Origin: Rhodocyclaceae bacterium
Lineage (GTDB): Bacteria > Pseudomonadota > Gammaproteobacteria > Burkholderiales > Rhodocyclaceae
DNA length: 64,000 bases
Direction: 5' to 3'
NCBI GenBank assembly: GCA_013791905.1
Contig: VMSX01000021.1
Span: 62,001 to 126,000, forward strand
Shown here: positions 1-64,000 of the stretch, piece after piece
How the letters are laid out: each line of letters opens with the position of its first letter
Position numbering within the stretch: the first letter of the stretch is position 1
Notes under the pieces: generated by a model
Databases searched by the model: none
What the model was told of the DNA's origin: nothing
What the model saw: the letters and a program-made list of their open reading frames with translations, nothing else
Position numbers and translations under genes: made by a program

Positions 1-153
1 CCACGTCTCAAGCGTTTTTTCGGGACCGCGCAGGGCCAGCACGCCGATGCTGACGTCAGCAGCGAGGGCGGATAGCGCCAGCCAGCCGCTCAGGAAGATG
101 CCGGCAAAGATCCGTCCGTAGCGGCGAAGAAACAACGTCCCGCACAACTGCAT
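1..153 (-). CDS. PhnD/TtrS-like periplasmic sensor protein, N-terminal fragment
   Basis: Only the first 51 codons are in the window and the gene runs off the left edge. The ATG at 153-151 has a good Shine-Dalgarno (AGGAG) six bases upstream. The protein starts with two arginines and a hydrophobic segment ending at LSALAAD, a probable Sec signal peptide. It continues with DVSIGVLALRGPEKTLETW. The pattern IGVLA-x-RG-x-E-x-x-x-x-W is typical of the periplasmic PhnD-like domain at the N-terminus of TtrS-type sensor kinases and of related phosphonate-binding proteins. Which of these it is cannot be told from the fragment. The hydrophobic start and the motif are seen directly; the family call is inference. 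Confidence 0.6.
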   Translation of the reverse strand, partial: MQLCGTLFLRRYGRIFAGIFLSGWLALSALAADVSIGVLALRGPEKTLETW

Positions 154-224
154 CTGTGCTCCTCGTGAATATAACGGGAGAGTGGATTATCGCAGTTATG
201 TGGGGGGCTGGCGATTGCCTTGAA

Positions 225-1223
225 TTATTCCGGAACGCAGATTTCACCGCGCAGCATGCCCTGCATGGTGCGGAGAGTCAGCAGCGCCAGCACCAGCGAC
301 AACACGGACAGCAGCAGTACGCCGAGCGGCATGAACGGGCCGCCGTCGACATGATGCTCGGCCATGGTCAGCGTGGCGATGGTCATGGCGGCCAACGGAA
401 ATGAATAGGCCCAGGTGGACAGGAAGAAACGCAGGCGGAAGAAGCGCAGCGCGTTGCTGGCGAGCAGCAGCGTGAGGAACAGCGCAACATGGTAAAGAAT
501 GCGCGCAAAGGCGTCGATCTCGCCGGGGTTGAGCTTCATCCAGGCGAGGAACCCGACGGACGGTGGCGCGATCAGGATGAACAGCGTCGGCGTCAGGCGC
601 TCGGGCAACGGTTCATGGAAAAACAGCCGGTTCATCACGATGGTCAGCAAGACGATCCAGAACACCAGGCCGATGCTGAAGAAGAACCACGAAATTTCGG
701 GCGGGGCGAAGCTGGCGCCGGCGATGGGCACGACGACGTTGCCCACCACGGGGATGAACCAGGCCGGATTGGCGTGCTTGATGTCGTAGCGGGTGTGGTG
801 GATCCAGCTGCTCATTACCGTCAGGGTAAACAGCAGATGCAAGCCGGCGCCGATTGACCAGAAACTGAGGGCGAGGCCGGGCAGAGTGTCGATGAAGGCG
901 ACCGCCAGAAGCAGCAGAGAGATCGAAATGGTGGGGAAGAAATGCAGGCGGATCGGATGGGCAAACTCAAGCTGCACTGCCGCGCCGTGCTTGACCAGCT
1001 TGGCCAGATAGGTGAACGACAAAAGGACGAATAGCCCCAGCGCCCACCAGCTCAAAGCAAGGCCGATTTCCGCCGGCAGACCAAAGACGTGGTGCGCCTT
1101 CTTCCAGGCGATGGCGAGTCCGCTGGTGCCCATCACGATGGAGAACATGGCAACCGGAAAATGTTCGAGGCGCTGCCGGGATGGGGTGCTGGCGGGGGTG
1201 GGTGAGTTCATGGTTTTCTCCAT
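225..1223 (-). CDS. TDT/SLAC1-family anion or dicarboxylate transporter (TehA-like)
   Basis: A 332-residue inner-membrane protein made almost entirely of hydrophobic segments; I count about ten. This is the usual number for the tellurite-resistance/dicarboxylate transporter (TDT) family, which includes TehA, Mae1 and plant SLAC1 channels. The N-terminus reads RQRLEHFPVAMFSIVMGTSG, and the F-P-x-x-x-F-x-x-x-M-G-x-x-G pattern before helix 1 is characteristic. Substrate cannot be read from sequence; members pass tellurite-linked anions, malate, sulfite, chloride or nitrate. It is transcribed leftward alone, with the partial sensor gene 71 bases downstream. A start four codons later (second Met) is possible. 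Confidence 0.85.
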   Translation of the reverse strand: MEKTMNSPTPASTPSRQRLEHFPVAMFSIVMGTSGLAIAWKKAHHVFGLPAEIGLALSWWALGLFVLLSFTYLAKLVKHGAAVQLEFAHPIRLHFFPTISISLLLLAVAFIDTLPGLALSFWSIGAGLHLLFTLTVMSSWIHHTRYDIKHANPAWFIPVVGNVVVPIAGASFAPPEISWFFFSIGLVFWIVLLTIVMNRLFFHEPLPERLTPTLFILIAPPSVGFLAWMKLNPGEIDAFARILYHVALFLTLLLASNALRFFRLRFFLSTWAYSFPLAAMTIATLTMAEHHVDGGPFMPLGVLLLSVLSLVLALLTLRTMQGMLRGEICVPE

Positions 1224-1306
1224 GCTGTGGGGGTACTCGGCCTAGGTGGGCACTGCTTCTGAAAAATCCAGCGGGCAAAATGAGAAACACCAGTAGGAAA
1301 TGAAAA

Positions 1307-1335
1307 ACGCCAGTAGGCGTTGGGCCTGCTGGCGT
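1307..1335 (-). terminator. Intrinsic terminator of rpmB-rpmG
   Basis: A 12-bp stem (ACGCCAGTAGGC with GCCTGCTGGCGT, one wobble pair) closes a short loop. On the minus strand it is followed by a run of T residues (complement of gaaaaa at 1302-1307). It lies about 26 bases past the rpmG stop. Confidence 0.8.
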
Positions 1336-1360
1336 CTTCTCGAACCCGGGTAAGCAGGGC

Positions 1361-1531
1361 TTACTTGAGCTTGATTTCCTTGTAGAGCACGTGCTTGCGC
1401 ACCTTCGGGTCGTACTTCATGAACTCGAGCTTTTCCGGCGTGGTGCGCTTGTTCTTGTTGGTCGTATAGAAATGCCCGGTCCCGGCTGTGGACTCGAGCT
1501 TGATTTTTTCACGTCCGCCTTTGGATGCCAT
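1361..1531 (-). CDS. rpmG: 50S ribosomal protein L33
   Basis: A 56-residue basic protein starting [15 protein letters not shown] and ending [10 protein letters not shown], matching bacterial L33, a component of the large ribosomal subunit near the E site. It has no cysteine, so it is the zinc-independent (C-minus) form of L33. It lies 17 bases downstream of rpmB on the same strand with a Shine-Dalgarno (GGAGG) just before the ATG. The usual rpmB-rpmG pair is followed by an intrinsic terminator at 1307-1335. Length is normal for the family. Confidence 0.97.
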
Positions 1532-1548
1532 GATTATTTACCTCCAGG

Positions 1549-1785
1549 TCAAACGGCTTCGCCGCGTTCGCGCAACTCGGCGAGAACAACGTCGATGCCT
1601 TTCTTGTCGATGGTGCGCAGACCGGCGTTGGAAACGCGCAGGCGCACCCAGCGGTTTTCGGTTTCTACCCAGAACTTGCGGGCATGCAGGTTGGGCAGAT
1701 AGCGGCGTTTGGTCCGGTTATTGGCATGGGAAACATGGTTCCCAACCATCGGGCCCTTGCCTGTTACTTGGCATACGCGGGACAT
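1549..1785 (-). CDS. rpmB: 50S ribosomal protein L28
   Basis: A 78-residue basic protein beginning [20 protein letters not shown]. The V-C-Q-V-T-G-K and [12 protein letters not shown] blocks are diagnostic of L28, a large-subunit protein. Length equals that of proteobacterial L28. It is the first gene of the leftward rpmB-rpmG operon. The 158 bases upstream (1786-1943), up to the end of radC, must hold its promoter, but I could not pick out a convincing -35/-10 pair. Confidence 0.97.
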
Positions 1786-1943
1786 AATAGTTGTGCTCCA
1801 GAACTTCGGGTGACGAAAATGGAAATTTCAGCGTTGGCTAAACCTAAACCACTAAACCAGCGAGCGCTGGGGTTATGCCGGAGCTAAAAGGCGCGCATTC
1901 TAACCGAGACACCCGGTTCCAGGCAAGCAGTATCGTGGCTTTT

Positions 1944-2624
1944 TTATAGCAGGCCGCGCTCGGCGAAAGATAGCGGCGGGGCGCTGCCGGCGACGATGAA
2001 GTGATCGAGCAGCCGCACATCGACTAGTGCCAGCGCCTGTTTGAGGGATTGGGTGAGCAGTTCGTCGGCTGGGGAGGGCTCCGCGACGCCGGACGGGTGA
2101 TTGTGGGCGAGGATTACGGCCGCGGCATTGTGCGCCATCGCTTTCTTGACCACTTCACGGGGATAGACGCTCGCCTGTGTGAGCGTTCCGCGAAACAGTT
2201 CCTCGTCGGCAATCAGGCGGTTTTGCGCATCCAGCCAAAGAGCGATGAAGACCTCGTGCGGCAGCTGGGCCAGCCTGAGCCGCAGCCAGTCGCGCACGGC
2301 GCCCGGGGCGGCAAATGTGGCGCGCGCCTGCAGTTCCTCGCGCAGGCAGCGCCGGGCGAGTTCCAGCGTGGCGACGAGTTGCGCGGCCTTGGCCGGACCG
2401 ATGCCATTCACGGTGGTGAGTTCCTGTGGCGTCGCCGCCGCGAGGCGGGCGAGACTGTGGCCGAAATGGGCGAGCAGGGTGCGGGCGAGGTCCACCGCGC
2501 TCATGCCCTTGACGCCGACGCGCAGGAAGATCGCCAGCAGTTCGGCGTCGGCCAGCGCGGTTGGGCCGAGCGCCAGCAGCCGCTCGCGCGGGCGCTGATC
2601 GTCTGGCCAGTCGGTAATCGCCAT
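1944..2624 (-). CDS. radC: RadC/YicR family protein with JAB/MPN+ domain
   Basis: 226 residues. The N-terminal third carries a helix-hairpin-helix-like segment ([20 protein letters not shown], residues about 68-87). The C-terminal half is a JAB1/MPN+ metal-binding domain with the signature AHNHPSG at about residues 173-179 and a downstream acidic residue (PSPAD). These give the H-x-H-x(n)-D zinc-ligand pattern of the JAMM fold. The family is annotated as DNA repair protein RadC, but its cellular function is not established. It is transcribed leftward, divergent from coaBC, with starts 41 bases apart. Confidence 0.93.
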
Positions 2625-2665
2625 GGGTTAGAATGATTTTCTTCGAAACCTCCATTCTATCTGTC

Positions 2666-3862
2666 ATGAGCGACGAACTTGCAGGCAAGCATATCGTGCT
2701 GGGAATCACCGGCGGCGTGGCGGGTTACAAAGCCGCCGAACTGGCGCGGCTGCTCGGCAAGGCCGGGGCGCAGGTCGATGTTGTCATGACCGCGGCGGCC
2801 ATTCACTTCGTGGCGCCACTGACATTTCAGGCCTTGACCGGCCGCCCGGTATTCACCTCACTGTGGGACGTACCACAGGAAAATGGCATGGCGCATATCG
2901 ACCTCACCCGCAGGGCGGATGCGGTGATTGTCGCGCCGGCAACCGCCGATTTCATTGCCAAACTGGTGCATGGCCTGGCCGACGATCTGCTGGCCAGCTT
3001 GTGCCTGGCCAGGGATTGCCCACTGCTGGTGGCGCCGGCGATGAACCGCCAGATGTGGGAACACCCGGCAACGGTGCGCAACATGGCGCAACTGCGCGCG
3101 GATGGCGTTGGCGTGCTCGGTCCCGCCAGTGGGGCGCAGGCCTGCGGCGAGGTCGGGGCAGGGCGCATGCTCGAACCCGCCGAAATCATTGACGCCCTGC
3201 GTGCATCATTCCAGCCGAAAATGCTGGCCGGCAAGCGCGTACTGCTGACGGCCGGGCCGACTTTCGAGGCGCTCGATCCGGTGCGCGGCTTGACCAATTC
3301 GAGCTCGGGCAAGATGGGTTTCGCGCTGGCGCAAGCCTCTGCCGAGGCGGGGGCTGAAGTGACCTTGGTGGCAGGTCCGGTGTCGCTGCCGACGCCTGCC
3401 GGTGTGACGCGGATTGATGTTACCGGTGCGCTGGAAATGCGCGACGCTGTAAAGTCGGCGCTGGCGGGACGGCACATTTTCATTGCCGTGGCGGCAGTGG
3501 CCGATTACCGGCCCGCTGTACCCGTGGCGCACAAGATCAAGAAAGGTGCGCAGACGCTGACGCTGGAACTGGTTGCCAATCCGGACATCCTGGCCGAGGT
3601 GGCGGCACGCCCTGATGCGCCGTTCTGCGTTGGCTTTGCCGCCGAAAGCCAGAATCTGGCGGAATACGCCGAAGGCAAGCGCCGCGCGAAGCAGTTGCCG
3701 CTGGTCGTCGGCAACCTCGTCCAGGACGGCTTGGGCGGCAATGCCAATGTCGTCACGCTGTTCGATGCGGCGGGCGCCCACCCTTTAGCCCCTGGCGACA
3801 AGCTCACCATTGCCCGCGCCATCGTGCGCCATATTGCGGAGATGCTGGATGCACAAAATTGA
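2666..3862 (+). CDS. coaBC: Bifunctional phosphopantothenoylcysteine decarboxylase / phosphopantothenate-cysteine ligase
   Basis: Two steps of coenzyme A synthesis in one 398-residue protein. Residues 1-180 are the FMN-dependent CoaC flavoprotein domain ([20 protein letters not shown], and [12 protein letters not shown] carrying the catalytic region). The rest is the CoaB ligase ([40 protein letters not shown]). An ATG 11 codons upstream (2633) is open, but homologues begin near [13 protein letters not shown], so 2666 is preferred. The 3' end overlaps dut by 14 bases, which implies coupling. Codons 262-270 contain a perfect copy of the dispersed 23-nt repeat (3451-3473), encoding KSALAGRH between conserved blocks. 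Confidence 0.95.
3451..3473 (+). repeat. Dispersed 23-nt repeat, copy 1 (inside coaBC, perfect)
   Basis: Core AAGTCGGCGCTGG followed by CGGGACGGC. Identical over at least 25 bases to the intergenic copy at 46098. Translated here as KSALAGR. Confidence 0.85.
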
Positions 3863-4310
3863 TGTACGAATTCTTGATCAGCGCCTGAAGGACAATCAGG
3901 GCGAAGCAGCCCCCCATTACGCTACGGCAGGCGCCGCCGGCATGGACCTGCGCGCCTGCATCGAGGCGCCGGTGCGCTTGCATCCGGGCGAGTCGATGCT
4001 GATCCCGGCGGGCATCGCCATCCATCTCGCCGACCCCGGGGTAGCCGCCATGATCCTGCCGCGTTCGGGACTTGGCCACAAGCATGGCATCGTGCTGGGC
4101 AACCTGGTCGGGCTGATCGATTCTGACTACCAAGGCGAGATTTTCGTCTCGCTATGGAATCGCGGCCACGAAGTGTTTCTGCTCAATCCGCTCGACCGCA
4201 TTGCGCAACTGGTGGTGGTGCCGGTATTGCAGGTTGGCTTCAACGTGGTCGAACAATTCGAGGAAAGCAACCGTGGGGCTGGCGGTTTCGGCAGCACCGG
4301 GCACGGCTGA
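3849..4310 (+). CDS. dut: Deoxyuridine 5'-triphosphate nucleotidohydrolase (dUTPase)
   Basis: Hydrolyses dUTP to dUMP and pyrophosphate, keeping uracil out of DNA and supplying dTMP synthesis. The 153-residue length is standard for the homotrimeric enzyme. All five motifs are visible: AGMDLRA (1), [11 protein letters not shown] (2), [10 protein letters not shown] (3, with the catalytic Asp), RIAQLVV (4), and the C-terminal arm [10 protein letters not shown] (5). The ATG at 3849 lies inside the end of coaBC (14-base overlap), a common betaproteobacterial arrangement that favours translational coupling. A longer reading from 3810 lacks family support. Confidence 0.96.
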
Positions 4311-4326
4311 TAGCGCAGGGCAAAAA

Positions 4327-4346
4327 AATCCCGCCGTAGCGGGATT
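4327..4346 (-). terminator. Bidirectional-looking hairpin between dut and fccB
   Basis: Perfect 8-bp stem AATCCCGC/GCGGGATT with a CGTA loop. Seven A residues precede it on the plus strand, giving a T tract on the minus strand, so it best fits the end of the leftward fcc operon. It may also stop dut transcripts. Confidence 0.7.
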
Positions 4347-4375
4347 CCAAAATTAAGCCAGACCAACACTGCAGT

Positions 4376-4517
4376 CCCGGCGCCGGGACGCCCCAAGCCG
4401 GGACGCCACGCGCCGTCAGGCGCAATCCCCACCCCTGAAGAGCAACGCTGCCCGTGATAAATGAGCGCAGCGAGCCACCGTCACCCCCTTCCATTGGAAG
4501 GGGGATGGGGAGGGGCC
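4376..4517 (-). repeat. Large dispersed intergenic repeat, copy a
   Basis: In minus orientation it reads as a CCTCCCC-type hairpin, GGGTGAC, CTCGCTGCGCTCATTTATCACGGG, a GGGGATTGCG block, then GGCTTGGGGCGTCCCGG. The same order of blocks recurs at 16380, 46098, 54822, 58655 and 62328. It fills the convergent gap between dut and fccB. This is the most diverged copy. Confidence 0.6.
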
Positions 4518-4520
4518 TAA

Positions 4521-5846
4521 CTAGGTCGACATCTCAGTAAGGACGTTCTTGAGCCAACTCTCGCCATAGGCCTTTTCTGTCTTGGCTATCGAGAAGTCGC
4601 CCGGGGAAACCGCCGAGGCGGTGATCTTGATCTTGCCGTTCACCACTTTGAAGACATGCGAAACGCTGACCGATTCGGTTTCGCTGACCGCGCTGTAGCA
4701 GGCATTGATCGCTGATAGTTCGGTGGTCGGCTTGTCGTTCATCAGCGCCACGATGTTGATCGCGCAGACCTTGGCTTGCGAGTTGGCCGAATAGCCGGAC
4801 TTCGGCATCGCCCCGCCGTCGGAAGGCAGCAAGGTCGCATCGCCGAGGACGTGGATGTCCTTGTGGATGGTCGACTCGAAGGAGACCGCATCGACCGGAC
4901 ACCAGCGCTTCTTGTCGTCGGTGAGCCCTGCGGCGACGGCAATGTTGCCGGCGCGCTGGGGCGGAATGATGTTGGCCACGGCGACTTCGTAGTCGTCGAA
5001 GTTGTCGGCAACGACGATCTTGGCCTTGGTATCGACCTTGGTGACCTGGCCGCCAATGTAGGTGAAGATATCCTTGTAGTAGCTGTTCCAGGCCTTGGTG
5101 AACAAGCCCTTCTTCGAAACTACGTCGGGGTTGGCGTCGAGCATGATCAGCTTGGACTTTGGCTTGTGCTTCTTCAGATAGGTCGAAATCAGACAGGCAC
5201 GCTCGTATGGCCCGGGCGGGCAGCGGAAAGGCATCAGCGGGACGCCGATGACCACCGTGCCGCCATCTTTCATCGACTGCAGCTGCTTGCGCAGCAGGGC
5301 CGATTGCGGGCCGGCCTTCCAGGCGTGCGGGAAGATCTCCGGTGTCTTGGCATCGTAACCTTCGATGCCATCGGTCATGAAATCGATGCCGGGGGAGACG
5401 ACCAGGCGGTCATAGGCCAGCCGGCCCTGACTGGTTACAACCATTTTCGCCGCAGCGTCGATGGCCGTGGCATCGGCATGCAGCATCTTGATGCCATGAT
5501 TGGCGGCAAGTTTGGTGTAGTTGATGGTCAATGCCGACATGTCCGGCATCAGGCCGGCGATGTAGAAGTTGCTGAACGGGCAGGAAACGAATTGCTTGTT
5601 GCGCTCGATCAGAACTACTTCGATCGACTTGTCGAGCATGCGGATGTATTTGGCAGCGATGGTGCCGCCATAGCCGCCACCGATGACGACGACGCGCCGC
5701 GCGCTGCCCTTGGGCATGATCTCGGCGGCAGAGCCGGCGGACACCGCGGCGCTGCCTGTTTTGGCTTGTGCTGCGGCGTGGCCGGCGATGGCCAGCCCGG
5801 AGGCGCCCCCCAGCAGCTTGATGAAGTTTCTGCGATCCAATGTCAT
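4521..5846 (-). CDS. fccB: Flavocytochrome c sulfide dehydrogenase, flavoprotein subunit
   Basis: A 441-residue periplasmic FAD protein that oxidises sulfide to sulfur or polysulfide and passes electrons to the haem subunit FccA. The N-terminus DRRNFIKLLGGASGLAIAG is Tat-like (arginine pair followed by a hydrophobic stretch), as expected for export with FAD bound. VVVIGGGYGG (about 52-61) is the FAD-binding Rossmann loop. Cys89 (SCPFSN) aligns with the cysteine that binds FAD covalently in the Allochromatium enzyme. CPPGPYERAC (209-218) and WCPVDA (Cys316) match its redox disulfide region; this is family knowledge applied by position. It is the last gene of a four-gene operon, 10 bases after fccA. 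SoxF is a close relative and cannot be excluded, but no sox genes are in view. Confidence 0.88.
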   Translation of the reverse strand: MTLDRRNFIKLLGGASGLAIAGHAAAQAKTGSAAVSAGSAAEIMPKGSARRVVVIGGGYGGTIAAKYIRMLDKSIEVVLIERNKQFVSCPFSNFYIAGLMPDMSALTINYTKLAANHGIKMLHADATAIDAAAKMVVTSQGRLAYDRLVVSPGIDFMTDGIEGYDAKTPEIFPHAWKAGPQSALLRKQLQSMKDGGTVVIGVPLMPFRCPPGPYERACLISTYLKKHKPKSKLIMLDANPDVVSKKGLFTKAWNSYYKDIFTYIGGQVTKVDTKAKIVVADNFDDYEVAVANIIPPQRAGNIAVAAGLTDDKKRWCPVDAVSFESTIHKDIHVLGDATLLPSDGGAMPKSGYSANSQAKVCAINIVALMNDKPTTELSAINACYSAVSETESVSVSHVFKVVNGKIKITASAVSPGDFSIAKTEKAYGESWLKNVLTEMST

Positions 5847-5856
5847 ATTGTTCCCC

Positions 5857-6453
5857 TTATTTCACGCTGGCGTAGAAGTGCAGCAAGGCTTCAAGTTCTG
5901 CCTTGGACAGCGGCTTGACCTTCTCGGCCATTTTCTCGGGCATCTTGCGTTCGCCGGTGAGATACATCTCCATCTGCATCTGCAGATACGGCAGCCACTG
6001 GCTGGCCATCACCGGGGTATCGTCCTTGCCTTCCTTGCCATCCTCGAGGTGGCAACGCGAGCAATTCGCCTCCTGCAGATCGGCACCTTTCTTAGCCTTG
6101 GCCTTGTCGATCTTCTGGTTGGTGGCGTGCAATTTCTGTTTCGAAAAGAAATCGCCCATCGCTTCGAAATCGGATTCGGTAAAGCCTTTTGCCAGACGTC
6201 CCATGATTGAGGATGTGCGTTCGCCGCTCTGGAACTTCTTCATGGCGTCGACGATCGTCGTCTTGGACTGACTCGCCAGGCTGGGCATGAGATTGCCGGC
6301 GCTGCCGCCGTTAGTGCCATGGCACCCGGCACAAGCGAAAGAAATCATTTCCGGTGTTGGCGGATTTGATGGTGTTGGCGATGTGGCGAACGCCGACGCC
6401 GATAATGCCAGCGCGCCTGCCGCCAGACTCCATGTGCTCCATCGTTGCTTCAT
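5857..6453 (-). CDS. fccA: Di-haem cytochrome c subunit of flavocytochrome c
   Basis: 198 residues with a cleavable Sec signal (hydrophobic to about residue 24). Two class-I haem c sites are visible: CAGCH (41-45) and CSRCH (131-135), with distal methionines plausible near SSIMGRL (about 84) and RKMPEKM in the C-terminal third. This duplicated cytochrome c553-like layout is that of FccA, the electron-accepting partner of FccB. The strong Shine-Dalgarno GGAGGAG before the ATG and the 10-base gap to fccB support co-translation. Alternative labels (cytochrome c4 or SoxE) differ little at this resolution. Confidence 0.85.
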   Translation of the reverse strand: MKQRWSTWSLAAGALALSASAFATSPTPSNPPTPEMISFACAGCHGTNGGSAGNLMPSLASQSKTTIVDAMKKFQSGERTSSIMGRLAKGFTESDFEAMGDFFSKQKLHATNQKIDKAKAKKGADLQEANCSRCHLEDGKEGKDDTPVMASQWLPYLQMQMEMYLTGERKMPEKMAEKVKPLSKAELEALLHFYASVK

Positions 6454-6505
6454 TATTGTCTCCTCCTGTTGTGATGAAAAACGAAAGCCTGATGCCGCAT
6501 TATTC

Positions 6506-7411
6506 TTACCGCTTGGTGACGTTGTAGTGAGACTTCACGCCCTCCACCGTCTTGTCGAGACCGAACTGGTAGCCCAGCGAGACGTAGTGATTACGTGCTT
6601 CGGTATAGTCCTCGTGAATCGCAAAACCGAAGTTGTAGATCTTGTCGGGTGTGATGGCGTGATCACCCTTGCCGCCACCGGCCAGTGTGCGTTCGAAGGT
6701 AACCACCCACTTGTTGCCTTCCTTGACGCCAGTGGCATTTACCAGCCCCTTGCCGCCTTCCATGACGCGCTGATCGGCCACATAGCCATCGACCGGTTTT
6801 TCGCCCTTGCCACTGCGGTACTGCATGAGGTCATAGAATTTGCCGCTGGCGAGGTCGGCGCCCTTGACGTACTTGGTCTTCTTGTCGTCCTTGGCATCCT
6901 TCATCGAGCGCAAGTCGGTGTGGCAGGTGGCCCAGCAGCCATTCAGTTCTGCGCCCTCGACGGTGCTGCCGCCGTCGAACAGCATGGTCAGCTTGACCTC
7001 GTTTAACTTGTCCGCATGGACCTTGCTAATCTTCGGCGGCACCCATTCGAAGCGGAAGTAGATTTTCTCTCCGTCATGTGCGGCCTTGAAAATAACCGGA
7101 ATCCAGCCGACCTTGCCGGCGGGAGGCTTCGGCTCCAGCACACTCTTTGAGCTGCCGACCGGTTTGCCGGCAACGATCTTGTCGCCGATTTCGTTGGCAT
7201 CGCCTTCATGGCACTTGGCGCAGGTACGCTTTTTGTCGACGATGTCGGGCACGGCCGAGTGGTCCGCTTTGTTCATCACCCATTCGAGACTGGCCTGGCC
7301 CGGATAAAACAGCTTGATCTTCCGTTCGGTAACCTTGCTCCAGTCCGGGGGGGCCGCAAAAGCACCGCCCGCGACAAATACACCCATGACAGCCCAGCTA
7401 ATCTTTTTCAT
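6506..7411 (-). CDS. Ethylbenzene-dehydrogenase-gamma-like haem protein with c-type haem motifs
   Basis: 301 residues counted from the ATG at 7411, which opens a clear signal peptide (MKKISWAVMGVFVAGGAFA); an upstream extension to 7636 overlaps napC and is not credible. CAKCH at 64-68 is a standard haem c site. Residues 100-300 resemble the haem-binding domain of the DMSO-reductase-family gamma subunit (EB_dh: HDGEKIYFRFEWVPP, the long beta-sandwich, and GFAIHEDYTEARNHYVSLGYQFG at the end). Within it CWATCH (159-164) spaces the cysteines by three residues instead of two. No molybdenum catalytic subunit is nearby. Its role is probably electron transfer between the tetrahaem protein and FccAB, which is inference. 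Confidence 0.72.
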   Translation of the reverse strand: MKKISWAVMGVFVAGGAFAAPPDWSKVTERKIKLFYPGQASLEWVMNKADHSAVPDIVDKKRTCAKCHEGDANEIGDKIVAGKPVGSSKSVLEPKPPAGKVGWIPVIFKAAHDGEKIYFRFEWVPPKISKVHADKLNEVKLTMLFDGGSTVEGAELNGCWATCHTDLRSMKDAKDDKKTKYVKGADLASGKFYDLMQYRSGKGEKPVDGYVADQRVMEGGKGLVNATGVKEGNKWVVTFERTLAGGGKGDHAITPDKIYNFGFAIHEDYTEARNHYVSLGYQFGLDKTVEGVKSHYNVTKR

Positions 7412-7455
7412 TGTCTGACTCCTTGCTTGTTCGATTACAAAAAAATCCAGTGAGC

Positions 7456-8103
7456 TCAACCTGCCTGTTTCGCGGCTTCTTCCTGCTCCAGCAGATGATG
7501 TAAGGGCTTGTGGGAGATGCCCTTGTGGCAGTCGATGCAGGTTTTGCCGTCCTCGATGGCGCCTTCGTGCTTGACCACTGAACGATCCTTCTGTTTGTCC
7601 GGGTCCATCGTATTGAAATCGTGGCAGTTGCGGCACTCCTTCGAATCGGATGCCTTCATCTTTTCCCAGACGCGCTTCTTCATCGTCAGGCGGTGCGCCT
7701 CATACTTTTCAGGGGTGTCGACGGTGCCCAGGATATGGCCGACGATGTCGCGCGCAGCCATCACCTTGGCAATGGATTGGCGCGCGTAGTCGTTGGGGCT
7801 CTTGCTGCCGGCGACGTGGCAATCGGCACAATGCACGGTCGTGCCGCTGCGGTTCTTGTAATGCACCGTCTGCTTGAGTTCCTCATACGGAATGGTCATC
7901 TCGTGGCACGAGATGCAGAAATCGGTACGGTTGGTCCAAGCCATGCCGGTATTGAGCCCGCCCCAGAGGATGATGCCGCCGATGATTCCAACGATGATCA
8001 CGCGCAACACCGGAAACCGGCACATGGGTACCGCTTGCTTGGTCAAGCCAGCGTCGGTCTTTTCGGGGCTCGGTGTATTGCTGTCGTTTTGTGCATCGGC
8101 CAT
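7456..8103 (-). CDS. NapC/NirT-family membrane-anchored tetrahaem cytochrome c
   Basis: 215 residues. A single N-terminal membrane anchor (VLRVIIVGIIGGIILWGGLN, about 32-51) is followed by four CXXCH haem sites: CISCH 63-67, CADCH 92-96, CRNCH 157-161 and CIDCH 189-193. This is the NapC/NirT/NrfH layout. Such proteins exchange electrons between membrane quinol and periplasmic redox partners. The C-terminal tail is short and acidic. It is the first gene of the leftward operon with the EB_dh-type cytochrome, fccA and fccB. A narrower name (napC, nirT, pcrC-like) would need a phylogeny, because the gene is not next to nap, nir or pcr genes. Confidence 0.88.
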   Translation of the reverse strand: MADAQNDSNTPSPEKTDAGLTKQAVPMCRFPVLRVIIVGIIGGIILWGGLNTGMAWTNRTDFCISCHEMTIPYEELKQTVHYKNRSGTTVHCADCHVAGSKSPNDYARQSIAKVMAARDIVGHILGTVDTPEKYEAHRLTMKKRVWEKMKASDSKECRNCHDFNTMDPDKQKDRSVVKHEGAIEDGKTCIDCHKGISHKPLHHLLEQEEAAKQAG

Positions 8104-8195
8104 CGTTCAATTTTCCTCATCAATTAAAAAGTTGGGCGCACGCTCAAGTGGTGCAAAAGCAAAAGCCAAGGTTTGAATGAATGTGGGAGGAAAGA

Positions 8196-8240
8196 TCAGA
8201 CGGGCAAAGCACCAAAACAATTCGATGTGGTGTGCGCCAC
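8196..8240 (-). CDS. Possible short leader peptide upstream of the napC-fcc operon
   Basis: A 14-codon reading frame (GTG start, MAHTTSNCFGALPV, TGA stop) is preceded by AAAAGGAGG, the best Shine-Dalgarno-like sequence in this region, with 7-8 bases of spacing. It lies 93 bases upstream of the tetrahaem gene on the same strand. It could be a regulatory leader or chance. There is no homology support. Confidence 0.22.
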   Translation of the reverse strand: MAHTTSNCFGALPV

Positions 8241-8309
8241 CCGAAATCCTCCTTTTATTTTTTATTTAGTCTTGCCGCACCATGATTCACTGAAATTGTC
8301 ACAGATACC

Positions 8310-8323
8310 TTGACATATATCAA
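8310..8323. promoter_or_regulatory. FNR/CRP-type dyad
   Basis: TTGACATATATCAA differs from the FNR/ANR consensus TTGAT-N4-ATCAA at one base. It sits in the A+T-rich stretch 207 bases upstream of the tetrahaem cytochrome gene. Oxygen-responsive control of a quinol-linked cytochrome operon is plausible but not shown. Confidence 0.4.
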
Positions 8324-8574
8324 CAACATTAATGCGGTAATTCAATTAGATAATTAGCAAATGCTAATACATGACCGGGTTTCATGGCCAATTCCCTTGT
8401 AAAGGCGGTGGCTGCCAGTGCCGACTCTTTTGCCACGAAATATGAAAACTGCATGGTCTTCCTGTCCGCGTGAAGTGAATCGCAACAGACATGGTGAGCG
8501 TCGCTGAAAACCTGGAAGAAATGCCCAAGGCAGCGGGTTTGTCGTGCGTGTCGATTGTCGGACTGAAATGTAAA

Positions 8575-8601
8575 ACGGCGTGCAGACTGTCTGCACGCCG
8601 T
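8575..8601 (-). terminator. Intrinsic terminator downstream of aceB
   Basis: Perfect 12-bp stem ACGGCGTGCAGA/TCTGCACGCCGT with a 3-base loop. On the minus strand it is followed by TTTTACATTT. It lies 134 bases past the aceB stop. Confidence 0.82.
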
Positions 8602-8629
8602 CTTGATACAGTGAGCGGTCCGGTTGGCA

Positions 8630-8733
8630 CCGTGCCCCATGCGGGCATACCATATCCCGTTGCGGGGTACTCCGTCCCGTCACTCACCTATGTGTATTTC
8701 CTTCGGTCGCGCCGACTTCTGTCGGCGCGACAA
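8630..8733 (-). repeat. Dispersed repeat, long form, abutting the aceB stop
   Basis: In minus orientation it holds AAGTCGGCGCGACCGAAGG, AAATAC and GACGGGACGG, the same order as the elements at 16546 and 57383. A perfect 11-bp hairpin (GTCGCGCCGAC/GTCGGCGCGAC, 8706-8731) ends three bases from the aceB stop codon. The left part has GGGTACTCC/GCCCGCATGGGG blocks that also occur, in another order, at 22180-22240. Confidence 0.6.
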
Positions 8734-8734
8734 C

Positions 8735-10333
8735 TTATTCCATCGCTTCGTAAAGCGGCAGCGTGAGGAACTCCGGATAGTCCTTGGCGAGGGCCATCGT
8801 CTCGAAGATGCCGGCGGCCTGGTCGTAGGTCTCGGTCTTCTCGCCGGCGGCGGTGACGGTGGCCTTCACCGCGGTAAGTTCCTCGGGGATCATGGCGCGC
8901 ACCATTTCGGCGGTGACCTTGCGGCCGTCATCAAGCTTGCCCTTGGGAGAGACCACCCACTGCCAGACCTGCGAGCGGCTGATTTCCGCGGTGGCGGCGT
9001 CTTCCATCAGGTTGTGGATCGGCACGCAGCCGTTGCCAGCGAGCCATGAGCCCAGATAGTGGATGCCGACGTTGATATTGTTGCGTAGGCCGGCTTCGGT
9101 GATCGGTTGCTCGGGCTGGAAGTCGAGCCAGTCCTTGGGACCATAGGAGTCGTTGCGCTGCTTGCCCCATTGGTTGGGCTTGTCGCCGAGAACCTTGACG
9201 AATTCTTCCATGGCGATCGGCACCAGGCCAGGGTGCGCAACCCAGCCGCCGTCGTAGCCGTCGTTGGCGTCGCGCGTCTTGTCACGGCGAATGCCGGACA
9301 ATGCCTTTTCGTTGGCAACCGGATCGCCCTTGATCGGGATCAGTGCGCTCATGCCGCCGATGGCCGGCGCGCCGCGCTTGTGGCAGGCCTGCACCAGCGC
9401 CAGCGCATAGCTGCGCATGAAAGGTACATCCATGGTGATGGCGCCGCGGTTGGCGAGGCAGAATTCGCGGTTCTTCTTGAATTTCTTGATGCACGAGAAG
9501 ATGTAGTCCCAGCGGCCGGCGTTGAGACCGGCGCTGTGTTCGCGCAGTTCGTAGAGAATTTCTTCCATCTCGAAGGTGGCGAGGACCGTCTCGACCAGCA
9601 CGGTGGACTTGATGGTGCCGCGCGGCATGCCGATGTGGTCCTGCGCCATGCAGAAGATGTCGTTCCACAGGCGGGCTTCGAGGTGCGATTCCATTTTCGG
9701 CAGGTAGAAGAAGGGGCCGGCGCCACGTGTTACCTGCTCCTTGGCGTTATGGAAGAACACCAGCGCGAAGTCGAAGACACCGCCGGAAACGCGCTGACCA
9801 TCGACCGTCACGTGCTTTTCATCCAGATGCCAGCCGCGCGGACGAATCTGCAGGGTGGCGATCTTCTCGTTCAGCTTGTATTCCTTGCCGGCTTCGTTGG
9901 TGAAACCGATCTTGCGGCGGATGGCGTCAAAAATATTCACCTGGCCCTGGATCTGGTTGTACCAGTTGGGGCTGTTGGAATCCTCGAAGTCGGCCATGTA
10001 GGAATCCGCCCCCGAGTTGAAGGCGTTGATGATCATCTTGCGCTCGACCGGGCCGGTGATTTCGACACGGCGGCATTCCAGCGCCTTCGGCAAGGGGGCA
10101 ACTTTCCAGTCGCCGGCGCGGATGTCCTTGGTTTCGGGCAGGAAATCCGGCATCGTGCCGGCATCGATTTTGGCCTGGCGGACAATGCGCGCTTTCAGCA
10201 GTTCCTGCCGGCGCGGCTCGAAAGCGCGATGCAGCTTGGCAACCAGTGCCAGTGCATCGTGGCTGAGAATTTCGTCGAAACGGGGGTGGAGCGGGGCGTT
10301 GACAAGCACGCCGGTGGGCAGGGTGAGGGCCAT
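8735..10333 (-). CDS. aceB: Malate synthase A
   Basis: Condenses glyoxylate with acetyl-CoA to malate, the second step of the glyoxylate bypass. The 532-residue length is that of malate synthase A rather than the longer G form. Conserved blocks include DSYMADFEDSNSPNW (about 110-124, Mg-binding acidic residues nearby), LQIRPRGWHL, GTIKSTVLVETV (about 240-251) and DGYDGGWVAHPGLVPIA. The ATG at 10333 has AGGAG seven bases upstream. The palindrome at 10373-10384 lies 40 bases upstream. Its own hairpin and operator separate it from the glycerate operon, so it is probably a separate unit. Confidence 0.96.
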   Translation of the reverse strand: MALTLPTGVLVNAPLHPRFDEILSHDALALVAKLHRAFEPRRQELLKARIVRQAKIDAGTMPDFLPETKDIRAGDWKVAPLPKALECRRVEITGPVERKMIINAFNSGADSYMADFEDSNSPNWYNQIQGQVNIFDAIRRKIGFTNEAGKEYKLNEKIATLQIRPRGWHLDEKHVTVDGQRVSGGVFDFALVFFHNAKEQVTRGAGPFFYLPKMESHLEARLWNDIFCMAQDHIGMPRGTIKSTVLVETVLATFEMEEILYELREHSAGLNAGRWDYIFSCIKKFKKNREFCLANRGAITMDVPFMRSYALALVQACHKRGAPAIGGMSALIPIKGDPVANEKALSGIRRDKTRDANDGYDGGWVAHPGLVPIAMEEFVKVLGDKPNQWGKQRNDSYGPKDWLDFQPEQPITEAGLRNNINVGIHYLGSWLAGNGCVPIHNLMEDAATAEISRSQVWQWVVSPKGKLDDGRKVTAEMVRAMIPEELTAVKATVTAAGEKTETYDQAAGIFETMALAKDYPEFLTLPLYEAME

Positions 10334-10372
10334 GACTTCTCCTGAATGAGTTGATGTTGCGGTGCAGTATTA

Positions 10373-10384
10373 TCTTATATAAGA
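10373..10384. promoter_or_regulatory. Palindromic operator upstream of aceB
   Basis: TCTTATATAAGA is a perfect 12-bp palindrome, identical to the centre of the palindrome upstream of aceA (23788-23803) and close to the one at 33437-33460 beside the gntR gene. Binding by that GntR protein is proposed. Confidence 0.55.
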
Positions 10385-10412
10385 GTTCTGCAAACGCAAG
10401 AGGAGATTGCCT

Positions 10413-10445
10413 CTATTTCAGTCAACAATCCCTTGACTGAAATAG
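10413..10445 (-). terminator. Strong hairpin between gckA and aceB
   Basis: Perfect 13-bp inverted repeat CTATTTCAGTCAA/TTGACTGAAATAG with a 7-base loop, 13 bases past the gckA stop. No T tract follows on the minus strand, so termination is uncertain. A regulatory site upstream of aceB is the alternative. Confidence 0.45.
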
Positions 10446-10457
10446 GGCTAATCAACC

Positions 10458-11732
10458 CTAAACAGGTAGATAAATGGCGCGGAAGTCGTTGACGTTGGTG
10501 CGGGTCGGGCCGGTGATGATCAACTGCTCAAGCGCGGCAAAGAAGCTGTAGCCGTCGTTATTGGCGAGAAAGTCGGCGCTGGCGAGACGGCGTTCCGTGG
10601 CGCGTTCCCGGATGTCGGGACCGAACCAGGCGCCGGCGTTGTCTTCGGTGCCGTCGATGCCGTCGGTGTCGCAAGCCAGCGCCCAGGCCGGAATGTCCAG
10701 TACGCTGGCGAGCGCCAGCAGAAATTCTGCGGCGCGACCACCGCGCCCCTGGCCGCGCACTGTCACCGTGGTCTCGCCACCCGACAAAATCACGCAGGGA
10801 CGCGGCACCGGTTCGCCATGCTGGGCGATTTGCCGGGCGATGGCGGCATGCATGTAGGCGATGTCGCGCGATTCGCCCTCGATGCTGTCGCCCAATACGA
10901 GCGGCGTGACGCCGTGCGCGCGGGCGTAGGCCGCCGCGGCCTGCAGGGCCTGTTGTGCGGTGGCGATGACGTGGATTTCACCACGGGGCAGACGCGGGTC
11001 GCCCGGCTTGGGCGTCTCGCAGTCGGGGGATTCAAGCCGCGTCCGCACGGCGGCGGGCGCTTCGATGCGGTACTTGTCGAGAATGGCGAGCGCCTGCTGG
11101 CGCGTGGTCGGATCGGCCAGCGTGGGGCCGGAGGCGATGACGGACGGGTCATCACCGGGAATGTCGGAAATGCCCAGCGTCACCACCCGCGCCGGCGCGC
11201 AGGCCAGTGCGAGGCGGCCGCCCTTGATGGCGGAAAGGTGCTTGCGCACGCAGTTCATCTCGTGGATGTTGGCGCCGCTCTTGAGCAGGGCGCGATTGAC
11301 CGTCTGCTTGTCGGAAAGTTGCAGGCCGGGTGCCGGCAGCGCCAGCAGGGCGGAGCCGCCGCCGGAAATCAGGCACAGCACCAGATCGTCGGCGGTGAGG
11401 TTCTGCACCAGCGCCAGCATTTCGCTGGCTGCTTGTTCACCTGCTGCGTCAGGTACAGGATGAGATGCTTCGACGACACGAATGCGCTGTGTCGCAGCCC
11501 CGTGTCCGTAACGGGTGACCACCATGCCGGACAATGGCCGGTCGGCTGGCCAGTGCGCCTCCACCACAGCGGCCATTGCTGCCGCCGCCTTGCCAGCGCC
11601 GATGACGATGGTGCGGCCCTTGGGGGGTGTCGGCAGGTGCAGCGGTACGCAGATCGCCGGGCTTACAGCCGCCACGGCGACATCGAACAGGCTACGGAGA
11701 AAGGCTTGTGGATCGGCGACTTGGCTGTTCAT
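10458..11732 (-). CDS. gckA: Glycerate 2-kinase (MOFRL family)
   Basis: Phosphorylates D-glycerate to 2-phosphoglycerate, the last step of the glycerate pathway from glyoxylate. The 424-residue protein has the N-terminal nucleotide-binding domain (IVIGAGKAAAAMA about 41-53, LISGGGSALL about 119-128, GISDIPGDD) and the C-terminal MOFRL domain (ILSGGETTVTVRGQGRGGR, ACDTDGIDGTEDNAGAW). The name ttuD is also used for this family. It is the last gene of gcl-hyi-glxR-gckA. Near the C-terminus, ERRLASADFL is encoded across a one-mismatch copy of the dispersed 23-nt repeat (10569-10591). Confidence 0.92.
   Translation of the reverse strand: MNSQVADPQAFLRSLFDVAVAAVSPAICVPLHLPTPPKGRTIVIGAGKAAAAMAAVVEAHWPADRPLSGMVVTRYGHGAATQRIRVVEASHPVPDAAGEQAASEMLALVQNLTADDLVLCLISGGGSALLALPAPGLQLSDKQTVNRALLKSGANIHEMNCVRKHLSAIKGGRLALACAPARVVTLGISDIPGDDPSVIASGPTLADPTTRQQALAILDKYRIEAPAAVRTRLESPDCETPKPGDPRLPRGEIHVIATAQQALQAAAAYARAHGVTPLVLGDSIEGESRDIAYMHAAIARQIAQHGEPVPRPCVILSGGETTVTVRGQGRGGRAAEFLLALASVLDIPAWALACDTDGIDGTEDNAGAWFGPDIRERATERRLASADFLANNDGYSFFAALEQLIITGPTRTNVNDFRAIYLPV
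10569..10591 (+). repeat. Dispersed 23-nt repeat, copy 2 (inside gckA, one mismatch)
   Basis: Plus-strand core AAGTCGGCGCTGG, antisense to gckA. Read in the gene as RLASADF. Confidence 0.8.
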
Positions 11733-11772
11733 CGGTGCAGGATGTCCTGATAGTCGGTCATGCGGGTTGAGC

Positions 11773-11857
11773 CGTCATTCCGGGGCCGCGCAGCGGAACC
11801 CGGAATCCAGCAGTTGTCAGGGGAACCGCCCTGGATTCCGGCTTGCGCCGGAATGAC
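11773..11857. repeat. Nested inverted-repeat element between glxR and gckA
   Basis: Outer arms GTCATTCCGG (11773-11782) and CCGGAATGAC (11848-11857) are perfect. Inner arms CCGGAATCCAG (11800-11810) and CTGGATTCCGG (11831-11841) are also perfect. This looks like a REP/MITE-type hairpin unit inside the glycerate operon, unrelated to the AAGTCGGCG family. Confidence 0.7.
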
Positions 11858-11888
11858 AGGAGCTCCACCTGTTTCATCGCGAAGACCG

Positions 11889-12782
11889 TTATCCAGCCTT
11901 GGCGACGTCGTGATTGGCCATCATCTCCAGTGCGCGCACCATGGCGGAATGGTCCCAGGCTGCGCCGCCATGGGCGACGCAGGAATTGAACAGCTCCTGC
12001 GCGGTGGCCGTGTTGGGCAGCGAGATGCCCATCGCGCGGGCGCCGGCCAGAGCAAGATTCAAGTCCTTCTGGTGCAGCTCGATGCGGAAGCCCGGATTGA
12101 AGGTGCGCTTGACCATGCGCTCGCCATGCACCTCGAGGATGCGCGAGTTGGCGAAGCCGCCCATTAGCGCCTGGCGCACCTTGGCGGGATCGGCACCGGC
12201 CTTGGAGGCGAACAGCAGGGCCTCGCCGACGGCCTCGATATTGAGCGCGACGATGATCTGGTTGCAGACCTTGCAGGTCTGGCCGTCGCCATTGCCGCCG
12301 ACCAGCGTGATGTTCTTGCCGAGCAGTTCGAACAGCGGCTTGACCTTTGCAAACGTGGCCTCGCTGCCGCCGCACATGATGGTCAGCGCGGCATTCTTGG
12401 CGCCCACCTCGCCGCCGGATACCGGGGCGTCGATGTATTCGCACTTCATTTCGTTGATACGCGCCGCGAATTGCTTGGTCTCGATGGGCGAAATCGAGCT
12501 CATGTCGACAACGATCTTGCCGGCAGTGAGGCCGGCCGCGACGCCATCCCGGCCGAACAGCACCTTGTCGACGTCCGGGGTGTCCGGCACCATGGTGATG
12601 ATGACGTCGGCGTTTTTCGCGACATCTTTCGCGTTGGTGCAGGCGATACCCTTGGCATCGATGAGATCCTGCGTGACACCGGAGCGGCTGAAGAGATAGA
12701 CCGTGTGGCCGCCATTGATGAGGTGCATGGCCATGGGCTTGCCCATGATGCCGAGGCCGATGAATCCAACTTTCATGTTCAT
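11889..12782 (-). CDS. glxR: 2-hydroxy-3-oxopropionate (tartronate semialdehyde) reductase
   Basis: Reduces tartronate semialdehyde to D-glycerate with NAD(P)H. This 297-residue member of the beta-hydroxyacid dehydrogenase family shows the Rossmann start VGFIGLGIMGKPMAMHL, the substrate loop DAPVSGGEVGA (about 119-129) and the catalytic lysine in GDGQTCKVCNQ (about 170). Operon position between hyi and gckA fixes the substrate better than sequence alone; garR is the equivalent name. The start could be the first Met (12782) or the third codon (12776). A GGGAG Shine-Dalgarno lies close to both. Confidence 0.92.
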   Translation of the reverse strand: MNMKVGFIGLGIMGKPMAMHLINGGHTVYLFSRSGVTQDLIDAKGIACTNAKDVAKNADVIITMVPDTPDVDKVLFGRDGVAAGLTAGKIVVDMSSISPIETKQFAARINEMKCEYIDAPVSGGEVGAKNAALTIMCGGSEATFAKVKPLFELLGKNITLVGGNGDGQTCKVCNQIIVALNIEAVGEALLFASKAGADPAKVRQALMGGFANSRILEVHGERMVKRTFNPGFRIELHQKDLNLALAGARAMGISLPNTATAQELFNSCVAHGGAAWDHSAMVRALEMMANHDVAKAG

Positions 12783-12793
12783 TCTCCCGAGAA

Positions 12794-13573
12794 TTATTTT
12801 AGGTAAGGCGCGACCCAGCCGAGGCCGGCTGTGGTTGTCGTCGCCGGTTTGTATTCACAACCGATCCAGCCTGTATAACCGATCCGGTCAAGGAAGGCGA
12901 ACAGGAAGGGATAGTTGATTTCGCCGCTGCCCGGCTCGTTGCGCCCCGGGTTGTCGGCCAGTTGCAGGTGGGCGATGCTGGCCAGGTTCTGCTCGATGGT
13001 CTTGGCCAGTTCGCCTTCCATGCGCTGCATGTGATAGATGTCGTACTGCACGAAGATGTTGTCCGACTTTGTCGCAGCAATGATGTCGAGGGCCTGCTGC
13101 GTATGGTTCAGGAAAAACCCCGGAATGTCGAAGGTATTGATCGGTTCGATCAGCAGCTTGATGCCGGCGACCTGCAGTTTGGGCGCGGCGAATTTGAGGT
13201 TGTCGACCAGCGTCTGGCGTGCGTCGGCATCCGCAACGCCTTGCGGCTGGATGCCGGCGAGGCAGTTGACCTGCTTGACGCCCAGCGCGGTGGCGTAGGC
13301 GAGCGCCCGGCCGACGCCGTCGCGGAATTCCTGAACCCGATCGGGATGGCAGGCGATGCCGCGCTCGCCGCCGGCCCAGTCGCCGGCCGGCAGGTTGTGC
13401 AGCACCAGTTGCAGCTGGTTGCGCTTGAGCGCGTCCTGCAACTGTTCAGCCGGGAAGTCGTAGGGAAACAGGAACTCCACGGCCTTGAAACCGGCGGCGG
13501 CAGCCTTGTCGAAGCGCTCCAGGAAAGGCACTTCGTTGAACATCATCGTCAGGTTGGCGGCAAATTTCGGCAT
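12794..13573 (-). CDS. hyi: Hydroxypyruvate isomerase
   Basis: Interconverts hydroxypyruvate and tartronate semialdehyde. 259 residues with a TIM-barrel xylose-isomerase-like fold. Blocks typical of Hyi are PKFAANLTMMFNEVPFLERF at the start, EFLFPYDFP, LLIEPINTFDIPGFFLN (metal-binding Glu), QYDIYHMQRMEGEL and IGCEYKP near the end. It sits 11 bases upstream of glxR and 24 bases downstream of gcl on the same strand, the classic gcl-hyi-glxR order. Length equals that of E. coli Hyi. Confidence 0.94.
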   Translation of the reverse strand: MPKFAANLTMMFNEVPFLERFDKAAAAGFKAVEFLFPYDFPAEQLQDALKRNQLQLVLHNLPAGDWAGGERGIACHPDRVQEFRDGVGRALAYATALGVKQVNCLAGIQPQGVADADARQTLVDNLKFAAPKLQVAGIKLLIEPINTFDIPGFFLNHTQQALDIIAATKSDNIFVQYDIYHMQRMEGELAKTIEQNLASIAHLQLADNPGRNEPGSGEINYPFLFAFLDRIGYTGWIGCEYKPATTTTAGLGWVAPYLK

Positions 13574-13597
13574 AGTTTTTCTCCGTTAGTGTGCTGT

Positions 13598-15343
<1,746 letters not shown>

Positions 15344-15376
15344 GAATATTCTCCTCTTGAATGGTTTTCTAATTGA

Positions 15377-15468
15377 CCAGACAAAGCATACGGTTTTATT
15401 CTTGTTAAAGAAATAGTGTAAATAGCAAATGATTGTTGCAAAATACGTAACAATCAAATTTTGTCTGG
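15377..15468. promoter_or_regulatory. Divergent gcl/lysR control region with inverted repeats
   Basis: Perfect dyad GATTGTT-N11-AACAATC at 15431-15455, which has the T-N11-A form of a LysR-type site. It is nested inside a wider perfect 9-bp inverted repeat, CCAGACAAA (15377-15385) and TTTGTCTGG (15460-15468). The region is A+T-rich and holds both promoters. Confidence 0.55.
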
Positions 15469-15476
15469 GGGTGCTA

Positions 15477-16415
15477 ATGGACCGGCTGAAGCTCATGGAA
15501 ACCTTTGTCGCAGTGACCATGCGCGGCAGTTTGACGGCAGCAGCGGCAAGCGAAGGCATAGCGCCAGCAGTGGTTAGCCGGCGCATGGACGCCTTGGAAG
15601 AGCGGCTCGGCGTCAAGCTGATGGTGCGCACCACGCGCAAGATCACCCTGACTTTTGAGGGTAGTGCTTACCTCGAGGATTGCCAGCGTATTTTGCGCGA
15701 CGTCGGTGACGCCGAGGCGGCAGTCAGCCTCGGCGGCGTCAAGGCGTGGGGCCATCTGCGTATCACGGCGCCAGCCGGCTTCGGCCGTCGGCATGTGGCG
15801 CCCCTGTTGATGCAGTTATTGACGGACAACCCGGAGATCAACGCGAATCTCGACCTTTCCGACCGCACGGTCGATCTGGTCAATGAAGGCGTCGATTGCG
15901 CGGTGCGCATTGGCGACCTCGTCGATTCCAGCCTGATCAGCGTGCGGTTGGGCGAAATGCGCCGCGTGGTAGTGGGCAGTCCCGATTATCTGGCTCGCCA
16001 CGGCGTCCCGCCAGCGCCGACTTCTCTGGGCGAGTTCGACTGCCTGGCGCTCGGCCAGCAGGGCGGCTGGGTGTTTCGCGAGGCGCCGGAGAGCGCCCGG
16101 ACCATGAGCATCAAGGTCAGCGGTTCGCTGGATTGCAATGATGGCGCGGTGCTGCACGATTGGGCGCTGGCCGGGCGCGGCCTGGCCTGGCGTTCACTGT
16201 GGGAGGTGGGCGAGGATTTGCGCGCCGGCCGGCTGGTTTCTGTGCTCGACGACTGGGCCGCGCCGCCGGTCGGCATCAACGCGGTGTTTCCGCAGCGACG
16301 TCACCTGCCGCTGCGCGTGCGCCTGTTCATTGACCTGCTCAAGGAAAACTACAGCCGGCCGGATTACTGGGAAGGTAAGGCCCACCCCTCCCACCCTCCC
16401 CGCGCGGGGAGGTGA
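15477..16415 (+). CDS. LysR-family transcriptional regulator, likely of the gcl operon
   Basis: 312 residues. The N-terminal winged helix ([36 protein letters not shown]) and the substrate-binding domain ([20 protein letters not shown] to [15 protein letters not shown] and [10 protein letters not shown]) are complete. The ATG at 15477 has GGGGG upstream; an earlier in-frame Met (15429) would extend into the operator. Divergence from gcl suggests it controls that operon, probably in response to glyoxylate or a related acid. The final residues [11 protein letters not shown] and the stop codon come from a dispersed repeat, and PPAPTS at about residue 180 is encoded by another repeat copy. Confidence 0.9.
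16002..16024 (-). repeat. Dispersed 23-nt repeat, copy 3 (inside lysR, two mismatches)
   Basis: Minus-strand core AAGTCGGCGCTGG. Read in the gene as GVPPAPTS in a variable part of the effector domain. Confidence 0.75.
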
Positions 16416-16592
16416 CTGTGGCTCACTGCGTTCACTTATTACGGGGTGCGCGTTCGGTCTATGGTGGGGATTGCGGCTTTCGCCGCGTGCCGTGTTTGCT
16501 TGGGGCGGCCCGGCGCAAACACTGCGTCTTTCACGTTAAGTCTGGAAAGTCGGCGTGACCGAAGGAAATCCCCGTGGGACTGGCGGGACGGC
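16380..16592 (+). repeat. Large dispersed intergenic repeat, copy b, with long-form right end
   Basis: Order of blocks: CCTCCCCGCGCGGGGAGG hairpin, GTGACTGT, ACTTATTACGGGG, GGGGATTGCGGC, GCTTGGGGCGGCCCGGCG, TTTCACGTTAAG, then AAAGTCGGCG (16546), a 24-base core starting TGACCGAAGG, and CTGGCGGGACGGC (16580-16592). The left end supplies the lysR C-terminus and stop. It fills the convergent lysR/double-REC gap. Confidence 0.75.
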
Positions 16593-16628
16593 GCCAGCCG
16601 GCACGCCGCCAGGAATCGGACGGCGTTA

Positions 16629-17426
16629 CTATCCGGCGAGCAACTTGTCGATCGCCTCGATCACCTTGTCCGGCGCGAACGGCTTCAGGATATAGCCGCG
16701 CGCGCCGTGTTGCGCCGCCTTCAGGACCGCCTCACGGCCGGCGGTGCCGGTAATCATCAGCACCTTGGTATCGGGGTTGTCGCGCTTGATCTGCTTGAGT
16801 GCTTCAAGGCCATTCATCACCGGCATGTCCATGTCGAGGCAGACGATATCCGGCTTGCAGCTTGCCACCGTTTCGATGGCGCTCTTGCCGTCAGCTGCCT
16901 CGCCCACTACGTCAACGTGGGCTTGGCGCAGGATAGAGGAAAGCAGTGCGCGCATGGTGGCACTGTCATCCACCACGACCGCGCTGGCACGGGGTTCCTT
17001 GACCGAGAGCTCTTCGGTGTTGCCCTGCTGACGGTGCAAAGTCAGCACTTGAGAGACCTGGTGGATCTCCCGCATTATCTTGTCTGGCGAAAACGGCTTG
17101 CGGACAAAGCCCACTGCACCGGCTGCCGCCGCCTCCGCCTCCAGTTCCGACGCTGCGTCGCCGGTGATCATCATCACCGCCACGGCAGGGTGCTCGGCGT
17201 GAATGGTCTTTAGCAGTTCCACACCGTTGATGTCCGGCAATTGATAGTCAAGGCAGACGATGTCGGGCTTCAGCTTGCCGATGGCTTCCAGCACGCCGGC
17301 ACCGTGGCCGAGATCGCCGACCACGCGGTAACCTTCGCTGATGAAAATGGTGCGCAGCGCGGCGCGCAAGGCGGCGGCGTCGTCGACAATCAGGATGGCA
17401 AGGGATGACGTATTCGTGATCGGCAT
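16629..17426 (-). CDS. Tandem double-receiver response regulator without output domain
   Basis: 265 residues formed by two CheY-like REC domains. REC1 (about 10-125) has the acidic pair IVDD, phospho-acceptor in CLDYQLPDING, and K in VRKPFS. REC2 (about 147-263) has VVDD, CLDMDMPVMNG and LKPFAP. Both look fully competent. No DNA-binding or enzymatic domain is present, so it probably acts as a phosphate sink, relay or protein-binding regulator. It lies 47 bases downstream of the REC-GGDEF gene and is the last gene of the kinase operon. The two receivers resemble each other more in surroundings (DIVCLD, MITG) than typical unrelated RECs, hinting at internal duplication. Confidence 0.88.
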   Translation of the reverse strand: MPITNTSSLAILIVDDAAALRAALRTIFISEGYRVVGDLGHGAGVLEAIGKLKPDIVCLDYQLPDINGVELLKTIHAEHPAVAVMMITGDAASELEAEAAAAGAVGFVRKPFSPDKIMREIHQVSQVLTLHRQQGNTEELSVKEPRASAVVVDDSATMRALLSSILRQAHVDVVGEAADGKSAIETVASCKPDIVCLDMDMPVMNGLEALKQIKRDNPDTKVLMITGTAGREAVLKAAQHGARGYILKPFAPDKVIEAIDKLLAG

Positions 17427-17473
17427 GGCGGCATTATCCCGATAAATCGGAATTTGTTGGCAAGTTCAGCTTT

Positions 17474-18442
17474 TCAGTCTGACAACTTGCCAATCGCGGT
17501 CTCGCACACCCGGTTGCGTCCCGCGGTCTTGGCAGCGTAAAGCGCGGCATCGGCGGCGGCGAGCAACTGGTCGGCGGCGGTGTCGGCATCGGGTATGCAG
17601 CTAGCGATGCCCAGGGTGACGGTGATCGTTGCCGCAGTTGCGGACGCTGCGTGGGGAATGACCAGTGCCACGACTGCCTGGCGCAGCGTTTCGGCCTTGC
17701 GGACAGCGCCGGCCGGGCCGCAATCGGGCAGCAGACAGACGAATTCCTCGCCACCGTAGCGCGCCACCAGGTCGTGGGAGCGGCCGAGGCATTTCTTGAT
17801 GGCGGCGGCGACTGCCACCAAACAAGTATCGCCGGCCTGGTGGCCGTAGTGGTCGTTGTAGCGCTTGAAGTGATCGATGTCGATCATGATCAGTGTCAGC
17901 GGTGCCGCGCCGCGCCGGCAGTAGCGCCATTCGGTCTGGAGGTGCTCGTCGAAGCGCCGGCGGTTGGCCACGCCGGTCAGTCCGTCGATGAAGGCGAGGC
18001 TACGCAGCAGGTCGGCTTGGGCTTTCAGCGTCAGATGGGTGCGGACCCGGGCGCGCACCACGGCCCGATTGATCGGCTTGGTGATGAAATCCACGCCGCC
18101 GGCTTCCAGTGCGCGGGTTTCGTCGGCCGGATCTTGCTGGGCCGAAACAAATATGACCGGAATGTCGGCTGTGCCAGGATCGGGTTTGAGCCGGCGGCAG
18201 ACCTCCAGTCCATCCATTTCCGGCATCATGACATCGAGCAGAATCAGGTCGGGCGGATCGCCACGGCAAAAATCGAGCGCCTGTGCGCCGCTGGTGGCCA
18301 CGAACACTTCGTGATCGGCCTGAAATGCCTGATAGAGCACCTGAATGTTGATGGGCTGGTCATCCACGATCAGCAGGCGCGGGCGGGACGGCAAAATATC
18401 GAGCGCGGCCGGTTCGGCTGCTGCCACGGTGAGCGGCTTCAT
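17474..18442 (-). CDS. PleD-like response regulator with diguanylate cyclase domain (REC-GGDEF)
   Basis: 322 residues. An N-terminal receiver (RLLIVDDQPINIQVLYQAF, phospho-acceptor in LILLDVMMPEMDGLEVC, KPINRAV) is joined to a GGDEF domain with the active-site form GGEEF at residues 230-234 and the metal-site IDIDHFKRYNDHYGH. It should make c-di-GMP when phosphorylated. RSL-AFIDGLTGVANRRRFDE marks the domain start. An RXXD inhibitory site is not evident in front of GGEEF. Its start codon overlaps the stop of the hybrid kinase gene by 4 bases, so it is the probable cognate output. Confidence 0.92.
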   Translation of the reverse strand: MKPLTVAAAEPAALDILPSRPRLLIVDDQPINIQVLYQAFQADHEVFVATSGAQALDFCRGDPPDLILLDVMMPEMDGLEVCRRLKPDPGTADIPVIFVSAQQDPADETRALEAGGVDFITKPINRAVVRARVRTHLTLKAQADLLRSLAFIDGLTGVANRRRFDEHLQTEWRYCRRGAAPLTLIMIDIDHFKRYNDHYGHQAGDTCLVAVAAAIKKCLGRSHDLVARYGGEEFVCLLPDCGPAGAVRKAETLRQAVVALVIPHAASATAATITVTLGIASCIPDADTAADQLLAAADAALYAAKTAGRNRVCETAIGKLSD

Positions 18443-21400
18443 GATGTCAGCGAGCGTCTGAGCACCTGACTGGCGGTCAGTGCGGCGGTGAAATCCATGC
18501 GGGCGATAGCGGTATCGAGGGGCGTCAATTTGGCGCCGAGAACGGTACCGAAGTCTTGTTGCAAGGCGCTGTGCGCATCGAGGGCGCGCAGATTATGGTT
18601 GGCGAGCAGCGCTTCGAGGGCTTCCAGCACGGCGCTGAGGCGCGCAGAGTCGACGAGCGGTTGTGCTGGGGCTGGCGCGGAGTCAGGCGCAAACTGCGCG
18701 GCAACGCTTGCCAGCACCGCCAGCGTTGCGTCCAGCTTGGCATCCAGGCGATCGGGCAGGGTGGCGATGGTCGCAGGGTCGTGGCCGTTCTTGACCGCGG
18801 TTTCGGCGTTGCGGGCAAAATCGGCCAGTGCGCTGGCACCCAGTGTGCCGGCGAGCCCTTTGAGCGTGTGCAGTTCGCGCGCCGCAGCGGCTTGGTCGTC
18901 CTGCTGCAGGGCTTGGCGCAGGCGCTCGCGCAGTGTCTGCTGATCCTGCTGGAAGATTTCCAGTATCCTGGCATACGCCGCGCGATTGTTGCCCAGCCGG
19001 GCCAGTGCATCGGCCAGGGCGAAGCCTGGCGGCAGCTCCGGCAGCGGGGCGGTGGCGGCGGCTGTCTGCGGTTGCGGCAAGCTGGCCGGGGCGGGCGGCG
19101 TGTGCGTGCAATGGCGCAGCAGTGTGGCGACCAGCGTTTCCACGTCGATGGGTTTGCCCACATGGTCGTTCATGCCGGCCGCCAGACAATTTTCGCGGTC
19201 GACAGGCAGTGCGTTCGCGGTCATGGCGATGATCGGCAACTGGTGCAGACCCATCTTGCCCCGCAGGATGCGCGTGGCTGTGAAACCGTCCATGTCGGGC
19301 ATCTGGATGTCCATCAGCACGGCGTCGTACGGCCGCTCGGCGGCGGCGATGTACTCGATGCCCTGGCGACCGTTGCCTGCCACGTCCACCTGGGCGCCCT
19401 GAATTTCGAGCAGTTCCCGCGCCACTTGCTGATTGGTCGGGTTGTCTTCCACCAGCAGCAGGTGCAGACCGGCCAGCGGGCAAGACAGCGGTCGTGCGAT
19501 GGCGCGGCGCTCGAGAGATGTGCCGCGCCCAGCATTGGCGTCGGCAAGGGCGTCGAACAGCATCGAGGCGGTGACCGGCTTGACCAGAAAGCCGTCGAGC
19601 GGGTTGGCGGCCGACTCAAGTCGGTGAGCCAGTACCTCCCGGCCATGGGCCGTGATCATGATGATTAGAGGTATCTGCCCGGCCCGGCGTAGCGCGCGGA
19701 TGCGCAGCGCGGTTTCCCAGCCGTCCATGTCGGGCATTTGCCAGTCGACAAAAATGGCATCGTAGCGCGGCTGGCCGTCAACGCCGGCATCCAGTCGGGC
19801 AAGTGCCTCGGCACCACTTGTCACGGCGTCGGCCTGCCAGCCGAGGCGAGCAACCGTGTCGGCAAGTACGGCGCGGGCGGTGGCATTGTCGTCGACAATC
19901 AGCACGCGCAGCGGGAGGGGTTGTGCGGCGTCGCTGCGCAATTCCGTCGTGGATACGCCAGCTTCATTCCCGCGCGAAAATTCGAGGATGAAGGAAAAGC
20001 GGCTGCCATGCGCCGGCGTACTGCTGACAGCCAGTTCGCCACCCATCAGGCGCACCAGACGCTGGCTGATCGCCAGCCCCAGCCCGGTGCCGCCAAAACG
20101 ACGGCCGGTGGAGGCCTCGGCCTGGGTGAAGCCCTCGAAGATGCTCTTCAGCTTGTCGGCGGCAATGCCGATGCCGCTATCGCGCACTGCGAATTCGACA
20201 CGCACCGTTTTCGGCGTGCTTTCCAAGATGCGCAAGCTCAGTACCACTTCGCCATGTGCGGTAAATTTGACGGCGTTGCCGGCGAGGTTGAGCAGCACCT
20301 GTTGCAGGCGCAGAGCATCGCCGTTCAGCACGCGGGGAATGTCGGCGCCGATATCAAACAGGACTTCCACGTTCTTGCGCGCGACGGCGGTGGAGAGCAC
20401 CACGGATAAATTGCGCAGCAGTTGGTCAAGGCGGAAGGGCGCATTTTCAATTTCCATCTTGCCGGCCTCGACCTTGGAGAAATCAAGGATGTCGTTGAGG
20501 ATGCCCAGCAGCGACTGCGCCGCCGCATGCGATTTTTGCGCGTAATCCCGTTGCCGGTCGGTGAGTTCAGTGTGCTGCAGGAGTTGCAGCAGTCCCAGCA
20601 CGGCGTTCATCGGCGTGCGAATTTCGTGGCTCATGTTGGCGAGAAACTGGCCCTTGGCACTGCTGGCTGCCTCGGCAGCCAGTTTCGCCTCGATCAGCGC
20701 CACCTCCATGGCCTTGCGCTCGGTGACGTCGCGGGCGGCGGCATAGATCAGCTGGTCTTGCGGGGTTGCATGCCATTCGAGGGTGCGGTAATCGCCCGCG
20801 GCGGAGCGGAAACGCTGGGTGAATTTGACCGCCGGCTCACCTGCCGCCAGTTCGGTCAGCGCTGTCAGTGTGGCTGCCTTGTCGTCCGGGTGCACGAAGT
20901 CGAGGAGGCAGGCGTTTTCCAGTTGGGTGCGCGAATAACCCAGCCTCGCCTCCCAGGCGGAATTGAGTTTCTTGAAACAGCCGCTGGTATCGGCGATGCA
21001 GAGCAGATCGAGCGTCACATTGAAGAAGCGTTCCAGTTCCGCGCTTTTTTCCCGCAGCGCCGCTTCGATGGCGATGGTTTCCTGTATGGCGCTACGGCGG
21101 CGGCGCTGCAACAGGTACAAGCCGGTCACCGAACTCAGCAGCAGCAGGCCGAACAGCGCGCCGCGCGCCCGGACTTCCTGCCGCCACGGCGCATACAGCG
21201 CATCCACGTCGCGTGCGACCGCAACGACCAGCGCATTGTCCATGAACAGGCCGGCAGGCTGCACGGTCTGATGCGCCGCCATGCGCTGTCCGTCAGCGCC
21301 ATGGGTAATGCCGGTCAGCACGGTCGCCATCTGGCCGCTTGCCATGTGCTGGGTGAAGAATGAGCCGGGGGCTTTCATGTCGGTGCCAGCTACCCCTTCA

Positions 21401-22056
21401 GGGTCGGGAAGTCGCATGAACAAAGTGCCATTGCCATGCGCAATGGACGCCCACATGTCCGGCGCATAGAGCACCGAGCCGAGCAGAATCTTGAATTCCT
21501 GCGGATCGATGGCGGCCGTGACCACGCCGGCGAACTCGCCCTGCGGACCGACGATCATGCGTGTCACGCTGAAGATATAGGGGCCCAGCACGCTTTTGAA
21601 GGGCGGGCTGACATAGAGCGAGTCCGGGTGCGGATTGTTGCGCGCCGCCTGGAAATAATCGCGGTGGCTGAAGTTCATTCCGACAAACTCCGTGCGACTC
21701 GACGCGCGGACAGTGCCTAAGGCATCGATAGTCAACATGGTGCGCACACCCGTCAGGGCATCCGTGAAGGCGCCCAAGCGGCGGTTGGCCAGTGCCATGC
21801 CGCTCTTTTCCTTCTCCCAGACGGGCAATTCATCGCGAACGTTGGCCAGTGCGCGGTTGATCGCGAAGAGCTGGCGGCCGAGGTTGTCGTGGATGACTTT
21901 CGCCTGGGCAGCGAGCCGCTCACGCTCGCGGCTGCCGACCGCCGAATGCTCTTCGAATAATGAATAAGCGACGAAGCCACCTAGAACCAGCAACGCAGCG
22001 GTGAGCAGCAGCCATTCGGCTAGGAAGGCAAGAGGGCGACGGGCGGCAGTTTCCAC
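18439..22056 (-). CDS. Hybrid sensor histidine kinase: dCache-like, PAS, HisKA, HATPase, REC, REC, Hpt
   Basis: A 1205-residue membrane phosphorelay kinase. TM1 (about 12-32) and TM2 (about 300-320, FGLLLLSSVTGLYLL) flank a periplasmic sensor of about 270 residues that looks like dCache/PDC (FVGMNFSHRDYFQAARN, SVTRMIVGPQGEFAGVV). A PAS domain (FFNVTLDLLCIADTSG) follows, then the kinase with phosphorylated His477 (NMSHEIRTPMNAVLG), ATP-binding boxes (GNAVKFT, DSGIGIA, FGGTGLGLAIS), two receivers (VDWQMPDMDG; MDIQMPDMDG) and a C-terminal Hpt (LHTLKGLAGTLGA). It starts at GTG 22056 with no clear Shine-Dalgarno. It leads the operon with the REC-GGDEF and double-REC genes. The ligand is unknown. 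Confidence 0.93.
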   Translation of the reverse strand: METAARRPLAFLAEWLLLTAALLVLGGFVAYSLFEEHSAVGSRERERLAAQAKVIHDNLGRQLFAINRALANVRDELPVWEKEKSGMALANRRLGAFTDALTGVRTMLTIDALGTVRASSRTEFVGMNFSHRDYFQAARNNPHPDSLYVSPPFKSVLGPYIFSVTRMIVGPQGEFAGVVTAAIDPQEFKILLGSVLYAPDMWASIAHGNGTLFMRLPDPEGVAGTDMKAPGSFFTQHMASGQMATVLTGITHGADGQRMAAHQTVQPAGLFMDNALVVAVARDVDALYAPWRQEVRARGALFGLLLLSSVTGLYLLQRRRRSAIQETIAIEAALREKSAELERFFNVTLDLLCIADTSGCFKKLNSAWEARLGYSRTQLENACLLDFVHPDDKAATLTALTELAAGEPAVKFTQRFRSAAGDYRTLEWHATPQDQLIYAAARDVTERKAMEVALIEAKLAAEAASSAKGQFLANMSHEIRTPMNAVLGLLQLLQHTELTDRQRDYAQKSHAAAQSLLGILNDILDFSKVEAGKMEIENAPFRLDQLLRNLSVVLSTAVARKNVEVLFDIGADIPRVLNGDALRLQQVLLNLAGNAVKFTAHGEVVLSLRILESTPKTVRVEFAVRDSGIGIAADKLKSIFEGFTQAEASTGRRFGGTGLGLAISQRLVRLMGGELAVSSTPAHGSRFSFILEFSRGNEAGVSTTELRSDAAQPLPLRVLIVDDNATARAVLADTVARLGWQADAVTSGAEALARLDAGVDGQPRYDAIFVDWQMPDMDGWETALRIRALRRAGQIPLIIMITAHGREVLAHRLESAANPLDGFLVKPVTASMLFDALADANAGRGTSLERRAIARPLSCPLAGLHLLLVEDNPTNQQVARELLEIQGAQVDVAGNGRQGIEYIAAAERPYDAVLMDIQMPDMDGFTATRILRGKMGLHQLPIIAMTANALPVDRENCLAAGMNDHVGKPIDVETLVATLLRHCTHTPPAPASLPQPQTAAATAPLPELPPGFALADALARLGNNRAAYARILEIFQQDQQTLRERLRQALQQDDQAAAARELHTLKGLAGTLGASALADFARNAETAVKNGHDPATIATLPDRLDAKLDATLAVLASVAAQFAPDSAPAPAQPLVDSARLSAVLEALEALLANHNLRALDAHSALQQDFGTVLGAKLTPLDTAIARMDFTAALTASQVLRRSLTS

Positions 22057-22149
22057 TTAAGTATCATACGCCTTTTGGCTGAATGTAAAACTATTGTAGT
22101 ATAGCTTTATAAATACATAATTATGATGGACTGATAAATAATCACCGCC

Positions 22150-22265
22150 CCGCTGAGGGGGGGCAAGCTGGCAGTCACCTCACCCCTTGCGAGGCACTCC
22201 GTACCCATCCGGGCATTTCATCCCGCTAGTCCCGCAGCGATGTCCTTCGGTCATGCCAATTTTTA
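22150..22265 (-). repeat. Dispersed repeat, degenerate long form
   Basis: In minus orientation it reads GGCATGACCGAAGGACATCG, GGGACTAGCGGGATG, then GCCCGGATGGG and TGCCTCGCAAGGGGTGAGG. It shares the TGACCGAAGG core and GGGACTRGCGGGA block with 8672-8718, 16546-16592 and 57383-57432. The rest of 22057-22349 holds only A+T-rich kinase upstream sequence and the aceA terminator. Confidence 0.5.
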
Positions 22266-22276
22266 GTGTGCCCGCA

Positions 22277-22306
22277 AAAAAGCCGCACCGGTTGCCCGGT
22301 ACGGCT
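22277..22306 (-). terminator. Intrinsic terminator of aceA
   Basis: An 11-bp stem (AGCCGCACCGG/CCGGTACGGCT, one wobble on the RNA) with a 4-base loop, followed on the minus strand by six T residues. It lies 44 bases past the aceA stop. Confidence 0.85.
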
Positions 22307-22349
22307 TCTTCGCTCCACTCCCTCTGTATCGAGGGTTAGTTAAACCTTC

Positions 22350-23660
22350 TCAGTGAAACTGCTCCTCCTCCGTCGAGCCGGTCAGCGCCTTGACGCTGGA
22401 CTGGCCGCCCTGAATGACGGTGGTGACGTCGTCGAAATAACCGGCGCCGACTTCCTGCTGGTGCGAGACGAAGGTGTAGCCCTTGTCGCGCGCGGCAAAT
22501 TCCTGCTCCTGCACCATGTTCACGTAATGCTTCATGCCTTCTCCGCGCGCGTAGGCGTGGGCGAACTGGAAGGTGTTGAACCAGTTGATGTGGATGCCGG
22601 CCAGCGTGATGAACTGGTACTTGTAGCCCATCGCCGCAAGCTCGTCCTGGAAGCTGGCGATGGCCTTGTCGTCGAGGTTCTTCTTCCAGTTGAAGGAGGG
22701 CGAGCAGTTGTAGGCGAGCAGCTTGCCGGGGGACTTGGCCAGCACGGCCTGGGCGAACTCGCGGGCGAAGCCGACGTCGGGCTTGCCGGTCTCGCACCAC
22801 ACCAGATCGGCGTAGGGGGCATAGGCCACGCCGCGGCTGATCGATTGCTCAAGGCCGTTCTTGACGCGGTAGAAGCCTTCGGCGGTGCGCTCGCCGGTGA
22901 GGAAGGGTTTGTCATTTGCGTCGTGGTCGGAGGTCAGCAGGTTGGCGGCTTCGGCATCGGTGCGCGCCAGCACGATGGTCGGCACGTTCATCACGTCGGC
23001 GGCGAAGCGGGCGGAAATCAGCTTTTCGCAGGCTTCCTGGGTCGGCACCAGAACCTTGCCGCCCATGTGACCGCACTTCTTCACGGCGGCGAGCTGGTCC
23101 TCGAAATGCACGCCGGCGGCACCGGCGACGATCATGTTCTTCATCAGCTCGAAGGCATTGAGCACACCACCAAAGCCGGCTTCGGCATCCGCCACGATGG
23201 GCAGGAAATAGTCGATGAACTCCTTGTCGCCGGGATTGATGTCGCGCGACCATTGAATTTCGTCGGCGCGTTTGAAGGTGTTGTTGATGCGGCGGACCAT
23301 GGCGGGCACCGAGTCGTAGGCGTAAAGTGACTGGTCCGGATACATGGTTTCGGAAGTATTGCCGTCGGCGGCGACCTGCCAGCCCGACAAGTAGACGGCC
23401 TCCAGGCCAGCCTTGGCCTGCTGCATGGCCTGGCCGGCGGTGATGGCGCCGAAGGCGTTCACATAGCCTTTTTTCGCGCCGCCGTTGATCTTTTCCCACA
23501 GCTTCTCGGCGCCGCGCCGCGCCAGCGTGTGCTCGATGGGCAGTGAGCCGCGCAGACGGACGACGTCTGCCGCGCTATAGCCACGCTTGACGCCTTTCCA
23601 GCGGGGATTGGTGGCCCAGTCTTTTTCCAGGGCCTCGATTTGTGTTTTGCGATCGGTCAT
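22350..23660 (-). CDS. aceA: Isocitrate lyase
   Basis: Cleaves isocitrate to succinate and glyoxylate, the first step of the glyoxylate bypass. The 436-residue length fits the proteobacterial enzyme. The catalytic signature [17 protein letters not shown] is at about residues 194-210 (nucleophilic Cys in KKCGH). Other hallmarks are [25 protein letters not shown] and [15 protein letters not shown]. The ATG at 23660 is preceded by GAGAGGACCCCTGAC; the in-frame extension to 23741 is not supported by homologues. A perfect 16-bp palindrome lies 128-143 bases upstream of the start. Confidence 0.97.
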
Positions 23661-23787
23661 GTCAGGGGTCCTCTCAGAGCGTATGTTGGGGTGAAACTTG
23701 ATTGACTTCTGCTTGCCCGCAAGCCTGATGGATGGCCGCACGGGTCAGGTGGAATGCAGTATACCGACCTTATTGCAAAGCAACAAG

Positions 23788-23803
23788 TATCTTATATAAG
23801 ATA
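23788..23803. promoter_or_regulatory. Palindromic operator upstream of aceA
   Basis: TATCTTATATAAGATA is a perfect 16-bp palindrome sharing its central 12 bases with the aceB site (10373-10384). The same type of site flanks gntR. The remainder of 23661-23963 has no gene; it must also hold the upstream region of the divergent cyclase gene. Confidence 0.6.
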
Positions 23804-23963
23804 TAACTTAGAAAGTTTTGATGGGGACCTGAGTCAGCATCTTCCGGGACGAGGCAATGCTTACGGTAAATACAAGGATTGCTGATGATCTCAGTATGAA
23901 CTTTTGGAGGGGCATGGCCCGCTTTGTGACAATATCGCGGTTCTGCTGCATGTTCGCCAAGCC

Positions 23964-25427
23964 ATGACCCATCAGCCTCGCCTCTTTGATCGCCGTCGCC
24001 TACTGCTGCTGGTGAGTTTCCTTCTTTTCGCTGGTTTCTTTGCGACGACGCTGTTTGGTTATTACGTTTCCAAGCAGGCGATTCGCGATGCCATCATCGA
24101 TCAGGATCTGCCGCTCACTTCAAGCAACATCTATTCGGAGATTCAGAAGGATCTGGTGCGGCCAGTGTTGATTGCGTCGACCATGGCCAGCGACACCTTC
24201 CTGCGCGACTGGGTTTTGCAGGGAGAGCAGAACGTCAGCGAGATGGCCCGTTATCTGGACGAGATAAAGAAGCGCTACGGCGCTTTCAGCAGTTTCTTTG
24301 TCTCGGAGAAGAGCGGGATTTACTACACCAGTGCCGGTGTGCTCAAGCGCGTGGCCCAAGTGGAGCCGCGCGATGCATGGTACTACCGTGTCCGGGCGAT
24401 GCAGGAAGACTACGAGATCAATGTCGATCCAGACCTCGCCAACCAGGACGCCCTGACCATCTTCATCAACTACCGAGTCCACGACTTTTCCGGAAATTAC
24501 ATCGGCGTAACCGGCGTGGGCCTCACCGTGGATGCCGTGCGCCACCTGATTGGCGAATACCAGCAACGTTTCAAGCGCACCATTTATTTTGTCGATGGGC
24601 AGGGCAAGGTCGTGATCTTCGGCAACCGCGTCGATCGCGATCCGAATCTGCGTGCCGCCGCGGGTTTGGGCGAACTGGTCGAGCGTATCCTCAAGGATAA
24701 GAGTGGTTCCTACCAGTACCAGGCTAATGGCGACAACCATATTCTCAATGTAAATTATCTGCCCGAGCTCAAGTGGTATTTGTTCGTCGAACAGAACGAA
24801 GAACCTGCCCTCGCCGAAATCCGCCAGACGCTCTACGTCAATCTGGGCATCAGTCTGGTGGTCACGCTGGTGGTCCTGTTTCTTACCCACCTCGCGCTAT
24901 CGCGTTACCAGAAACGCATGGAGGAACTGGCGGCAACCGACAAACTCACCGGTTTGCTTAATCGTCAGGCCTTCACCATCTTCTTCGACAAACTGGTGGC
25001 CGAGTATCGCCGCGAGCCGCGGCCGACCTCTGCGCTGCTAGTCGACTTGGACCATTTCAAGGAGATCAACGACAGCCACGGCCATCTCTCCGGTGACCGC
25101 GTCCTGCAGGGCGTGGCGCAACTCCTGCAAGACGGCTTGCGCGAGTCGGACATCGCCGTCCGCTGGGGCGGCGAAGAGTTTTTGCTGGTGCTGCGTGCCT
25201 GCGATCTGGCCGAGGCGCGGCGTATCGCCGAGAAGCTGCGGCAGGACATCGATGAACATGTTTTCGCTGTTGCTGACAAGAAGATCAGGGTAACGATCAG
25301 TATCGGTGTCGCCGAGTATGACGGCAGCGAGCTACCCGACCAGTGGATCAATCGCGCGGATCGTGGTCTTTACTCGGCGAAGAATGGCGGTCGCAATCGT
25401 GTTGGCGTGGTGCTGTTCCCCGACTAG
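23964..25427 (+). CDS. Membrane diguanylate cyclase with periplasmic dCache-type sensor
   Basis: 487 residues. TM1 lies at about 12-32 (LLLVSFLLFAGFFATTLFGYY) and TM2 at about 286-306 (LGISLVVTLVVLFLTHLAL). The extracytoplasmic region between them has dCache-like features (DAWYYRVRAMQEDYEINVDPD, FSGNYIGVTGVGLTVDAV). The cytoplasmic GGDEF domain (DKLTGLLNRQAF, LVDLDHFKEINDSHGH) carries an active GGEEF at 402-406. A longer frame from a TTG at 23904 exists, but ATG 23964 starts right before the membrane segment, although without a clear ribosome binding site. The downstream permease gene is 21 bases away. Confidence 0.9.
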   Translation: MTHQPRLFDRRRLLLLVSFLLFAGFFATTLFGYYVSKQAIRDAIIDQDLPLTSSNIYSEIQKDLVRPVLIASTMASDTFLRDWVLQGEQNVSEMARYLDEIKKRYGAFSSFFVSEKSGIYYTSAGVLKRVAQVEPRDAWYYRVRAMQEDYEINVDPDLANQDALTIFINYRVHDFSGNYIGVTGVGLTVDAVRHLIGEYQQRFKRTIYFVDGQGKVVIFGNRVDRDPNLRAAAGLGELVERILKDKSGSYQYQANGDNHILNVNYLPELKWYLFVEQNEEPALAEIRQTLYVNLGISLVVTLVVLFLTHLALSRYQKRMEELAATDKLTGLLNRQAFTIFFDKLVAEYRREPRPTSALLVDLDHFKEINDSHGHLSGDRVLQGVAQLLQDGLRESDIAVRWGGEEFLLVLRACDLAEARRIAEKLRQDIDEHVFAVADKKIRVTISIGVAEYDGSELPDQWINRADRGLYSAKNGGRNRVGVVLFPD

Positions 25428-25448
25428 GATTCCAGAGGCTGAATACAG

Positions 25449-26234
25449 ATGGAATATCTGACGATATGTCTCGTTGCCGTGCTGGCTTCCGGCCTTACGC
25501 TGTTTTCCGGTTTTGGCCTCGGCACAATTCTGACCCCGGCCTTCGCCCTGTTTTTCCCGATCCCGACGGCCATTGCCATGACGGCCGTGGTGCATCTGTC
25601 CAACAACCTGTTCAAGATCGGCCTGGTCGGCCGTAATGCGGACTGGCGGGTGGTCGCCCGCTTCGGCCTGCCGGCGGCGTTGGCCGCCATCGCCGGCGCC
25701 AGCCTGCTGGCGCTGTTTGCCCATCTGCCGGCCTGGGGCAGTTATCTGATCGGCGACCGGGTGCACGAAATCACGCCGGTCAAGGTGGTCATCGGGCTGC
25801 TGATCGCGACTTTCGCCTTGCTGGAACTTTCGTCGCGCTTTGAGAAGCTTTCTTTTTCAGCGCGCTGGATGCCGCTTGGCGGAGTGCTGTCGGGTTTCTT
25901 CGGGGGGCTGTCCGGTAATCAGGGCGCCTTTCGTGCTGCCTTCCTGGTCAAGGCGGGACTTTCCAAAGAGGCTTTCGTCGGCACCAGTGCCGGTTGTGCT
26001 GTGTTGGTCGATGGCGTGCGGCTGGTGGTCTACGGCGCGGCTTTCCATGGCGGCGGCTGGGCGGTACTACAGGGCGAAAATGGCGGACTGGTGATTGCCG
26101 CAACGCTCTGCGCGTTTGTCGGCGCCTGGTTCGGCAAGCGGCTGCTGAAGAAGGTCAGCCTGCGTTTTGTCCAGCTGACGGTCGCGGCCATGATGGTGCT
26201 GATCGGCAGCGGACTGGCGGCCGGCCTGCTGTGA
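25449..26234 (+). CDS. TauE/SafE (TSUP) family anion permease
   Basis: 261 residues with seven to eight hydrophobic segments in two related halves. GFGLGTILTPAFALFFP near the start and GFFGGLSGNQGAFRAAFLVKAGL in the middle are the two glycine-rich TSUP repeats. Members move sulfite, sulfoacetate, thiosulfate or other organosulfur anions across the inner membrane. Substrate is not readable here. It follows the dCache cyclase gene by 21 bases and so probably shares its transcript. A link with the sulfide dehydrogenase operon is possible, but the two are 17 kb apart. Confidence 0.85.
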   Translation: MEYLTICLVAVLASGLTLFSGFGLGTILTPAFALFFPIPTAIAMTAVVHLSNNLFKIGLVGRNADWRVVARFGLPAALAAIAGASLLALFAHLPAWGSYLIGDRVHEITPVKVVIGLLIATFALLELSSRFEKLSFSARWMPLGGVLSGFFGGLSGNQGAFRAAFLVKAGLSKEAFVGTSAGCAVLVDGVRLVVYGAAFHGGGWAVLQGENGGLVIAATLCAFVGAWFGKRLLKKVSLRFVQLTVAAMMVLIGSGLAAGLL

Positions 26235-26355
26235 TCTGGTTGCGCTCCTTCGCGTCAGCTTTCGATGCCGCCGAGGCGCCTCTGTCCAGCGAAATTCTAT
26301 TCATAACGAGGTATATTAGGCTGACTAAACAAGGCGGTGTGCCATTCAAGTTCTC

Positions 26356-28215
26356 ATGAAAGATAAGCGCTTCTACGATTTTCTGCACCGACAGATCCCG
26401 GTCTTAATGGTTCTGTCGCTGTTCCCCGGACTGGGTTATCTCTTCCTTGGCTGGCTCAACGACATCTTCATGCCAGCCTTCGTCTGGTATCTGCTAGTCA
26501 TCGCGGTCGCGCTGTGGGGGTATCGGCTTTACCGGATTCTCGACTTCGATGCGATGGGCGAAAGCCGGCGCGATCACTGGTATCGGCAGTGCTCATGGTT
26601 CGTCTATGCCTTCTTCCTGCTGTGGACGCTGATCTTCTTGCTCTACGTCGGACAGGACGCCTATAAGCTCCACTACATCGCCATCTTCACCGAGATTGGC
26701 GCCGCGGTCGTTGCCTCGTCGTTGCTGGCTTCGGACCGCCGCCTCTACCGGCCGACCATCTTCATCCTGATGGTGCCGTTGATTATCTATTTTCTCTTTA
26801 TCGGCGAATGGTATGGCTATGTCCTGACGATCTTCGCCTGCACCCTGACCTGGGTCCTGCTGTATGCCGCCACAAGCAGTCACAATTTATTGATGCAGGC
26901 CTATCACCAGGCCACCCACGATAGCCTCACCGCCATCTACAACCGGCAATATTTCATCGAGCACCTGCAGACGCGCATGAATTCACTGAGCGAGAGCGGC
27001 GAATTCGCCTACCTGCTGCTCATCGACCTCGACCACTTCAAGACCGTCAATGACTCACTGGGACACGATATCGGCGATCACCTTCTGCAGGACGTTGTCG
27101 CGCGCCTGCAGCAGCAGACGCCGGCCGGTGCTGTCCTGGCTCGCCTCGGTGGCGATGAGTTCATCATCACCGGTGGCGATTTCGCCGGTCGGGCAGCCTG
27201 CGAGCAGGCCGCGCTGGAACTGTCGGCAAACCTGATCGCCCGACTCAAGGAGATCTATGTCGTCGCCAAGCATCATCTCTACATCAGCGCCAGCATCGGC
27301 GTGAGCATCATCAGCCGCCGCGGCGCCAACGCCGGCACCTTCATCAAGGAGGCCGACATTGCAATGTACGAGGTCAAGGCCAAGGGGCGCGATGGTGTCT
27401 TCATGTTCAATGAGGAAATGTCCGCGCGTGTCGAGAATCGGCTGGAGATCGAACGGCTGCTTCATTTCGCACTGGCCAATAACGAAATCACCTTGCACTA
27501 TCAGCCGCAACTGGATCGTACGGGACGCGTCGTCGGCGTCGAAGCGCTGGCACGCTGGAACAACGCGTCGCTCGGTTCGGTATCGCCCGCACAATTCATT
27601 CCAATCGCCGAGCAGACGGGCCTGATTGTCGAACTGGGCAGCCACATCCTGGAAACCGCGTTCAGGACACTGCGCGAGTGGCATGACCAGGGCATCGAAC
27701 TGGATCAGTTCTCGATCAACCTCAGCATGCGGCAACTTACTCATTACGATTTCGAGGCGCAGGTCGATACTCTGGCGCAGCGCCATCTTGACGCAGGCCT
27801 GTGTCGCAAGCTGATGTTCGAGATTACGGAATCGATCGACGCCGAAGATATCAATCAGGTCATTCTGGTGATGAACCGGGTCAAGCAGCTGGGCATCCGC
27901 TTTTCCATGGACGATTTCGGTACCGGCTATTCGTCACTCAGCTATCTGAATCGCCTCCCGCTCGACGAGATCAAGATCGACCGCGCCTTTGTCTGCGTGC
28001 TGGGTCATGAAAAAGAGGGGCAGGCGATGGTCTCCACCATTCTCGACATGGCAAAGATTCTCAAGCTGAATGTTGTGGCCGAAGGCGTGGAAACCGCGGA
28101 GCAATTCGACTTCCTGTTCCGGCACGACTGCCAGTTGTTCCAAGGCTACTATTTCGCGAAACCGCTGCCCCAAGACCAGTTCCTGAGTTACTACCGACAG
28201 CGGCAATCGGGGTAA
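26356..28215 (+). CDS. Membrane GGDEF-EAL protein
   Basis: 619 residues. The first 180 residues form about six membrane segments (MVLSLFPGLGYLFLGWL, FVWYLLVIAVALWGY, WFVYAFFLLWTLIFLLYVG and others) with no periplasmic domain of note. The GGDEF domain (HDSLTAIYNRQYF, IDLDHFKTVNDSLGH) keeps GGDEF at 265-269. The EAL domain keeps EAL at 396-398, NLSMRQL, EITES and DDFGTGYSSLSYL with KIDRAF. Both activities could therefore be real. It starts 121 bases after the permease gene and is followed by an intrinsic terminator. Confidence 0.93.
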   Translation: MKDKRFYDFLHRQIPVLMVLSLFPGLGYLFLGWLNDIFMPAFVWYLLVIAVALWGYRLYRILDFDAMGESRRDHWYRQCSWFVYAFFLLWTLIFLLYVGQDAYKLHYIAIFTEIGAAVVASSLLASDRRLYRPTIFILMVPLIIYFLFIGEWYGYVLTIFACTLTWVLLYAATSSHNLLMQAYHQATHDSLTAIYNRQYFIEHLQTRMNSLSESGEFAYLLLIDLDHFKTVNDSLGHDIGDHLLQDVVARLQQQTPAGAVLARLGGDEFIITGGDFAGRAACEQAALELSANLIARLKEIYVVAKHHLYISASIGVSIISRRGANAGTFIKEADIAMYEVKAKGRDGVFMFNEEMSARVENRLEIERLLHFALANNEITLHYQPQLDRTGRVVGVEALARWNNASLGSVSPAQFIPIAEQTGLIVELGSHILETAFRTLREWHDQGIELDQFSINLSMRQLTHYDFEAQVDTLAQRHLDAGLCRKLMFEITESIDAEDINQVILVMNRVKQLGIRFSMDDFGTGYSSLSYLNRLPLDEIKIDRAFVCVLGHEKEGQAMVSTILDMAKILKLNVVAEGVETAEQFDFLFRHDCQLFQGYYFAKPLPQDQFLSYYRQRQSG

Positions 28216-28230
28216 ATGTTGGAATACCCC

Positions 28231-28260
28231 CCCCCGCATCGATACTGATGCGGGGGTTTT
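28231..28260 (+). terminator. Intrinsic terminator after the GGDEF-EAL gene
   Basis: Perfect 10-bp stem CCCCCGCATC/GATGCGGGGG with a GATACT loop, followed by TTTT. It lies in the convergent gap with acnB (ends at 28290). Confidence 0.85.
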
Positions 28261-28289
28261 AGGTGCTTGCCTAAGCGAATCTTCAGACC

Positions 28290-30887
28290 CTACACCTGAA
28301 CTTCCTTGGCAATTTCAACGAACTCCGGGATCTGGTCGAAATTCATGTAGCGATAGATTTCGCTGGCCTTGGCATTGACGGCTTCCACCTGCGCCATGTA
28401 TTCGGCCACGGTCGGCAACTTGCCCGTCAGTGCGCAGACTGCCGCGAGTTCGGCAGAACAGAGGTAGACGCGGGTGTCGATGCCGAGGCGGTTGGGGAAG
28501 TTACGGGTTGAGGTCGATACCGCCGTGCTGCCTTTCTTGATCTGTGCCTGGTTGCCCATGCACAGGCTGCAGCCGGGCATTTCGATACGCGCGCCGGACT
28601 TGCCGAGCACCGAATAGTAGCCTTCCTCGTTGAGGATCATGGCATCCATCTTGGTTGGCGGGGCGATCCACAGGCGGGTTGGAATATCCGACTTGCCTTC
28701 GAGCACCTTGGCGGCGGCGCGGAAGTGGCCGATGTTGGTCATGCAACTGCCGATGAAAACCTCGTCGATCTGGTCGCCGGCGACCGCGGAGAGCAGTTTC
28801 ACATCGTCCGGGTCGTTCGGGCAGGCGAGCACGGGTTCCTTGACGTCGGCCAGATCGATCTCGATGACGGCGGCGTATTCGGCGTCGGCATCGGGTTCCA
28901 GCAACGTACCGTTGGCGATCCAGTCTTCCATGGCCTTGATGCGGCGGGCGAGGGTGCGGCGGTCTTCATAGCCTTCCGCAATCAGCCATTTCATCAGGGT
29001 GGCATTGGAGCGCAAGTATTCGACAATGGGCGCCTTGTTGAGTCGCACCGAGCAACCGGCAGCAGAACGCTCTGCCGATGCATCGGTCAGTTCGAAAGCC
29101 TGCTCGATCTTGAGGTCGGGCAGCCCTTCGATTTCGAGGATGCGGCCGGAGAAGATGTTCTTCTTGCCTTTCTTCTCGACGGTCAGCAGGCCCTGCTTGA
29201 TGGCGTAGTAGGGAATGGCATTGACCAGGTCGCGCAGCGTGATGCCGGGTTGCAACTTGCCCTTGAAGCGCACCAGCACCGATTCGGGCATGTCGAGCGG
29301 CATGACGCCAGTCGCCGCCGCAAACGCCACGAGGCCGGAACCGGCGGGGAAGGAGATGCCGATCGGGAAACGCGTGTGGCTGTCGCCGCCGGTGCCGACG
29401 GTGTCGGGCAGCAGGAAACGGTTGAGCCAGCTGTGGATGATGCCGTCGCCGGGTTTGAGCGCAATGCCGCCGCGGGCGGTCATGAAGCTCGGCAGGGTGC
29501 GATGCGTCTTGACGTCCACCAGTTTCGGATAAGCCGCGGTGTGGCAGAACGACTGCATCACCAGGTCGGCAGAGAAGCCGAGGCAGGCGAGGTCTTTCAG
29601 TTCGTCGCGGGTCATCGGGCCGGTGGTGTCCTGACTGCCGACGCTGGTCATCCGTGGTTCGCAATAGGCGCCCGGGCGCACGCCTTGCTGTTGTCCATTG
29701 AGTTCGGGCAGGCCGCAGGCGCGGCCGACCATTTTCTGCGCGAGCGAGAAGCCCTTGCCGGTATCGGCCGGCGTGCCGGGCAGGCGGAACAGCGTGGAGA
29801 CCGGCAGGCTCAGTTCGGCACGGGCCTTGGTGGTGAGGCCGCGGCCGATGATCAGCGGAATGCGGCCGCCGGCGCGCACTTCGTCGAAAATGACTTCCGA
29901 CTTGACCTTGAATTCGGCGATGACCTTGCCGTTCTTCAGCGCCTTGCCTTCGAAGGGACGCAATTCGACCTCGTCGCCCATCTCCATCTGGCCGACATCG
30001 AGTTCGATCGGCAGGGCGCCGGCGTCCTCCATGGTGTTGTAGAAGATTGGTGCGATCTTGCTGCCGAGGCAGACGCCGCCGAAACGCTTGTTCGGCACGA
30101 AGGGGATGTCTTCGCCGGTAAACCACAGCACCGAGTTGGTGGCCGACTTGCGCGAGGAGCCGGTGCCAACCACGTCGCCGACGTAGGCGACCAGATTGCC
30201 CTTGGCCTTGAGCGCTTCGAGCTGCTTGAGCGGGCCGCGTTCGCCGGGCTGGTCGGCTTCGATGCCGGGGCGCGGGTTCTTCAGCATGGCCAGCGCATGC
30301 AGGGGAATGTCGGGGCGGCTCCAGGCGTCGGGAGCGGGCGAGAGATCGTCGGTGTTGGTTTCGCCGGTGACCTTGAAGATGGTGACCTTCAGCGATTTTG
30401 GGACTTCAGGACGCGAGGTGAACCACTCGGCGTCGGCCCAGGACTGCATGACAGCTTTGGCGTTGGCGCTACCACTCTTGGCCTTGTCGGCGACGTCGTG
30501 GAACGCATCGAACATCAGCAGGGTCTTTTTCAGGCCTTCGGCCGCGACGCCGCCCACTTCGGCGTCATCCAGCAGGTCGATCAGTGGTTTGACGTTGTAA
30601 CCGCCGAGCATGGTGCCGAGCAGTTCGGTCGCCTTGGTGCGGGAGATCAGTGCGTTCGCTGTATCACCAGCGCCGACTTTTGCCAGGAACTTCGCCTTGA
30701 CCTCGGCGGCATCATCGACGCCGGCCGGTACGCGGTGGGTGATGAGATCGACGAGAAAGTCTTCCTCGCCCTTGGGCGGGTTCTGCAGCAGTTCGACCAG
30801 TTCGACGGTCTGCTGCTTGGTCAGCGGCAGGGGCGGGATTCCCAGAACTTCGCGTTCGGCGACGTGAGCACGGTAGGCTTCAAGCAT
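28290..30887 (-). CDS. acnB: Aconitate hydratase B
   Basis: Isomerises citrate to isocitrate in the TCA cycle through a [4Fe-4S] cluster. Counted from the ATG at 30887 (preceded by AAAGGAAAG), the protein has 865 residues, the same as E. coli AcnB. The order is the B-type one: N-terminal HEAT-like region ([14 protein letters not shown]), then the swivel domain, then the cluster domains with cluster cysteines in [13 protein letters not shown] and [13 protein letters not shown] four-mismatch copy of the dispersed 23-nt repeat encodes [10 protein letters not shown] near residue 75 in the variable HEAT region. It is the last gene of mdh-citE-like-DUF3617-acnB. Confidence 0.96.
30658..30680 (-). 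repeat. Dispersed 23-nt repeat, copy 4 (inside acnB, four mismatches)
   Basis: The 14-base core AAAGTCGGCGCTGG is exact on the minus strand; the remaining bases diverge. Read in acnB as KVGAGD. Confidence 0.6.
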
Positions 30888-30909
30888 AAACTTTCCTTTT
30901 TCGCGGGGA

Positions 30910-31323
30910 TTATTTGCAGTCGCCGAGGCGGCGGCCTTTGATAAATGAATGCACTTCGCCCATGCCTTGATCGGGGGTCGTGCGCATCTTCTGTTCAAAA
31001 GTGAAGGTGTTCGCAGCCATGGCACCTTTGACAGTACCCGTCAATTTGACACCGCCTTCCATGTTGCAGTTCATGTCGTAGCTGATATTCCCGCCGGCAC
31101 TCTTCATGTTGGCGAGGGTGCATTTGCTTTTGTCATCCATCTTGTATTGCTTGCCATCGGCGATATCCTTGGCGGTATAACAATGCGAGTATTTGCCGCC
31201 GGGCATTTCCATGCCCTGCATCTTCATGGTGGTGGCGATCTCCCAGAGTCCCGGTTTCATTTCCTGGGCGTAAGCGAACGTGGCGCAACAAGCGAGAACA
31301 AATGCGGCGAGCAGTCTGGTCAT
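30910..31323 (-). CDS. Exported DUF3617-family protein
   Basis: 137 residues starting with a Sec signal ([20 protein letters not shown]). The mature start [20 protein letters not shown] and the later C-x-T-x-x-D pattern fit the DUF3617 family, small periplasmic proteins of unknown function common in betaproteobacteria. Four cysteines (at about 47, 67, 85 and 136) could form two disulfides. The ATG overlaps the stop of the citE-like gene by 4 bases, and acnB starts 22 bases downstream. The protein is thus embedded in the TCA operon for no obvious reason. Confidence 0.78.
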
Positions 31324-32351
31324 GAGGTGCCTCCTTGAGTCGGATTCAGGTGGGAGAAATAGTCGTTGGCGGCCTGCGGCAGCGTGGTGCCGGTCATCCG
31401 CGCGCGTTGCAGCAGCTCCCAGTAATAACGGTACGAGGCACGATCGTGCAGGCGTCCGTCGAGCTGGATCGGCCCCCATTGCGCATCGGCGGCGGCGCAA
31501 AGAATCTCTGCCGCCGTATCGATCTCGGCGAAGTTTGGACGCATTGCCGCGACAATGGGTTCAATTTGATGCGGGTGAATGCTCCACATGCGCAGAAAGC
31601 CGAACTCCTGCCGGGCGCGCCGGGCATCGGCCGCCACCATGCTGACGTCGCGCAGTTCGGTGGTGATGTTGTGGGTCGGCACAATGCCATTACCCAGCGC
31701 CGCGGCGGCAATCTCGCATTTGGCGCGGGCGATGAGCGGATGCTCGAACTGTCCCGGCGAATGCATGGCGAAGGATGGAATCGCGCCATGATGGGCGCTG
31801 ACGTAATCCATCAGGCCAAAGTCGAGCGATTCGACCTCGGGCAGGGCGGCGATCTGCCAGGCGTCGCGCAATGCACCAGGGGTTTCGATCAGTACATGCA
31901 CGGGAATGGCGTGTGTGATGCTGTGCCGTGCGCGGCAGGACGCCAGCGCAGCGATCTGCTGCAGGATGTCGGCCACGCTTTCCGCCTTGGGCAGCACCAG
32001 ATAGGCGAGGCCCCAGCCGGCATTGCCGACAATGATTTCAAGTTCCTCGCGCCACGCCGGATGCCGGACATCATGGATGCGCGCACCCAGGCGGTCAAAG
32101 CGGTTGTCACTTGAGTTGATCAGTGCAGCGATCAGGGCAGCATGCTCAGGTTCCCGACCGACCGGCGCCCCGTCCTCGCAATCGGCGGTGACGTCAAACC
32201 ACGGGATGCCATCGTGCTGCAGCGCGACCTGTAACTCCAGCGCCTTGAGAAGGTACTTTTCCTGGCCGGCGTAATGTTCGCAGACCGCCAGCACGGGAAA
32301 CGGCTGGCCGCCTGCGTAGAGCACTTCGGAGGGATGAAGTGCCGCGTTCAC
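31320..32351 (-). CDS. HpcH/HpaI aldolase / CitE-like acyl-CoA lyase
   Basis: 343 residues from a GTG at 32351, six bases after the mdh stop codon. No earlier start in frame avoids overlapping mdh deeply. The TIM-barrel CitE/malyl-CoA lyase family is recognised by WFDVTADCEDGAP (metal-binding Asp/Glu), GARIHDVRHPAW, HVLIETPGALRDAW and LDFGLMDYVSAHHGAI, and by MWSIHPHQIEPI in the C-terminal part. The usual reaction is cleavage of malyl-CoA, citramalyl-CoA or citryl-CoA. The citrate lyase partners (alpha, acyl carrier) are absent, so an L-malyl-CoA or (methyl)malyl-CoA lyase role is more likely. The exact substrate is not determinable. Confidence 0.8.
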   Translation of the reverse strand: MNAALHPSEVLYAGGQPFPVLAVCEHYAGQEKYLLKALELQVALQHDGIPWFDVTADCEDGAPVGREPEHAALIAALINSSDNRFDRLGARIHDVRHPAWREELEIIVGNAGWGLAYLVLPKAESVADILQQIAALASCRARHSITHAIPVHVLIETPGALRDAWQIAALPEVESLDFGLMDYVSAHHGAIPSFAMHSPGQFEHPLIARAKCEIAAAALGNGIVPTHNITTELRDVSMVAADARRARQEFGFLRMWSIHPHQIEPIVAAMRPNFAEIDTAAEILCAAADAQWGPIQLDGRLHDRASYRYYWELLQRARMTGTTLPQAANDYFSHLNPTQGGTS

Positions 32352-32356
32352 AGTGT

Positions 32357-33346
32357 TCAGGCGAAGAGATGCTTGACGCCGTCGCGCTCTTCGGCAAGTT
32401 CCTGGAGCGTGGCATCCATCTTCTCGCGCGAGAATGCGTCGATTTCGAGCCCCTTGACCACTTCCCACTTGCCGCCTGCGCAGGTGCAGGGCATGCCGTA
32501 AATCATGCCTTCCGGGATGCCATAGGAGCCGTCGGAAACCACGCCCATCGTCACCCACTGACCGTTGGTGCCCATGTTCCAGTCGCGCATGTGATCGATG
32601 GCGGCATTGGCAGCCGAAGCGGCGGATGACAGGCCGCGCGCTGCGATGATGGCGGCGCCGCGCTTGCCGACTTTCGGGATGTATTCGTTCTTGTACCAGG
32701 CATCGTCATTAACCAGCGCTGGTGCGGCTTTGCCGGCGACGGTGGCGAAGCGGATGTCCGGATACATCGTCGGGGAATGATTACCCCATACGACCATGTT
32801 TTTGACATCGGTGACGCTGGCTTTGGTGCGCGTAGCCAGTTGCGAGATGGCGCGGTTGTGGTCGAGGCGCATCATCGAGGTGAAGGCGGTTTTCGGCAGG
32901 CTCTTGGCCGTGTTCATGGTGATCAGCGCGTTGGTGTTGGCCGGGTTGCCGACCACGATCAGTTTGAGATCGCGTGCCGCGACTGCATCGATGGCCTTGC
33001 CCTGCTCGGTGAAGATCTTGGCGTTTTCCAGCAGCAGATCCTTGCGCTCCATGCCGGGGCCACGCGGCTTGGCGCCAACCAGCAGGGCTTGCTGCGCATC
33101 CTTGAAAGCAACCATTGGGTCGCTGGTGCCGATCATGTCGGCCAGCAGCGGGAAGGCACAATCTTCGAGTTCCATCATCACGCCCGTGAGCGCGGCCTGG
33201 GCCTTTTCAATGGGCAGTTCGAGCATCTGCAGGATGACCGGCTGGTCCTTGCCCAGCATTTCGCCACTGGCGATGCGGAACAGCAGGGCGTAGCCGATTT
33301 GTCCGGCGGCACCGGTGACTGCGACTCGAATGGGGGCTTTGGCCAT
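32357..33346 (-). CDS. mdh: Malate dehydrogenase
   Basis: Oxidises malate to oxaloacetate with NAD+. The 329-residue protein has the Rossmann start [21 protein letters not shown] (NAD binding), the [15 protein letters not shown] loop (substrate arginines), [11 protein letters not shown] and [12 protein letters not shown] (catalytic His). Size and the [10 protein letters not shown] block place it in the cytosolic-type MDH family common in betaproteobacteria and actinobacteria, not the E. coli type. AAGGAG precedes the ATG. It is the first gene of the leftward arm of the TCA cluster, and the palindromic operator (33437-33460) is 91 bases upstream. Confidence 0.96.
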
Positions 33347-33436
33347 GATGGGAAACTCCTTGAAATAGGTAAGGGTTGAGTGGGCGGGTTAACGTTGAAA
33401 TGATAGTGCGCCATGTTGCACTGTGTCAATGTCTGT

Positions 33437-33460
33437 CTTATGTCTTGCATAAGACATAAG
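33437..33460. promoter_or_regulatory. Palindromic operator between mdh and gntR
   Basis: Perfect 10-bp inverted repeat CTTATGTCTT-GCAT-AAGACATAAG, 28 bases before the gntR start and 91 bases before the mdh start. Its centre TCTTGCATAAGA matches the TCTTATATAAGA sites upstream of aceA and aceB at 10 of 12 positions. It probably serves autoregulation of gntR and control of mdh. Confidence 0.65.
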
Positions 33461-33487
33461 TTAGTCTATGGACGTGGAAATGAATTT

Positions 33488-34246
33488 ATGGTTCAATCCA
33501 TTTCCATGTTGCGCCAAATTCCCGGGGATTCTCCCACTTTTAGCCCACTCTATCGCCAGATCAGGGATCTGATCTTGCAGGCGCTTGATAATGGCGAGTG
33601 GCGTCCCGGCGAGTCAATCCCGAGCGAGATTGAGCTGGCGGCCCGCTTCAATGTCAGTCAGGGGACCGTGCGCAAGGCCATCGACGAGATGGCCGCGGAG
33701 AACCTGCTGGTGCGGCGCCAGGGCAAGGGTACCTTTGTTGCCAGCCATAATGACCCGCGCGCCTTTTTCCGTTTTCTGCGCTTGACGCCACTGTCCGGCG
33801 GTATTGAGCCGTCGCGCAGTGTGCCGCTCGAATGCTGGCGGGCCAAGGCAGGCACGGAGGCGGTACGCGTACTGGGGCTCAAGATCGGCGAACCGATCAT
33901 CATTGTGCGTCGCCTGCTCGAATTTTCCGAAAAACCGGTTGTTGTCGACGAGATCTATTTGCCGGGCGATGTATTCCCCGGCTTGACCCTGGATGTGCTC
34001 AAGGAATCCACCGGGTCGCTTTACAGCATGTTCGAGACGAAGTTTGGGGTGCGCATGATTCGTGCCGAGGAGCGAATCCGTGCAGTGGCGGCCGATCGTG
34101 TCAGCGCAGAGCTCCTGCATGTACCCGAGGGTAGCCCGCTACTGTCGGTGGAGCGGATCAGCTTTACCTACGGTGACCGTCCGGTGGAATGGCGGCGCGG
34201 TCTGTACTCGACAGCGGAGCATTGTTATCTGAACGAGCTGAGCTGA
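33488..34246 (+). CDS. GntR-family (HutC/UTRA type) regulator of the TCA/glyoxylate genes
   Basis: 252 residues from ATG 33488; the open frame extends upstream to 33413, but through the operator. The N-terminal GntR winged helix (PLYRQIRDLILQALDNGEW, IPSEIELAARFNVSQGTVRKAI, RRQGKGTFVA) is followed by a UTRA effector domain (about 95-250; ERIRAVAADRVSAELL, GSPLLSVERISFTYGDRPVEW). UTRA domains bind small organic molecules. It lies between the divergent mdh and sdh arms, and a GntR-like palindrome sits directly in front of it. TCA and bypass control is therefore likely; activator or repressor mode is unknown. Confidence 0.88.
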   Translation: MVQSISMLRQIPGDSPTFSPLYRQIRDLILQALDNGEWRPGESIPSEIELAARFNVSQGTVRKAIDEMAAENLLVRRQGKGTFVASHNDPRAFFRFLRLTPLSGGIEPSRSVPLECWRAKAGTEAVRVLGLKIGEPIIIVRRLLEFSEKPVVVDEIYLPGDVFPGLTLDVLKESTGSLYSMFETKFGVRMIRAEERIRAVAADRVSAELLHVPEGSPLLSVERISFTYGDRPVEWRRGLYSTAEHCYLNELS

Positions 34247-34350
34247 ACGAGTAATTTTCAGTAATCCTGCGATTGATTGCTGAAACATATTTTCTTATGA
34301 AAGTGTTTGCGTTAGGATTCCGCACTGCAACATAAACGGAGCGTAGTGAT

Positions 34351-34734
34351 ATGCCAGAGCTGGGCAGAAAACGACCTAAATATCTAAATCTTATAAAGAT
34401 AAAGCTCCCTATTGCGGGAATTGCATCGATATTGCACCGCGTTAGCGGCGTCGGGATATTCTTGATGTTGCCGTTATTAGTCTGGTTGTTCGAGCTTTCC
34501 CTCCGGTCACCCGAGAGCTTTCAGGAACTGCAAGCGGTCATCACTCATCCCGTGCTGAAATTGATCCTGATTGGCCTGTTGTGGTCACTGCTGCACCACT
34601 TCTGCATGGGCATTCGCATTCTGTTGATCGACATGCATATGGGTGTCGATAAGGCGCAGGCCAGTGCTTCGGCCAAAATGGTCCTCGCCGTCAGTCTGCC
34701 GATGACGCTGATTCTGGGGGCGAAGCTATGGTGA
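34351..34734 (+). CDS. sdhC: Succinate dehydrogenase cytochrome b556 subunit
   Basis: 127 residues with three membrane helices that anchor complex II and bind haem b and quinone. SILHRVSGVGIFLMLPL at helix 1 is the SdhC signature (His-Arg-x-Ser-Gly). Helix 2 carries the haem-ligand histidine region LLWSLLHHFCMGIR. The N-terminal GRKRPKYLNL is the usual cytosolic lead (RP-x-x-L-x-L). It is the first of sdhCDAB and begins 104 bases after gntR. That gap is A+T-rich and contains TTTCTTATGAAAG, only loosely like the GntR palindrome. Confidence 0.93.
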   Translation: MPELGRKRPKYLNLIKIKLPIAGIASILHRVSGVGIFLMLPLLVWLFELSLRSPESFQELQAVITHPVLKLILIGLLWSLLHHFCMGIRILLIDMHMGVDKAQASASAKMVLAVSLPMTLILGAKLW

Positions 34735-35075
34735 ATCGCAAACTGGTCGGTGCCCATTACGGCCTGATCGACTGGCTCGTCCAGCGCATTACCGGCGTCG
34801 TGATGGCGGTATTCACGGTGGTTGTCGGCTTCGCGCTGTCGGAAGGGGTGGGTTCGAGCTACGAGCGGTGGTACGGCTTCATGTCCTCCACCCCCATGCG
34901 TTTCATCAGCTTTCTGTGCATCGTCAGCCTGTGCTGGCATGCCTGGATCGGCGTGCGTGACACCTGGATGGATTACGTCCAGCCCGCCGGCATCAAGCTT
35001 ACCCTGCATGTGCTGACCTTGCTGTCAGTGATCGGTTGCGGCGGTTGGGCGGTTCAAATTCTGTGGAGGCTGTAA
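34728..35075 (+). CDS. sdhD: Succinate dehydrogenase membrane anchor subunit
   Basis: 115 residues, three membrane helices. HYGLIDWLVQRITGVVMAVF and CWHAWIGVRDTWMDYV are the expected SdhD blocks; the histidine of the second is the candidate haem b ligand, and the following D-Y lies at the quinone site. It overlaps sdhC by 7 bases, and its stop codon directly abuts the GTG start of sdhA, so translation is probably coupled along sdhCDA. Confidence 0.92.
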   Translation: MVNRKLVGAHYGLIDWLVQRITGVVMAVFTVVVGFALSEGVGSSYERWYGFMSSTPMRFISFLCIVSLCWHAWIGVRDTWMDYVQPAGIKLTLHVLTLLSVIGCGGWAVQILWRL

Positions 35076-36860
35076 GTGATTACCGTCCGTAAATTCGACG
35101 CCGTGATTGTCGGCGCAGGGGGCGCCGGTCTGCGCGCCGCCATCCAGCTCTCCGAGGCCGGCCTCAAGACGGCCGTGCTGTCCAAGGTTTTCCCGACCCG
35201 CTCGCACACCGTCGCGGCGCAGGGTGGCGTGGCCGCCAGCCTGGGCAACTCCGAGGAAGATCACTGGCATTGGCACATGTACGACACGGTCAAAGGTTCC
35301 GACTGGCTCGGCGACCAGGATGCCATCGAGTTCATGTGCAGGAAAGCCAACGAGGTGGTGATTGAACTTGAGCACTATGGCATGCCTTTCGACCGGCTCG
35401 ACAACGGCCGTATCTACCAGCGTCCCTTTGGCGGCCACATGTCGAATTTCGGCGAAAAACCGGTGCGCCGCTCCTGCGCCGCTGCCGATCGTACCGGGCA
35501 CGCCATGCTGCACGCCATGTATCAGCGCAACATCAAGGCCAATACGCAATTCTTCGTCGAATGGCTGGCGCTCGATTTGATTCGCGATGCCGAAGGCGAT
35601 GTGCTCGGGGTCACGGCGATGGAAATGGAAACCGGCGACCTCTACGCCTTCCATGCCAAGGCCACCATTTTTGCCACAGGCGGTGCTGGGCGCATTTATT
35701 ATTCCTCGACCAACGCCTTCATCAACACCGGTGATGGCGCCGGCATGGCGGCGCGTGCCGGCATTCCGCTCGAAGACATGGAATTCTGGCAATTCCACCC
35801 GACCGGCGTTGCGGGTGCCGGCGTGCTGATCACCGAGGGCGTGCGCGGCGAGGGTGGCATTCTGCGCAATTCACAGGGCGAGCGCTTCATGGAGCGCTAT
35901 GCACCCAATGCCAAGGATCTCGCCTCACGCGACGTGGTGTCGCGCGCGATGGTCACCGAGATCAATGAAGGCCGCGGCTGCGGGCCGAACAAGGATTTCG
36001 TGCTGCTCGATATCACCCACCTGCCGCCGGAAACCATCATGAAGCGGTTGCCGGGCATCCACGAAATCGCCTTGCAGTTCGCCGGCGTGGACGCGCTGCG
36101 CGAGCCGATTCCCGTTGTGCCCACTTGTCATTACCAGATGGGCGGTATTCCGACCAACTTCAAGGGGCAGGTGGTAGTGCCCGGCAAGCGCAGCCAGAAT
36201 GAGATCGTGCCCGGTTTCTATGCGGCCGGCGAATGTGCCTGTGCTTCGGTACACGGGGCCAACCGTCTTGGCACCAACTCGCTGCTTGATTTGCTGGTCT
36301 TCGGCAAATCGGCCGGCGAATCGGCAGTCGATGAAATGAAGCAGTCGCCCAAGCCGCACAAGGAACTGCCGACCGATGCTTTCGACCGCACGCTGGAACG
36401 CTTGAATCGGCTGAATACCCAGAAAGACGGCGCCAGCGTCCATGAGACACAGTTGGCCATGCAGCGCAGCATGCAAAAACACGCTGGTGTATTTCGCTTT
36501 GCCGATTTGCTGAAGCAGGGTGTGCAGAAAATTCTCGAGGTGCAAAAAGATGTGGAGCGCACCGAGATCAAGGACAAGTCGCAGGTATTCAATACCGCAC
36601 GCGTCGAGGCGCTGGAACTCGACAACCTGATCGAAGTTGCGGTGGCAACCATGGTATCGGCCGAAGCGCGCAAGGAAAGCCGCGGGGCACATGTGCGCGA
36701 CGATGCGCCCGATACCCCTGAACGCCCGGACGGCCGTGACGACGTCAATTGGCTCAAGCACAGCCTGTGGTTCAAAGATGAAAATCGCCTGGAATACAAG
36801 TCGGTCAACCTGCGGCCGCTGACAGTCGACACCATTGCGCTTAAGAAACGCGCTTACTGA
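35076..36860 (+). CDS. sdhA: Succinate dehydrogenase flavoprotein subunit
   Basis: Oxidises succinate to fumarate; 594 residues with covalent FAD. FAD-binding start [25 protein letters not shown]-attachment His in [16 protein letters not shown] (about residue 46); active-site block [23 protein letters not shown]; catalytic Arg/His in [12 protein letters not shown] and [15 protein letters not shown]. The start is GTG immediately after the sdhD stop, with GGAGG 10 bases upstream inside sdhD. The FAD attachment factor SdhE is encoded in the same cluster. Confidence 0.97.
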
Positions 36861-36876
36861 GAGCAAGAGATCGACG

Positions 36877-37593
36877 ATGACCAAGCGAATTCTCAAATTC
36901 AATATCTACCGTTACGATCCCGATGTGGATCGCAAGCCCTACCTGCAGGACATCGAGGTGGAGGTGGATGCCACCGATCGCAAGCTGCTCGATGCGCTGG
37001 TGAAGCTGAAAGCCAAGGACGATTCAATCGCCTTCCGGCGTTCCTGTCGCGAAGGCGTGTGCGGTTCGGACGGGATGAATATCAATGGCACGAATGGCCT
37101 GGCCTGCCTCGCCGATCTCAGTACCTTTCCCGACGGCAAGACCATTGTGCTGCGTCCGTTGCCGGGTCTGCCGGTGATCCGCGACCTGATCGTGGATATG
37201 ACGCAGTTCTTCAAGCAATACCATTCGATCAAGCCCTACCTGATCAACAATGATCCGCTGCCCGAGCGTGAACGCCTGCAATCGCCTGAGGAGCGGGAGG
37301 AGCTGAACGGCCTGTACGAGTGTATTTTGTGTGCCTGTTGCTCGACGGCTTGCCCTACCTTCTGGTGGAATCCGGACAAGTTCGTTGGCCCGGCCGGCCT
37401 GCTGGCGGCCTATCGCTTCATCGCGGATACGCGCGACCAGGCCACCAACGAGCGGCTGGACAACCTCGAAGATCCTTATCGGCTGTTCCGCTGCCACACC
37501 ATCATGAATTGCGTCGAGGTCTGCCCGAAAGGGCTCAATCCGACCAAGGCGATCGGCAAGATCAAAGACATGATGGTGCGTCGAATAATCTAG
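36877..37593 (+). CDS. sdhB: Succinate dehydrogenase iron-sulfur subunit
   Basis: 238 residues carrying electrons from FAD to quinone through three clusters. [2Fe-2S] ligands are in SCREGVCGSDGMNINGTNGL followed by AC (about 55-76). [4Fe-4S]/[3Fe-4S] ligands are in CILCACCSTACP (about 149-160) and CHTIMNCVEVCPKGLNP (about 206-222). ATG 36877 is 17 bases after sdhA; an in-frame ATG at 36835 lies within sdhA and is unlikely. Length matches the family. Confidence 0.97.
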   Translation: MTKRILKFNIYRYDPDVDRKPYLQDIEVEVDATDRKLLDALVKLKAKDDSIAFRRSCREGVCGSDGMNINGTNGLACLADLSTFPDGKTIVLRPLPGLPVIRDLIVDMTQFFKQYHSIKPYLINNDPLPERERLQSPEEREELNGLYECILCACCSTACPTFWWNPDKFVGPAGLLAAYRFIADTRDQATNERLDNLEDPYRLFRCHTIMNCVEVCPKGLNPTKAIGKIKDMMVRRII

Positions 37594-37634
37594 CAATCCA
37601 GTAGGATACTTTCCGCAGCGCAAGGTTTTTATCG

Positions 37635-37892
37635 ATGAACGAGCAGCAACGCATCCGCCGGGAAAGACTCCGCTGGCACAGCCGGCGGGCACTCCTGGAG
37701 CTTGATCTGGTCATGCGGCGCTTTTGGCAGTCGCAACCGGAACTGCTGGACGACCTGCAGGCTGAACAGCTTGAATGCCTGCTGGCAATGGAAGACCACG
37801 ATTTGTGGGAATTGCTCAGCGGTCGGCAGGAGCCCGCCGACCCGGCTTTGCAAGGCATGGTGGCGCTGCTGCGGCAGCCGACCGGTTTTTAA
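37635..37892 (+). CDS. sdhE: SdhE-family FAD assembly factor
   Basis: 85 residues, mostly helical. Members help attach FAD covalently to SdhA. The usual RGxxE motif reads R18-A19-L-L-E22 here ([10 protein letters not shown]), so the conserved glycine is replaced by alanine; the codon is gca. The rest ([34 protein letters not shown]) follows the SdhE/YgfY pattern D-x-x-L-W. It lies 41 bases after sdhB and 32 bases before gltA, the normal betaproteobacterial place. Confidence 0.92.
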
Positions 37893-37924
37893 TAAAGTTT
37901 CAGCACTATCGAATGGAGCCTCTG

Positions 37925-39214
37925 ATGACACAACGCAACGCAACCCTGAATTTCGACGGCAAGAGTTTCGAGTTTCCGATTTATTCCGGCAGCGTCGGTC
38001 CGGATGTGATCGACATTTCCAAGCTCTATGCCCAGACCGGCGCCTTTACCTATGACCCGGGTTTCATGTCAACCGCCGCGTGCAAGTCGTCGATCACCTA
38101 CATCGATGGCGACAAGGGGGAATTGCTGTATCGCGGTTATCCCATCGAGCAACTGGCAGAGAAGTGCGACTTCATGGAAACCTGCTATCTGCTGAAGAAC
38201 GGTGAACTACCCACCAAAGCCGAATACGACGACTGGGTTGGTCGCGTGCGCAAGCACACCATGGTGCATGATCAGTTGACGCGCTTCTACAATGGTTTTC
38301 GCCGTGATGCCCACCCGATGGCGGTGATGGTTGGTGTGGCCGGCGGCCTCTCGGCCTTCTATCACGACTCGCTCGATATCAATGATCCGGAACACCGGCA
38401 GACCGCCGCGTTGCGCCTGATTGCCAAGATGCCGACCATCACGGCGATGGCCTATCGGTACAACATGGGCTTGCCGTTCATGTATCCGAAAAATGATTAT
38501 GACTATGCGACGAACTTCCTGTACATGATGTTCGCCAATCCCTGTGAAGACTTTGTGCCGAACCCGGTCCTCTCGCGGGCGCTTGATCGCATCCTGATCC
38601 TGCATGCCGACCACGAGCAGAATGCTTCGACCTCGACAGTGCGGCTGGCGGGATCGAGCGGCGCCAATCCGTTTGCCTGCATCGCTGCCGGCATTGCCTG
38701 TCTGTGGGGTCCGGCGCACGGCGGCGCCAATGAAGCCTGCCTGAAGATGCTCGAAGAAATCGGTGACGTGTCGCGCATCGACGAGTACATCAAGCGCGCC
38801 AAAGACAAGAATGACTCTTTCAAATTGATGGGTTTCGGCCACCGCGTCTACAAGAATTTCGATCCGCGCGCCAAACTGATGCGTGAAACCTGTCATGAGG
38901 TTCTCAACGAACTGGGTCTGCATGACGATCCCTTGTTCAAGCTGGCCCTCCAGCTGGAGAAAATCGCCCTCGAAGACGAATATTTCATCGAGAAGAAGCT
39001 CTACCCGAACGTCGATTTCTACTCCGGTATCGTGCAGCGTGCGCTTGGCATCCCGACGCAGATGTTCACCGGCATTTTCGCGATGGCGCGTACCATCGGC
39101 TGGATTGCCCAGTGGAACGAAATGATTAGCGACCCCGAGCAGAAAATCGGCCGGCCGCGCCAGTTGTTCACCGGTGCTGTCCCGCGCAACGTTCCGGATA
39201 TGGCCAAACGCTGA
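37925..39214 (+). CDS. gltA: Citrate synthase (type II, hexameric type)
   Basis: Condenses acetyl-CoA and oxaloacetate to citrate. 429 residues counted from ATG 37925. The catalytic histidines and aspartate of the family are in [49 protein letters not shown] and [14 protein letters not shown]. The N-terminal domain ([20 protein letters not shown]) is that of the proteobacterial NADH-sensitive group. A longer frame beginning at 37775 overlaps sdhE and is rejected. Followed by a hairpin-rich 178-base gap before sucA. Confidence 0.96.
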
Positions 39215-39220
39215 TTGACC

Positions 39221-39253
39221 GGGTGAGGGGTACCATGTCACCACCCCTCACCC
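39221..39253. terminator. Hairpin in the gltA-sucA gap
   Basis: Perfect 11-bp inverted repeat GGGTGAGGGGT/ACCCCTCACCC with an 11-base loop, then TTTCCCGCCTTGCGGGAG. A second hairpin, GGTTGCA/TGCAACC, lies at 39313-39334. They may attenuate transcription between gltA and sucA or be remnants of a dispersed repeat. The T run is weak. Confidence 0.45.
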
Positions 39254-39392
39254 TTTCCCGCCTTGCGGGAGAGCGTAGTATGGATTTAACCGCTACGCGA
39301 TGGCTGGCGGAAGGTTGCACTGCTTGATGCAACCCGCAGCGAGGGACTTGTGCCCTTTTTTTTCATCCCCAGCTATTAACGGAGGTGATGGC

Positions 39393-42221
39393 ATGATGAA
39401 ACAAATGTTGTCCAACTCTTATCTTTTCGGTGCGAACGCATCGTACGTTGAAGAGTTGTACGAAGCTTATCTGTTGAACCCCGCTGCGGTCGACGCGGGG
39501 TGGCGCGACTATTTCGACAAGCTCGCCAATCTGCCAGGAGTCGGCGCTTATAACGGCCCCGATGTCGCCCATACCCCGATCATCAATTCCTTTGCCCAGC
39601 GCGCCAAGGAAGGTACCTTGCATGTTGTCCCCCGGGGTACCGCGCAGGCGGAGAAGCAGACCAAGGTGCTGCAGCTCATTACGGCCTACCGTTTTCTCGG
39701 CAACCGCTGGGCACAGCTCGATCCGCTCAAGCGTCAGGAACGACCGGAAGTCGCCGAGCTCGATCCGGCCTTCTATGGTTTTACCGAAGCCGATCTGTCG
39801 ACCACGTTCCGCACTGGCTCTTTCGACATCGGCGTCGATGAAGCAACCCTGCGCGAGATTCTCGAAGCACTGCGCTTGCGCTACTGCGGGCAGATCGGCG
39901 CCGAGTACATGTATCTCGCGGATGTGGCGCAAAAGCGCTGGATCCAGGCGCGTTACGAGCCGGTGCGTCCGGCGTCGCGCTACACCAGCGAGGACAAGCG
40001 GCGCTTCCTCGGGGCCATTACGGCGGCCGAGACGCTCGAACGCTACCTGCATACCCGTTATGTCGGCCAGAAACGGTTTTCGCTTGAAGGCGGCGAATCG
40101 ATGATTCTGGCGATGGATCAACTGGTGCGCGTGGCCGGCACCATGGGCGTGAAAGAGATCGTCATCGGCATGGCCCACCGCGGCCGCCTGAATGTGCTGG
40201 TGAACACACTGGGCAAGCAGCCCGCCATGCTGTTCGACGAATTCGAAGGCAAGAAGAAAAGCGATCTGCTCGCCGGCGACGTCAAGTACCACATGGGGTA
40301 CTCTTCCGACGTGTCTTCGCCGGGCGGCCCCGTGCATCTGACCCTGGCCTTCAACCCCTCGCATCTCGAAATCGTCAATCCGGTGGTGGAGGGCTCGGTG
40401 TATGCGCGCCAATTCCATCGGGGCGAGCGCGGCAAGAGCGAAGTCCTCCCGGTGCTGATCCACGGCGATGCCGCCGTGGCCGGCCAGGGCGTTAACCAGG
40501 AAATGCTCAACTTCTCGCAGACGCGCGGCTACGGTACCGGCGGCACGGTGCATCTCGTCGTCAATAACCAGATCGGTTTCACCACCTCGGACCCGCGCGA
40601 CCTGCGTTCGTCGCTGTATTGCACCGACATCTTCAAGATGGTCGAAGCGCCGATCTTCCATGTCAATGGCGACGATCCGGAGGCGGTGGCCTTCGTCACC
40701 CAGCTGGCGCTCGAGTTCCGGCAGGAATTCAAGAAGGATGTGGTGGTCGACATCATCTGCTTCCGTAAGCTCGGCCATAACGAGCAGGATGAGCCGATGG
40801 TGACCCAGCCGCTGATGTACAAGAAGGTCGCGCTGCATCCCGGTACGCGCAAGCTCTATGCCGAAAAGCTCATGAATCAGGGTGTCCTGGCGCCCGGTGA
40901 GGATGAGCAGATGATCAAGGATTACCGCGCGGCGCTCGATGCCGGACGCCACCTGCGGGATCACGTCATCACCGACTTCAAGAGCCCCATGGCGATCGAC
41001 TGGGCGCCCTACATCAATGCCAAATACACCGAAAAATGCGATACCACGGTGCCCTTGAACGAACTGCAGCGTCTCGGCCGGCGCCTGACTGAAACACCGG
41101 CCAACTTCACCTTGCATCCGCGCGTGCAGAAGATCGTCGATGACCGCAAACTGATGATCGAGGGCAAGCTGCCGATCGACTGGGGTATGGCCGAAAACCT
41201 CGCCTATGCCACCTTGCTGGCGGCCGGTTACGGTGTGCGCATCTCAGGCGAGGATGTCGGGCGCGGCACCTTCTTCCACCGGCATGCCGCCTTCCATGAC
41301 CAGAACCGCGAAAAGTGGGACGAGGGCACCTGGTGGCCGCTGAAGTCGCTGCAGGAATCGCAGGGCACCCTGCAATGTTTCGATTCCGTGCTTTCCGAGG
41401 AAGCGGTGCTGGCCTTCGAATACGGCTATGCCACGGCGACGCCCAACGAACTGGTGGTCTGGGAAGGGCAGTTCGGCGACTTCGCCAATGGCGCCCAGGT
41501 CGTCATCGACCAGTTCCTCGCTGCCGGCGAAGCCAAATGGGGCCGCGCTTGCGGGCTGGTGATGTTGCTGCCGCACGGTTATGAGGGGCAGGGTCCCGAG
41601 CACTCTTCGGCGCGCATCGAGCGTTTCATGCAGTTGTCGGCCGATTTCAACTGGGAAGTCTGCATGCCGACCACGCCCAGCCAGATCTTCCATCTGCTGC
41701 GCCGGCAGATGCTGCGCAAGCAGCGCAAGCCGCTGATCATCTTCACGCCGAAATCGCTGCTGCGCCACAAGGATGCCACCTCGAGTCTCGACGACCTGTG
41801 CGAGGGTACCTTCCAGACAATCTTCGGCGAGGTTTTCCCGCACAACCCGAAGAAGATCACGCGCGTGGTCTGCTGCACCGGCAAGGTTTTCTATGACCTG
41901 GTCAAGGCACGCAACGAGCGTCAGCTAGAGCATGTTGCCATCATCCGGACGCCGCAGCTTTATCCGATGGACGACCGGCGGCTGCTGGAGGAACTCGACC
42001 GTTATCCGAAGATGAAGGAACTGGTCTGGTGCCAGGAAGAACCGGAAAATCAGGGTGCCTGGTATGCCAAGCATCATCGCCTGATTCAAATTCTCAAGAA
42101 GGGTCAGACGCTGCAGCTCGCCTCGCGTCCCGCCTCCGCCTCCCCGGCGGTCGGTAGCGCCGCCAAGCACATTGAACAGCAACAAGCCGTAGTCGACGCC
42201 GCCCTCGGCAGTACCAAATAA
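39393..42221 (+). CDS. sucA: 2-oxoglutarate dehydrogenase E1 component
   Basis: ThDP-dependent decarboxylase of the 2-oxoglutarate dehydrogenase complex; 942 residues. GGAGGTGATGGC before ATG 39393 is an excellent ribosome binding site and fixes the start; the open frame upstream is not coding. N-terminal E2-binding helix (NASYVEELYEAYLLNP), RFSLEGGESMILAMDQLV, GMAHRGRLNVLVN and GDAAVAGQGVNQEML with NNQIGFTTSDPRD (ThDP region), and HGYEGQGPEHSSARIERFMQ near the C-terminus are all intact. It forms an operon with sucB (28 bases) and lpdA. Confidence 0.97.
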   Translation: MMKQMLSNSYLFGANASYVEELYEAYLLNPAAVDAGWRDYFDKLANLPGVGAYNGPDVAHTPIINSFAQRAKEGTLHVVPRGTAQAEKQTKVLQLITAYRFLGNRWAQLDPLKRQERPEVAELDPAFYGFTEADLSTTFRTGSFDIGVDEATLREILEALRLRYCGQIGAEYMYLADVAQKRWIQARYEPVRPASRYTSEDKRRFLGAITAAETLERYLHTRYVGQKRFSLEGGESMILAMDQLVRVAGTMGVKEIVIGMAHRGRLNVLVNTLGKQPAMLFDEFEGKKKSDLLAGDVKYHMGYSSDVSSPGGPVHLTLAFNPSHLEIVNPVVEGSVYARQFHRGERGKSEVLPVLIHGDAAVAGQGVNQEMLNFSQTRGYGTGGTVHLVVNNQIGFTTSDPRDLRSSLYCTDIFKMVEAPIFHVNGDDPEAVAFVTQLALEFRQEFKKDVVVDIICFRKLGHNEQDEPMVTQPLMYKKVALHPGTRKLYAEKLMNQGVLAPGEDEQMIKDYRAALDAGRHLRDHVITDFKSPMAIDWAPYINAKYTEKCDTTVPLNELQRLGRRLTETPANFTLHPRVQKIVDDRKLMIEGKLPIDWGMAENLAYATLLAAGYGVRISGEDVGRGTFFHRHAAFHDQNREKWDEGTWWPLKSLQESQGTLQCFDSVLSEEAVLAFEYGYATATPNELVVWEGQFGDFANGAQVVIDQFLAAGEAKWGRACGLVMLLPHGYEGQGPEHSSARIERFMQLSADFNWEVCMPTTPSQIFHLLRRQMLRKQRKPLIIFTPKSLLRHKDATSSLDDLCEGTFQTIFGEVFPHNPKKITRVVCCTGKVFYDLVKARNERQLEHVAIIRTPQLYPMDDRRLLEELDRYPKMKELVWCQEEPENQGAWYAKHHRLIQILKKGQTLQLASRPASASPAVGSAAKHIEQQQAVVDAALGSTK

Positions 42222-42249
42222 CCCAATAACCAAATAAACGGAGAGCCCC

Positions 42250-43503
42250 ATGCTGATCGAAGTCAAAGTCCCGCAGCTGTCCGAGTCCGTCGCCGAGGCG
42301 ACGCTGGTCAGCTGGCACAAGAATGTGGGTGACGTCGTTACCCGCGATGAAAATCTGATCGACATTGAAACCGACAAGGTCGTGCTTGAGTTGCCCGCGC
42401 CGCATGACGGCGTGCTGGTCGAGGTGCTCAAGGGCAATGGCGACACCGTCATTGCCGGCGAGTTGATTGCCCGCATCGATACTGAAGCCCAGGCAGCCGA
42501 GGCCGCACCGGCACCCGCCCAGAAAACCAAATCTGCTGTGCAGGCTGCCCCTGCCGCGGCCGCCACGGCGAGCAAAGCCGAAGCCAAGCCTGCTGGCGCC
42601 GGTCCGGCTGCGCGCAAGGCGCTGGCCGAGAAGGGTATCGACGCCGCCCAGGTGTCGGGTAGCGGACCCGGCGGGCGGGTCACCAAGGCCGACGTAATCG
42701 CTGCGGCCACTCCGGCTGCTGCTGGCGCCGTACCGCCAGCGCCGACTTTGTCAGCGGCATTGCCACAGCCTGCCGTAGTCAGCGCCGATTACAGCAGTGC
42801 CGAGCGCCCCGAGCAGCGCGTGCCGATGTCGCGCCTGCGCGCCCGCGTCGCCGAGCGCCTGCTGCAATCGCAAGCGACCAACGCCATCCTGACCACCTTC
42901 AACGAGGCGAACATGGGTCCGGTGATCGAGCTGCGCAAGAAATATGCCGAAAAATTCGAGAAGGAACACGGTGTGCGCCTTGGCTTCATGTCCTTCTTCG
43001 TCAAGGCGGCGGTCGCCGCGCTGAAAAAATATCCGATGCTCAATGCGTCGGTCGATGGCAACGACATCGTCTATCACGGCTACTTCGATATCGGCATCGC
43101 CGTCAGCAGCCCGCGCGGCCTGGTGGTGCCCATCCTGCGCGATGTCGATCAGCTCAGCCTCGCCCAGATCGAGAAGAAGATTGCCGAATACGGCGCGAAA
43201 GCTAAGGAAGGCAAGTTGTCGCTGGAAGAACTTACCGGTGGCACCTTCTCGATCTCCAACGGTGGCGTGTTCGGTTCGATGCTGTCGACGCCGATCATCA
43301 ATCCGCCGCAATCGGCCATCCTCGGCATTCATGCGACCAAAGAACGTCCGGTGGTTGAAAACGGCCAGATCGTCATTCGTCCGATCAACTATCTCGCCCT
43401 GTCCTATGATCATCGCATCATCGACGGACGCGATGCGGTGCTCGGCCTGGTCACCATGAAAGAGGCGCTCGAGGATCCGGCGCGTCTGCTGCTCGATATT
43501 TAA
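42250..43503 (+). CDS. sucB: Dihydrolipoyllysine succinyltransferase (E2 of 2-oxoglutarate dehydrogenase)
   Basis: 417 residues. Lipoyl domain at 1-78 with the lipoylated lysine in IETDKVVLE (about 43). An Ala/Pro-rich linker follows, then a peripheral subunit-binding domain (about 115-150, [21 protein letters not shown]) and the catalytic domain with the active-site histidine in [13 protein letters not shown]. The second linker ([14 protein letters not shown], about 157-170) is encoded across a one-mismatch copy of the dispersed 23-nt repeat. lpdA starts 10 bases later. Confidence 0.97.
42727..42749 (-). repeat. Dispersed 23-nt repeat, copy 5 (inside sucB linker, one mismatch)
   Basis: Minus-strand core AAGTCGGCGCTGGCGG. 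Read in the gene as AVPPAPTL within a flexible linker. Confidence 0.8.
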
Positions 43504-43513
43504 GGAAAATGCC

Positions 43514-44962
43514 ATGGCGCAACAATTCGATGTCGTAGTCATTGGCGGCGGTCCGGGCGGTTACATCGCCGCGATTCGCGCCGCGCAGCTGGGTTTTTCC
43601 ACCGCCTGCATCGAGTCGGATGCCTATGCCGATCCAAAAGGTGCGGTGCGCCTCGGCGGCACCTGCCTGAATGTCGGCTGCATCCCGTCAAAGGCCTTGC
43701 TGCGTTCGTCGGAACTGTTCGAGACGGCCAACCACGGTTTTGCCGCGCATGGCATCACCGCCGCGGCTGTCAAGATGGATGTCGCCACGATGATGCGTCG
43801 CAAGGACGACATCGTGGCCCAGCTCACCACCGGCATCAAGGGCCTGTTCAAGAAGAACAAGGTCACGCTGCTGCCGGGACGCGGCAGCTTTGCCGGCCGC
43901 GCGGACGGACTGTGGCAGATTGAAGTTGCCGGCAAGGATGGCGTCGTAGCGGTTGCCGCCACGCATGTCATCGTCGCCACTGGTTCATCACCGCGTCATC
44001 TGGATGGCATTCCGGTTGACAACAAAACCATCTGCGACAACGTCGGGGCGCTCGCGCTGGACGCCGCGCCCAAGCGGCTCGGCGTCATCGGTGCCGGCGT
44101 CATCGGCCTCGAACTCGGCTCGGTCTGGCAGCGCCTTGGCGCGGATGTCACCATCCTCGAAGCGCTGCCCGATTTTCTCGCCGCTGCCGACCCGGCCGTG
44201 GCCAAGGAAGCGTGGAAGGTTTTCACCAAGCAGCAGGGCCTCAAGATCAACCTCGGCGTCAAGATCACTGGCGTCAAGCAGACCAAGAAAGGCAAGCAGA
44301 CAGTAGTCAACGTCAGCTATGAGACCAGCGCCGGCGCCTTTACGCTGGAATGCGACAAGCTGATCGTCTCGGTCGGCCGCGTACCGAATATTGCCGGCCT
44401 CGGCGGCGACGCGGTCGGCCTCCAACTGGATGAACGCGGCTGCATTGCGGCGAACGAACATTGCCAGACCAATCTCGAAAACGTCTGGGCGGTCGGCGAC
44501 GTCATTCGCGGTCCGATGCTCGCGCACAAGGCCATGGAAGAAGGCGTGATGGTCGCCGAACTGATCGCCGGTCAGGCCGGCCATGTCAATTACGACGTGA
44601 TTCCCTGGGTGATCTACACCCACCCCGAAATCGCCTGGGTCGGCAAGACCGAAACCCAGCTGAAAAATGAGGGTGTCGAATTCAAGAGCGGCCAGATTCC
44701 CTTCATGGCCAATGGCCGTGCGCTGGGGCAGGGTGACAGTACCGGCTTCGTCAGGATGCTGGCCTGCGCCAAGACCGACACCATCCTCGGCGTGCATGTC
44801 ATCGGCGCCAACGCCTCCGAACTGATTGCCGAAGCCGTGGTGGCCATGGAGTTCGGCGCGGTGGCGGAAGACATCGCCCGCATCTGCCATGCGCATCCAA
44901 CCCTGTCCGAGGTCATGCACGAGGCCGCACTAGCGGTGGATAAGCGGGCGCTGCACTTCTGA
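43514..44962 (+). CDS. lpdA: Dihydrolipoyl dehydrogenase (E3)
   Basis: Reoxidises dihydrolipoamide with NAD+; 482 residues. FAD-binding [21 protein letters not shown], redox disulfide [16 protein letters not shown] (about 51-66), NAD-binding [16 protein letters not shown], and the C-terminal catalytic His-Glu pair in [25 protein letters not shown] precedes the ATG. It closes the sucA-sucB-lpdA operon, with zapE 23 bases further. Confidence 0.97.
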
Positions 44963-44985
44963 GCCAGCCCCACCGCATTCTCAAC

Positions 44986-46098
44986 GTGCCGCGGGACGGC
45001 ATGATCCGCGCTTTCGCTGCCGAGTTGAGCGAGCGCGGCATCGTCGCTGATGCGGCACAGCAGGCGGCGGTGGCCCGCCTGCAAGCTTTCTATGACGATC
45101 TGGTCACCTTCAAGGCGGCGCGGCGCAGCCGCTTGCGCAAGTTGCTGGTGCATCCCGCCTTGCCCAAGGGCGTCTGGTTCTGGGGCGGCGTCGGTCGCGG
45201 CAAGAGTTTTCTGATGGACTGCTTTTTCGCCGCCGTGCCTTACCAGCGCAAGCGTCGCGTGCATTTTCATGCCTTCATGCGCGAGGTGCATGAGCGTTTG
45301 CAAGCTTACAAGCACGCGTCTGATCCGCTGGCGAAAGTGGCGGCACAGGTGGCGCAGGAAACGCGGCTGATGTGCTTCGACGAATTTCACATATCCGACA
45401 TCGCCGACGCCATGATTCTCGCCCGCCTGATGCAGGCGCTGTTCGAGGCCGGCGTGCTGTTCTGCATCACCTCGAACTACCCGCCCGCCGGGCTTTACCC
45501 CGCTGGCCTGCAGCGCGAACTCGTGCTGCCGACGCTGGCTCTGCTCAATGAAAAGCTCGACGTCATCGAAATCGACGCTGGCATCGACTATCGCTTGCGG
45601 GCGCTGGAACAGGCGAGTGTTTATCTGCTGCCTGCCGATGACGATGCTGCTGCAAGACTCATGGATATCTTCACGCGGGTGGCGCATGGCGCAGGGCATG
45701 CGCGGCCGATCATGGTGGCGGGGCGGGAAATTCAGGTGATTCACCGCGCACCCGGTGTGCTCTGGATGGATTTTGCCGTGCTGTGCGACGGGCCGCGTTC
45801 GCAAAACGACTATCTCGATATCGCCCATCGCTTCCACACCATTTTTGTCGCCAACGTGCCGCGCATGGGTGCGGAGATGGCCAATGCCGCGCGTCGCTTC
45901 ACCTGGCTCGTCGATGTCTGCTACGACCACCGCGTCAAGCTGGTGCTCGCGGCAGCAGTGCCAGCCGAGGAACTCTATGTCGCCGGTCCGCAGGCCGGAG
46001 AATTCAAGCGCACCGTGTCACGCCTGATGGAAATGCGCTCACACGAATACCTGGCCAACGAGCACCGCCGCTACGAGACTCACGCCCCGTCCGACTGA
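44986..46098 (+). CDS. zapE: Cell division protein ZapE / AFG1-like ATPase
   Basis: 370 residues, a AAA-type ATPase. Walker A GGVGRGKSFLMD (about 67-78), preceded by GVWFWGGV, and Walker B LMCFDEFHISDIADAMIL (about 128-145) are diagnostic of the AFG1/ZapE family. ZapE associates with the FtsZ ring in E. coli, and the mitochondrial homologue acts in respiratory-chain protein turnover. The start is GTG 44986; ATG 45001 (MIRAFAAEL) is an alternative. It follows lpdA by 23 bases, a common betaproteobacterial order. The stop codon (TGA, 46096-46098) shares its last base with the dispersed repeat. Confidence 0.92.
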   Translation: MPRDGMIRAFAAELSERGIVADAAQQAAVARLQAFYDDLVTFKAARRSRLRKLLVHPALPKGVWFWGGVGRGKSFLMDCFFAAVPYQRKRRVHFHAFMREVHERLQAYKHASDPLAKVAAQVAQETRLMCFDEFHISDIADAMILARLMQALFEAGVLFCITSNYPPAGLYPAGLQRELVLPTLALLNEKLDVIEIDAGIDYRLRALEQASVYLLPADDDAAARLMDIFTRVAHGAGHARPIMVAGREIQVIHRAPGVLWMDFAVLCDGPRSQNDYLDIAHRFHTIFVANVPRMGAEMANAARRFTWLVDVCYDHRVKLVLAAAVPAEELYVAGPQAGEFKRTVSRLMEMRSHEYLANEHRRYETHAPSD

Positions 46099-46309
46099 AA
46101 GTCGGCGCTGGCGGGACGGCACAAAACCACAACAAAACTACAACAAAACCGCAAATCCAGCAGCCTTGCCGCCGGGCCGCCCCAAGGCAAGGCGGCACGC
46201 GGCGCCAGCCGCAATCTGCACCTCGATAAAAAATAATGCTCCCCGTAATAGACGAGCGTAGCGAGCAACTGTCACCTCCCCTTGAGGGGAGGCTGGGAGG
46301 GGTGGGCGT
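46098..46309 (-). repeat. Large dispersed intergenic repeat, copy c, with a perfect 23-nt repeat at 46098-46120
   Basis: The perfect 23-nt copy 6 (AAAGTCGGCG...) begins on the last base of the zapE stop. An A/C-rich stretch (ACAAAAC units) follows, then in minus orientation the common blocks: CCTCCCC hairpin, GTGACAGTTGCTCGCTACGC, TATTACGGGG, GCGGCTGGCGCCGCGTGCCGC and GGGGCGGCCCGGCGG. The end at 46309 encodes the C-terminal tail of the adjacent GGDEF-EAL protein. The 23-nt unit is inverted relative to copies b and f. Confidence 0.75.
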
Positions 46310-48740
46310 TTAGGGCACTCACCCAGCGCGGATCGGGGCGCCAGCTTGCAATCCAGCCCGGCAGGTCGGCCGCAGGCATGGGCCGGGCGATGCCGTAGCC
46401 CTGGGCGAGCGGGCAGCCGAGGGCGAGCAGCGCGGCGCCGATCTCCACGGTTTCGACGCCTTCGGCAATCACTTCGCGCTTGAATGCGCGCGTCAGGCTG
46501 ATCACGCCTTCGACGATGGCGTGATCCTCCTCGTCGGTCAGCAGGTCGCGCACGAAGCTCTGGTCGATCTTCAGCACATCAACCTTCAGGCGCTTGAAAT
46601 AGGACAGCGATGAATATCCCGTGCCGAAATCATCCAGGGCAAATTTCACACCCAGCGCATGGCAGGCGTCGATCACCCGTGCTACCAGTGCCATGTCTTC
46701 CAGGGCGACCGATTCGACAATTTCGAGTTCGAGCGCAGCCGGTGGCACATCGGGATGGCGCGCCAGAATGCTCGCCAGTTGTTCGCTGAAGTTGGGCGAT
46801 TGCAGATGACGCGCAGAAATATTCACACTGACGGTCAGCAGCAGGCCCGCCTTGCGCCAAGCGGCCAGTTGCTTCAATGCCGTGTCGATTACCCATTCGC
46901 CCAACGGAATTGCGAAATTGCTGTCTTCGACGACCGGCAGGAAACGGCCCGGCGGGATCAGTCCCTCTTCCGGGTGTTGCCAGCGAATCAATGCTTCGGC
47001 GCCAAACACGTCACCATTGCCCATGTTGACCTTGGGTTGATAAAAGAGCACGAACTCGTCCTGCACCAGTGCTGCCTCGATGCGCGTGCGGGCGTTGTGC
47101 TGCGCTTCGGTCTGCCGATCGAGCGCGGTGTCGAACAGGTGGAAACGGTTGCGGCCGGTCTGCTTGGCGACATACATGGCCTGGTCGGCGTGGCGCATCA
47201 GGGTGTCGGTGTCGGCGTCGTCCAACGGGTAGAGGGTGACGCCGATGCTCCCGGAAATCTGCACCTCTTGCGTTTCGATGTGGTAGGGCAAGGCGATGGC
47301 ATCGAGCAATCGCTGCAGAGCCTGAGTACACTCGTCGATGCTCGTCAGATCGTCGAGCAGCAGGGCGAATTCGTCTCCGCCCAGGCGACATACGCTGTCA
47401 CCGGCGCGCATGGTGTCCTTTAAGCGCTGCGCCACCTTGATCAACAGCCGGTCACCGATTTCGTGGCCATGTTGATCATTCACCGACTTGAAGGCGTCAA
47501 GATCGAGATAGGCAATTGCCAGCAGGCGCTGTGACCTTTGTGTCTGCACCATGGCCAGTTGCAGACGGTCGGCGAACAAAATGCGATTGGGCAACTGCGT
47601 GAGTGGATCGTGGTGGGCAAGAAATTCCAGTTCATGCTGGTAGCGCTTGCGCTCGGTGATGTCGCGCACCAGGGCGATGATGCGGTCGGTGCTGCCGATG
47701 CTGGTGCGCCGCAGATTGACCTCGACCCAGAACTGCCGGCCATCATCCATTCGTCGCGCCAGCCAGTCGAAGGTCTGCGGGCCTTTCTCCCGTGCCAGCC
47801 GCAAATTCTCTGTTGCTTCCACCTGGGTGAACGGTTTGACGTTGGTGGAAAGATCCGCCAACGAAACACCCAGCGCTTGAGCATGCGTACAGCCGAACAT
47901 TTCACACATGCGAAGGTTTACATCGAGCGTGCGGCCGGTCTCGGGATCATGGATGAAAATAGCATCGCCAGCGGCGTCGAAGATGGTACGAAAGCGTGTT
48001 TCGCTCTCGGCCAGTTGTTCAATGCGGTTTTGCACGGTCGCGGCCATGACATTGAAATTATCGGCGAGCAGGCCGACTTCGTCCTGACTGGTAATGGCAA
48101 TCGGTGTCGAATAATCGGCGCTGGCGATACGACGTGTCGCGGCGACCAGGTCGGTGATATGGCGTGTGACAAGAAAGCCGGCACCCATCAGCAGCAGCAT
48201 CGACAGCAAAATTGCAATGAAAACGATGGCGAAACTCTGCTGCAGGTTCGCGTTGCGCAAGGCAATCTGGTCGTCGAGCGACAGACCGAAGCGAACCGCG
48301 CCTACCGGGTTGTCATACAGGGAAATCTGCAGGGAAGTGTCGAAGGTCTGGTCGGCAAGTGCGCCGCTGATGCTGGCGTCCACAGGTGCGGTGTTCTGCA
48401 GCAGTTCCAGCGTGACCTCACCGGAACTTGCCAGCACCTCCCCATGAGCGTCGACGACGACGATGTAGCGCAGTCCGGCCAGTTCGGAGCCGGTCAGTTT
48501 GCGGATGACAGAGGTGATTTCGCTGTGATCGCGCTGGAACATCAGCCCGGCCAGTGCGGCGTCGAGCAGGGGCGCCAGGGCTTGGATCCGCACGCGAGTC
48601 TGCGATTCGAATGAGTTGTTCATCAGTCGATAGCTGTTGGCGAGCAGGAGCGCCAGCATGACCGACTGAATTAGCAGAACAATTACGACCAGCCTGAAGC
48701 GGATCGTGCGATACCAGGGTGTGGCAACTTCAGGATGCAT
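46272..48740 (-). CDS. Membrane sensor with HAMP, PAS, GGDEF and EAL domains
   Basis: 822 residues from ATG 48740, five bases after the PhnD-like gene stop. TM1 (about 16-38) and TM2 (about 178-200, FVIAILLSMLLLMGAGFLV type) enclose a periplasmic region of about 140 residues (RVRIQALAPLLDAALAG, GEVLASSGEV). HAMP, then PAS (ESETRFRTIFDAAGDAIFIHD) with a PAC motif, GGDEF at 454-458 and EAL at 582-584, followed by DDFGTGYSSLSYFKRL. All catalytic residues appear present. The last residues AHPSQPPLKGR and the stop lie in repeat copy c. Coupling to the PhnD-like binding protein upstream suggests a ligand-controlled c-di-GMP switch. Confidence 0.92.
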   Translation of the reverse strand: MHPEVATPWYRTIRFRLVVIVLLIQSVMLALLLANSYRLMNNSFESQTRVRIQALAPLLDAALAGLMFQRDHSEITSVIRKLTGSELAGLRYIVVVDAHGEVLASSGEVTLELLQNTAPVDASISGALADQTFDTSLQISLYDNPVGAVRFGLSLDDQIALRNANLQQSFAIVFIAILLSMLLLMGAGFLVTRHITDLVAATRRIASADYSTPIAITSQDEVGLLADNFNVMAATVQNRIEQLAESETRFRTIFDAAGDAIFIHDPETGRTLDVNLRMCEMFGCTHAQALGVSLADLSTNVKPFTQVEATENLRLAREKGPQTFDWLARRMDDGRQFWVEVNLRRTSIGSTDRIIALVRDITERKRYQHELEFLAHHDPLTQLPNRILFADRLQLAMVQTQRSQRLLAIAYLDLDAFKSVNDQHGHEIGDRLLIKVAQRLKDTMRAGDSVCRLGGDEFALLLDDLTSIDECTQALQRLLDAIALPYHIETQEVQISGSIGVTLYPLDDADTDTLMRHADQAMYVAKQTGRNRFHLFDTALDRQTEAQHNARTRIEAALVQDEFVLFYQPKVNMGNGDVFGAEALIRWQHPEEGLIPPGRFLPVVEDSNFAIPLGEWVIDTALKQLAAWRKAGLLLTVSVNISARHLQSPNFSEQLASILARHPDVPPAALELEIVESVALEDMALVARVIDACHALGVKFALDDFGTGYSSLSYFKRLKVDVLKIDQSFVRDLLTDEEDHAIVEGVISLTRAFKREVIAEGVETVEIGAALLALGCPLAQGYGIARPMPAADLPGWIASWRPDPRWVSALNAHPSQPPLKGR

Positions 48741-48744
48741 CGAT

Positions 48745-49581
48745 TCAGGGTTTCTCGAACACGGCGACAAACGGGTCGATGTGCTTCATGGTCGCCGCAT
48801 CGAGAGGACGGAAATCGATCTGCTGCGTCTTGGCGAAGTAGGTGTGGCCATGAGGCGTTTCGGCAAAGCCGAACAATGCGTGCTGTAGTTGTTTCAGCGT
48901 CTCCGCACCGAGGCGCGGGTGGCCGAGCAGCAAAAACCCAGGAACGGGCGGCGAACGGTAAATCTCGCGCAGTTGCGAGCGCTGTGCAGCGGGGGCGCTG
49001 TCCCACAAGAGGGTGCCGGTTGCACCAGCGTCAGCTTCGCCACGCAGCACGGCGGTAAGTACATTGGAAAAGGTGGCGGTATCAATAAATTGCACGTTCT
49101 TGCCAAGCTCCAGACCGGTCTTGCCCAGCGCCTGGTTCATGATCTGGTAGGTCATCGACAACTGCGTACCGACGGCAAGCGAGCGGTTGTGCAAAGCGCC
49201 GAGGGATTCGACGGGCGAATTGTTCTTCGTCACGACGACGACAACGATCGGGTAACCCGTCTGCGCCAGCGGATGATAGCCATCGCGCTTTTCTGCGATC
49301 CGGCCCATGTGCGGTGCGGTGAAGATGATGTCGTATTCGCCGGCACGGGTGCGTTCGACAAATTTGCTGAAGTCGGGTGCCGAGCGCAGCGACACCGGTC
49401 GTCCTAGCACTTTGCTCAGATGAGTTTTCAGCGGGGCGAACTGCTCAACGGTCTGGCTGGGCGACAGGTAGGGATAGACGCCGAATACCAGTTCGCCGTG
49501 GTTGGCTGCCGCCAGCGGGGAGAACAACAGAACGGCTAGCGCACCGAGTAGCAGGCGCATGAACAATTGACGCACTTGCAT
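48745..49581 (-). CDS. PhnD-like periplasmic substrate-binding protein
   Basis: 278 residues with a Sec signal (LLLGALAVLLFSPLAAAN). The mature protein follows the phosphate/phosphite/phosphonate-binding (PhnD) fold: ELVFGVYPYLSPSQTVEQFAPL, DFSKFVERTRAGEYDIIFTAPHMGRIAE, and the second lobe FIDTATFSNVLTAVLRGEADAGATG. No ABC permease or ATPase is adjacent. It is co-transcribed with the GGDEF-EAL sensor downstream, so it probably delivers a signal to that protein and not a nutrient to a transporter. Ligand is unknown; members also bind other oxyanions or organic acids. Confidence 0.87.
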   Translation of the reverse strand: MQVRQLFMRLLLGALAVLLFSPLAAANHGELVFGVYPYLSPSQTVEQFAPLKTHLSKVLGRPVSLRSAPDFSKFVERTRAGEYDIIFTAPHMGRIAEKRDGYHPLAQTGYPIVVVVVTKNNSPVESLGALHNRSLAVGTQLSMTYQIMNQALGKTGLELGKNVQFIDTATFSNVLTAVLRGEADAGATGTLLWDSAPAAQRSQLREIYRSPPVPGFLLLGHPRLGAETLKQLQHALFGFAETPHGHTYFAKTQQIDFRPLDAATMKHIDPFVAVFEKP

Positions 49582-49663
49582 CTTAACGCTTATCCTTTAG
49601 ATATAGCAACTTCGCAGCATTTTGCCACAGTCGAGCAGTTGTTGGTGCCGCTACACGACTGTT

Positions 49664-52285
49664 TCAGTCTTTGCTCAGGCGCTTGAGCGCGTAGAGTTTG
49701 TCGAGTGCTTCACGCGGACTCAATGTGTCGGGGTCGAGTTCCGCTAGTGCTTCGATAACCGGATGCGACTCGGGTGCAAAAGTCGGCGCTGGTGGTGCGG
49801 CGGCAGCAGCGAACAGATCGGTTTGCGGCCCGGCTTGGGCTGCGCGGTTTTCCAGTTCAACCAGGCGCCGCTTGGCTTCGCGCAGGACCGCAGCTGGCAC
49901 ACCGGCCAGCGCGGCGACCTGTATGCCATAAGATTGCGAAGCGGGTCCCGCCTCGACGGCATGCAGGAACACCACTGACTTGCCGTGCTCGACGGCGTCC
50001 AGATGCACGTTGGCGCAGGCGGGGTGATCTTGCGCCAGGCGTGTCAATTCGAAGTAGTGGGTGGCGAACAGCGTCCAGGCGCGGTTCTTTTCGATCAGTT
50101 GGCGGGCAATGGCGAAGGCCAGCGCCAGGCCGTCGAAGGTGGAGGTGCCGCGCCCGATCTCGTCCATCAGCACCAGCGACTGGTCGGTGGCGCCATGCAG
50201 GATGGCGGCGGCCTCGGTCATTTCGACCATGAAGGTCGATCGTCCTGAGGCCAGATCGTCGGCCGCGCCGATGCGGGTGTGGATGGCGTCGATCGGCCCG
50301 AACCGGCAGCTTTGCGCCGGCACGAAGCTGCCGCAGTGGGCGAGCAGCACGATCAGCGCCGTCTGCCGCATGTAGGTGGATTTGCCGCCCATGTTGGGGC
50401 CGGTGATCAGCAGCATGCGGCGGGTCGGCGACAGGTCGAGGTCGTTGGCGATGAAACTGTCGACTTGACGTTCCACGACCGGATGGCGGCCGCCGACGAT
50501 TTCCAGGCAGGGATAGTCGACGAATTCAGGCCGGCAGTAGTCGTAGCGTTGTGCCGCGGTAGCGAGGGCGGCGAGTCCATCGAGCTGCGCCAGCGCGCGG
50601 GCGATGCGCTGCAGTTCAGTGATGTGTCCGGCGAGGTCCGCCAGCAGTTCGTCGTAAAGTCGTTTTTCAAGCGACAGGGCACGTTCATTCGCGGACAGTG
50701 CCTTGTCCTCGAAGGCTTTCAACTCTGGCGTGATGTAGCGCTCGGCATTTTTCAGCGTCTGGCGGCGGCGGTAATCGTCCGGTATGCGGTCGGTATGGGC
50801 GTGGGAGACCTCGATGTAGAAGCCATGTACTTTGTTGTATTCGACCTTGAGGCTGTTGATGCCGCTGCGCGATTTTTCGCGGGCTTCGAGGTCGATCAGG
50901 TATTGCCCGCAATTGGTCTGAATGCCGCGCAGTTCGTCGAGGTCGGCGTCGAAGCCGGCGGCAATGGCGCCGCCGTCGCGCAGCAAGGCCGGCGGATCGA
51001 CTGCCACTGTACGGTCGAGTCGCTCTAGGCAGGCGGTTGGGACGGCGAGATCCGCGCACAGTGTTTTCAACAGACTGCTGCGCTCGCCCTGAAGCGCCAG
51101 CAGGCAGGATATTTCGGGCAGGTGGCGCAAGGTTTCGCGCAGCGCGGCGAGTTCGCGGGGGCGTACGCTTTTGAGCGCGATGCGTGTGCCGATGCGCTCG
51201 GCATCGGCGCTGCCGTTCAGCACAGTGCCGAGTTTTTCCAGCAGCGCCATCTCGTCAGCGTCAAGCAGGGCGGCGATGGCGCCGTGGCGGAGGGCGGCGC
51301 TGGCGCGGTCGGTGAGCGGATGGTGCAGGCAGTGGCGCAGCCAGCGTGCGCCCGGCGCGGTTGCGCAACTGTCGAACAGCGACAGCAGCGTCGGCGCTGT
51401 CTCGCCACGCAGGGTCTCGGTGATTTCGAGGTTGCGGCGCGTCGCGGCGTCGAGCCTGAGCCAGCTCGATTCGTGTTCCACCTGCAAGCTAGTGACATGG
51501 GTGAGCGCCTGCAGCTGGGTGGCTTGGGCGTAACGCATCAATGCCCCGGCGGCGCCGAGGGCCAGAGCAGCCTCTGCCGTGTCGGGAATGAAGGCGGCCA
51601 GGTCGCGCGTGCCGAAGTGCGCGGCTAGCAGTTGCGCCGCGCTGGTCGTATCGAAATGCCAGTCGGGGCGTCGCCGCAAGCGGTTCGCACTGTCGTCGGA
51701 TAGCGTCAATGTGTCCGCAGCGACCGTCTCGCCAAGCAGGATTTCCGCTGGTTTGAGTCGGGTCAGCTGGGCGGGCAGCGTGGCAGCGCTGGTTTCCAGC
51801 AGGCGCAGCTCGCCGCTGGCGAGATTTAGCCAGGCCAGCCCCACGCGTTGCCGCTCCACGCGAATGGCAAGCAGCAGGCTGTCGCTGCGGTCGTCGAGCA
51901 GGGCGGCGTCGGTCAGCGTGCCCGGTGTGACGACGCGCACGACGGCACGTTCCATCGGCCCCTTGCTGGTTGTCGAGTCGCCAATCTGTTCGCAGATCGC
52001 CACCGACTCGCCGAGTCTGACCAGCCGCCCCAGATACTGGTCGCAGGCGTGATAAGGCACGCCCGCCATCGGAATCGGCAAGCCGGCGGACTGCCCGCGC
52101 TTGGTCAGCGTGATGTCGAGCAGTCGCGCCGCTTTTTCGGCATCGGCGTAGAACAATTCGTAGAAATCGCCCATGCGGTAAAACAACAGCACGTCGGGAT
52201 GCGCCGCCTTGAGACGCAGGTATTGCTGCATCATCGGTGTGTGGCCGGCGAAATCCACTGGCGGGGCGGCAGAAGCTCGGGTCAT
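49664..52285 (-). CDS. mutS: DNA mismatch repair protein MutS
   Basis: 873 residues, full length. Mismatch-binding domain ([35 protein letters not shown] with the Phe-x-Glu wedge), core and clamp, then the ATPase: Walker [18 protein letters not shown] (about 626-642), [16 protein letters not shown] (Walker B and signature) and ATHYFEL. In the C-terminal region after the ATPase a linker [14 protein letters not shown] is encoded over a three-mismatch copy of the dispersed 23-nt repeat (49779-49801). It is divergent from plsB, with 92 bases between starts. Confidence 0.97.
49779..49801 (+). repeat. Dispersed 23-nt repeat, copy 7 (inside mutS, three mismatches)
   Basis: Core AAAGTCGGCGCTGG exact on the plus strand, antisense to mutS. 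Read in the gene as PPAPTF in a flexible linker. Confidence 0.7.
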
Positions 52286-52377
52286 GCGGGGCGGAGTCGG
52301 AAAGGAGATGCGCCGGAGCGTTACATTGCAGAGCAGGAATTATACTGTCGGCCTTTCAGCTTCCCCGACCGACCGGC

Positions 52378-54819
52378 ATGGCTTCCAGCATCATTGCAAA
52401 ATTGGCACTGCGCCTGCTGCATGTATGGGTGCGGGTGCGGGTGTTTCCGGAAAATGCCGGGGAGCCCGAAACCTTGGCCGTCGACCCGGCGCTCCCGGTC
52501 TGTTATGTGTTGCGCGAAAGCTGGTGGTCAGATCGCCTGGTATTGCAGGATGCGGCACAGCGCGCCGGTCTGCCCGCTGTGGATGCGCCGCTCAGGGTCG
52601 CCGGGCGCCGTCTCGGCAGCGCCGACTTTTCCCTGAGCCGGGGATGGTGGTTGTTCGGCAGGGCGCGTGAGCAGTATGCCGCGCCCGCCAGGCTGACGCG
52701 CTTGATCGAGGCGCTGACGGCGGATGACACGGCGGATGTGCAACTCGTGCCGGTGACGGTATTGTGGGGGCGGGCACCCAAGCAGCAGGATTCAATTGTG
52801 CGCGCGCTGCTGGCCGAGTCATGGCACCGGCGGCATCCGCTTGGGCATTGGCTGGCGGTGCTGCTCCATGGGCGCCAGACCCATGTCCATTTCGGCCAGC
52901 CGCTCTCCCTGCGCACGCTGATCGAGGATGCGCCTGATGCGGCATTGGCCGGAAAAAAATGCGCGCGCGTGCTGCGCGCCCATTTCCGCCGTCAACGGGA
53001 AATGGCTATCGGCCCGGATGTTTCGCATCGCCATACCGAGGTGGAGGCCCTGCTGGAGTCGCCCGAGGTGAGCGCGGCCATGGCAGAGACGGCAAAGCGC
53101 GACAAGCTCAAACCCGAGGCAGTGCGCAAGCTGGCGCGACGCCATGCGCTGGCGATTGCTTCCGACTACTCCTATAGTGTCGTGCGCGCCGGCGAGCTGC
53201 TCCTCAACTGGCTGTGGACACGCCTGTTCGACGGTGTCGAGGTGCGCAATCTCGATGTCCTGACCCGTATCGCGGCTGGACAAAGCCTGGTTTACGTTCC
53301 CTGCCATCGTAGCCACATCGACTATCTGCTGATGTCGTATGTGATCTTCCACAACGGCCTGACGCCACCGTACGTTGCTGCCGGCGACAACCTCAATCTG
53401 CCGCTGATTGGCCAAATACTGCGGCGCGGCGGCGCATTCTTTCTGCGCCGCACCTTCAAGGGTGACCCGCTGTATGCAACGGTGTTCGCCGAATATCTGC
53501 ACCGCATGCTGGCGCGCGGTTTCCCCATCGAGTTCTTCATCGAGGGGGGGCGCAGCCGCAGCGGTCGCATGCTGCCGCCCAAGGCTGGTTTGCTCGGCAT
53601 GACGGTGCAGAGTTTTGTGCGCCGCCACGAGCGGCCGTTGGTTTTCGTGCCGGTGTATCTGGGCTATGAAAAGTTGCCTGAAGGCGCGAGCTTCGTCGAT
53701 GAGCTCAGCGGCCAGCCGAAGCGCCGCGAGTCGCTGTGGAGCGTAATCTCTGCGGTGCGCGTATTGCGCCGTCATTTCGGCCAGGTTTATGTGAACTTCG
53801 GCGAGCCGCTATCCCTCGGCGACTGGCTCGATGAGCGGCATCCGGCCTGGCGGACGGCTGAAACGGAGTCTCCCGGAGAAAGCGACTGGCTGCGCGGCGC
53901 GGTCGGCGACATTGCCGGCGAACTGGTGCGGCGCATCAATGCCGCTGCACTGGTCAATCCGGTGAACCTGGTCGGCCTCGCCCTGTTGTCGACCCCCAAG
54001 GCGACCGCCGATGCTGCCGCACTGGCCCGCCAAATCGGCCATTTGCAGGCCTTTATCGATGCGGAACATACCGCCGCGCTTGCCGCGCCGGCCGATGGCG
54101 CAGCCTGCATCGCCGCTGCGCTAAGGCTCGGGGCGGTGCATCGCATCGAACATCCACTCGGCGCATTGATTGGTGCCAATACCAAGGAGGCGGCCCTGCT
54201 GGCCTACTTCCGCAACAACGTATTCCACCTGTTTGCCCTGCCGGCCCTGGTGGTCTGTCTGATCGTGCAGCACGGACCGCTGACCGAGAAACGCTTGCTG
54301 GAAACGCTGAGCGATCTGCTGGCGCTGATGCGCGACAGTCTCTACCTGCGCATGGTCGAAAAGGACCTGCCGGCGGCATTGGAAGAAGTGCTGGGAATAC
54401 TGGTGGCACGCGGGTTGATCGAGCGGCATGGCGGCAACGTCAGCGAGCCGGCCGCCAATTCGGTGGCGCGCAGCGACCTGCTCTGGCTGGGCGAAATGTT
54501 GCGGCCGCAGATGGAGCGCTACTTTCTGGTCCTGATGCTGTTGCGGCATGGTGGCAGCGGCAACCTGACGCACGCGGCACTGCTTGAGCAAAGCGTCCTG
54601 CTGGCACAGCGTCTGGCTTTGCTGCATACGGGCAATACCCCGGAATTCGCCGACCGTCCCCTGATGGCCGCCCTCATCGATCATCTGCTCGACAACGGCA
54701 TCCTGCGCCAAGAGGCAGCGGGCAAACTGGCCTTCGGCATGGCGCTGGAACGCGCAGCCGCTCAGGCCGAAGCTCTGCTGGCGCCGGATGCCAGTGAAAT
54801 GATGCGGCGGCTGGTTTAG
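52378..54819 (+). CDS. plsB: Glycerol-3-phosphate 1-O-acyltransferase
   Basis: First acylation of phospholipid synthesis, at the inner membrane; 813 residues. The acyltransferase motifs are clear: PCHRSHIDYLLMSY (H-x4-D, about 304-317), GGAFFLRRTF, IEFFIEGGRSRSGRMLPPK and PLVFVPVYLGYEKLPEG. ATG 52378 starts MASSIIAKLALRLLHVWVRV, as homologues do; an extension to 52237 would overlap mutS. RRLGSADFSLSRGWW near residue 80 is encoded over a two-mismatch dispersed repeat. The stop lies three bases before large repeat copy d. Confidence 0.95.
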   Translation: MASSIIAKLALRLLHVWVRVRVFPENAGEPETLAVDPALPVCYVLRESWWSDRLVLQDAAQRAGLPAVDAPLRVAGRRLGSADFSLSRGWWLFGRAREQYAAPARLTRLIEALTADDTADVQLVPVTVLWGRAPKQQDSIVRALLAESWHRRHPLGHWLAVLLHGRQTHVHFGQPLSLRTLIEDAPDAALAGKKCARVLRAHFRRQREMAIGPDVSHRHTEVEALLESPEVSAAMAETAKRDKLKPEAVRKLARRHALAIASDYSYSVVRAGELLLNWLWTRLFDGVEVRNLDVLTRIAAGQSLVYVPCHRSHIDYLLMSYVIFHNGLTPPYVAAGDNLNLPLIGQILRRGGAFFLRRTFKGDPLYATVFAEYLHRMLARGFPIEFFIEGGRSRSGRMLPPKAGLLGMTVQSFVRRHERPLVFVPVYLGYEKLPEGASFVDELSGQPKRRESLWSVISAVRVLRRHFGQVYVNFGEPLSLGDWLDERHPAWRTAETESPGESDWLRGAVGDIAGELVRRINAAALVNPVNLVGLALLSTPKATADAAALARQIGHLQAFIDAEHTAALAAPADGAACIAAALRLGAVHRIEHPLGALIGANTKEAALLAYFRNNVFHLFALPALVVCLIVQHGPLTEKRLLETLSDLLALMRDSLYLRMVEKDLPAALEEVLGILVARGLIERHGGNVSEPAANSVARSDLLWLGEMLRPQMERYFLVLMLLRHGGSGNLTHAALLEQSVLLAQRLALLHTGNTPEFADRPLMAALIDHLLDNGILRQEAAGKLAFGMALERAAAQAEALLAPDASEMMRRLV
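52607..52629 (-). repeat. Dispersed 23-nt repeat, copy 8 (inside plsB, two mismatches)
   Basis: Minus-strand AAAGTCGGCGCTG is exact. Read in the gene as RRLGSADF in a variable N-terminal region. Confidence 0.75.
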
Positions 54820-54821
54820 GC

Positions 54822-55069
54822 CCGCCCCCTCCCGCCCTCCCCCTCACGGGGGAGGTGACTGTTGTTTTGCCTACGGCCGCCGCTCTGCGGCTTAACGCCG
54901 GCAGAGCCGGCATTAGCCTTCGCCGCAACGGCGCGACTGCGTCGCTTGTTGTCACTGCGCTCGTCTATTACGGGGTGCGGGTGTTTACGGTCGGTGCGGA
55001 TTGCGGCTGGCGCCGCGTGCCGCGTTTGCTTGGGGCGGCCCGGCGCAAACGCTACCGTGTGTTTCGTTA
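54822..55069 (+). repeat. Large dispersed intergenic repeat, copy d
   Basis: Left end CCCGCCCTCCCCCTCACGGG with GGGAGGTGACTG. An extra inserted hairpin-rich segment (GCCGGCAGAGCCGGC) follows, then CACTGCGCTCGTCTATTACGG, GATTGCGGCTGGCGCCGCG, GCTTGGGGCGGCCCGGCG and TTTCGTTAA. The final TTAA contains the pyrD stop. It fills the convergent plsB/pyrD gap, with no 23-nt unit at its end. Confidence 0.75.
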
Positions 55070-56101
55070 ATGCGCGACAGTGCGCGTGGCGGCGACGCAT
55101 TCCTTGACCAGATCCGGGCCGCGATAGACGAGGCCAGAGTAGATCTGCACCAGTTCTGCGCCGGCATCGAGCTTGGCTTTCGCCTTCGCGCCATCGACCA
55201 CGCCGCCGGCGGCGATGATCGGCACTTCGCCGGCCAGGGCGGCGGCGAGTTTCCTGACCACCTGCGTCGACGCCTCGAACAGCGGCGCGCCGGACAGTCC
55301 CCCGGCTTCTGCGGCATTGGGCTGGCCGTTGACTTTGCTGCGGTCGAGCGTGGTGTTGGTGGCGATGACCGCTTCGATGCGATGGCGGCGCAGGGCGGCG
55401 GCGATAGTGCCGATCTGGGCGTCATCGAGGTCGGGCGCGATCTTCAGCGCGAGCGGCACATGACGACCATGTTGCTGGGCGAGTTCGGTCTGACGTGCCT
55501 TGAGAGCGCCGAGCAGGGCGTCGAGTTCGGTCTCGTCCTGCAAAGCGCGCAGGTTTTTGGTATTGGGGCTGGAGATGTTGACGGTGATGTAGCTGGCAAA
55601 CAGATAGGCTTTTTCGAGGCCGATCAAATAGTCGGCTGCGGCGTTCTCGATGGGCGTGTCGGCATTCTTGCCGATGTTGATGCCGAGCACGCCCTTGAAG
55701 CGCGCTGCCCGGACATTGGCAATCAGCGCGTCGATGCCGTGATTGTTGAAGCCCATGCGGTTGATGATGCCCTCCACCTGCGGCAGGCGGAACATGCGCG
55801 GCTTGGGGTTGCCCGGCTGCGGGCGCGGCGTGACGGTGCCGATCTCGATGAAGCCGAAGCCCCAGCCAGCCAGTCCGTCAATCGCTTCGCCATTCTTGTC
55901 GAGGCCGGCCGCCAGACCGATGCGGTTGGGAAAGTCGATGCCCATGACGCGGGTCGGCGTGTCTGTGAGCGGGTGTCCGGCCGGGGCGAAAGGACTCTTG
56001 CCGAGTGCACGCAATGCGGCAATCGACATTTCGTGCGCTGTTTCGGGATCCAGGGCGAGGACGAAGGGTTTGACGAGGCAGTAGGGCAGCATGAAACGCA
56101 T
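55067..56101 (-). CDS. pyrD: Dihydroorotate dehydrogenase (quinone), class 2
   Basis: Oxidises dihydroorotate to orotate in pyrimidine synthesis, passing electrons to quinone at the membrane. The 344-residue length and N-terminal membrane-binding helices ([21 protein letters not shown]) identify class 2. FMN/substrate blocks: [46 protein letters not shown] (catalytic Ser in the following region), [12 protein letters not shown] and [20 protein letters not shown]. Its stop codon lies within repeat copy d. Confidence 0.96.
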
Positions 56102-56185
56102 TCTACCGGGGCCGCAACCAAGGGAATTCTAATTATTTCTCTCTATGCTACGATTCAAATATTAGCTGACGAGAGGGCGGATGCG

Positions 56186-56698
56186 ATGCGTAGGTTCAGG
56201 GTGTTTCTATATTGGCTGGGTTTGTGGTCAATGGTGTCCGGGGTGAATGCTGCGGACGTGGAGACACTGCCGTCGGTCAAGGTATACGTGCCAAAGGTTT
56301 GTCTGGCCTGTATCGAGTGGGCGCAGTATCTACGCCAAAACGGGTTTACCGTGACGCTTGACGATACGCAGGACATGGTCGCGATCAAGCGCCGTTACGG
56401 TATTACGGCCGATCTTGAAGCGCGCCATACTGCCGTGGTGGGTGGCTATTTTGTCGAAGGACACGTGCCGGCCGAAGATATCAAGCTGATGTTGCTGGAA
56501 AAACCCAAAGCGCTGGGCCTGGCAGTGCCGGGCGCACCACGCGGTGCTCCCGGTCTGGACGCCATGATCGGTACCGGGTGTGAAACCGGCTGCACCATAC
56601 TGGAAGGGTCAGGGGTGAGCAACCGGGTGCGTCGCGAGCTGTACAACACTGTGCTGGTCAGCAGGAAAGGCAAGACCAGCGTATTTGCCCGTCACTGA
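56186..56698 (+). CDS. Exported DUF411-family (CopG-like) metal-related protein with extra cysteine pair
   Basis: 170 residues with a signal peptide (RVFLYWLGLWSMVSGVNAA). VKVYVPKVCLACIEWAQYLRQ has the CxxC of the DUF411 family, usually K-x-x-x-C-x-C-C. HTAVVGGYFVEGHVPAEDI followed by LGLAVPGAPRGAPG are the conserved family blocks. The family is linked with copper resistance by gene context in other genomes. Here the C-terminal part has an insertion with GCETGC before the final NTVLVSRKGKTSVF. ATG 56186 has GAGAGGGCGG upstream; no copper genes are adjacent. It converges with the ankyrin gene. Confidence 0.78.
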   Translation: MRRFRVFLYWLGLWSMVSGVNAADVETLPSVKVYVPKVCLACIEWAQYLRQNGFTVTLDDTQDMVAIKRRYGITADLEARHTAVVGGYFVEGHVPAEDIKLMLLEKPKALGLAVPGAPRGAPGLDAMIGTGCETGCTILEGSGVSNRVRRELYNTVLVSRKGKTSVFARH

Positions 56699-56783
56699 GT
56701 TGCTTGTTTTGCGGGCGTGATTTCTTGATGGCTAAGTGCCACCGTGCCGGAGGTTATGGTTCCATCGGGAAACGGTCGCTGCT

Positions 56784-57293
56784 TCAGAAGCACTCCTGGC
56801 CAGCTTTACAGCCTTTGAGTACCCACAAGGAGATGATGCCGGCGACTTCGTCGGCGCGTACGCGCCGGGCGAGGCTGGGGACATCGCGCCCTTCCCTGGT
56901 TTTGATGAAGGGATCGGCGCCGGCCTTGAGCAGAAGCTTGGTGTGCTCGCTACGCGTGGCAAATGCCGCCATATGCAGGGCGGTGGCGCCGCTCTTGTCG
57001 CGCGCATTGACGAGGGCTCCTGCTGCCAACAGCGCTTTGAGCGGGCCACTGTCAGGGTTGAGTGCAGCCATGTGCAGCGGCTTGGAACCAAGGGTGGGGC
57101 TGGCGGCATCGCGCATCGCAGGATCAGCCTTGAGGATGCGTTCGACATCGGCTTGCGTCCCCATGCGTGCGGCATCGAGGATGGGAAGTTCATTCATGAT
57201 GATCACACTGGTATCGGCGGCATTTGACAGGCCAGCGCCCAACACAAGCAAGGCGGCATAGAGGAAGGATTGAAACTGATGGCGTATGGTCAC
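56784..57293 (-). CDS. Secreted ankyrin-repeat protein
   Basis: 169 residues from GTG 57293, which has AAGGA eight bases upstream. The N-terminal signal (FLYAALLVLGAGLSNAAD) precedes three to four ankyrin-type units. The two best are SKPLHMAALNPDSGPLKALL with AAGALVN (about 70-97) and GATALHMAAFATRSEHTKLL with LKAGADP (about 102-129). The protein ends CKAGQECF, with two cysteines. Periplasmic ankyrin proteins near oxidative-stress or metal genes are known, but the partner here is unknown. The neighbouring DUF411 gene is convergent, not co-transcribed. Confidence 0.75.
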   Translation of the reverse strand: MTIRHQFQSFLYAALLVLGAGLSNAADTSVIIMNELPILDAARMGTQADVERILKADPAMRDAASPTLGSKPLHMAALNPDSGPLKALLAAGALVNARDKSGATALHMAAFATRSEHTKLLLKAGADPFIKTREGRDVPSLARRVRADEVAGIISLWVLKGCKAGQECF

Positions 57294-57382
57294 GGGTGAT
57301 CCTTGATGTTATTAAAGAAATCTTATCTTGACATGAAAGTGACTGATTCGCATTGGGAGCGGAAATTTAAGCCGTTATTGCA

Positions 57383-57432
57383 AAAGTCGGCGTGACCGAA
57401 GGAAATCCCCTTTTAGGGACTGGCAGGACGGC
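57383..57432 (+). repeat. Dispersed repeat, long form, without the large element
   Basis: AAAGTCGGCG, a core beginning TGACCGAAGGAAATCCCC, TTTTAGGGA and CTGGCAGGACGGC. It matches the right end of the element at 16546-16592 but stands alone in the 245-base gap between the ankyrin gene and the next gene. The rest of 57294-57538 contains only a presumed promoter region for the divergent genes. Confidence 0.75.
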
Positions 57433-57538
57433 AAGTTTACGGGTTTTCCCGCTGGTTTGATCTGGTCTTGTCAAGACGGCTTGGGGTACCATCAGTCTCG
57501 ACTATCTGCTTATTCACATTGATCTAGAAAGGTAATAC

Positions 57539-57922
57539 ATGGCCCGCGCCGACCCCGCTGAACAGGCAATGATCCGGATGGAGTTGCGCCGGTTTATGGC
57601 CCGCTGCGACATGCAGGAAGGGCAGATCCGGCGCGCCGACAGCTTGCGCGAGGTGGCGCGCCTGACCAGCATCCAGTTGCCCTACAAACTCTCCAACGAA
57701 ATCGAGGCGCGGGACGTCCAGCGGCGCGTGTCGCAGGTGGCCGAGGAACGCGCCCGCGAATTGATTGCCGAGCAGGTCGACGCTTTCAGACGGTCCGAGG
57801 GTGATTTTCAGGTCAAACTGCGTGGCAAGATGCGCGATGACTGGGCCAACCTGAGCGGGCAGCTGGCGCATCTGCGAAGCTGGGCGAACAGCCGGCTGCT
57901 GGTGGCAGAACAAAACCTCTAG
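57539..57922 (+). CDS. Uncharacterised 127-residue charged helical protein
   Basis: I do not recognise the family. ATG 57539 has AGAAAGG seven bases upstream. There is no signal peptide, membrane segment or cysteine cluster (one Cys). The sequence is rich in Arg, Glu, Gln, Ala and Leu with long helix-forming stretches ([40 protein letters not shown]), suggesting a helical bundle or coiled coil. Its codon use resembles its neighbours. It is convergent with bpt, overlapping it by 4 bases, and is therefore probably a real gene. Confidence 0.65.
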
Positions 57923-58653
57923 CCTGCCGTTTCGAGCGGTTCCCAACGGCCCTCGCGCAGGGCTTCAAGCGGCCGGAATTGCGTCTTGTATGCCATCTTG
58001 CGACTGTGCTGAATCCAGTAGCCGAGGTAAAGGTGCGGCAGGCCCAGGTGCTGGCACTGGGCGATCTGCCAGAGTATGGCGTAGGTGCCGAAGCTCGCAC
58101 CGCTGACATCCGGTTCGTAAAAGGTATAGACCGACGACAGGCCGTCTTCGAGCAGGTCGATGATGCTGACCATGCAGAGCGTGTCGCCCGCGTGGAATTC
58201 GATCAGGCGGCTATCGACATGCGTTTGCAGCAGGAAGTGGGCGTATTGTTCGCGATTGTCGTTGTCCATGCCGCCACCAGAGTGACGGGAAAACTGATAG
58301 CGCTGATAGAGCGCGTAGTGTTCCTCGCGGAAGGCCAGCGAGCGCTCGCGGGCGACGAGATTGCCATGCCGGGTCAAGGCGCGGCGCTGACTGCGGTTCG
58401 GTGCGAAGTCAGCGGTGGGCACCCGCACCGGCAGGCATTCGCGGCAGTTGTCGCACCACGGGCGATAGGTGAAGACACCGCTGCGGCGAAAGCCGATCTT
58501 GACGAGTTCGCTGTAGGTGGACGCATCGATCAGATGCGTGGGTGTGCAGACCTGCGAGCGGGCAACGCGGCCCGGCAGATAGGAGCAGCCGTAAGGCGCG
58601 GTCGCGTAGAACTGCAGCAGCGGGAAGGGGGGCAGATCGCGCAGGTGCGTCAT
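57919..58653 (-). CDS. bpt: Aspartate/glutamate leucyltransferase
   Basis: Transfers leucine from Leu-tRNA to N-terminal Asp or Glu, marking proteins for ClpS/ClpAP degradation (bacterial N-end rule). The 244-residue protein has the ATE N-terminal cysteine cluster ([32 protein letters not shown]) and the C-terminal domain ([55 protein letters not shown]). It follows aat on the same strand with repeat copy e between them. Bpt and Aat are commonly encoded together in betaproteobacteria. Confidence 0.94.
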
Positions 58654-58654
58654 G

Positions 58655-58818
58655 AACGCCCCCCCCCCTTCGCCCCCCTCGCGGGGGGTTCCAAACTGTT
58701 CGCTGGCGCTCGTTTATCACGGGGCGCTTCCCTTGACATGGGTGCGGGTTGCGGCTGGCGCCGCGTGCCGCGTTGGCTTGGGGCGGCCCGGCGCAAACGC
58801 TGTGTTTTCACGTTAAAT
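58655..58818 (+). repeat. Large dispersed intergenic repeat, copy e
   Basis: Blocks: CCCCCTCGCGGGGGG hairpin, CTGGCGCTCGTTTATCACGGGG, GGTTGCGGCTGGCGCCGCG, GCTTGGGGCGGCCCGGCG and TTTTCACGTTAA. The last block contains the stop codon of aat. This copy separates two genes of the same strand rather than convergent ones and could disturb aat-bpt co-transcription. Confidence 0.72.
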
Positions 58819-59512
58819 CCTGAACTGCGTCTGCCGGCCAGCGACCGGGCGCGTCATCCATGGCGACGAGCGCCGCCAAACGCGCGAGAAAATCATCGCG
58901 GGGGATGGGGCGGGCGCCGAGCGTGGCGAGGTGTGCGGTTTCCATCTGGCAGTCAATTATGCCGAAATTGCGGCGCGTGAGAAACGTGCAGAGGTGGGCG
59001 AGGGCAATTTTCGACGCATCGTTGCGCTGCGAAAACATCGATTCGCCAAAAAATGCCCGGCCAATCGCGATGCCGTAAAGCCCGCCGACGAGTATGTCGT
59101 CATGCCAGGTTTCGACGCTGTGGGCATAGCCGAGCGTGTGGAGTCGCCGGTAGGCTAGCTGCATTTCCGCGCTGATCCAGGTGCCGGACTGGCCGGAACG
59201 GGGCGCTCTGGCACAGGCGCCGATCACCTGGTCGAAAGCGGTGTCGAGCCGAACCGTGTAATCGCCATGCCGCAGTGTTCTGGCCAGCGAGCGCCTGATC
59301 TTGAGTTGGTCGGGAAACAACACCATGCGCGGATTTGGGCTCCACCACAAAACTGGTTCGCCGGGCGAATACCAAGGGAAGATGCCTCGTTTGTAGGCCG
59401 CGAGGAGGCGTTGCGGCGACAGATCGCCGCCAGCGGCCAGCAGTCCGTTCGGTTCAGACAGGGCGGTGGAGATCGCTGGAAAACCCGCGTCGATTTCCAG
59501 CCATGGAATCAT
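58808..59512 (-). CDS. aat: Leucyl/phenylalanyl-tRNA-protein transferase
   Basis: Adds Leu or Phe to N-terminal Arg or Lys, the second bacterial N-end rule transferase. 234 residues. Conserved start [27 protein letters not shown], then [63 protein letters not shown] and [20 protein letters not shown]. The start overlaps the end of the upstream ferric transporter ATPase gene by 4 bases, an unusual coupling of protein turnover with iron uptake. The TGA stop lies in repeat copy e. Confidence 0.95.
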
Positions 59513-60573
59513 GCGATTTGACGGAATGCGACAACATGGTCGACATCCAGCCGGATGCCGATCTTTTCGCCGATGGCGTGGTTGTGGTGCGAAGGCACCA
59601 GTGACAGCACCTGAATGCCGGAGTCGAGTCGCAGGGTATAGAGGAATTCGGCGCCGCGGAAGGTCTTGGCGACGACCTCGGCCTGGGTCTGAGCGGCATC
59701 GTCATGCACGACGTCATCAGGCCGTAGCAGAATGTCGAGGGCGCAACCCTTGCCGCAGGCGAGGCAGGAACTGGTGCATTCGAGCGGCAGCTTGCTGTCG
59801 AGGGCTCCGAGCTCTATTTCGACGGTCTGGCGGTCGATGACCTGTCCCGTCAGGAAGACGCCCTGGCCGACGAAATCGGCGACGTGGCGCGTCGCCGGGC
59901 GATGATAAAGGTTATAGGGTGTATCCCACTGCTCGATGCGCCCGGCATGCATGATGCCCACTTGGTCGGCGACGGCGAAGGCTTCATGCTGGTCGTGGGT
60001 GACAAGGATGGCGGCGGTGCCGGTCTGCTTGAGGATGTCGCGGACTTCGAGCGAGAGCCGCTCGCGCAGTTCGACATCGAGGTTGGAGAACGGCTCATCG
60101 AGCAGCAATAGGTGCGGGCGCGGCGCCAGCGCGCGTGCCAGCGCGACGCGCTGCTGCTGACCGCCGGAGAGTTCGTGCGGGTATTTCTCGCCCTGTCCCG
60201 ACAGGCCTACAATCCCCAGCAATTCGTCGACACGCCGTCCCGCCAGCGCCGACTTTTCGCGCAAGCCAAAACCGATGTTGCCGGCAATGGTGAGGTGCGG
60301 GAACAGCGCGTAGTCCTGAAATACCATGCCGATGTTGCGCTTTTCGGGCGGCACTTGGCGGTCGGGTGAGCCAACCGTCACATCGCGCAGGCGAACGCTG
60401 CCCTGGGTCGGCGTTTCGAAGCCGGCGATCAGCCGCAACACGGTCGTCTTGCCGCAACCCGAGGCGCCCAGCAGGCAGCCGATTTCGCCGTCGGCGAGGC
60501 TCAGGGAGAGGTCGCGCACCACGGGATGGTTGCCGTAGGCATGACTGATGCAGTCAAGGGTGAGCAGGGACAT
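59509..60573 (-). CDS. fbpC: Ferric iron ABC transporter ATP-binding protein
   Basis: Powers Fe(III) import with FbpB and FbpA; also called afuC. 354 residues: Walker [13 protein letters not shown] (about 37-48), signature [16 protein letters not shown], Walker [13 protein letters not shown], switch [13 protein letters not shown], and a C-terminal regulatory domain (about 240-350). [13 protein letters not shown], between the Q-loop and the signature, is encoded over a perfect copy of the dispersed 23-nt repeat (60234-60256). It is divergent from fbpB with a Fur-like dyad between the two. aat follows with a 4-base overlap. Confidence 0.92.
60234..60256 (-). repeat. Dispersed 23-nt repeat, copy 9 (inside fbpC, perfect)
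   Basis: Identical to the copy at 62328-62350, 2.1 kb away, over 25 bases. Read in the gene as KSALAGRR, the same frame as in coaBC. Confidence 0.85.
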
Positions 60574-60594
60574 GGGCGCTAATGGCTAAAGAGG

Positions 60595-60617
60595 TAATTG
60601 AGAGTCGCTCTCAATTA
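60595..60617. promoter_or_regulatory. Fur-like dyad between fbpC and fbpB
   Basis: TAATTGAGAG-TCG-CTCTCAATTA is a perfect 10-bp inverted repeat located between two divergent ferric transport genes. Similarity to the 7-1-7 Fur box is moderate, but the TTGAGA/TCTCAA arms recur in the fbpA site. Confidence 0.6.
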
Positions 60618-60661
60618 TAATCTTCCTCCCTGCCTTCGTTGCCCCTGCCTCCCCGTTCCCT

Positions 60662-62326
60662 GTGCGTTCTCCACTGGTTGTTTTTACGACGCTGATCGGC
60701 TTGCTCGTTGCGCTGCCGGTGCTGTCCGTTGCTGCCAACCTGTTCGCCGGCGACACCGGGGCAACCTGGAGCCATCTGGCGGCGACCGTGCTGCCCGAGT
60801 ACATCGTCAATTCCTTGCTGCTCTCTGTGGGCGTTGGCCTCGGCGTTGCGCTGGTGGGCGTGGCAACGGCGTGGCTGACATCGATGACGGACTTTCCCGG
60901 CCGGCGCGTGTTCGACTGGGCGCTGTTGCTGCCGCTGGCGATGCCGGCGTATGTCATGGCCTATGTGTATACCGACCTGCTGCAGTTCGTTGGACCGCTG
61001 CAGACCATGCTGCGCGAGACTTTCGGCTGGGGGCGCGGCGATTACTGGTTCCCGGAAATTCGCAGCCTCGGTGGAGCCAGCCTGATGTTCATCTGCGTGC
61101 TCTATCCCTATGTTTATCTGCTCGCCCGCACGGCCTTTCTCGAACGCGGCTCGGGTACTTTCGAGGCGGCGCGCAGCCTGGGGCTTTCATCCTGGCAGGC
61201 GTTTTATCGCGTCTCGCTGCCGCTGGCGCGGCCGGCACTGGCGGCGGGTGTGGCACTGGTGCTGATGGAGACGCTGGCCGATTACGGCACGGTGGCGTAC
61301 TTCGCCGTGCCGACCTTCACCACCGGGATTTACCGTGCCTGGTTCGCCCTGGGCGATCGCGTGGCGGCGGCGCAACTGGCCGGTGCATTGCTGACCTTTG
61401 TGCTTTGTCTGCTGGCACTGGAGCGCATCAGTCGCGGGCGCGCACGCTTCCACGAAACCGGGCGGCGGCGCAGTGAACGGCGGTCGCTTGAAGGCGCCCG
61501 CGCCTGGCTGGCCAGCCTGGTTTGCCTGCTGCCGCTGTTACTGGGCTTTCTCCTGCCCGGCGCCTTGTTGCTCAGGCTGACCCTGGCTGGCGGGGACAGC
61601 GAATTCGGTTTGCGTTACGGCGTGCTGGCCTGGAACAGCCTGATGGTGGCTGGCATCAGCGCCGTGCTGGCGGTGTTGCTGGCGGTGCTGCTGGCCTATG
61701 GCCTACGGCTGGCGCAGGCACAACAAAGTGTGCAAGGGGTGGCTTGGGGCGCGCAATTTTCGCGCATGGCCAACCGCATCGTCGGGCTCGGCTATGCGGT
61801 GCCGGGTTCGGTGATTGCGGTCGGCGTGCTGATTCCCGTAACCCGACTCGACCACTGGTTGGCATCTGTCTGGCTCGATGTGTCCGGTCAAAGTCCGGGA
61901 CTATTGCTGACCGGCGGCGTGGCGGCACTGATCTACGCTTACTTGGCGCGCTTTTTGGCGATCGCCCTGCATACGGTCGAATCCGGGCTGCTGCGCGTGA
62001 CGCCGAGCATGGATGCGGCCGCCAAGAGCCTCGGCTGCGCGCCGGGGGAAGCGCTGCGCCGCGTGCATCTGCCGCTCTTGCGCGGCAGCCTGTTTTCCGC
62101 CGGCCTGCTGGTGTTCGTCGATGTGATGAAGGAACTGCCGGCCACGCTGGTGATGCGCCCCTTCAACTTCGATACGCTGGCGACACAGACCTTCACGCTG
62201 GCGTCGGATGAACGGTTGGCGGAAGCCTCGACGGCAGCGCTGGCGATTGTCGCCGTCGGGCTCGTGCCGGTGTTTCTGCTGGCGCGACAGATTGCCGCCG
62301 GGCGCGACGCGAAGACGGCTTGCTGA
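60662..62326 (+). CDS. fbpB: Ferric iron ABC transporter permease (fused two-domain)
   Basis: 554 residues with about twelve membrane helices in two homologous halves. Each half has an ABC EAA loop: EAARSLGLSSWQAFYRVSLP (about 177-196) and DAAAKSLGCAPGEALRRVHL (about 452-471). FbpB-type permeases are such fusions. The start is assigned to GTG 60662 just before the first helix; no Shine-Dalgarno is obvious. The TGA stop directly precedes the 23-nt repeat at 62328 and the large repeat copy f. It is convergent with fbpA. Confidence 0.92.
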   Translation: MRSPLVVFTTLIGLLVALPVLSVAANLFAGDTGATWSHLAATVLPEYIVNSLLLSVGVGLGVALVGVATAWLTSMTDFPGRRVFDWALLLPLAMPAYVMAYVYTDLLQFVGPLQTMLRETFGWGRGDYWFPEIRSLGGASLMFICVLYPYVYLLARTAFLERGSGTFEAARSLGLSSWQAFYRVSLPLARPALAAGVALVLMETLADYGTVAYFAVPTFTTGIYRAWFALGDRVAAAQLAGALLTFVLCLLALERISRGRARFHETGRRRSERRSLEGARAWLASLVCLLPLLLGFLLPGALLLRLTLAGGDSEFGLRYGVLAWNSLMVAGISAVLAVLLAVLLAYGLRLAQAQQSVQGVAWGAQFSRMANRIVGLGYAVPGSVIAVGVLIPVTRLDHWLASVWLDVSGQSPGLLLTGGVAALIYAYLARFLAIALHTVESGLLRVTPSMDAAAKSLGCAPGEALRRVHLPLLRGSLFSAGLLVFVDVMKELPATLVMRPFNFDTLATQTFTLASDERLAEASTAALAIVAVGLVPVFLLARQIAAGRDAKTAC

Positions 62327-62327
62327 C

Positions 62328-62511
62328 GCCGTCCCGCCAGCGCCGACTTTTCACGTGAAAGACGTAGCGTTTGCGCCGGGCCGTCCCAAGCAAACGCGGC
62401 ACGCGGCGCAGCCGCAATCCGCACCCAAGCCACAATAAGTGCGCCCCGTGATACACGAGCGCAGCGAACCGTCCAGAACCCCCCGAGAGGGGGGCAAAGG
62501 GGGGCGGGTGA
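62328..62511 (-). repeat. Large dispersed intergenic repeat, copy f, ending in a perfect 23-nt repeat
   Basis: In minus orientation: CCCCCCTCTCGGGGGG-type hairpin, GCTGCGCTCGTGTATCACGGGG, GGATTGCGGCTGCGCCGCGT, GCCGCGTTTGCTTGGGACGG, GCGTCTTTCACG, then AAAAGTCGGCG and CTGGCGGGACGGC (23-nt copy 10, 62328-62350). One end touches the fbpB stop and the other the fbpA stop. Confidence 0.78.
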
Positions 62512-63525
62512 CTATCTCCAGCCGACCCGGTCGTAAATCTTCTGGGCGAGGGTGGCGTTCTTCGCCAGCGTGCCGATCGGCAGAGCGTCGGCCTTGTACT
62601 TGCCCAGCGCGTTGAGCGCCGTGTTGTTGGTTTTCACGGTCGGCACGACCGGCGTTTCGTTATTGCCATCGGCGAAATAGATCTGCGCTTCGTCCGAAGC
62701 GAGATATTCGAGGAACTTCACTGCGGCCTCCTTATTCGGTGCGGTCTTCAGCATGCCGCCGCCGGAGATGTTGATGTGCACGCCCTGCGATTGCTGGTTC
62801 GGCCAGATGACGCCGACCTTTTCCGCGATGGCGCGATCTTCCGGTTTGTCCGAACGCATCAGGCGTACCAGATAGTAGGTGTTGGAAATCGCCACGCCGC
62901 ATTCGCCGGCCGCCACGGCCTTGATCTGGTCGGTATCGCCGCCCTTTGCCGGCCGTGCGAAGTTGGCGAATACGGCCCTGGCCCAGGCTTCGGCTTTCTG
63001 TTCGCCATGGTGCGCAATCAGCGAGGAAAGCAGTGAAAGATTGTATGGATGCGAGCCTGAACGGCTGCATACCTGGTCCTTGAATTTCGGCCCGGCCAGA
63101 TCCTCGTAATTGCGCAGGTCTTCCGGCTTCACGGTGCTCTTGTTGTAGATCAGCGTGCGTGCCCGCGTCGAAAAGGCGAACCAGTCATTGGTGCGCAGAT
63201 GGGCGGGGATGCGCGCTTCGAGTACTTTCGATTTCACCGACGCGAACAAACCCAGTTCGTCGGCCTTGGCGAGGCGCGCGGCATCGACAGTGAGGAACAC
63301 ATCGGCCGGGCTGTGGATGCCCTCGTTCTTGATGCGCTCCAGTAGTTCGTCTTCCTTCGCCTCGATGCGATTGATCTTGATGCCGGTCTGCTTGGTGAAA
63401 TTGGCGTATAGCGCCTCGTCGGTCTGATAGTGGCGCGCCGAGTAAAGGTTGAGTTCCTTGTCGGCAGCGTGGATGGCGGGGCTGACCAGAGCGGCCAGCA
63501 GCAGGGAAATTGCGGTGAGTTTCAT
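62512..63525 (-). CDS. fbpA: Ferric iron-binding periplasmic protein
   Basis: 337 residues from ATG 63525, with a clear signal peptide (LTAISLLLAALVSPAIHAAD). The mature start KELNLYSARHYQTDEALYANF is the FbpA/FutA transferrin-like fold. Paired tyrosines in SNTYYLVRLM (about 218-219) are the usual Fe(III) ligands, with YSARHY contributing a further Tyr/His. GGDTDQIKAVAAGECGVAI and WPNQQSQGVHINISGGGMLK are typical. The open frame to 63600 crosses the Fur box and is not credible. It is convergent with fbpB and has its own promoter. Confidence 0.94.
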   Translation of the reverse strand: MKLTAISLLLAALVSPAIHAADKELNLYSARHYQTDEALYANFTKQTGIKINRIEAKEDELLERIKNEGIHSPADVFLTVDAARLAKADELGLFASVKSKVLEARIPAHLRTNDWFAFSTRARTLIYNKSTVKPEDLRNYEDLAGPKFKDQVCSRSGSHPYNLSLLSSLIAHHGEQKAEAWARAVFANFARPAKGGDTDQIKAVAAGECGVAISNTYYLVRLMRSDKPEDRAIAEKVGVIWPNQQSQGVHINISGGGMLKTAPNKEAAVKFLEYLASDEAQIYFADGNNETPVVPTVKTNNTALNALGKYKADALPIGTLAKNATLAQKIYDRVGWR

Positions 63526-63584
63526 TGAATGCTCCGATTGTGGGCAGGTGAGAAAAGTGGTTTGATGCCCGTATATTATCAGAA

Positions 63585-63599
63585 TAAGAATGATTCTCA
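63585..63599 (-). promoter_or_regulatory. Fur box upstream of fbpA
   Basis: On the minus strand TGAGAATCATTCTTA matches the 7-1-7 Fur consensus TGATAAT-N-ATTATCA at 11 or 12 of 14 positions, 60 bases upstream of the fbpA start. Confidence 0.75.
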
Positions 63600-63696
63600 A
63601 TCACAAAAGTTCAGATAGTAATCCGGATGTAAGGTGGGCGTAATTCCCTTGGATATAATCAACTGAAATTAGAGGGTATTTAGCGAGGAGACACTG

Positions 63697-64000
63697 ATGA
63701 CTTTCAATGCTTACTTGATTCAGCAGGACGAGGGCAAGGTTTCCGCCGGTTTTGTCGATATGTCGGAAGACCAACTCGATCCCGGCGAAGTGACGATTGC
63801 GGTGGCGTATTCGGGCGTGAACTACAAGGATGCCTTGGCCGCCACCGGGGCTGGCCGCATCATCCGGCGTTTTCCTTGCGTCGGCGGGGTCGATCTGGCC
63901 GGCACGGTGGTCACTAGCACCGACCCGGCGTTTGCACCCGGCGACCAGGTGCTGGCGACCAGTTACGACATCGGCGTCGCGCATCACGGCGGCTTTGCCG
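63697..64000 (+). CDS. acuI: Acryloyl-CoA reductase / YhdH-type quinone oxidoreductase, N-terminal part
   Basis: The first 101 codons are present and the gene runs off the right edge. GCGAGGAGACACTG before ATG 63697 is a strong ribosome binding site. MTFNAYLIQQDEGKVSAGF, VAYSGVNYKDALAATGAGRI, PCVGGVDLAGTVV and APGDQVLATSYDIGVAHHGG are the GroES-like domain of the medium-chain dehydrogenase subgroup AcuI/YhdH. It reduces acryloyl-CoA to propionyl-CoA in organisms where it has been studied. It lacks the zinc-binding cysteines of alcohol dehydrogenases in the visible part. Confidence 0.9.
   Translation, partial: MTFNAYLIQQDEGKVSAGFVDMSEDQLDPGEVTIAVAYSGVNYKDALAATGAGRIIRRFPCVGGVDLAGTVVTSTDPAFAPGDQVLATSYDIGVAHHGGFA

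Follow-up and report, generated by a model that had tools for sequence, protein, structure and literature searches.

Uptake sequences come, in the literature that we searched, from two families only, the Pasteurellaceae and the Neisseriaceae. According to the excerpts available of the sources, the USS of the Pasteurellaceae is abundant, has a strong consensus, originates by point mutation, exists in dialects and combines a core with further conserved segments (PMC1626085, PMC7811141, PMC12616744), and perfect copies of both USS and DUS exceed those with one mismatch, which is an anomaly (PMC1626085). The DUS of the Neisseriaceae, in the available text of PMC3630211, is 10-12 bp long with an invariant CTG, ranges from 943 to 5918 copies among the genomes given, and has dialects with some invariant positions, while some genera have no obvious abundant DUS. 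Rickettsia palindromic elements (RPE) and intragenic REPs are described, in the excerpt of PMC3733652, as palindromic insertions within ORFs. A full-text literature search, scant on preprints and most subscription journals, gave no Rhodocyclaceae uptake sequence by title or start of abstract among the matches listed, which is weak evidence of absence. Here we describe a 25-bp motif of the Rhodocyclaceae that we regard, with reasonable confidence, as a candidate USS/DUS-type signal for DNA uptake.

The motif and its copies in the window

The window is the whole stretch of 64,000 nucleotides (64 kb) that was analysed, in which a sequence-only reading had listed ten positions of a 23-nt repeat. 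All ten are genuine, the 13-mer AAGTCGGCGCTGG being exact in nine and having one mismatch in plsB, and four are perfect 23-mers as claimed (3451, 46098, 60234 and 62328). The length is corrected to 25 bp by the sharp boundary of the full motif, AAAAGTCGGCGCTGG-NNNN-ACGGCG, which is asymmetric, has two constant arms and is not palindromic. The claimed excess over chance was borne out: in 424 kb (the window plus 360 kb), there are 59 exact 13-mers where an order-5 Markov model predicts 0.30, and the 3.64-Mb source genome holds 405 exact copies (196 forward and 209 reverse, a density of approximately 110 per Mb) and none of the reversed word. At up to two mismatches the window has 17 matches, whereas 100 shuffles averaged 3.4 and never gave more than 7; 60 shuffled 13-mers gave no exact copies. 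Perfect copies are in surplus over one-mismatch copies by 59:30 in the 424 kb. Rfam gave no matches in the window at gathering thresholds, and a search of the source genome for 16S yielded none.

The genes hosting copies were called with a simple codon-score caller; NCBIfam matches coaBC, sucB, plsB, mutS, zapE and acnB above cut-off, and gckA, lysR and the fbpC-like ABC ATPase gene only below it. On the forward strand the motif lies in coaBC, read as KSALAGR (3450..3474), and antisense in both the glycerate-kinase-like gene gckA, as RRLASADF (10568..10592), and the C-terminal linker of mutS, as AAPPAPTF (49778..49802). Reverse-strand copies lie in acnB, as KVGAGDTA (30657..30681), in the fbpC-like gene, as KSALAGR with no mismatches (60233..60257), and antisense in the lysR-type regulator gene, as GVPPAPTS (16001..16025), the sucB linker (42726..42750) and plsB (52606..52630). 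Two sites had been called intergenic: that at 62327..62351 (reverse strand, no mismatches) is so, whereas that at 46097..46121 (forward) reaches two bases into the 3' end of the zapE ORF (44986-46098) and is otherwise intergenic. Beyond these ten, we found an eleventh, weaker copy with three mismatches in a GGDEF/EAL-like gene (48110..48134, forward), which is better matched in the G008 orthologue, and two intergenic forward-strand copies split by class B inserts of 24 bp (16545..16593) and 27 bp (57382..57433). Copies in either orientation and in differing reading frames had been noted, and four of the six frames are used, which suggests that proteins filter where copies are tolerated. Variable loops or linkers had been given as the place of every coding copy; this is true of mutS and sucB, but the copies in acnB, coaBC and gckA lie in segments that are gap-free in alignments.

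Spread, dialects and strand

As had been suggested, the motif was sought in related genomes. Within the source genus, 18 of the 19 genomes carry it in abundance. It exceeds 100 copies (up to three mismatches) in 7 of the 68 Rhodocyclaceae genera sampled, being near-absent from most; in 386 genomes from outside the family, the count never rises above five. There are three dialect centres, with AAAGTC and ACGG constant in all: the version of genus g69 is AAAAGTCGACGCTGG and that of g11 is AAAAGTCAGTCC...ACGGCG, and G002 also has a minor ACGGCA form. Some motif sites are common to orthologous positions between genomes, and at the same acnB site G028 and G000 differ in dialect word. For five sites of dialect 2 or 3 the G000 sample contains an orthologue; two of these orthologues are without the motif and one has it only at a distance of 39 bp. 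The g17 dialect comes from a single genome, G034 (16 near matches), the other sampled member, G118, having two. De novo word counts gave no dialect-like word in the sampled parts of G006, G064, G023, G036, G098 and G031, although near matches number 49 in the whole genome of G064. In the sampled part of G021 an unrelated word is enriched by such counts.

Competence genes had also been proposed as a place to look, and they were found: ComEC is present in all 30 genomes tested, motif-less ones included, and pilin genes are present, also in motif-less genomes. The PF16732 (ComP_DUS) model matches a 145-aa pilin of G000 at 39.1 bits (cut-off 27.3) and scores higher in the motif-less genomes G006 (46.4 bits), G021 (46.4 bits) and G023 (74.5 bits); motif-less G006 retains both ComEC and a ComP-like pilin. 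In G000, minor pilins of ComP-like and FimT-like kind lie on C4 at about 263672-265124. With both genes shared by motif-less genomes, none of the genes found follows the motif in its distribution, and the ComP-like pilin was rejected as a discriminating gene.

The motif might instead be read by an intracellular DNA-binding protein, such as a nucleoid organiser, a recombination hotspot or a segregation factor, with selection for a cellular role spreading its sites, and the two constant arms of the bounded, asymmetric 25-mer could suit a two-domain protein. Such a role would be in keeping with the spacing of sites, which departs from random towards evenness on C4 (P=0.0097) and, marginally, on C1 (P=0.059), with the enrichment in intergenic DNA (22 of 73 sites, 12% expected; P=3e-5), and with the uneven strands on C4 (13/27 over 1-400 kb, from a list complete over that range and checked against the sequence). 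The strands are 20/30 over 360 kb of C1. However, the strands are balanced genome-wide and, in G002, across its initial 0.55 Mb (13/12), to which that count is confined, the list for G002 containing all 52 forward and 48 of 69 reverse places; a strand bias late in this list was set aside given the unequal listing. Chi and KOPS are not strand-balanced, in contrast to this motif genome-wide. The genus-specific centres and the near-absence of the motif from most genera of the family also speak against an intracellular reader, as does the surplus of perfect copies, unlike the sites of regulatory proteins as described in the available part of PMC1626085. We consider this explanation unlikely, and the chromosome-organisation site that had been among the three initial candidates is disfavoured by the balanced strands of the whole genome and of G002, although those of C4 are uneven.

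Origin of the copies and their inserts

Following a suggestion of the sequence-only reading, host proteins were aligned with orthologues, in a comparison of substitution with insertion that spans acnB, coaBC, gckA, lysR, the fbpC-like gene and mutS. The acnB alignment covers 27 of 30 genomes (left out were G064, where no ORF passed the filter, and fragments of G010 and G034) and is ungapped at the motif in 26 of the 27 sequences; GCT, which makes up 8.5% of Ala codons in G000, occupies the site in 15 of the 18 dialect-1 genomes having Ala in that column. The coaBC copy is ungapped against 1u7u and 6tgv, and the gckA copy against 1x3l and 2b8n. The lysR copy is ungapped in 3hhg and directly followed by a one-residue gap in 3mz1, and small length differences also adjoin the fbpC-like and mutS-linker copies. 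In mutS (29 of 30 genomes; G105 gave no match), a copy with up to five mismatches is present in 14 of 14 g1 sequences examined, G006 excepted. The gap-free acnB, coaBC and gckA alignments point to substitution, and at the few sites compared coding copies appear to have arisen mostly in this way.

These alignments bear on a further possibility, that a mobile repeat of RPE-, REP- or MITE-like type inserts its own copies into genes and spacers. The strong consensus is as in young copies, and inserts of 21, 24, 27 and 54 bp, some within genes, do lie inside some motif copies: the class C insert is 21 bp (46-nt form), those of class B in the window are 24 and 27 bp, and the 54-bp units are in G002 and G017, both of which carry one at the sucB site. 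Some of the long class B entries, being pairs that arose by chance, were disregarded. Relatives, however, have an uninterrupted motif at both insert sites compared (n=2), G008, the sole aligned relative at 57382..57433, having an uninterrupted, partly decayed one; inserting 25 bp would put a gene out of frame, and the bare motif folds no better than shuffles (z -0.26). A mobile origin of the motif is thus very improbable. The insertion-type candidate put forward initially is unsupported for the 25-bp motif at acnB, coaBC and gckA, whereas insertions of RPE-like kind are found within motif sites, as the 54-bp units attest. Codon or amino-acid preference, by which the repeat would be the chance product of a frequent peptide (KVGAG or PPAPT, for example), has in its favour that only four of the six frames are used and is otherwise dismissed, given copies on both strands and in four frames, the intergenic position of 22 of 78 sites, and the zero count for shuffled 13-mers.

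A candidate uptake signal among known systems

The strong consensus, presence on both strands, substitution at the sites compared, dialects and restriction to one family favour the DNA-uptake type among the three initial candidates, and hundreds of scattered copies of apparent point-mutation origin with lineage versions are the pattern expected of a self-DNA uptake tag. On the same side stand the sharp boundary, the surplus of perfect copies as in USS and DUS, the GCT codons and differing dialect words at the acnB site, the intergenic enrichment, the even spacing and ComEC in all 30 genomes. Uneven strands on C4, length differences beside some copies, inserts within the motif, dialect sites without a motif in G000, low density and the presence of ComEC and the ComP-like pilin in motif-less genomes count against it. 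In the uptake reading, a DNA receptor at the cell surface, most probably a minor pilin of a type IV pilus, would prefer DNA with AAAGTC-centre-ACGG; through preferred uptake and homologous recombination, point mutation would then multiply the sites wherever the protein can accommodate them, and a shift in receptor specificity would shift the centre genome-wide, giving dialects. We infer, in this sense, that the uptake machinery reads the motif, with a pilin as receptor and biased uptake as the driving force.

More tentatively, and with the balance somewhat against its holding in full, this could be a third self-DNA uptake system of independent origin, with a 25-bp signal of constant arms, at least three genus-specific centres switched at orthologous sites, and tiny inserted elements that enter the signal and may hitch-hike on transformation. 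If so, the emergence of such a signal for a third time, now in environmental bacteria, would allow molecular drive to be tested against mate recognition, and elements inserting within the signal would occupy a new kind of niche for genomic parasites. We know of no uptake-sequence model of which inserts within the motif form part. The dialects, in which the centre varies by genus and the arms are constant, open a direct way to the receptor through co-variation.

As far as the available excerpts describe these systems, the motif resembles the USS (Hin-type AAGTGCGGT) in abundance, strong consensus, point mutation, dialects, and a core with further segments. It differs in being another word, of 25 bp, in another bacterial class, known here from sequence alone; the AAAGT..CGG string common to both may be coincidence. 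It is like the DUS, within the published text available, in having dialects with invariant positions and genera of the family without the motif, and unlike it in being 25 bp long with two constant arms and some hundreds of copies, a density of exact 13-mers well below the Neisseriaceae counts in the excerpt of PMC3630211. The 54-bp units of G002 resemble RPE and intragenic REPs as these are described in the excerpted source. In contrast, the 25-bp motif is neither palindromic nor inserted at the sites compared, and the extra units lie inside motif sites.

Abundance and layout of the motif

All ten repeat sites listed in the sequence-only reading were recovered in the window, where matches to AAGTCGGCGCTGG with up to two mismatches number 17; 100 shuffles average 3.4 and never exceed 7. 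The suspected enrichment was borne out on a larger scale: in 424 kb of the source genome (the window together with 360 kb from contig C1), 59 exact 13-mers were found where an order-5 Markov model predicts 0.30, and 60 shuffled 13-mers gave zero exact copies for any of them. The whole genome (3,643,995 bases, 30 contigs) contains 196 forward and 209 reverse copies of the exact 13-mer, and zero copies of the 13-mer read backwards. Perfect copies in the 424 kb outnumber those with one mismatch, 59 versus 30.

Alignment of the 59 exact copies, each with 45-bp flanks, revealed a layout with sharp edges, consisting of AAAAGTCGGCGCTGG, four looser positions (mostly CGGG) and ACGGCG, flanked by sequence close to background. 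As a single strand the motif folds no better than shuffles (z -0.26). By our own gene calls, the 78 sites with up to four mismatches comprise 51 genic, 22 intergenic and 5 at gene edges. Because coding sequence covers approximately 88 to 90% of the total in these calls, intergenic sites are in excess (22 of 73 with edges excluded, versus 12%; binomial P=3e-5). Genic copies use four of the six reading frames, encoding KVGAGGTA (18 copies), AVPPAPTF (16), RRPASADF (10) and KSALAGR (7), and the same gene calls place zero copies in the remaining two, arginine-rich frames. We note that a pilin-like protein (L261, G000:C9:109401) has the motif-type peptide AVPPAPTF as its N-terminal leader. Exact copies are spaced more evenly than random on contig C4 (400 kb; CV 0.69, P=0.0097) and marginally so on C1 (360 kb; CV 0.79, P=0.059). 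Over the same lengths, exact copies divide between the strands 13/27 for C4 and 20/30 for C1; in the related genome G002, the motif divides 13/12 over the initial 0.55 Mb.

A second repeat family consists of hairpins whose loop, TTGGGGCGGCCCGGC, is nearly constant and whose stems are variable yet complementary, at window positions 16463-16530, 46161-46222, 54993-55060 and 58741-58808, with related repeats, by the repeat list, at 4371-4433 and 62364-62409. The 424 kb hold 26 copies with 21 distinct left stems, pairing at 7.5 of 8 positions versus 4.5 with shuffled partners, and Rfam gave zero matches in the window. By eye, some hairpins stop right before an ATG and have GGAGG in the stem. Near 120247-120275 of contig C1 a loop of the TTGGGGCGGCCCGGC type adjoins AAAAGTCGGC, bases of which make a stem arm, as if the element carried an inverted copy of its own flank.

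Origin of coding copies and nested inserts

An insertion-type repeat had been one candidate in the sequence-only reading. Gap analysis of six genes instead indicates, from alignment, that the motif arose at the tested coding sites mostly by substitution. At the acnB site, 26 of 27 aligned sequences are of equal length, the exception being G008 with four extra residues, and the motif in the form typical of the window's own genus, g1, is present with up to four mismatches in 16, all among the 19 genomes of that dialect (dialect 1). Motif-less genomes have KVAKGEE, RVAKGEE, KVARGEV and similar peptides at this site; in motif genomes KVGAGET or a near variant of it predominates. The fourth column is GCT in 15 of the 18 dialect-1 genomes with alanine there; GCT makes up 8.5% of alanine codons in the source genome. 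Aligned to distant solved structures, the copies in coaBC and gckA show no gaps, and the fbpC-like copy has gaps of 2 or 3 residues within or beside the motif. The lysR copy shows no gap versus one homologue and, versus another, a gap of one residue immediately following the motif. In mutS, apart from that of G006, all 14 of the g1 sequences examined carry a linker copy (up to five mismatches), the g1 linker being some residues longer than that of other genera; g2, g9 and g62 have a copy instead near residue 390, in a variable-length loop, and G001 and G011 have a second copy near residue 189.

A subset of motif copies is interrupted by inserts. Class B inserts, of 24 or 27 bp (TGACCGAAGG(A/G)AATCCCC...GGGA), lie 3' of AAAAGTCGGCG at window 16545-16593 and 57382-57433, and class C inserts, of 21 bp, have the inverted repeat CCCGC-A-GCGGG in their 3' half; both fold only slightly above shuffles (z -1.24 and -0.74). 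Visual inspection of the repeat list showed decayed copies resembling a motif with a class B insert, on the minus strand at window 22221-22263 and 8687-8718. In G002, units of 54 bp (one of 51) precede a full motif in at least 11 arrays, in regions with long open frames, and the unit folds strongly (z -3.72). These tandem units on contig C1 of G002 (at least 11 arrays, e.g. 566170-566398) contain the motif and an inverted partner, and if translated would add 18-residue repeats. The sucB motif is intact in six relatives and split by a 54-bp unit in G002 and G017, and at 57382 the sole aligning relative, G008, has a partly decayed motif with no insert. The inserts at these two sites therefore seem to postdate the motif, having gone into a pre-existing copy.

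Dialects and spread across genera

The repeat recurs in related genomes: 18 of 19 g1 genomes carry 46 to 464 exact 13-mers, and G006 carries zero. Across 249 sampled Rhodocyclaceae genomes, 7 of 68 genera (g1, g2, g9, g62, g69, g70 and g88) have more than 100 copies of AAAAGTCGGCGCTGGNNNNACGGCG at up to three mismatches, the reversed control of this pattern reaching 3 at most in the family table. Low counts within these seven genera are those of G006 (0) and G277 of g2 (46), and intermediate counts are those of G064 of g47 (49), G097 (21), G232 (17) and G034 (16).

Blind counting of words over 100 kb of the G028 genome (g11) returned AAAGTCAGTCC, near matches to the g1 word numbering only 10; aligned, the G028 word reads AAAAGTCAGTCC...ACGGCG, with arms and length as in the g1 motif and a different centre. 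The word of G086 (g69) is AAAAGTCGACGCTGG...ACGG, of which G034 (g17) gives a weak signal. The 3' end also varies within g1, being ACGGCA in 7 of 9 copies from sampled stretches of G002 and ACGGCG in 66 of 74 in the source genome, which lowers the strict ACGGCG counts of G002 and probably those of several relatives. In a scan of 395 family genomes for AAAAGTC-N12-ACGGCG, 15 of the 16 g11 genomes carry between 15 and 292 copies, with 0 in G194. Stretches L299-L302 of G021, from a motif-less genus, carry an unrelated enriched word similar to GTACGGGTGGCGGTACG. At the acnB site of the g1 motif, G028 has its own dialect word; this and one G086 site (within about 6 bp) are the two that coincide with a g1-type motif among five sites of dialects 2 and 3 with an orthologue in the source-genome sample. 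Another lies approximately 39 bp from a g1-type motif and two are without any, one of these at only 41% identity.

An order-level scan of 399 genomes found 5 copies at most in any of the 386 outside Rhodocyclaceae, the reversed control reaching 7 in one genome. Full-consensus copies are present in G428 and in G475, where they are of two dialects; they look like transfer from Rhodocyclaceae. For 80 of 102 stretches with a 27-bp form, the records are mostly Rhodocyclaceae metagenome bins, with minority labels of Propionivibrio (four) and Sulfuritalea, Sulfurisoma, Thiobacillus, Sideroxyarcus and Gammaproteobacteria (one each); viral_contigs contain exact 23-mers in 40 stretches. A midpoint-rooted AcnB and MutS tree (25 taxa, 1729 columns) separates the motif-bearing lineages g1, g2/g9/g62/g69/g70 and g11, with five motif-less genera adjoining g11 and motif-less G006 a long branch within g1. 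An ancestral motif followed by losses and dialect shifts would fit this tree.

A candidate uptake sequence

Motif-bearing DNA may be preferred by a type IV pilus receptor at the cell surface, and such biased uptake with recombination would lead the motif to accumulate. ComEC was found in 30 of 30 genomes, with or without the motif. Of 15 pilin-like matches in the source genome, 14 are above the cut-off, and one of the 15, adjoining a FimT/GspH-like gene, matches Pfam ComP_DUS at 39.1 bits, also above cut-off; pilins of motif-less G006, G021 and G023 score higher for this family.

The properties of the motif match the published description of uptake sequences. An origin by point mutation is described for the Pasteurellaceae uptake signal sequence, USS (PMC7811141, PMC1626085), and dialects with conserved positions for the Neisseriaceae DNA uptake sequence, DUS (PMC3630211). 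Both share the anomaly of perfect copies outnumbering one-mismatch copies, as reported in PMC1626085. According to PMC12616744, USS and DUS are held to be independently evolved, ComP binds DUS and the minor pilin ComN is proposed as the USS receptor.
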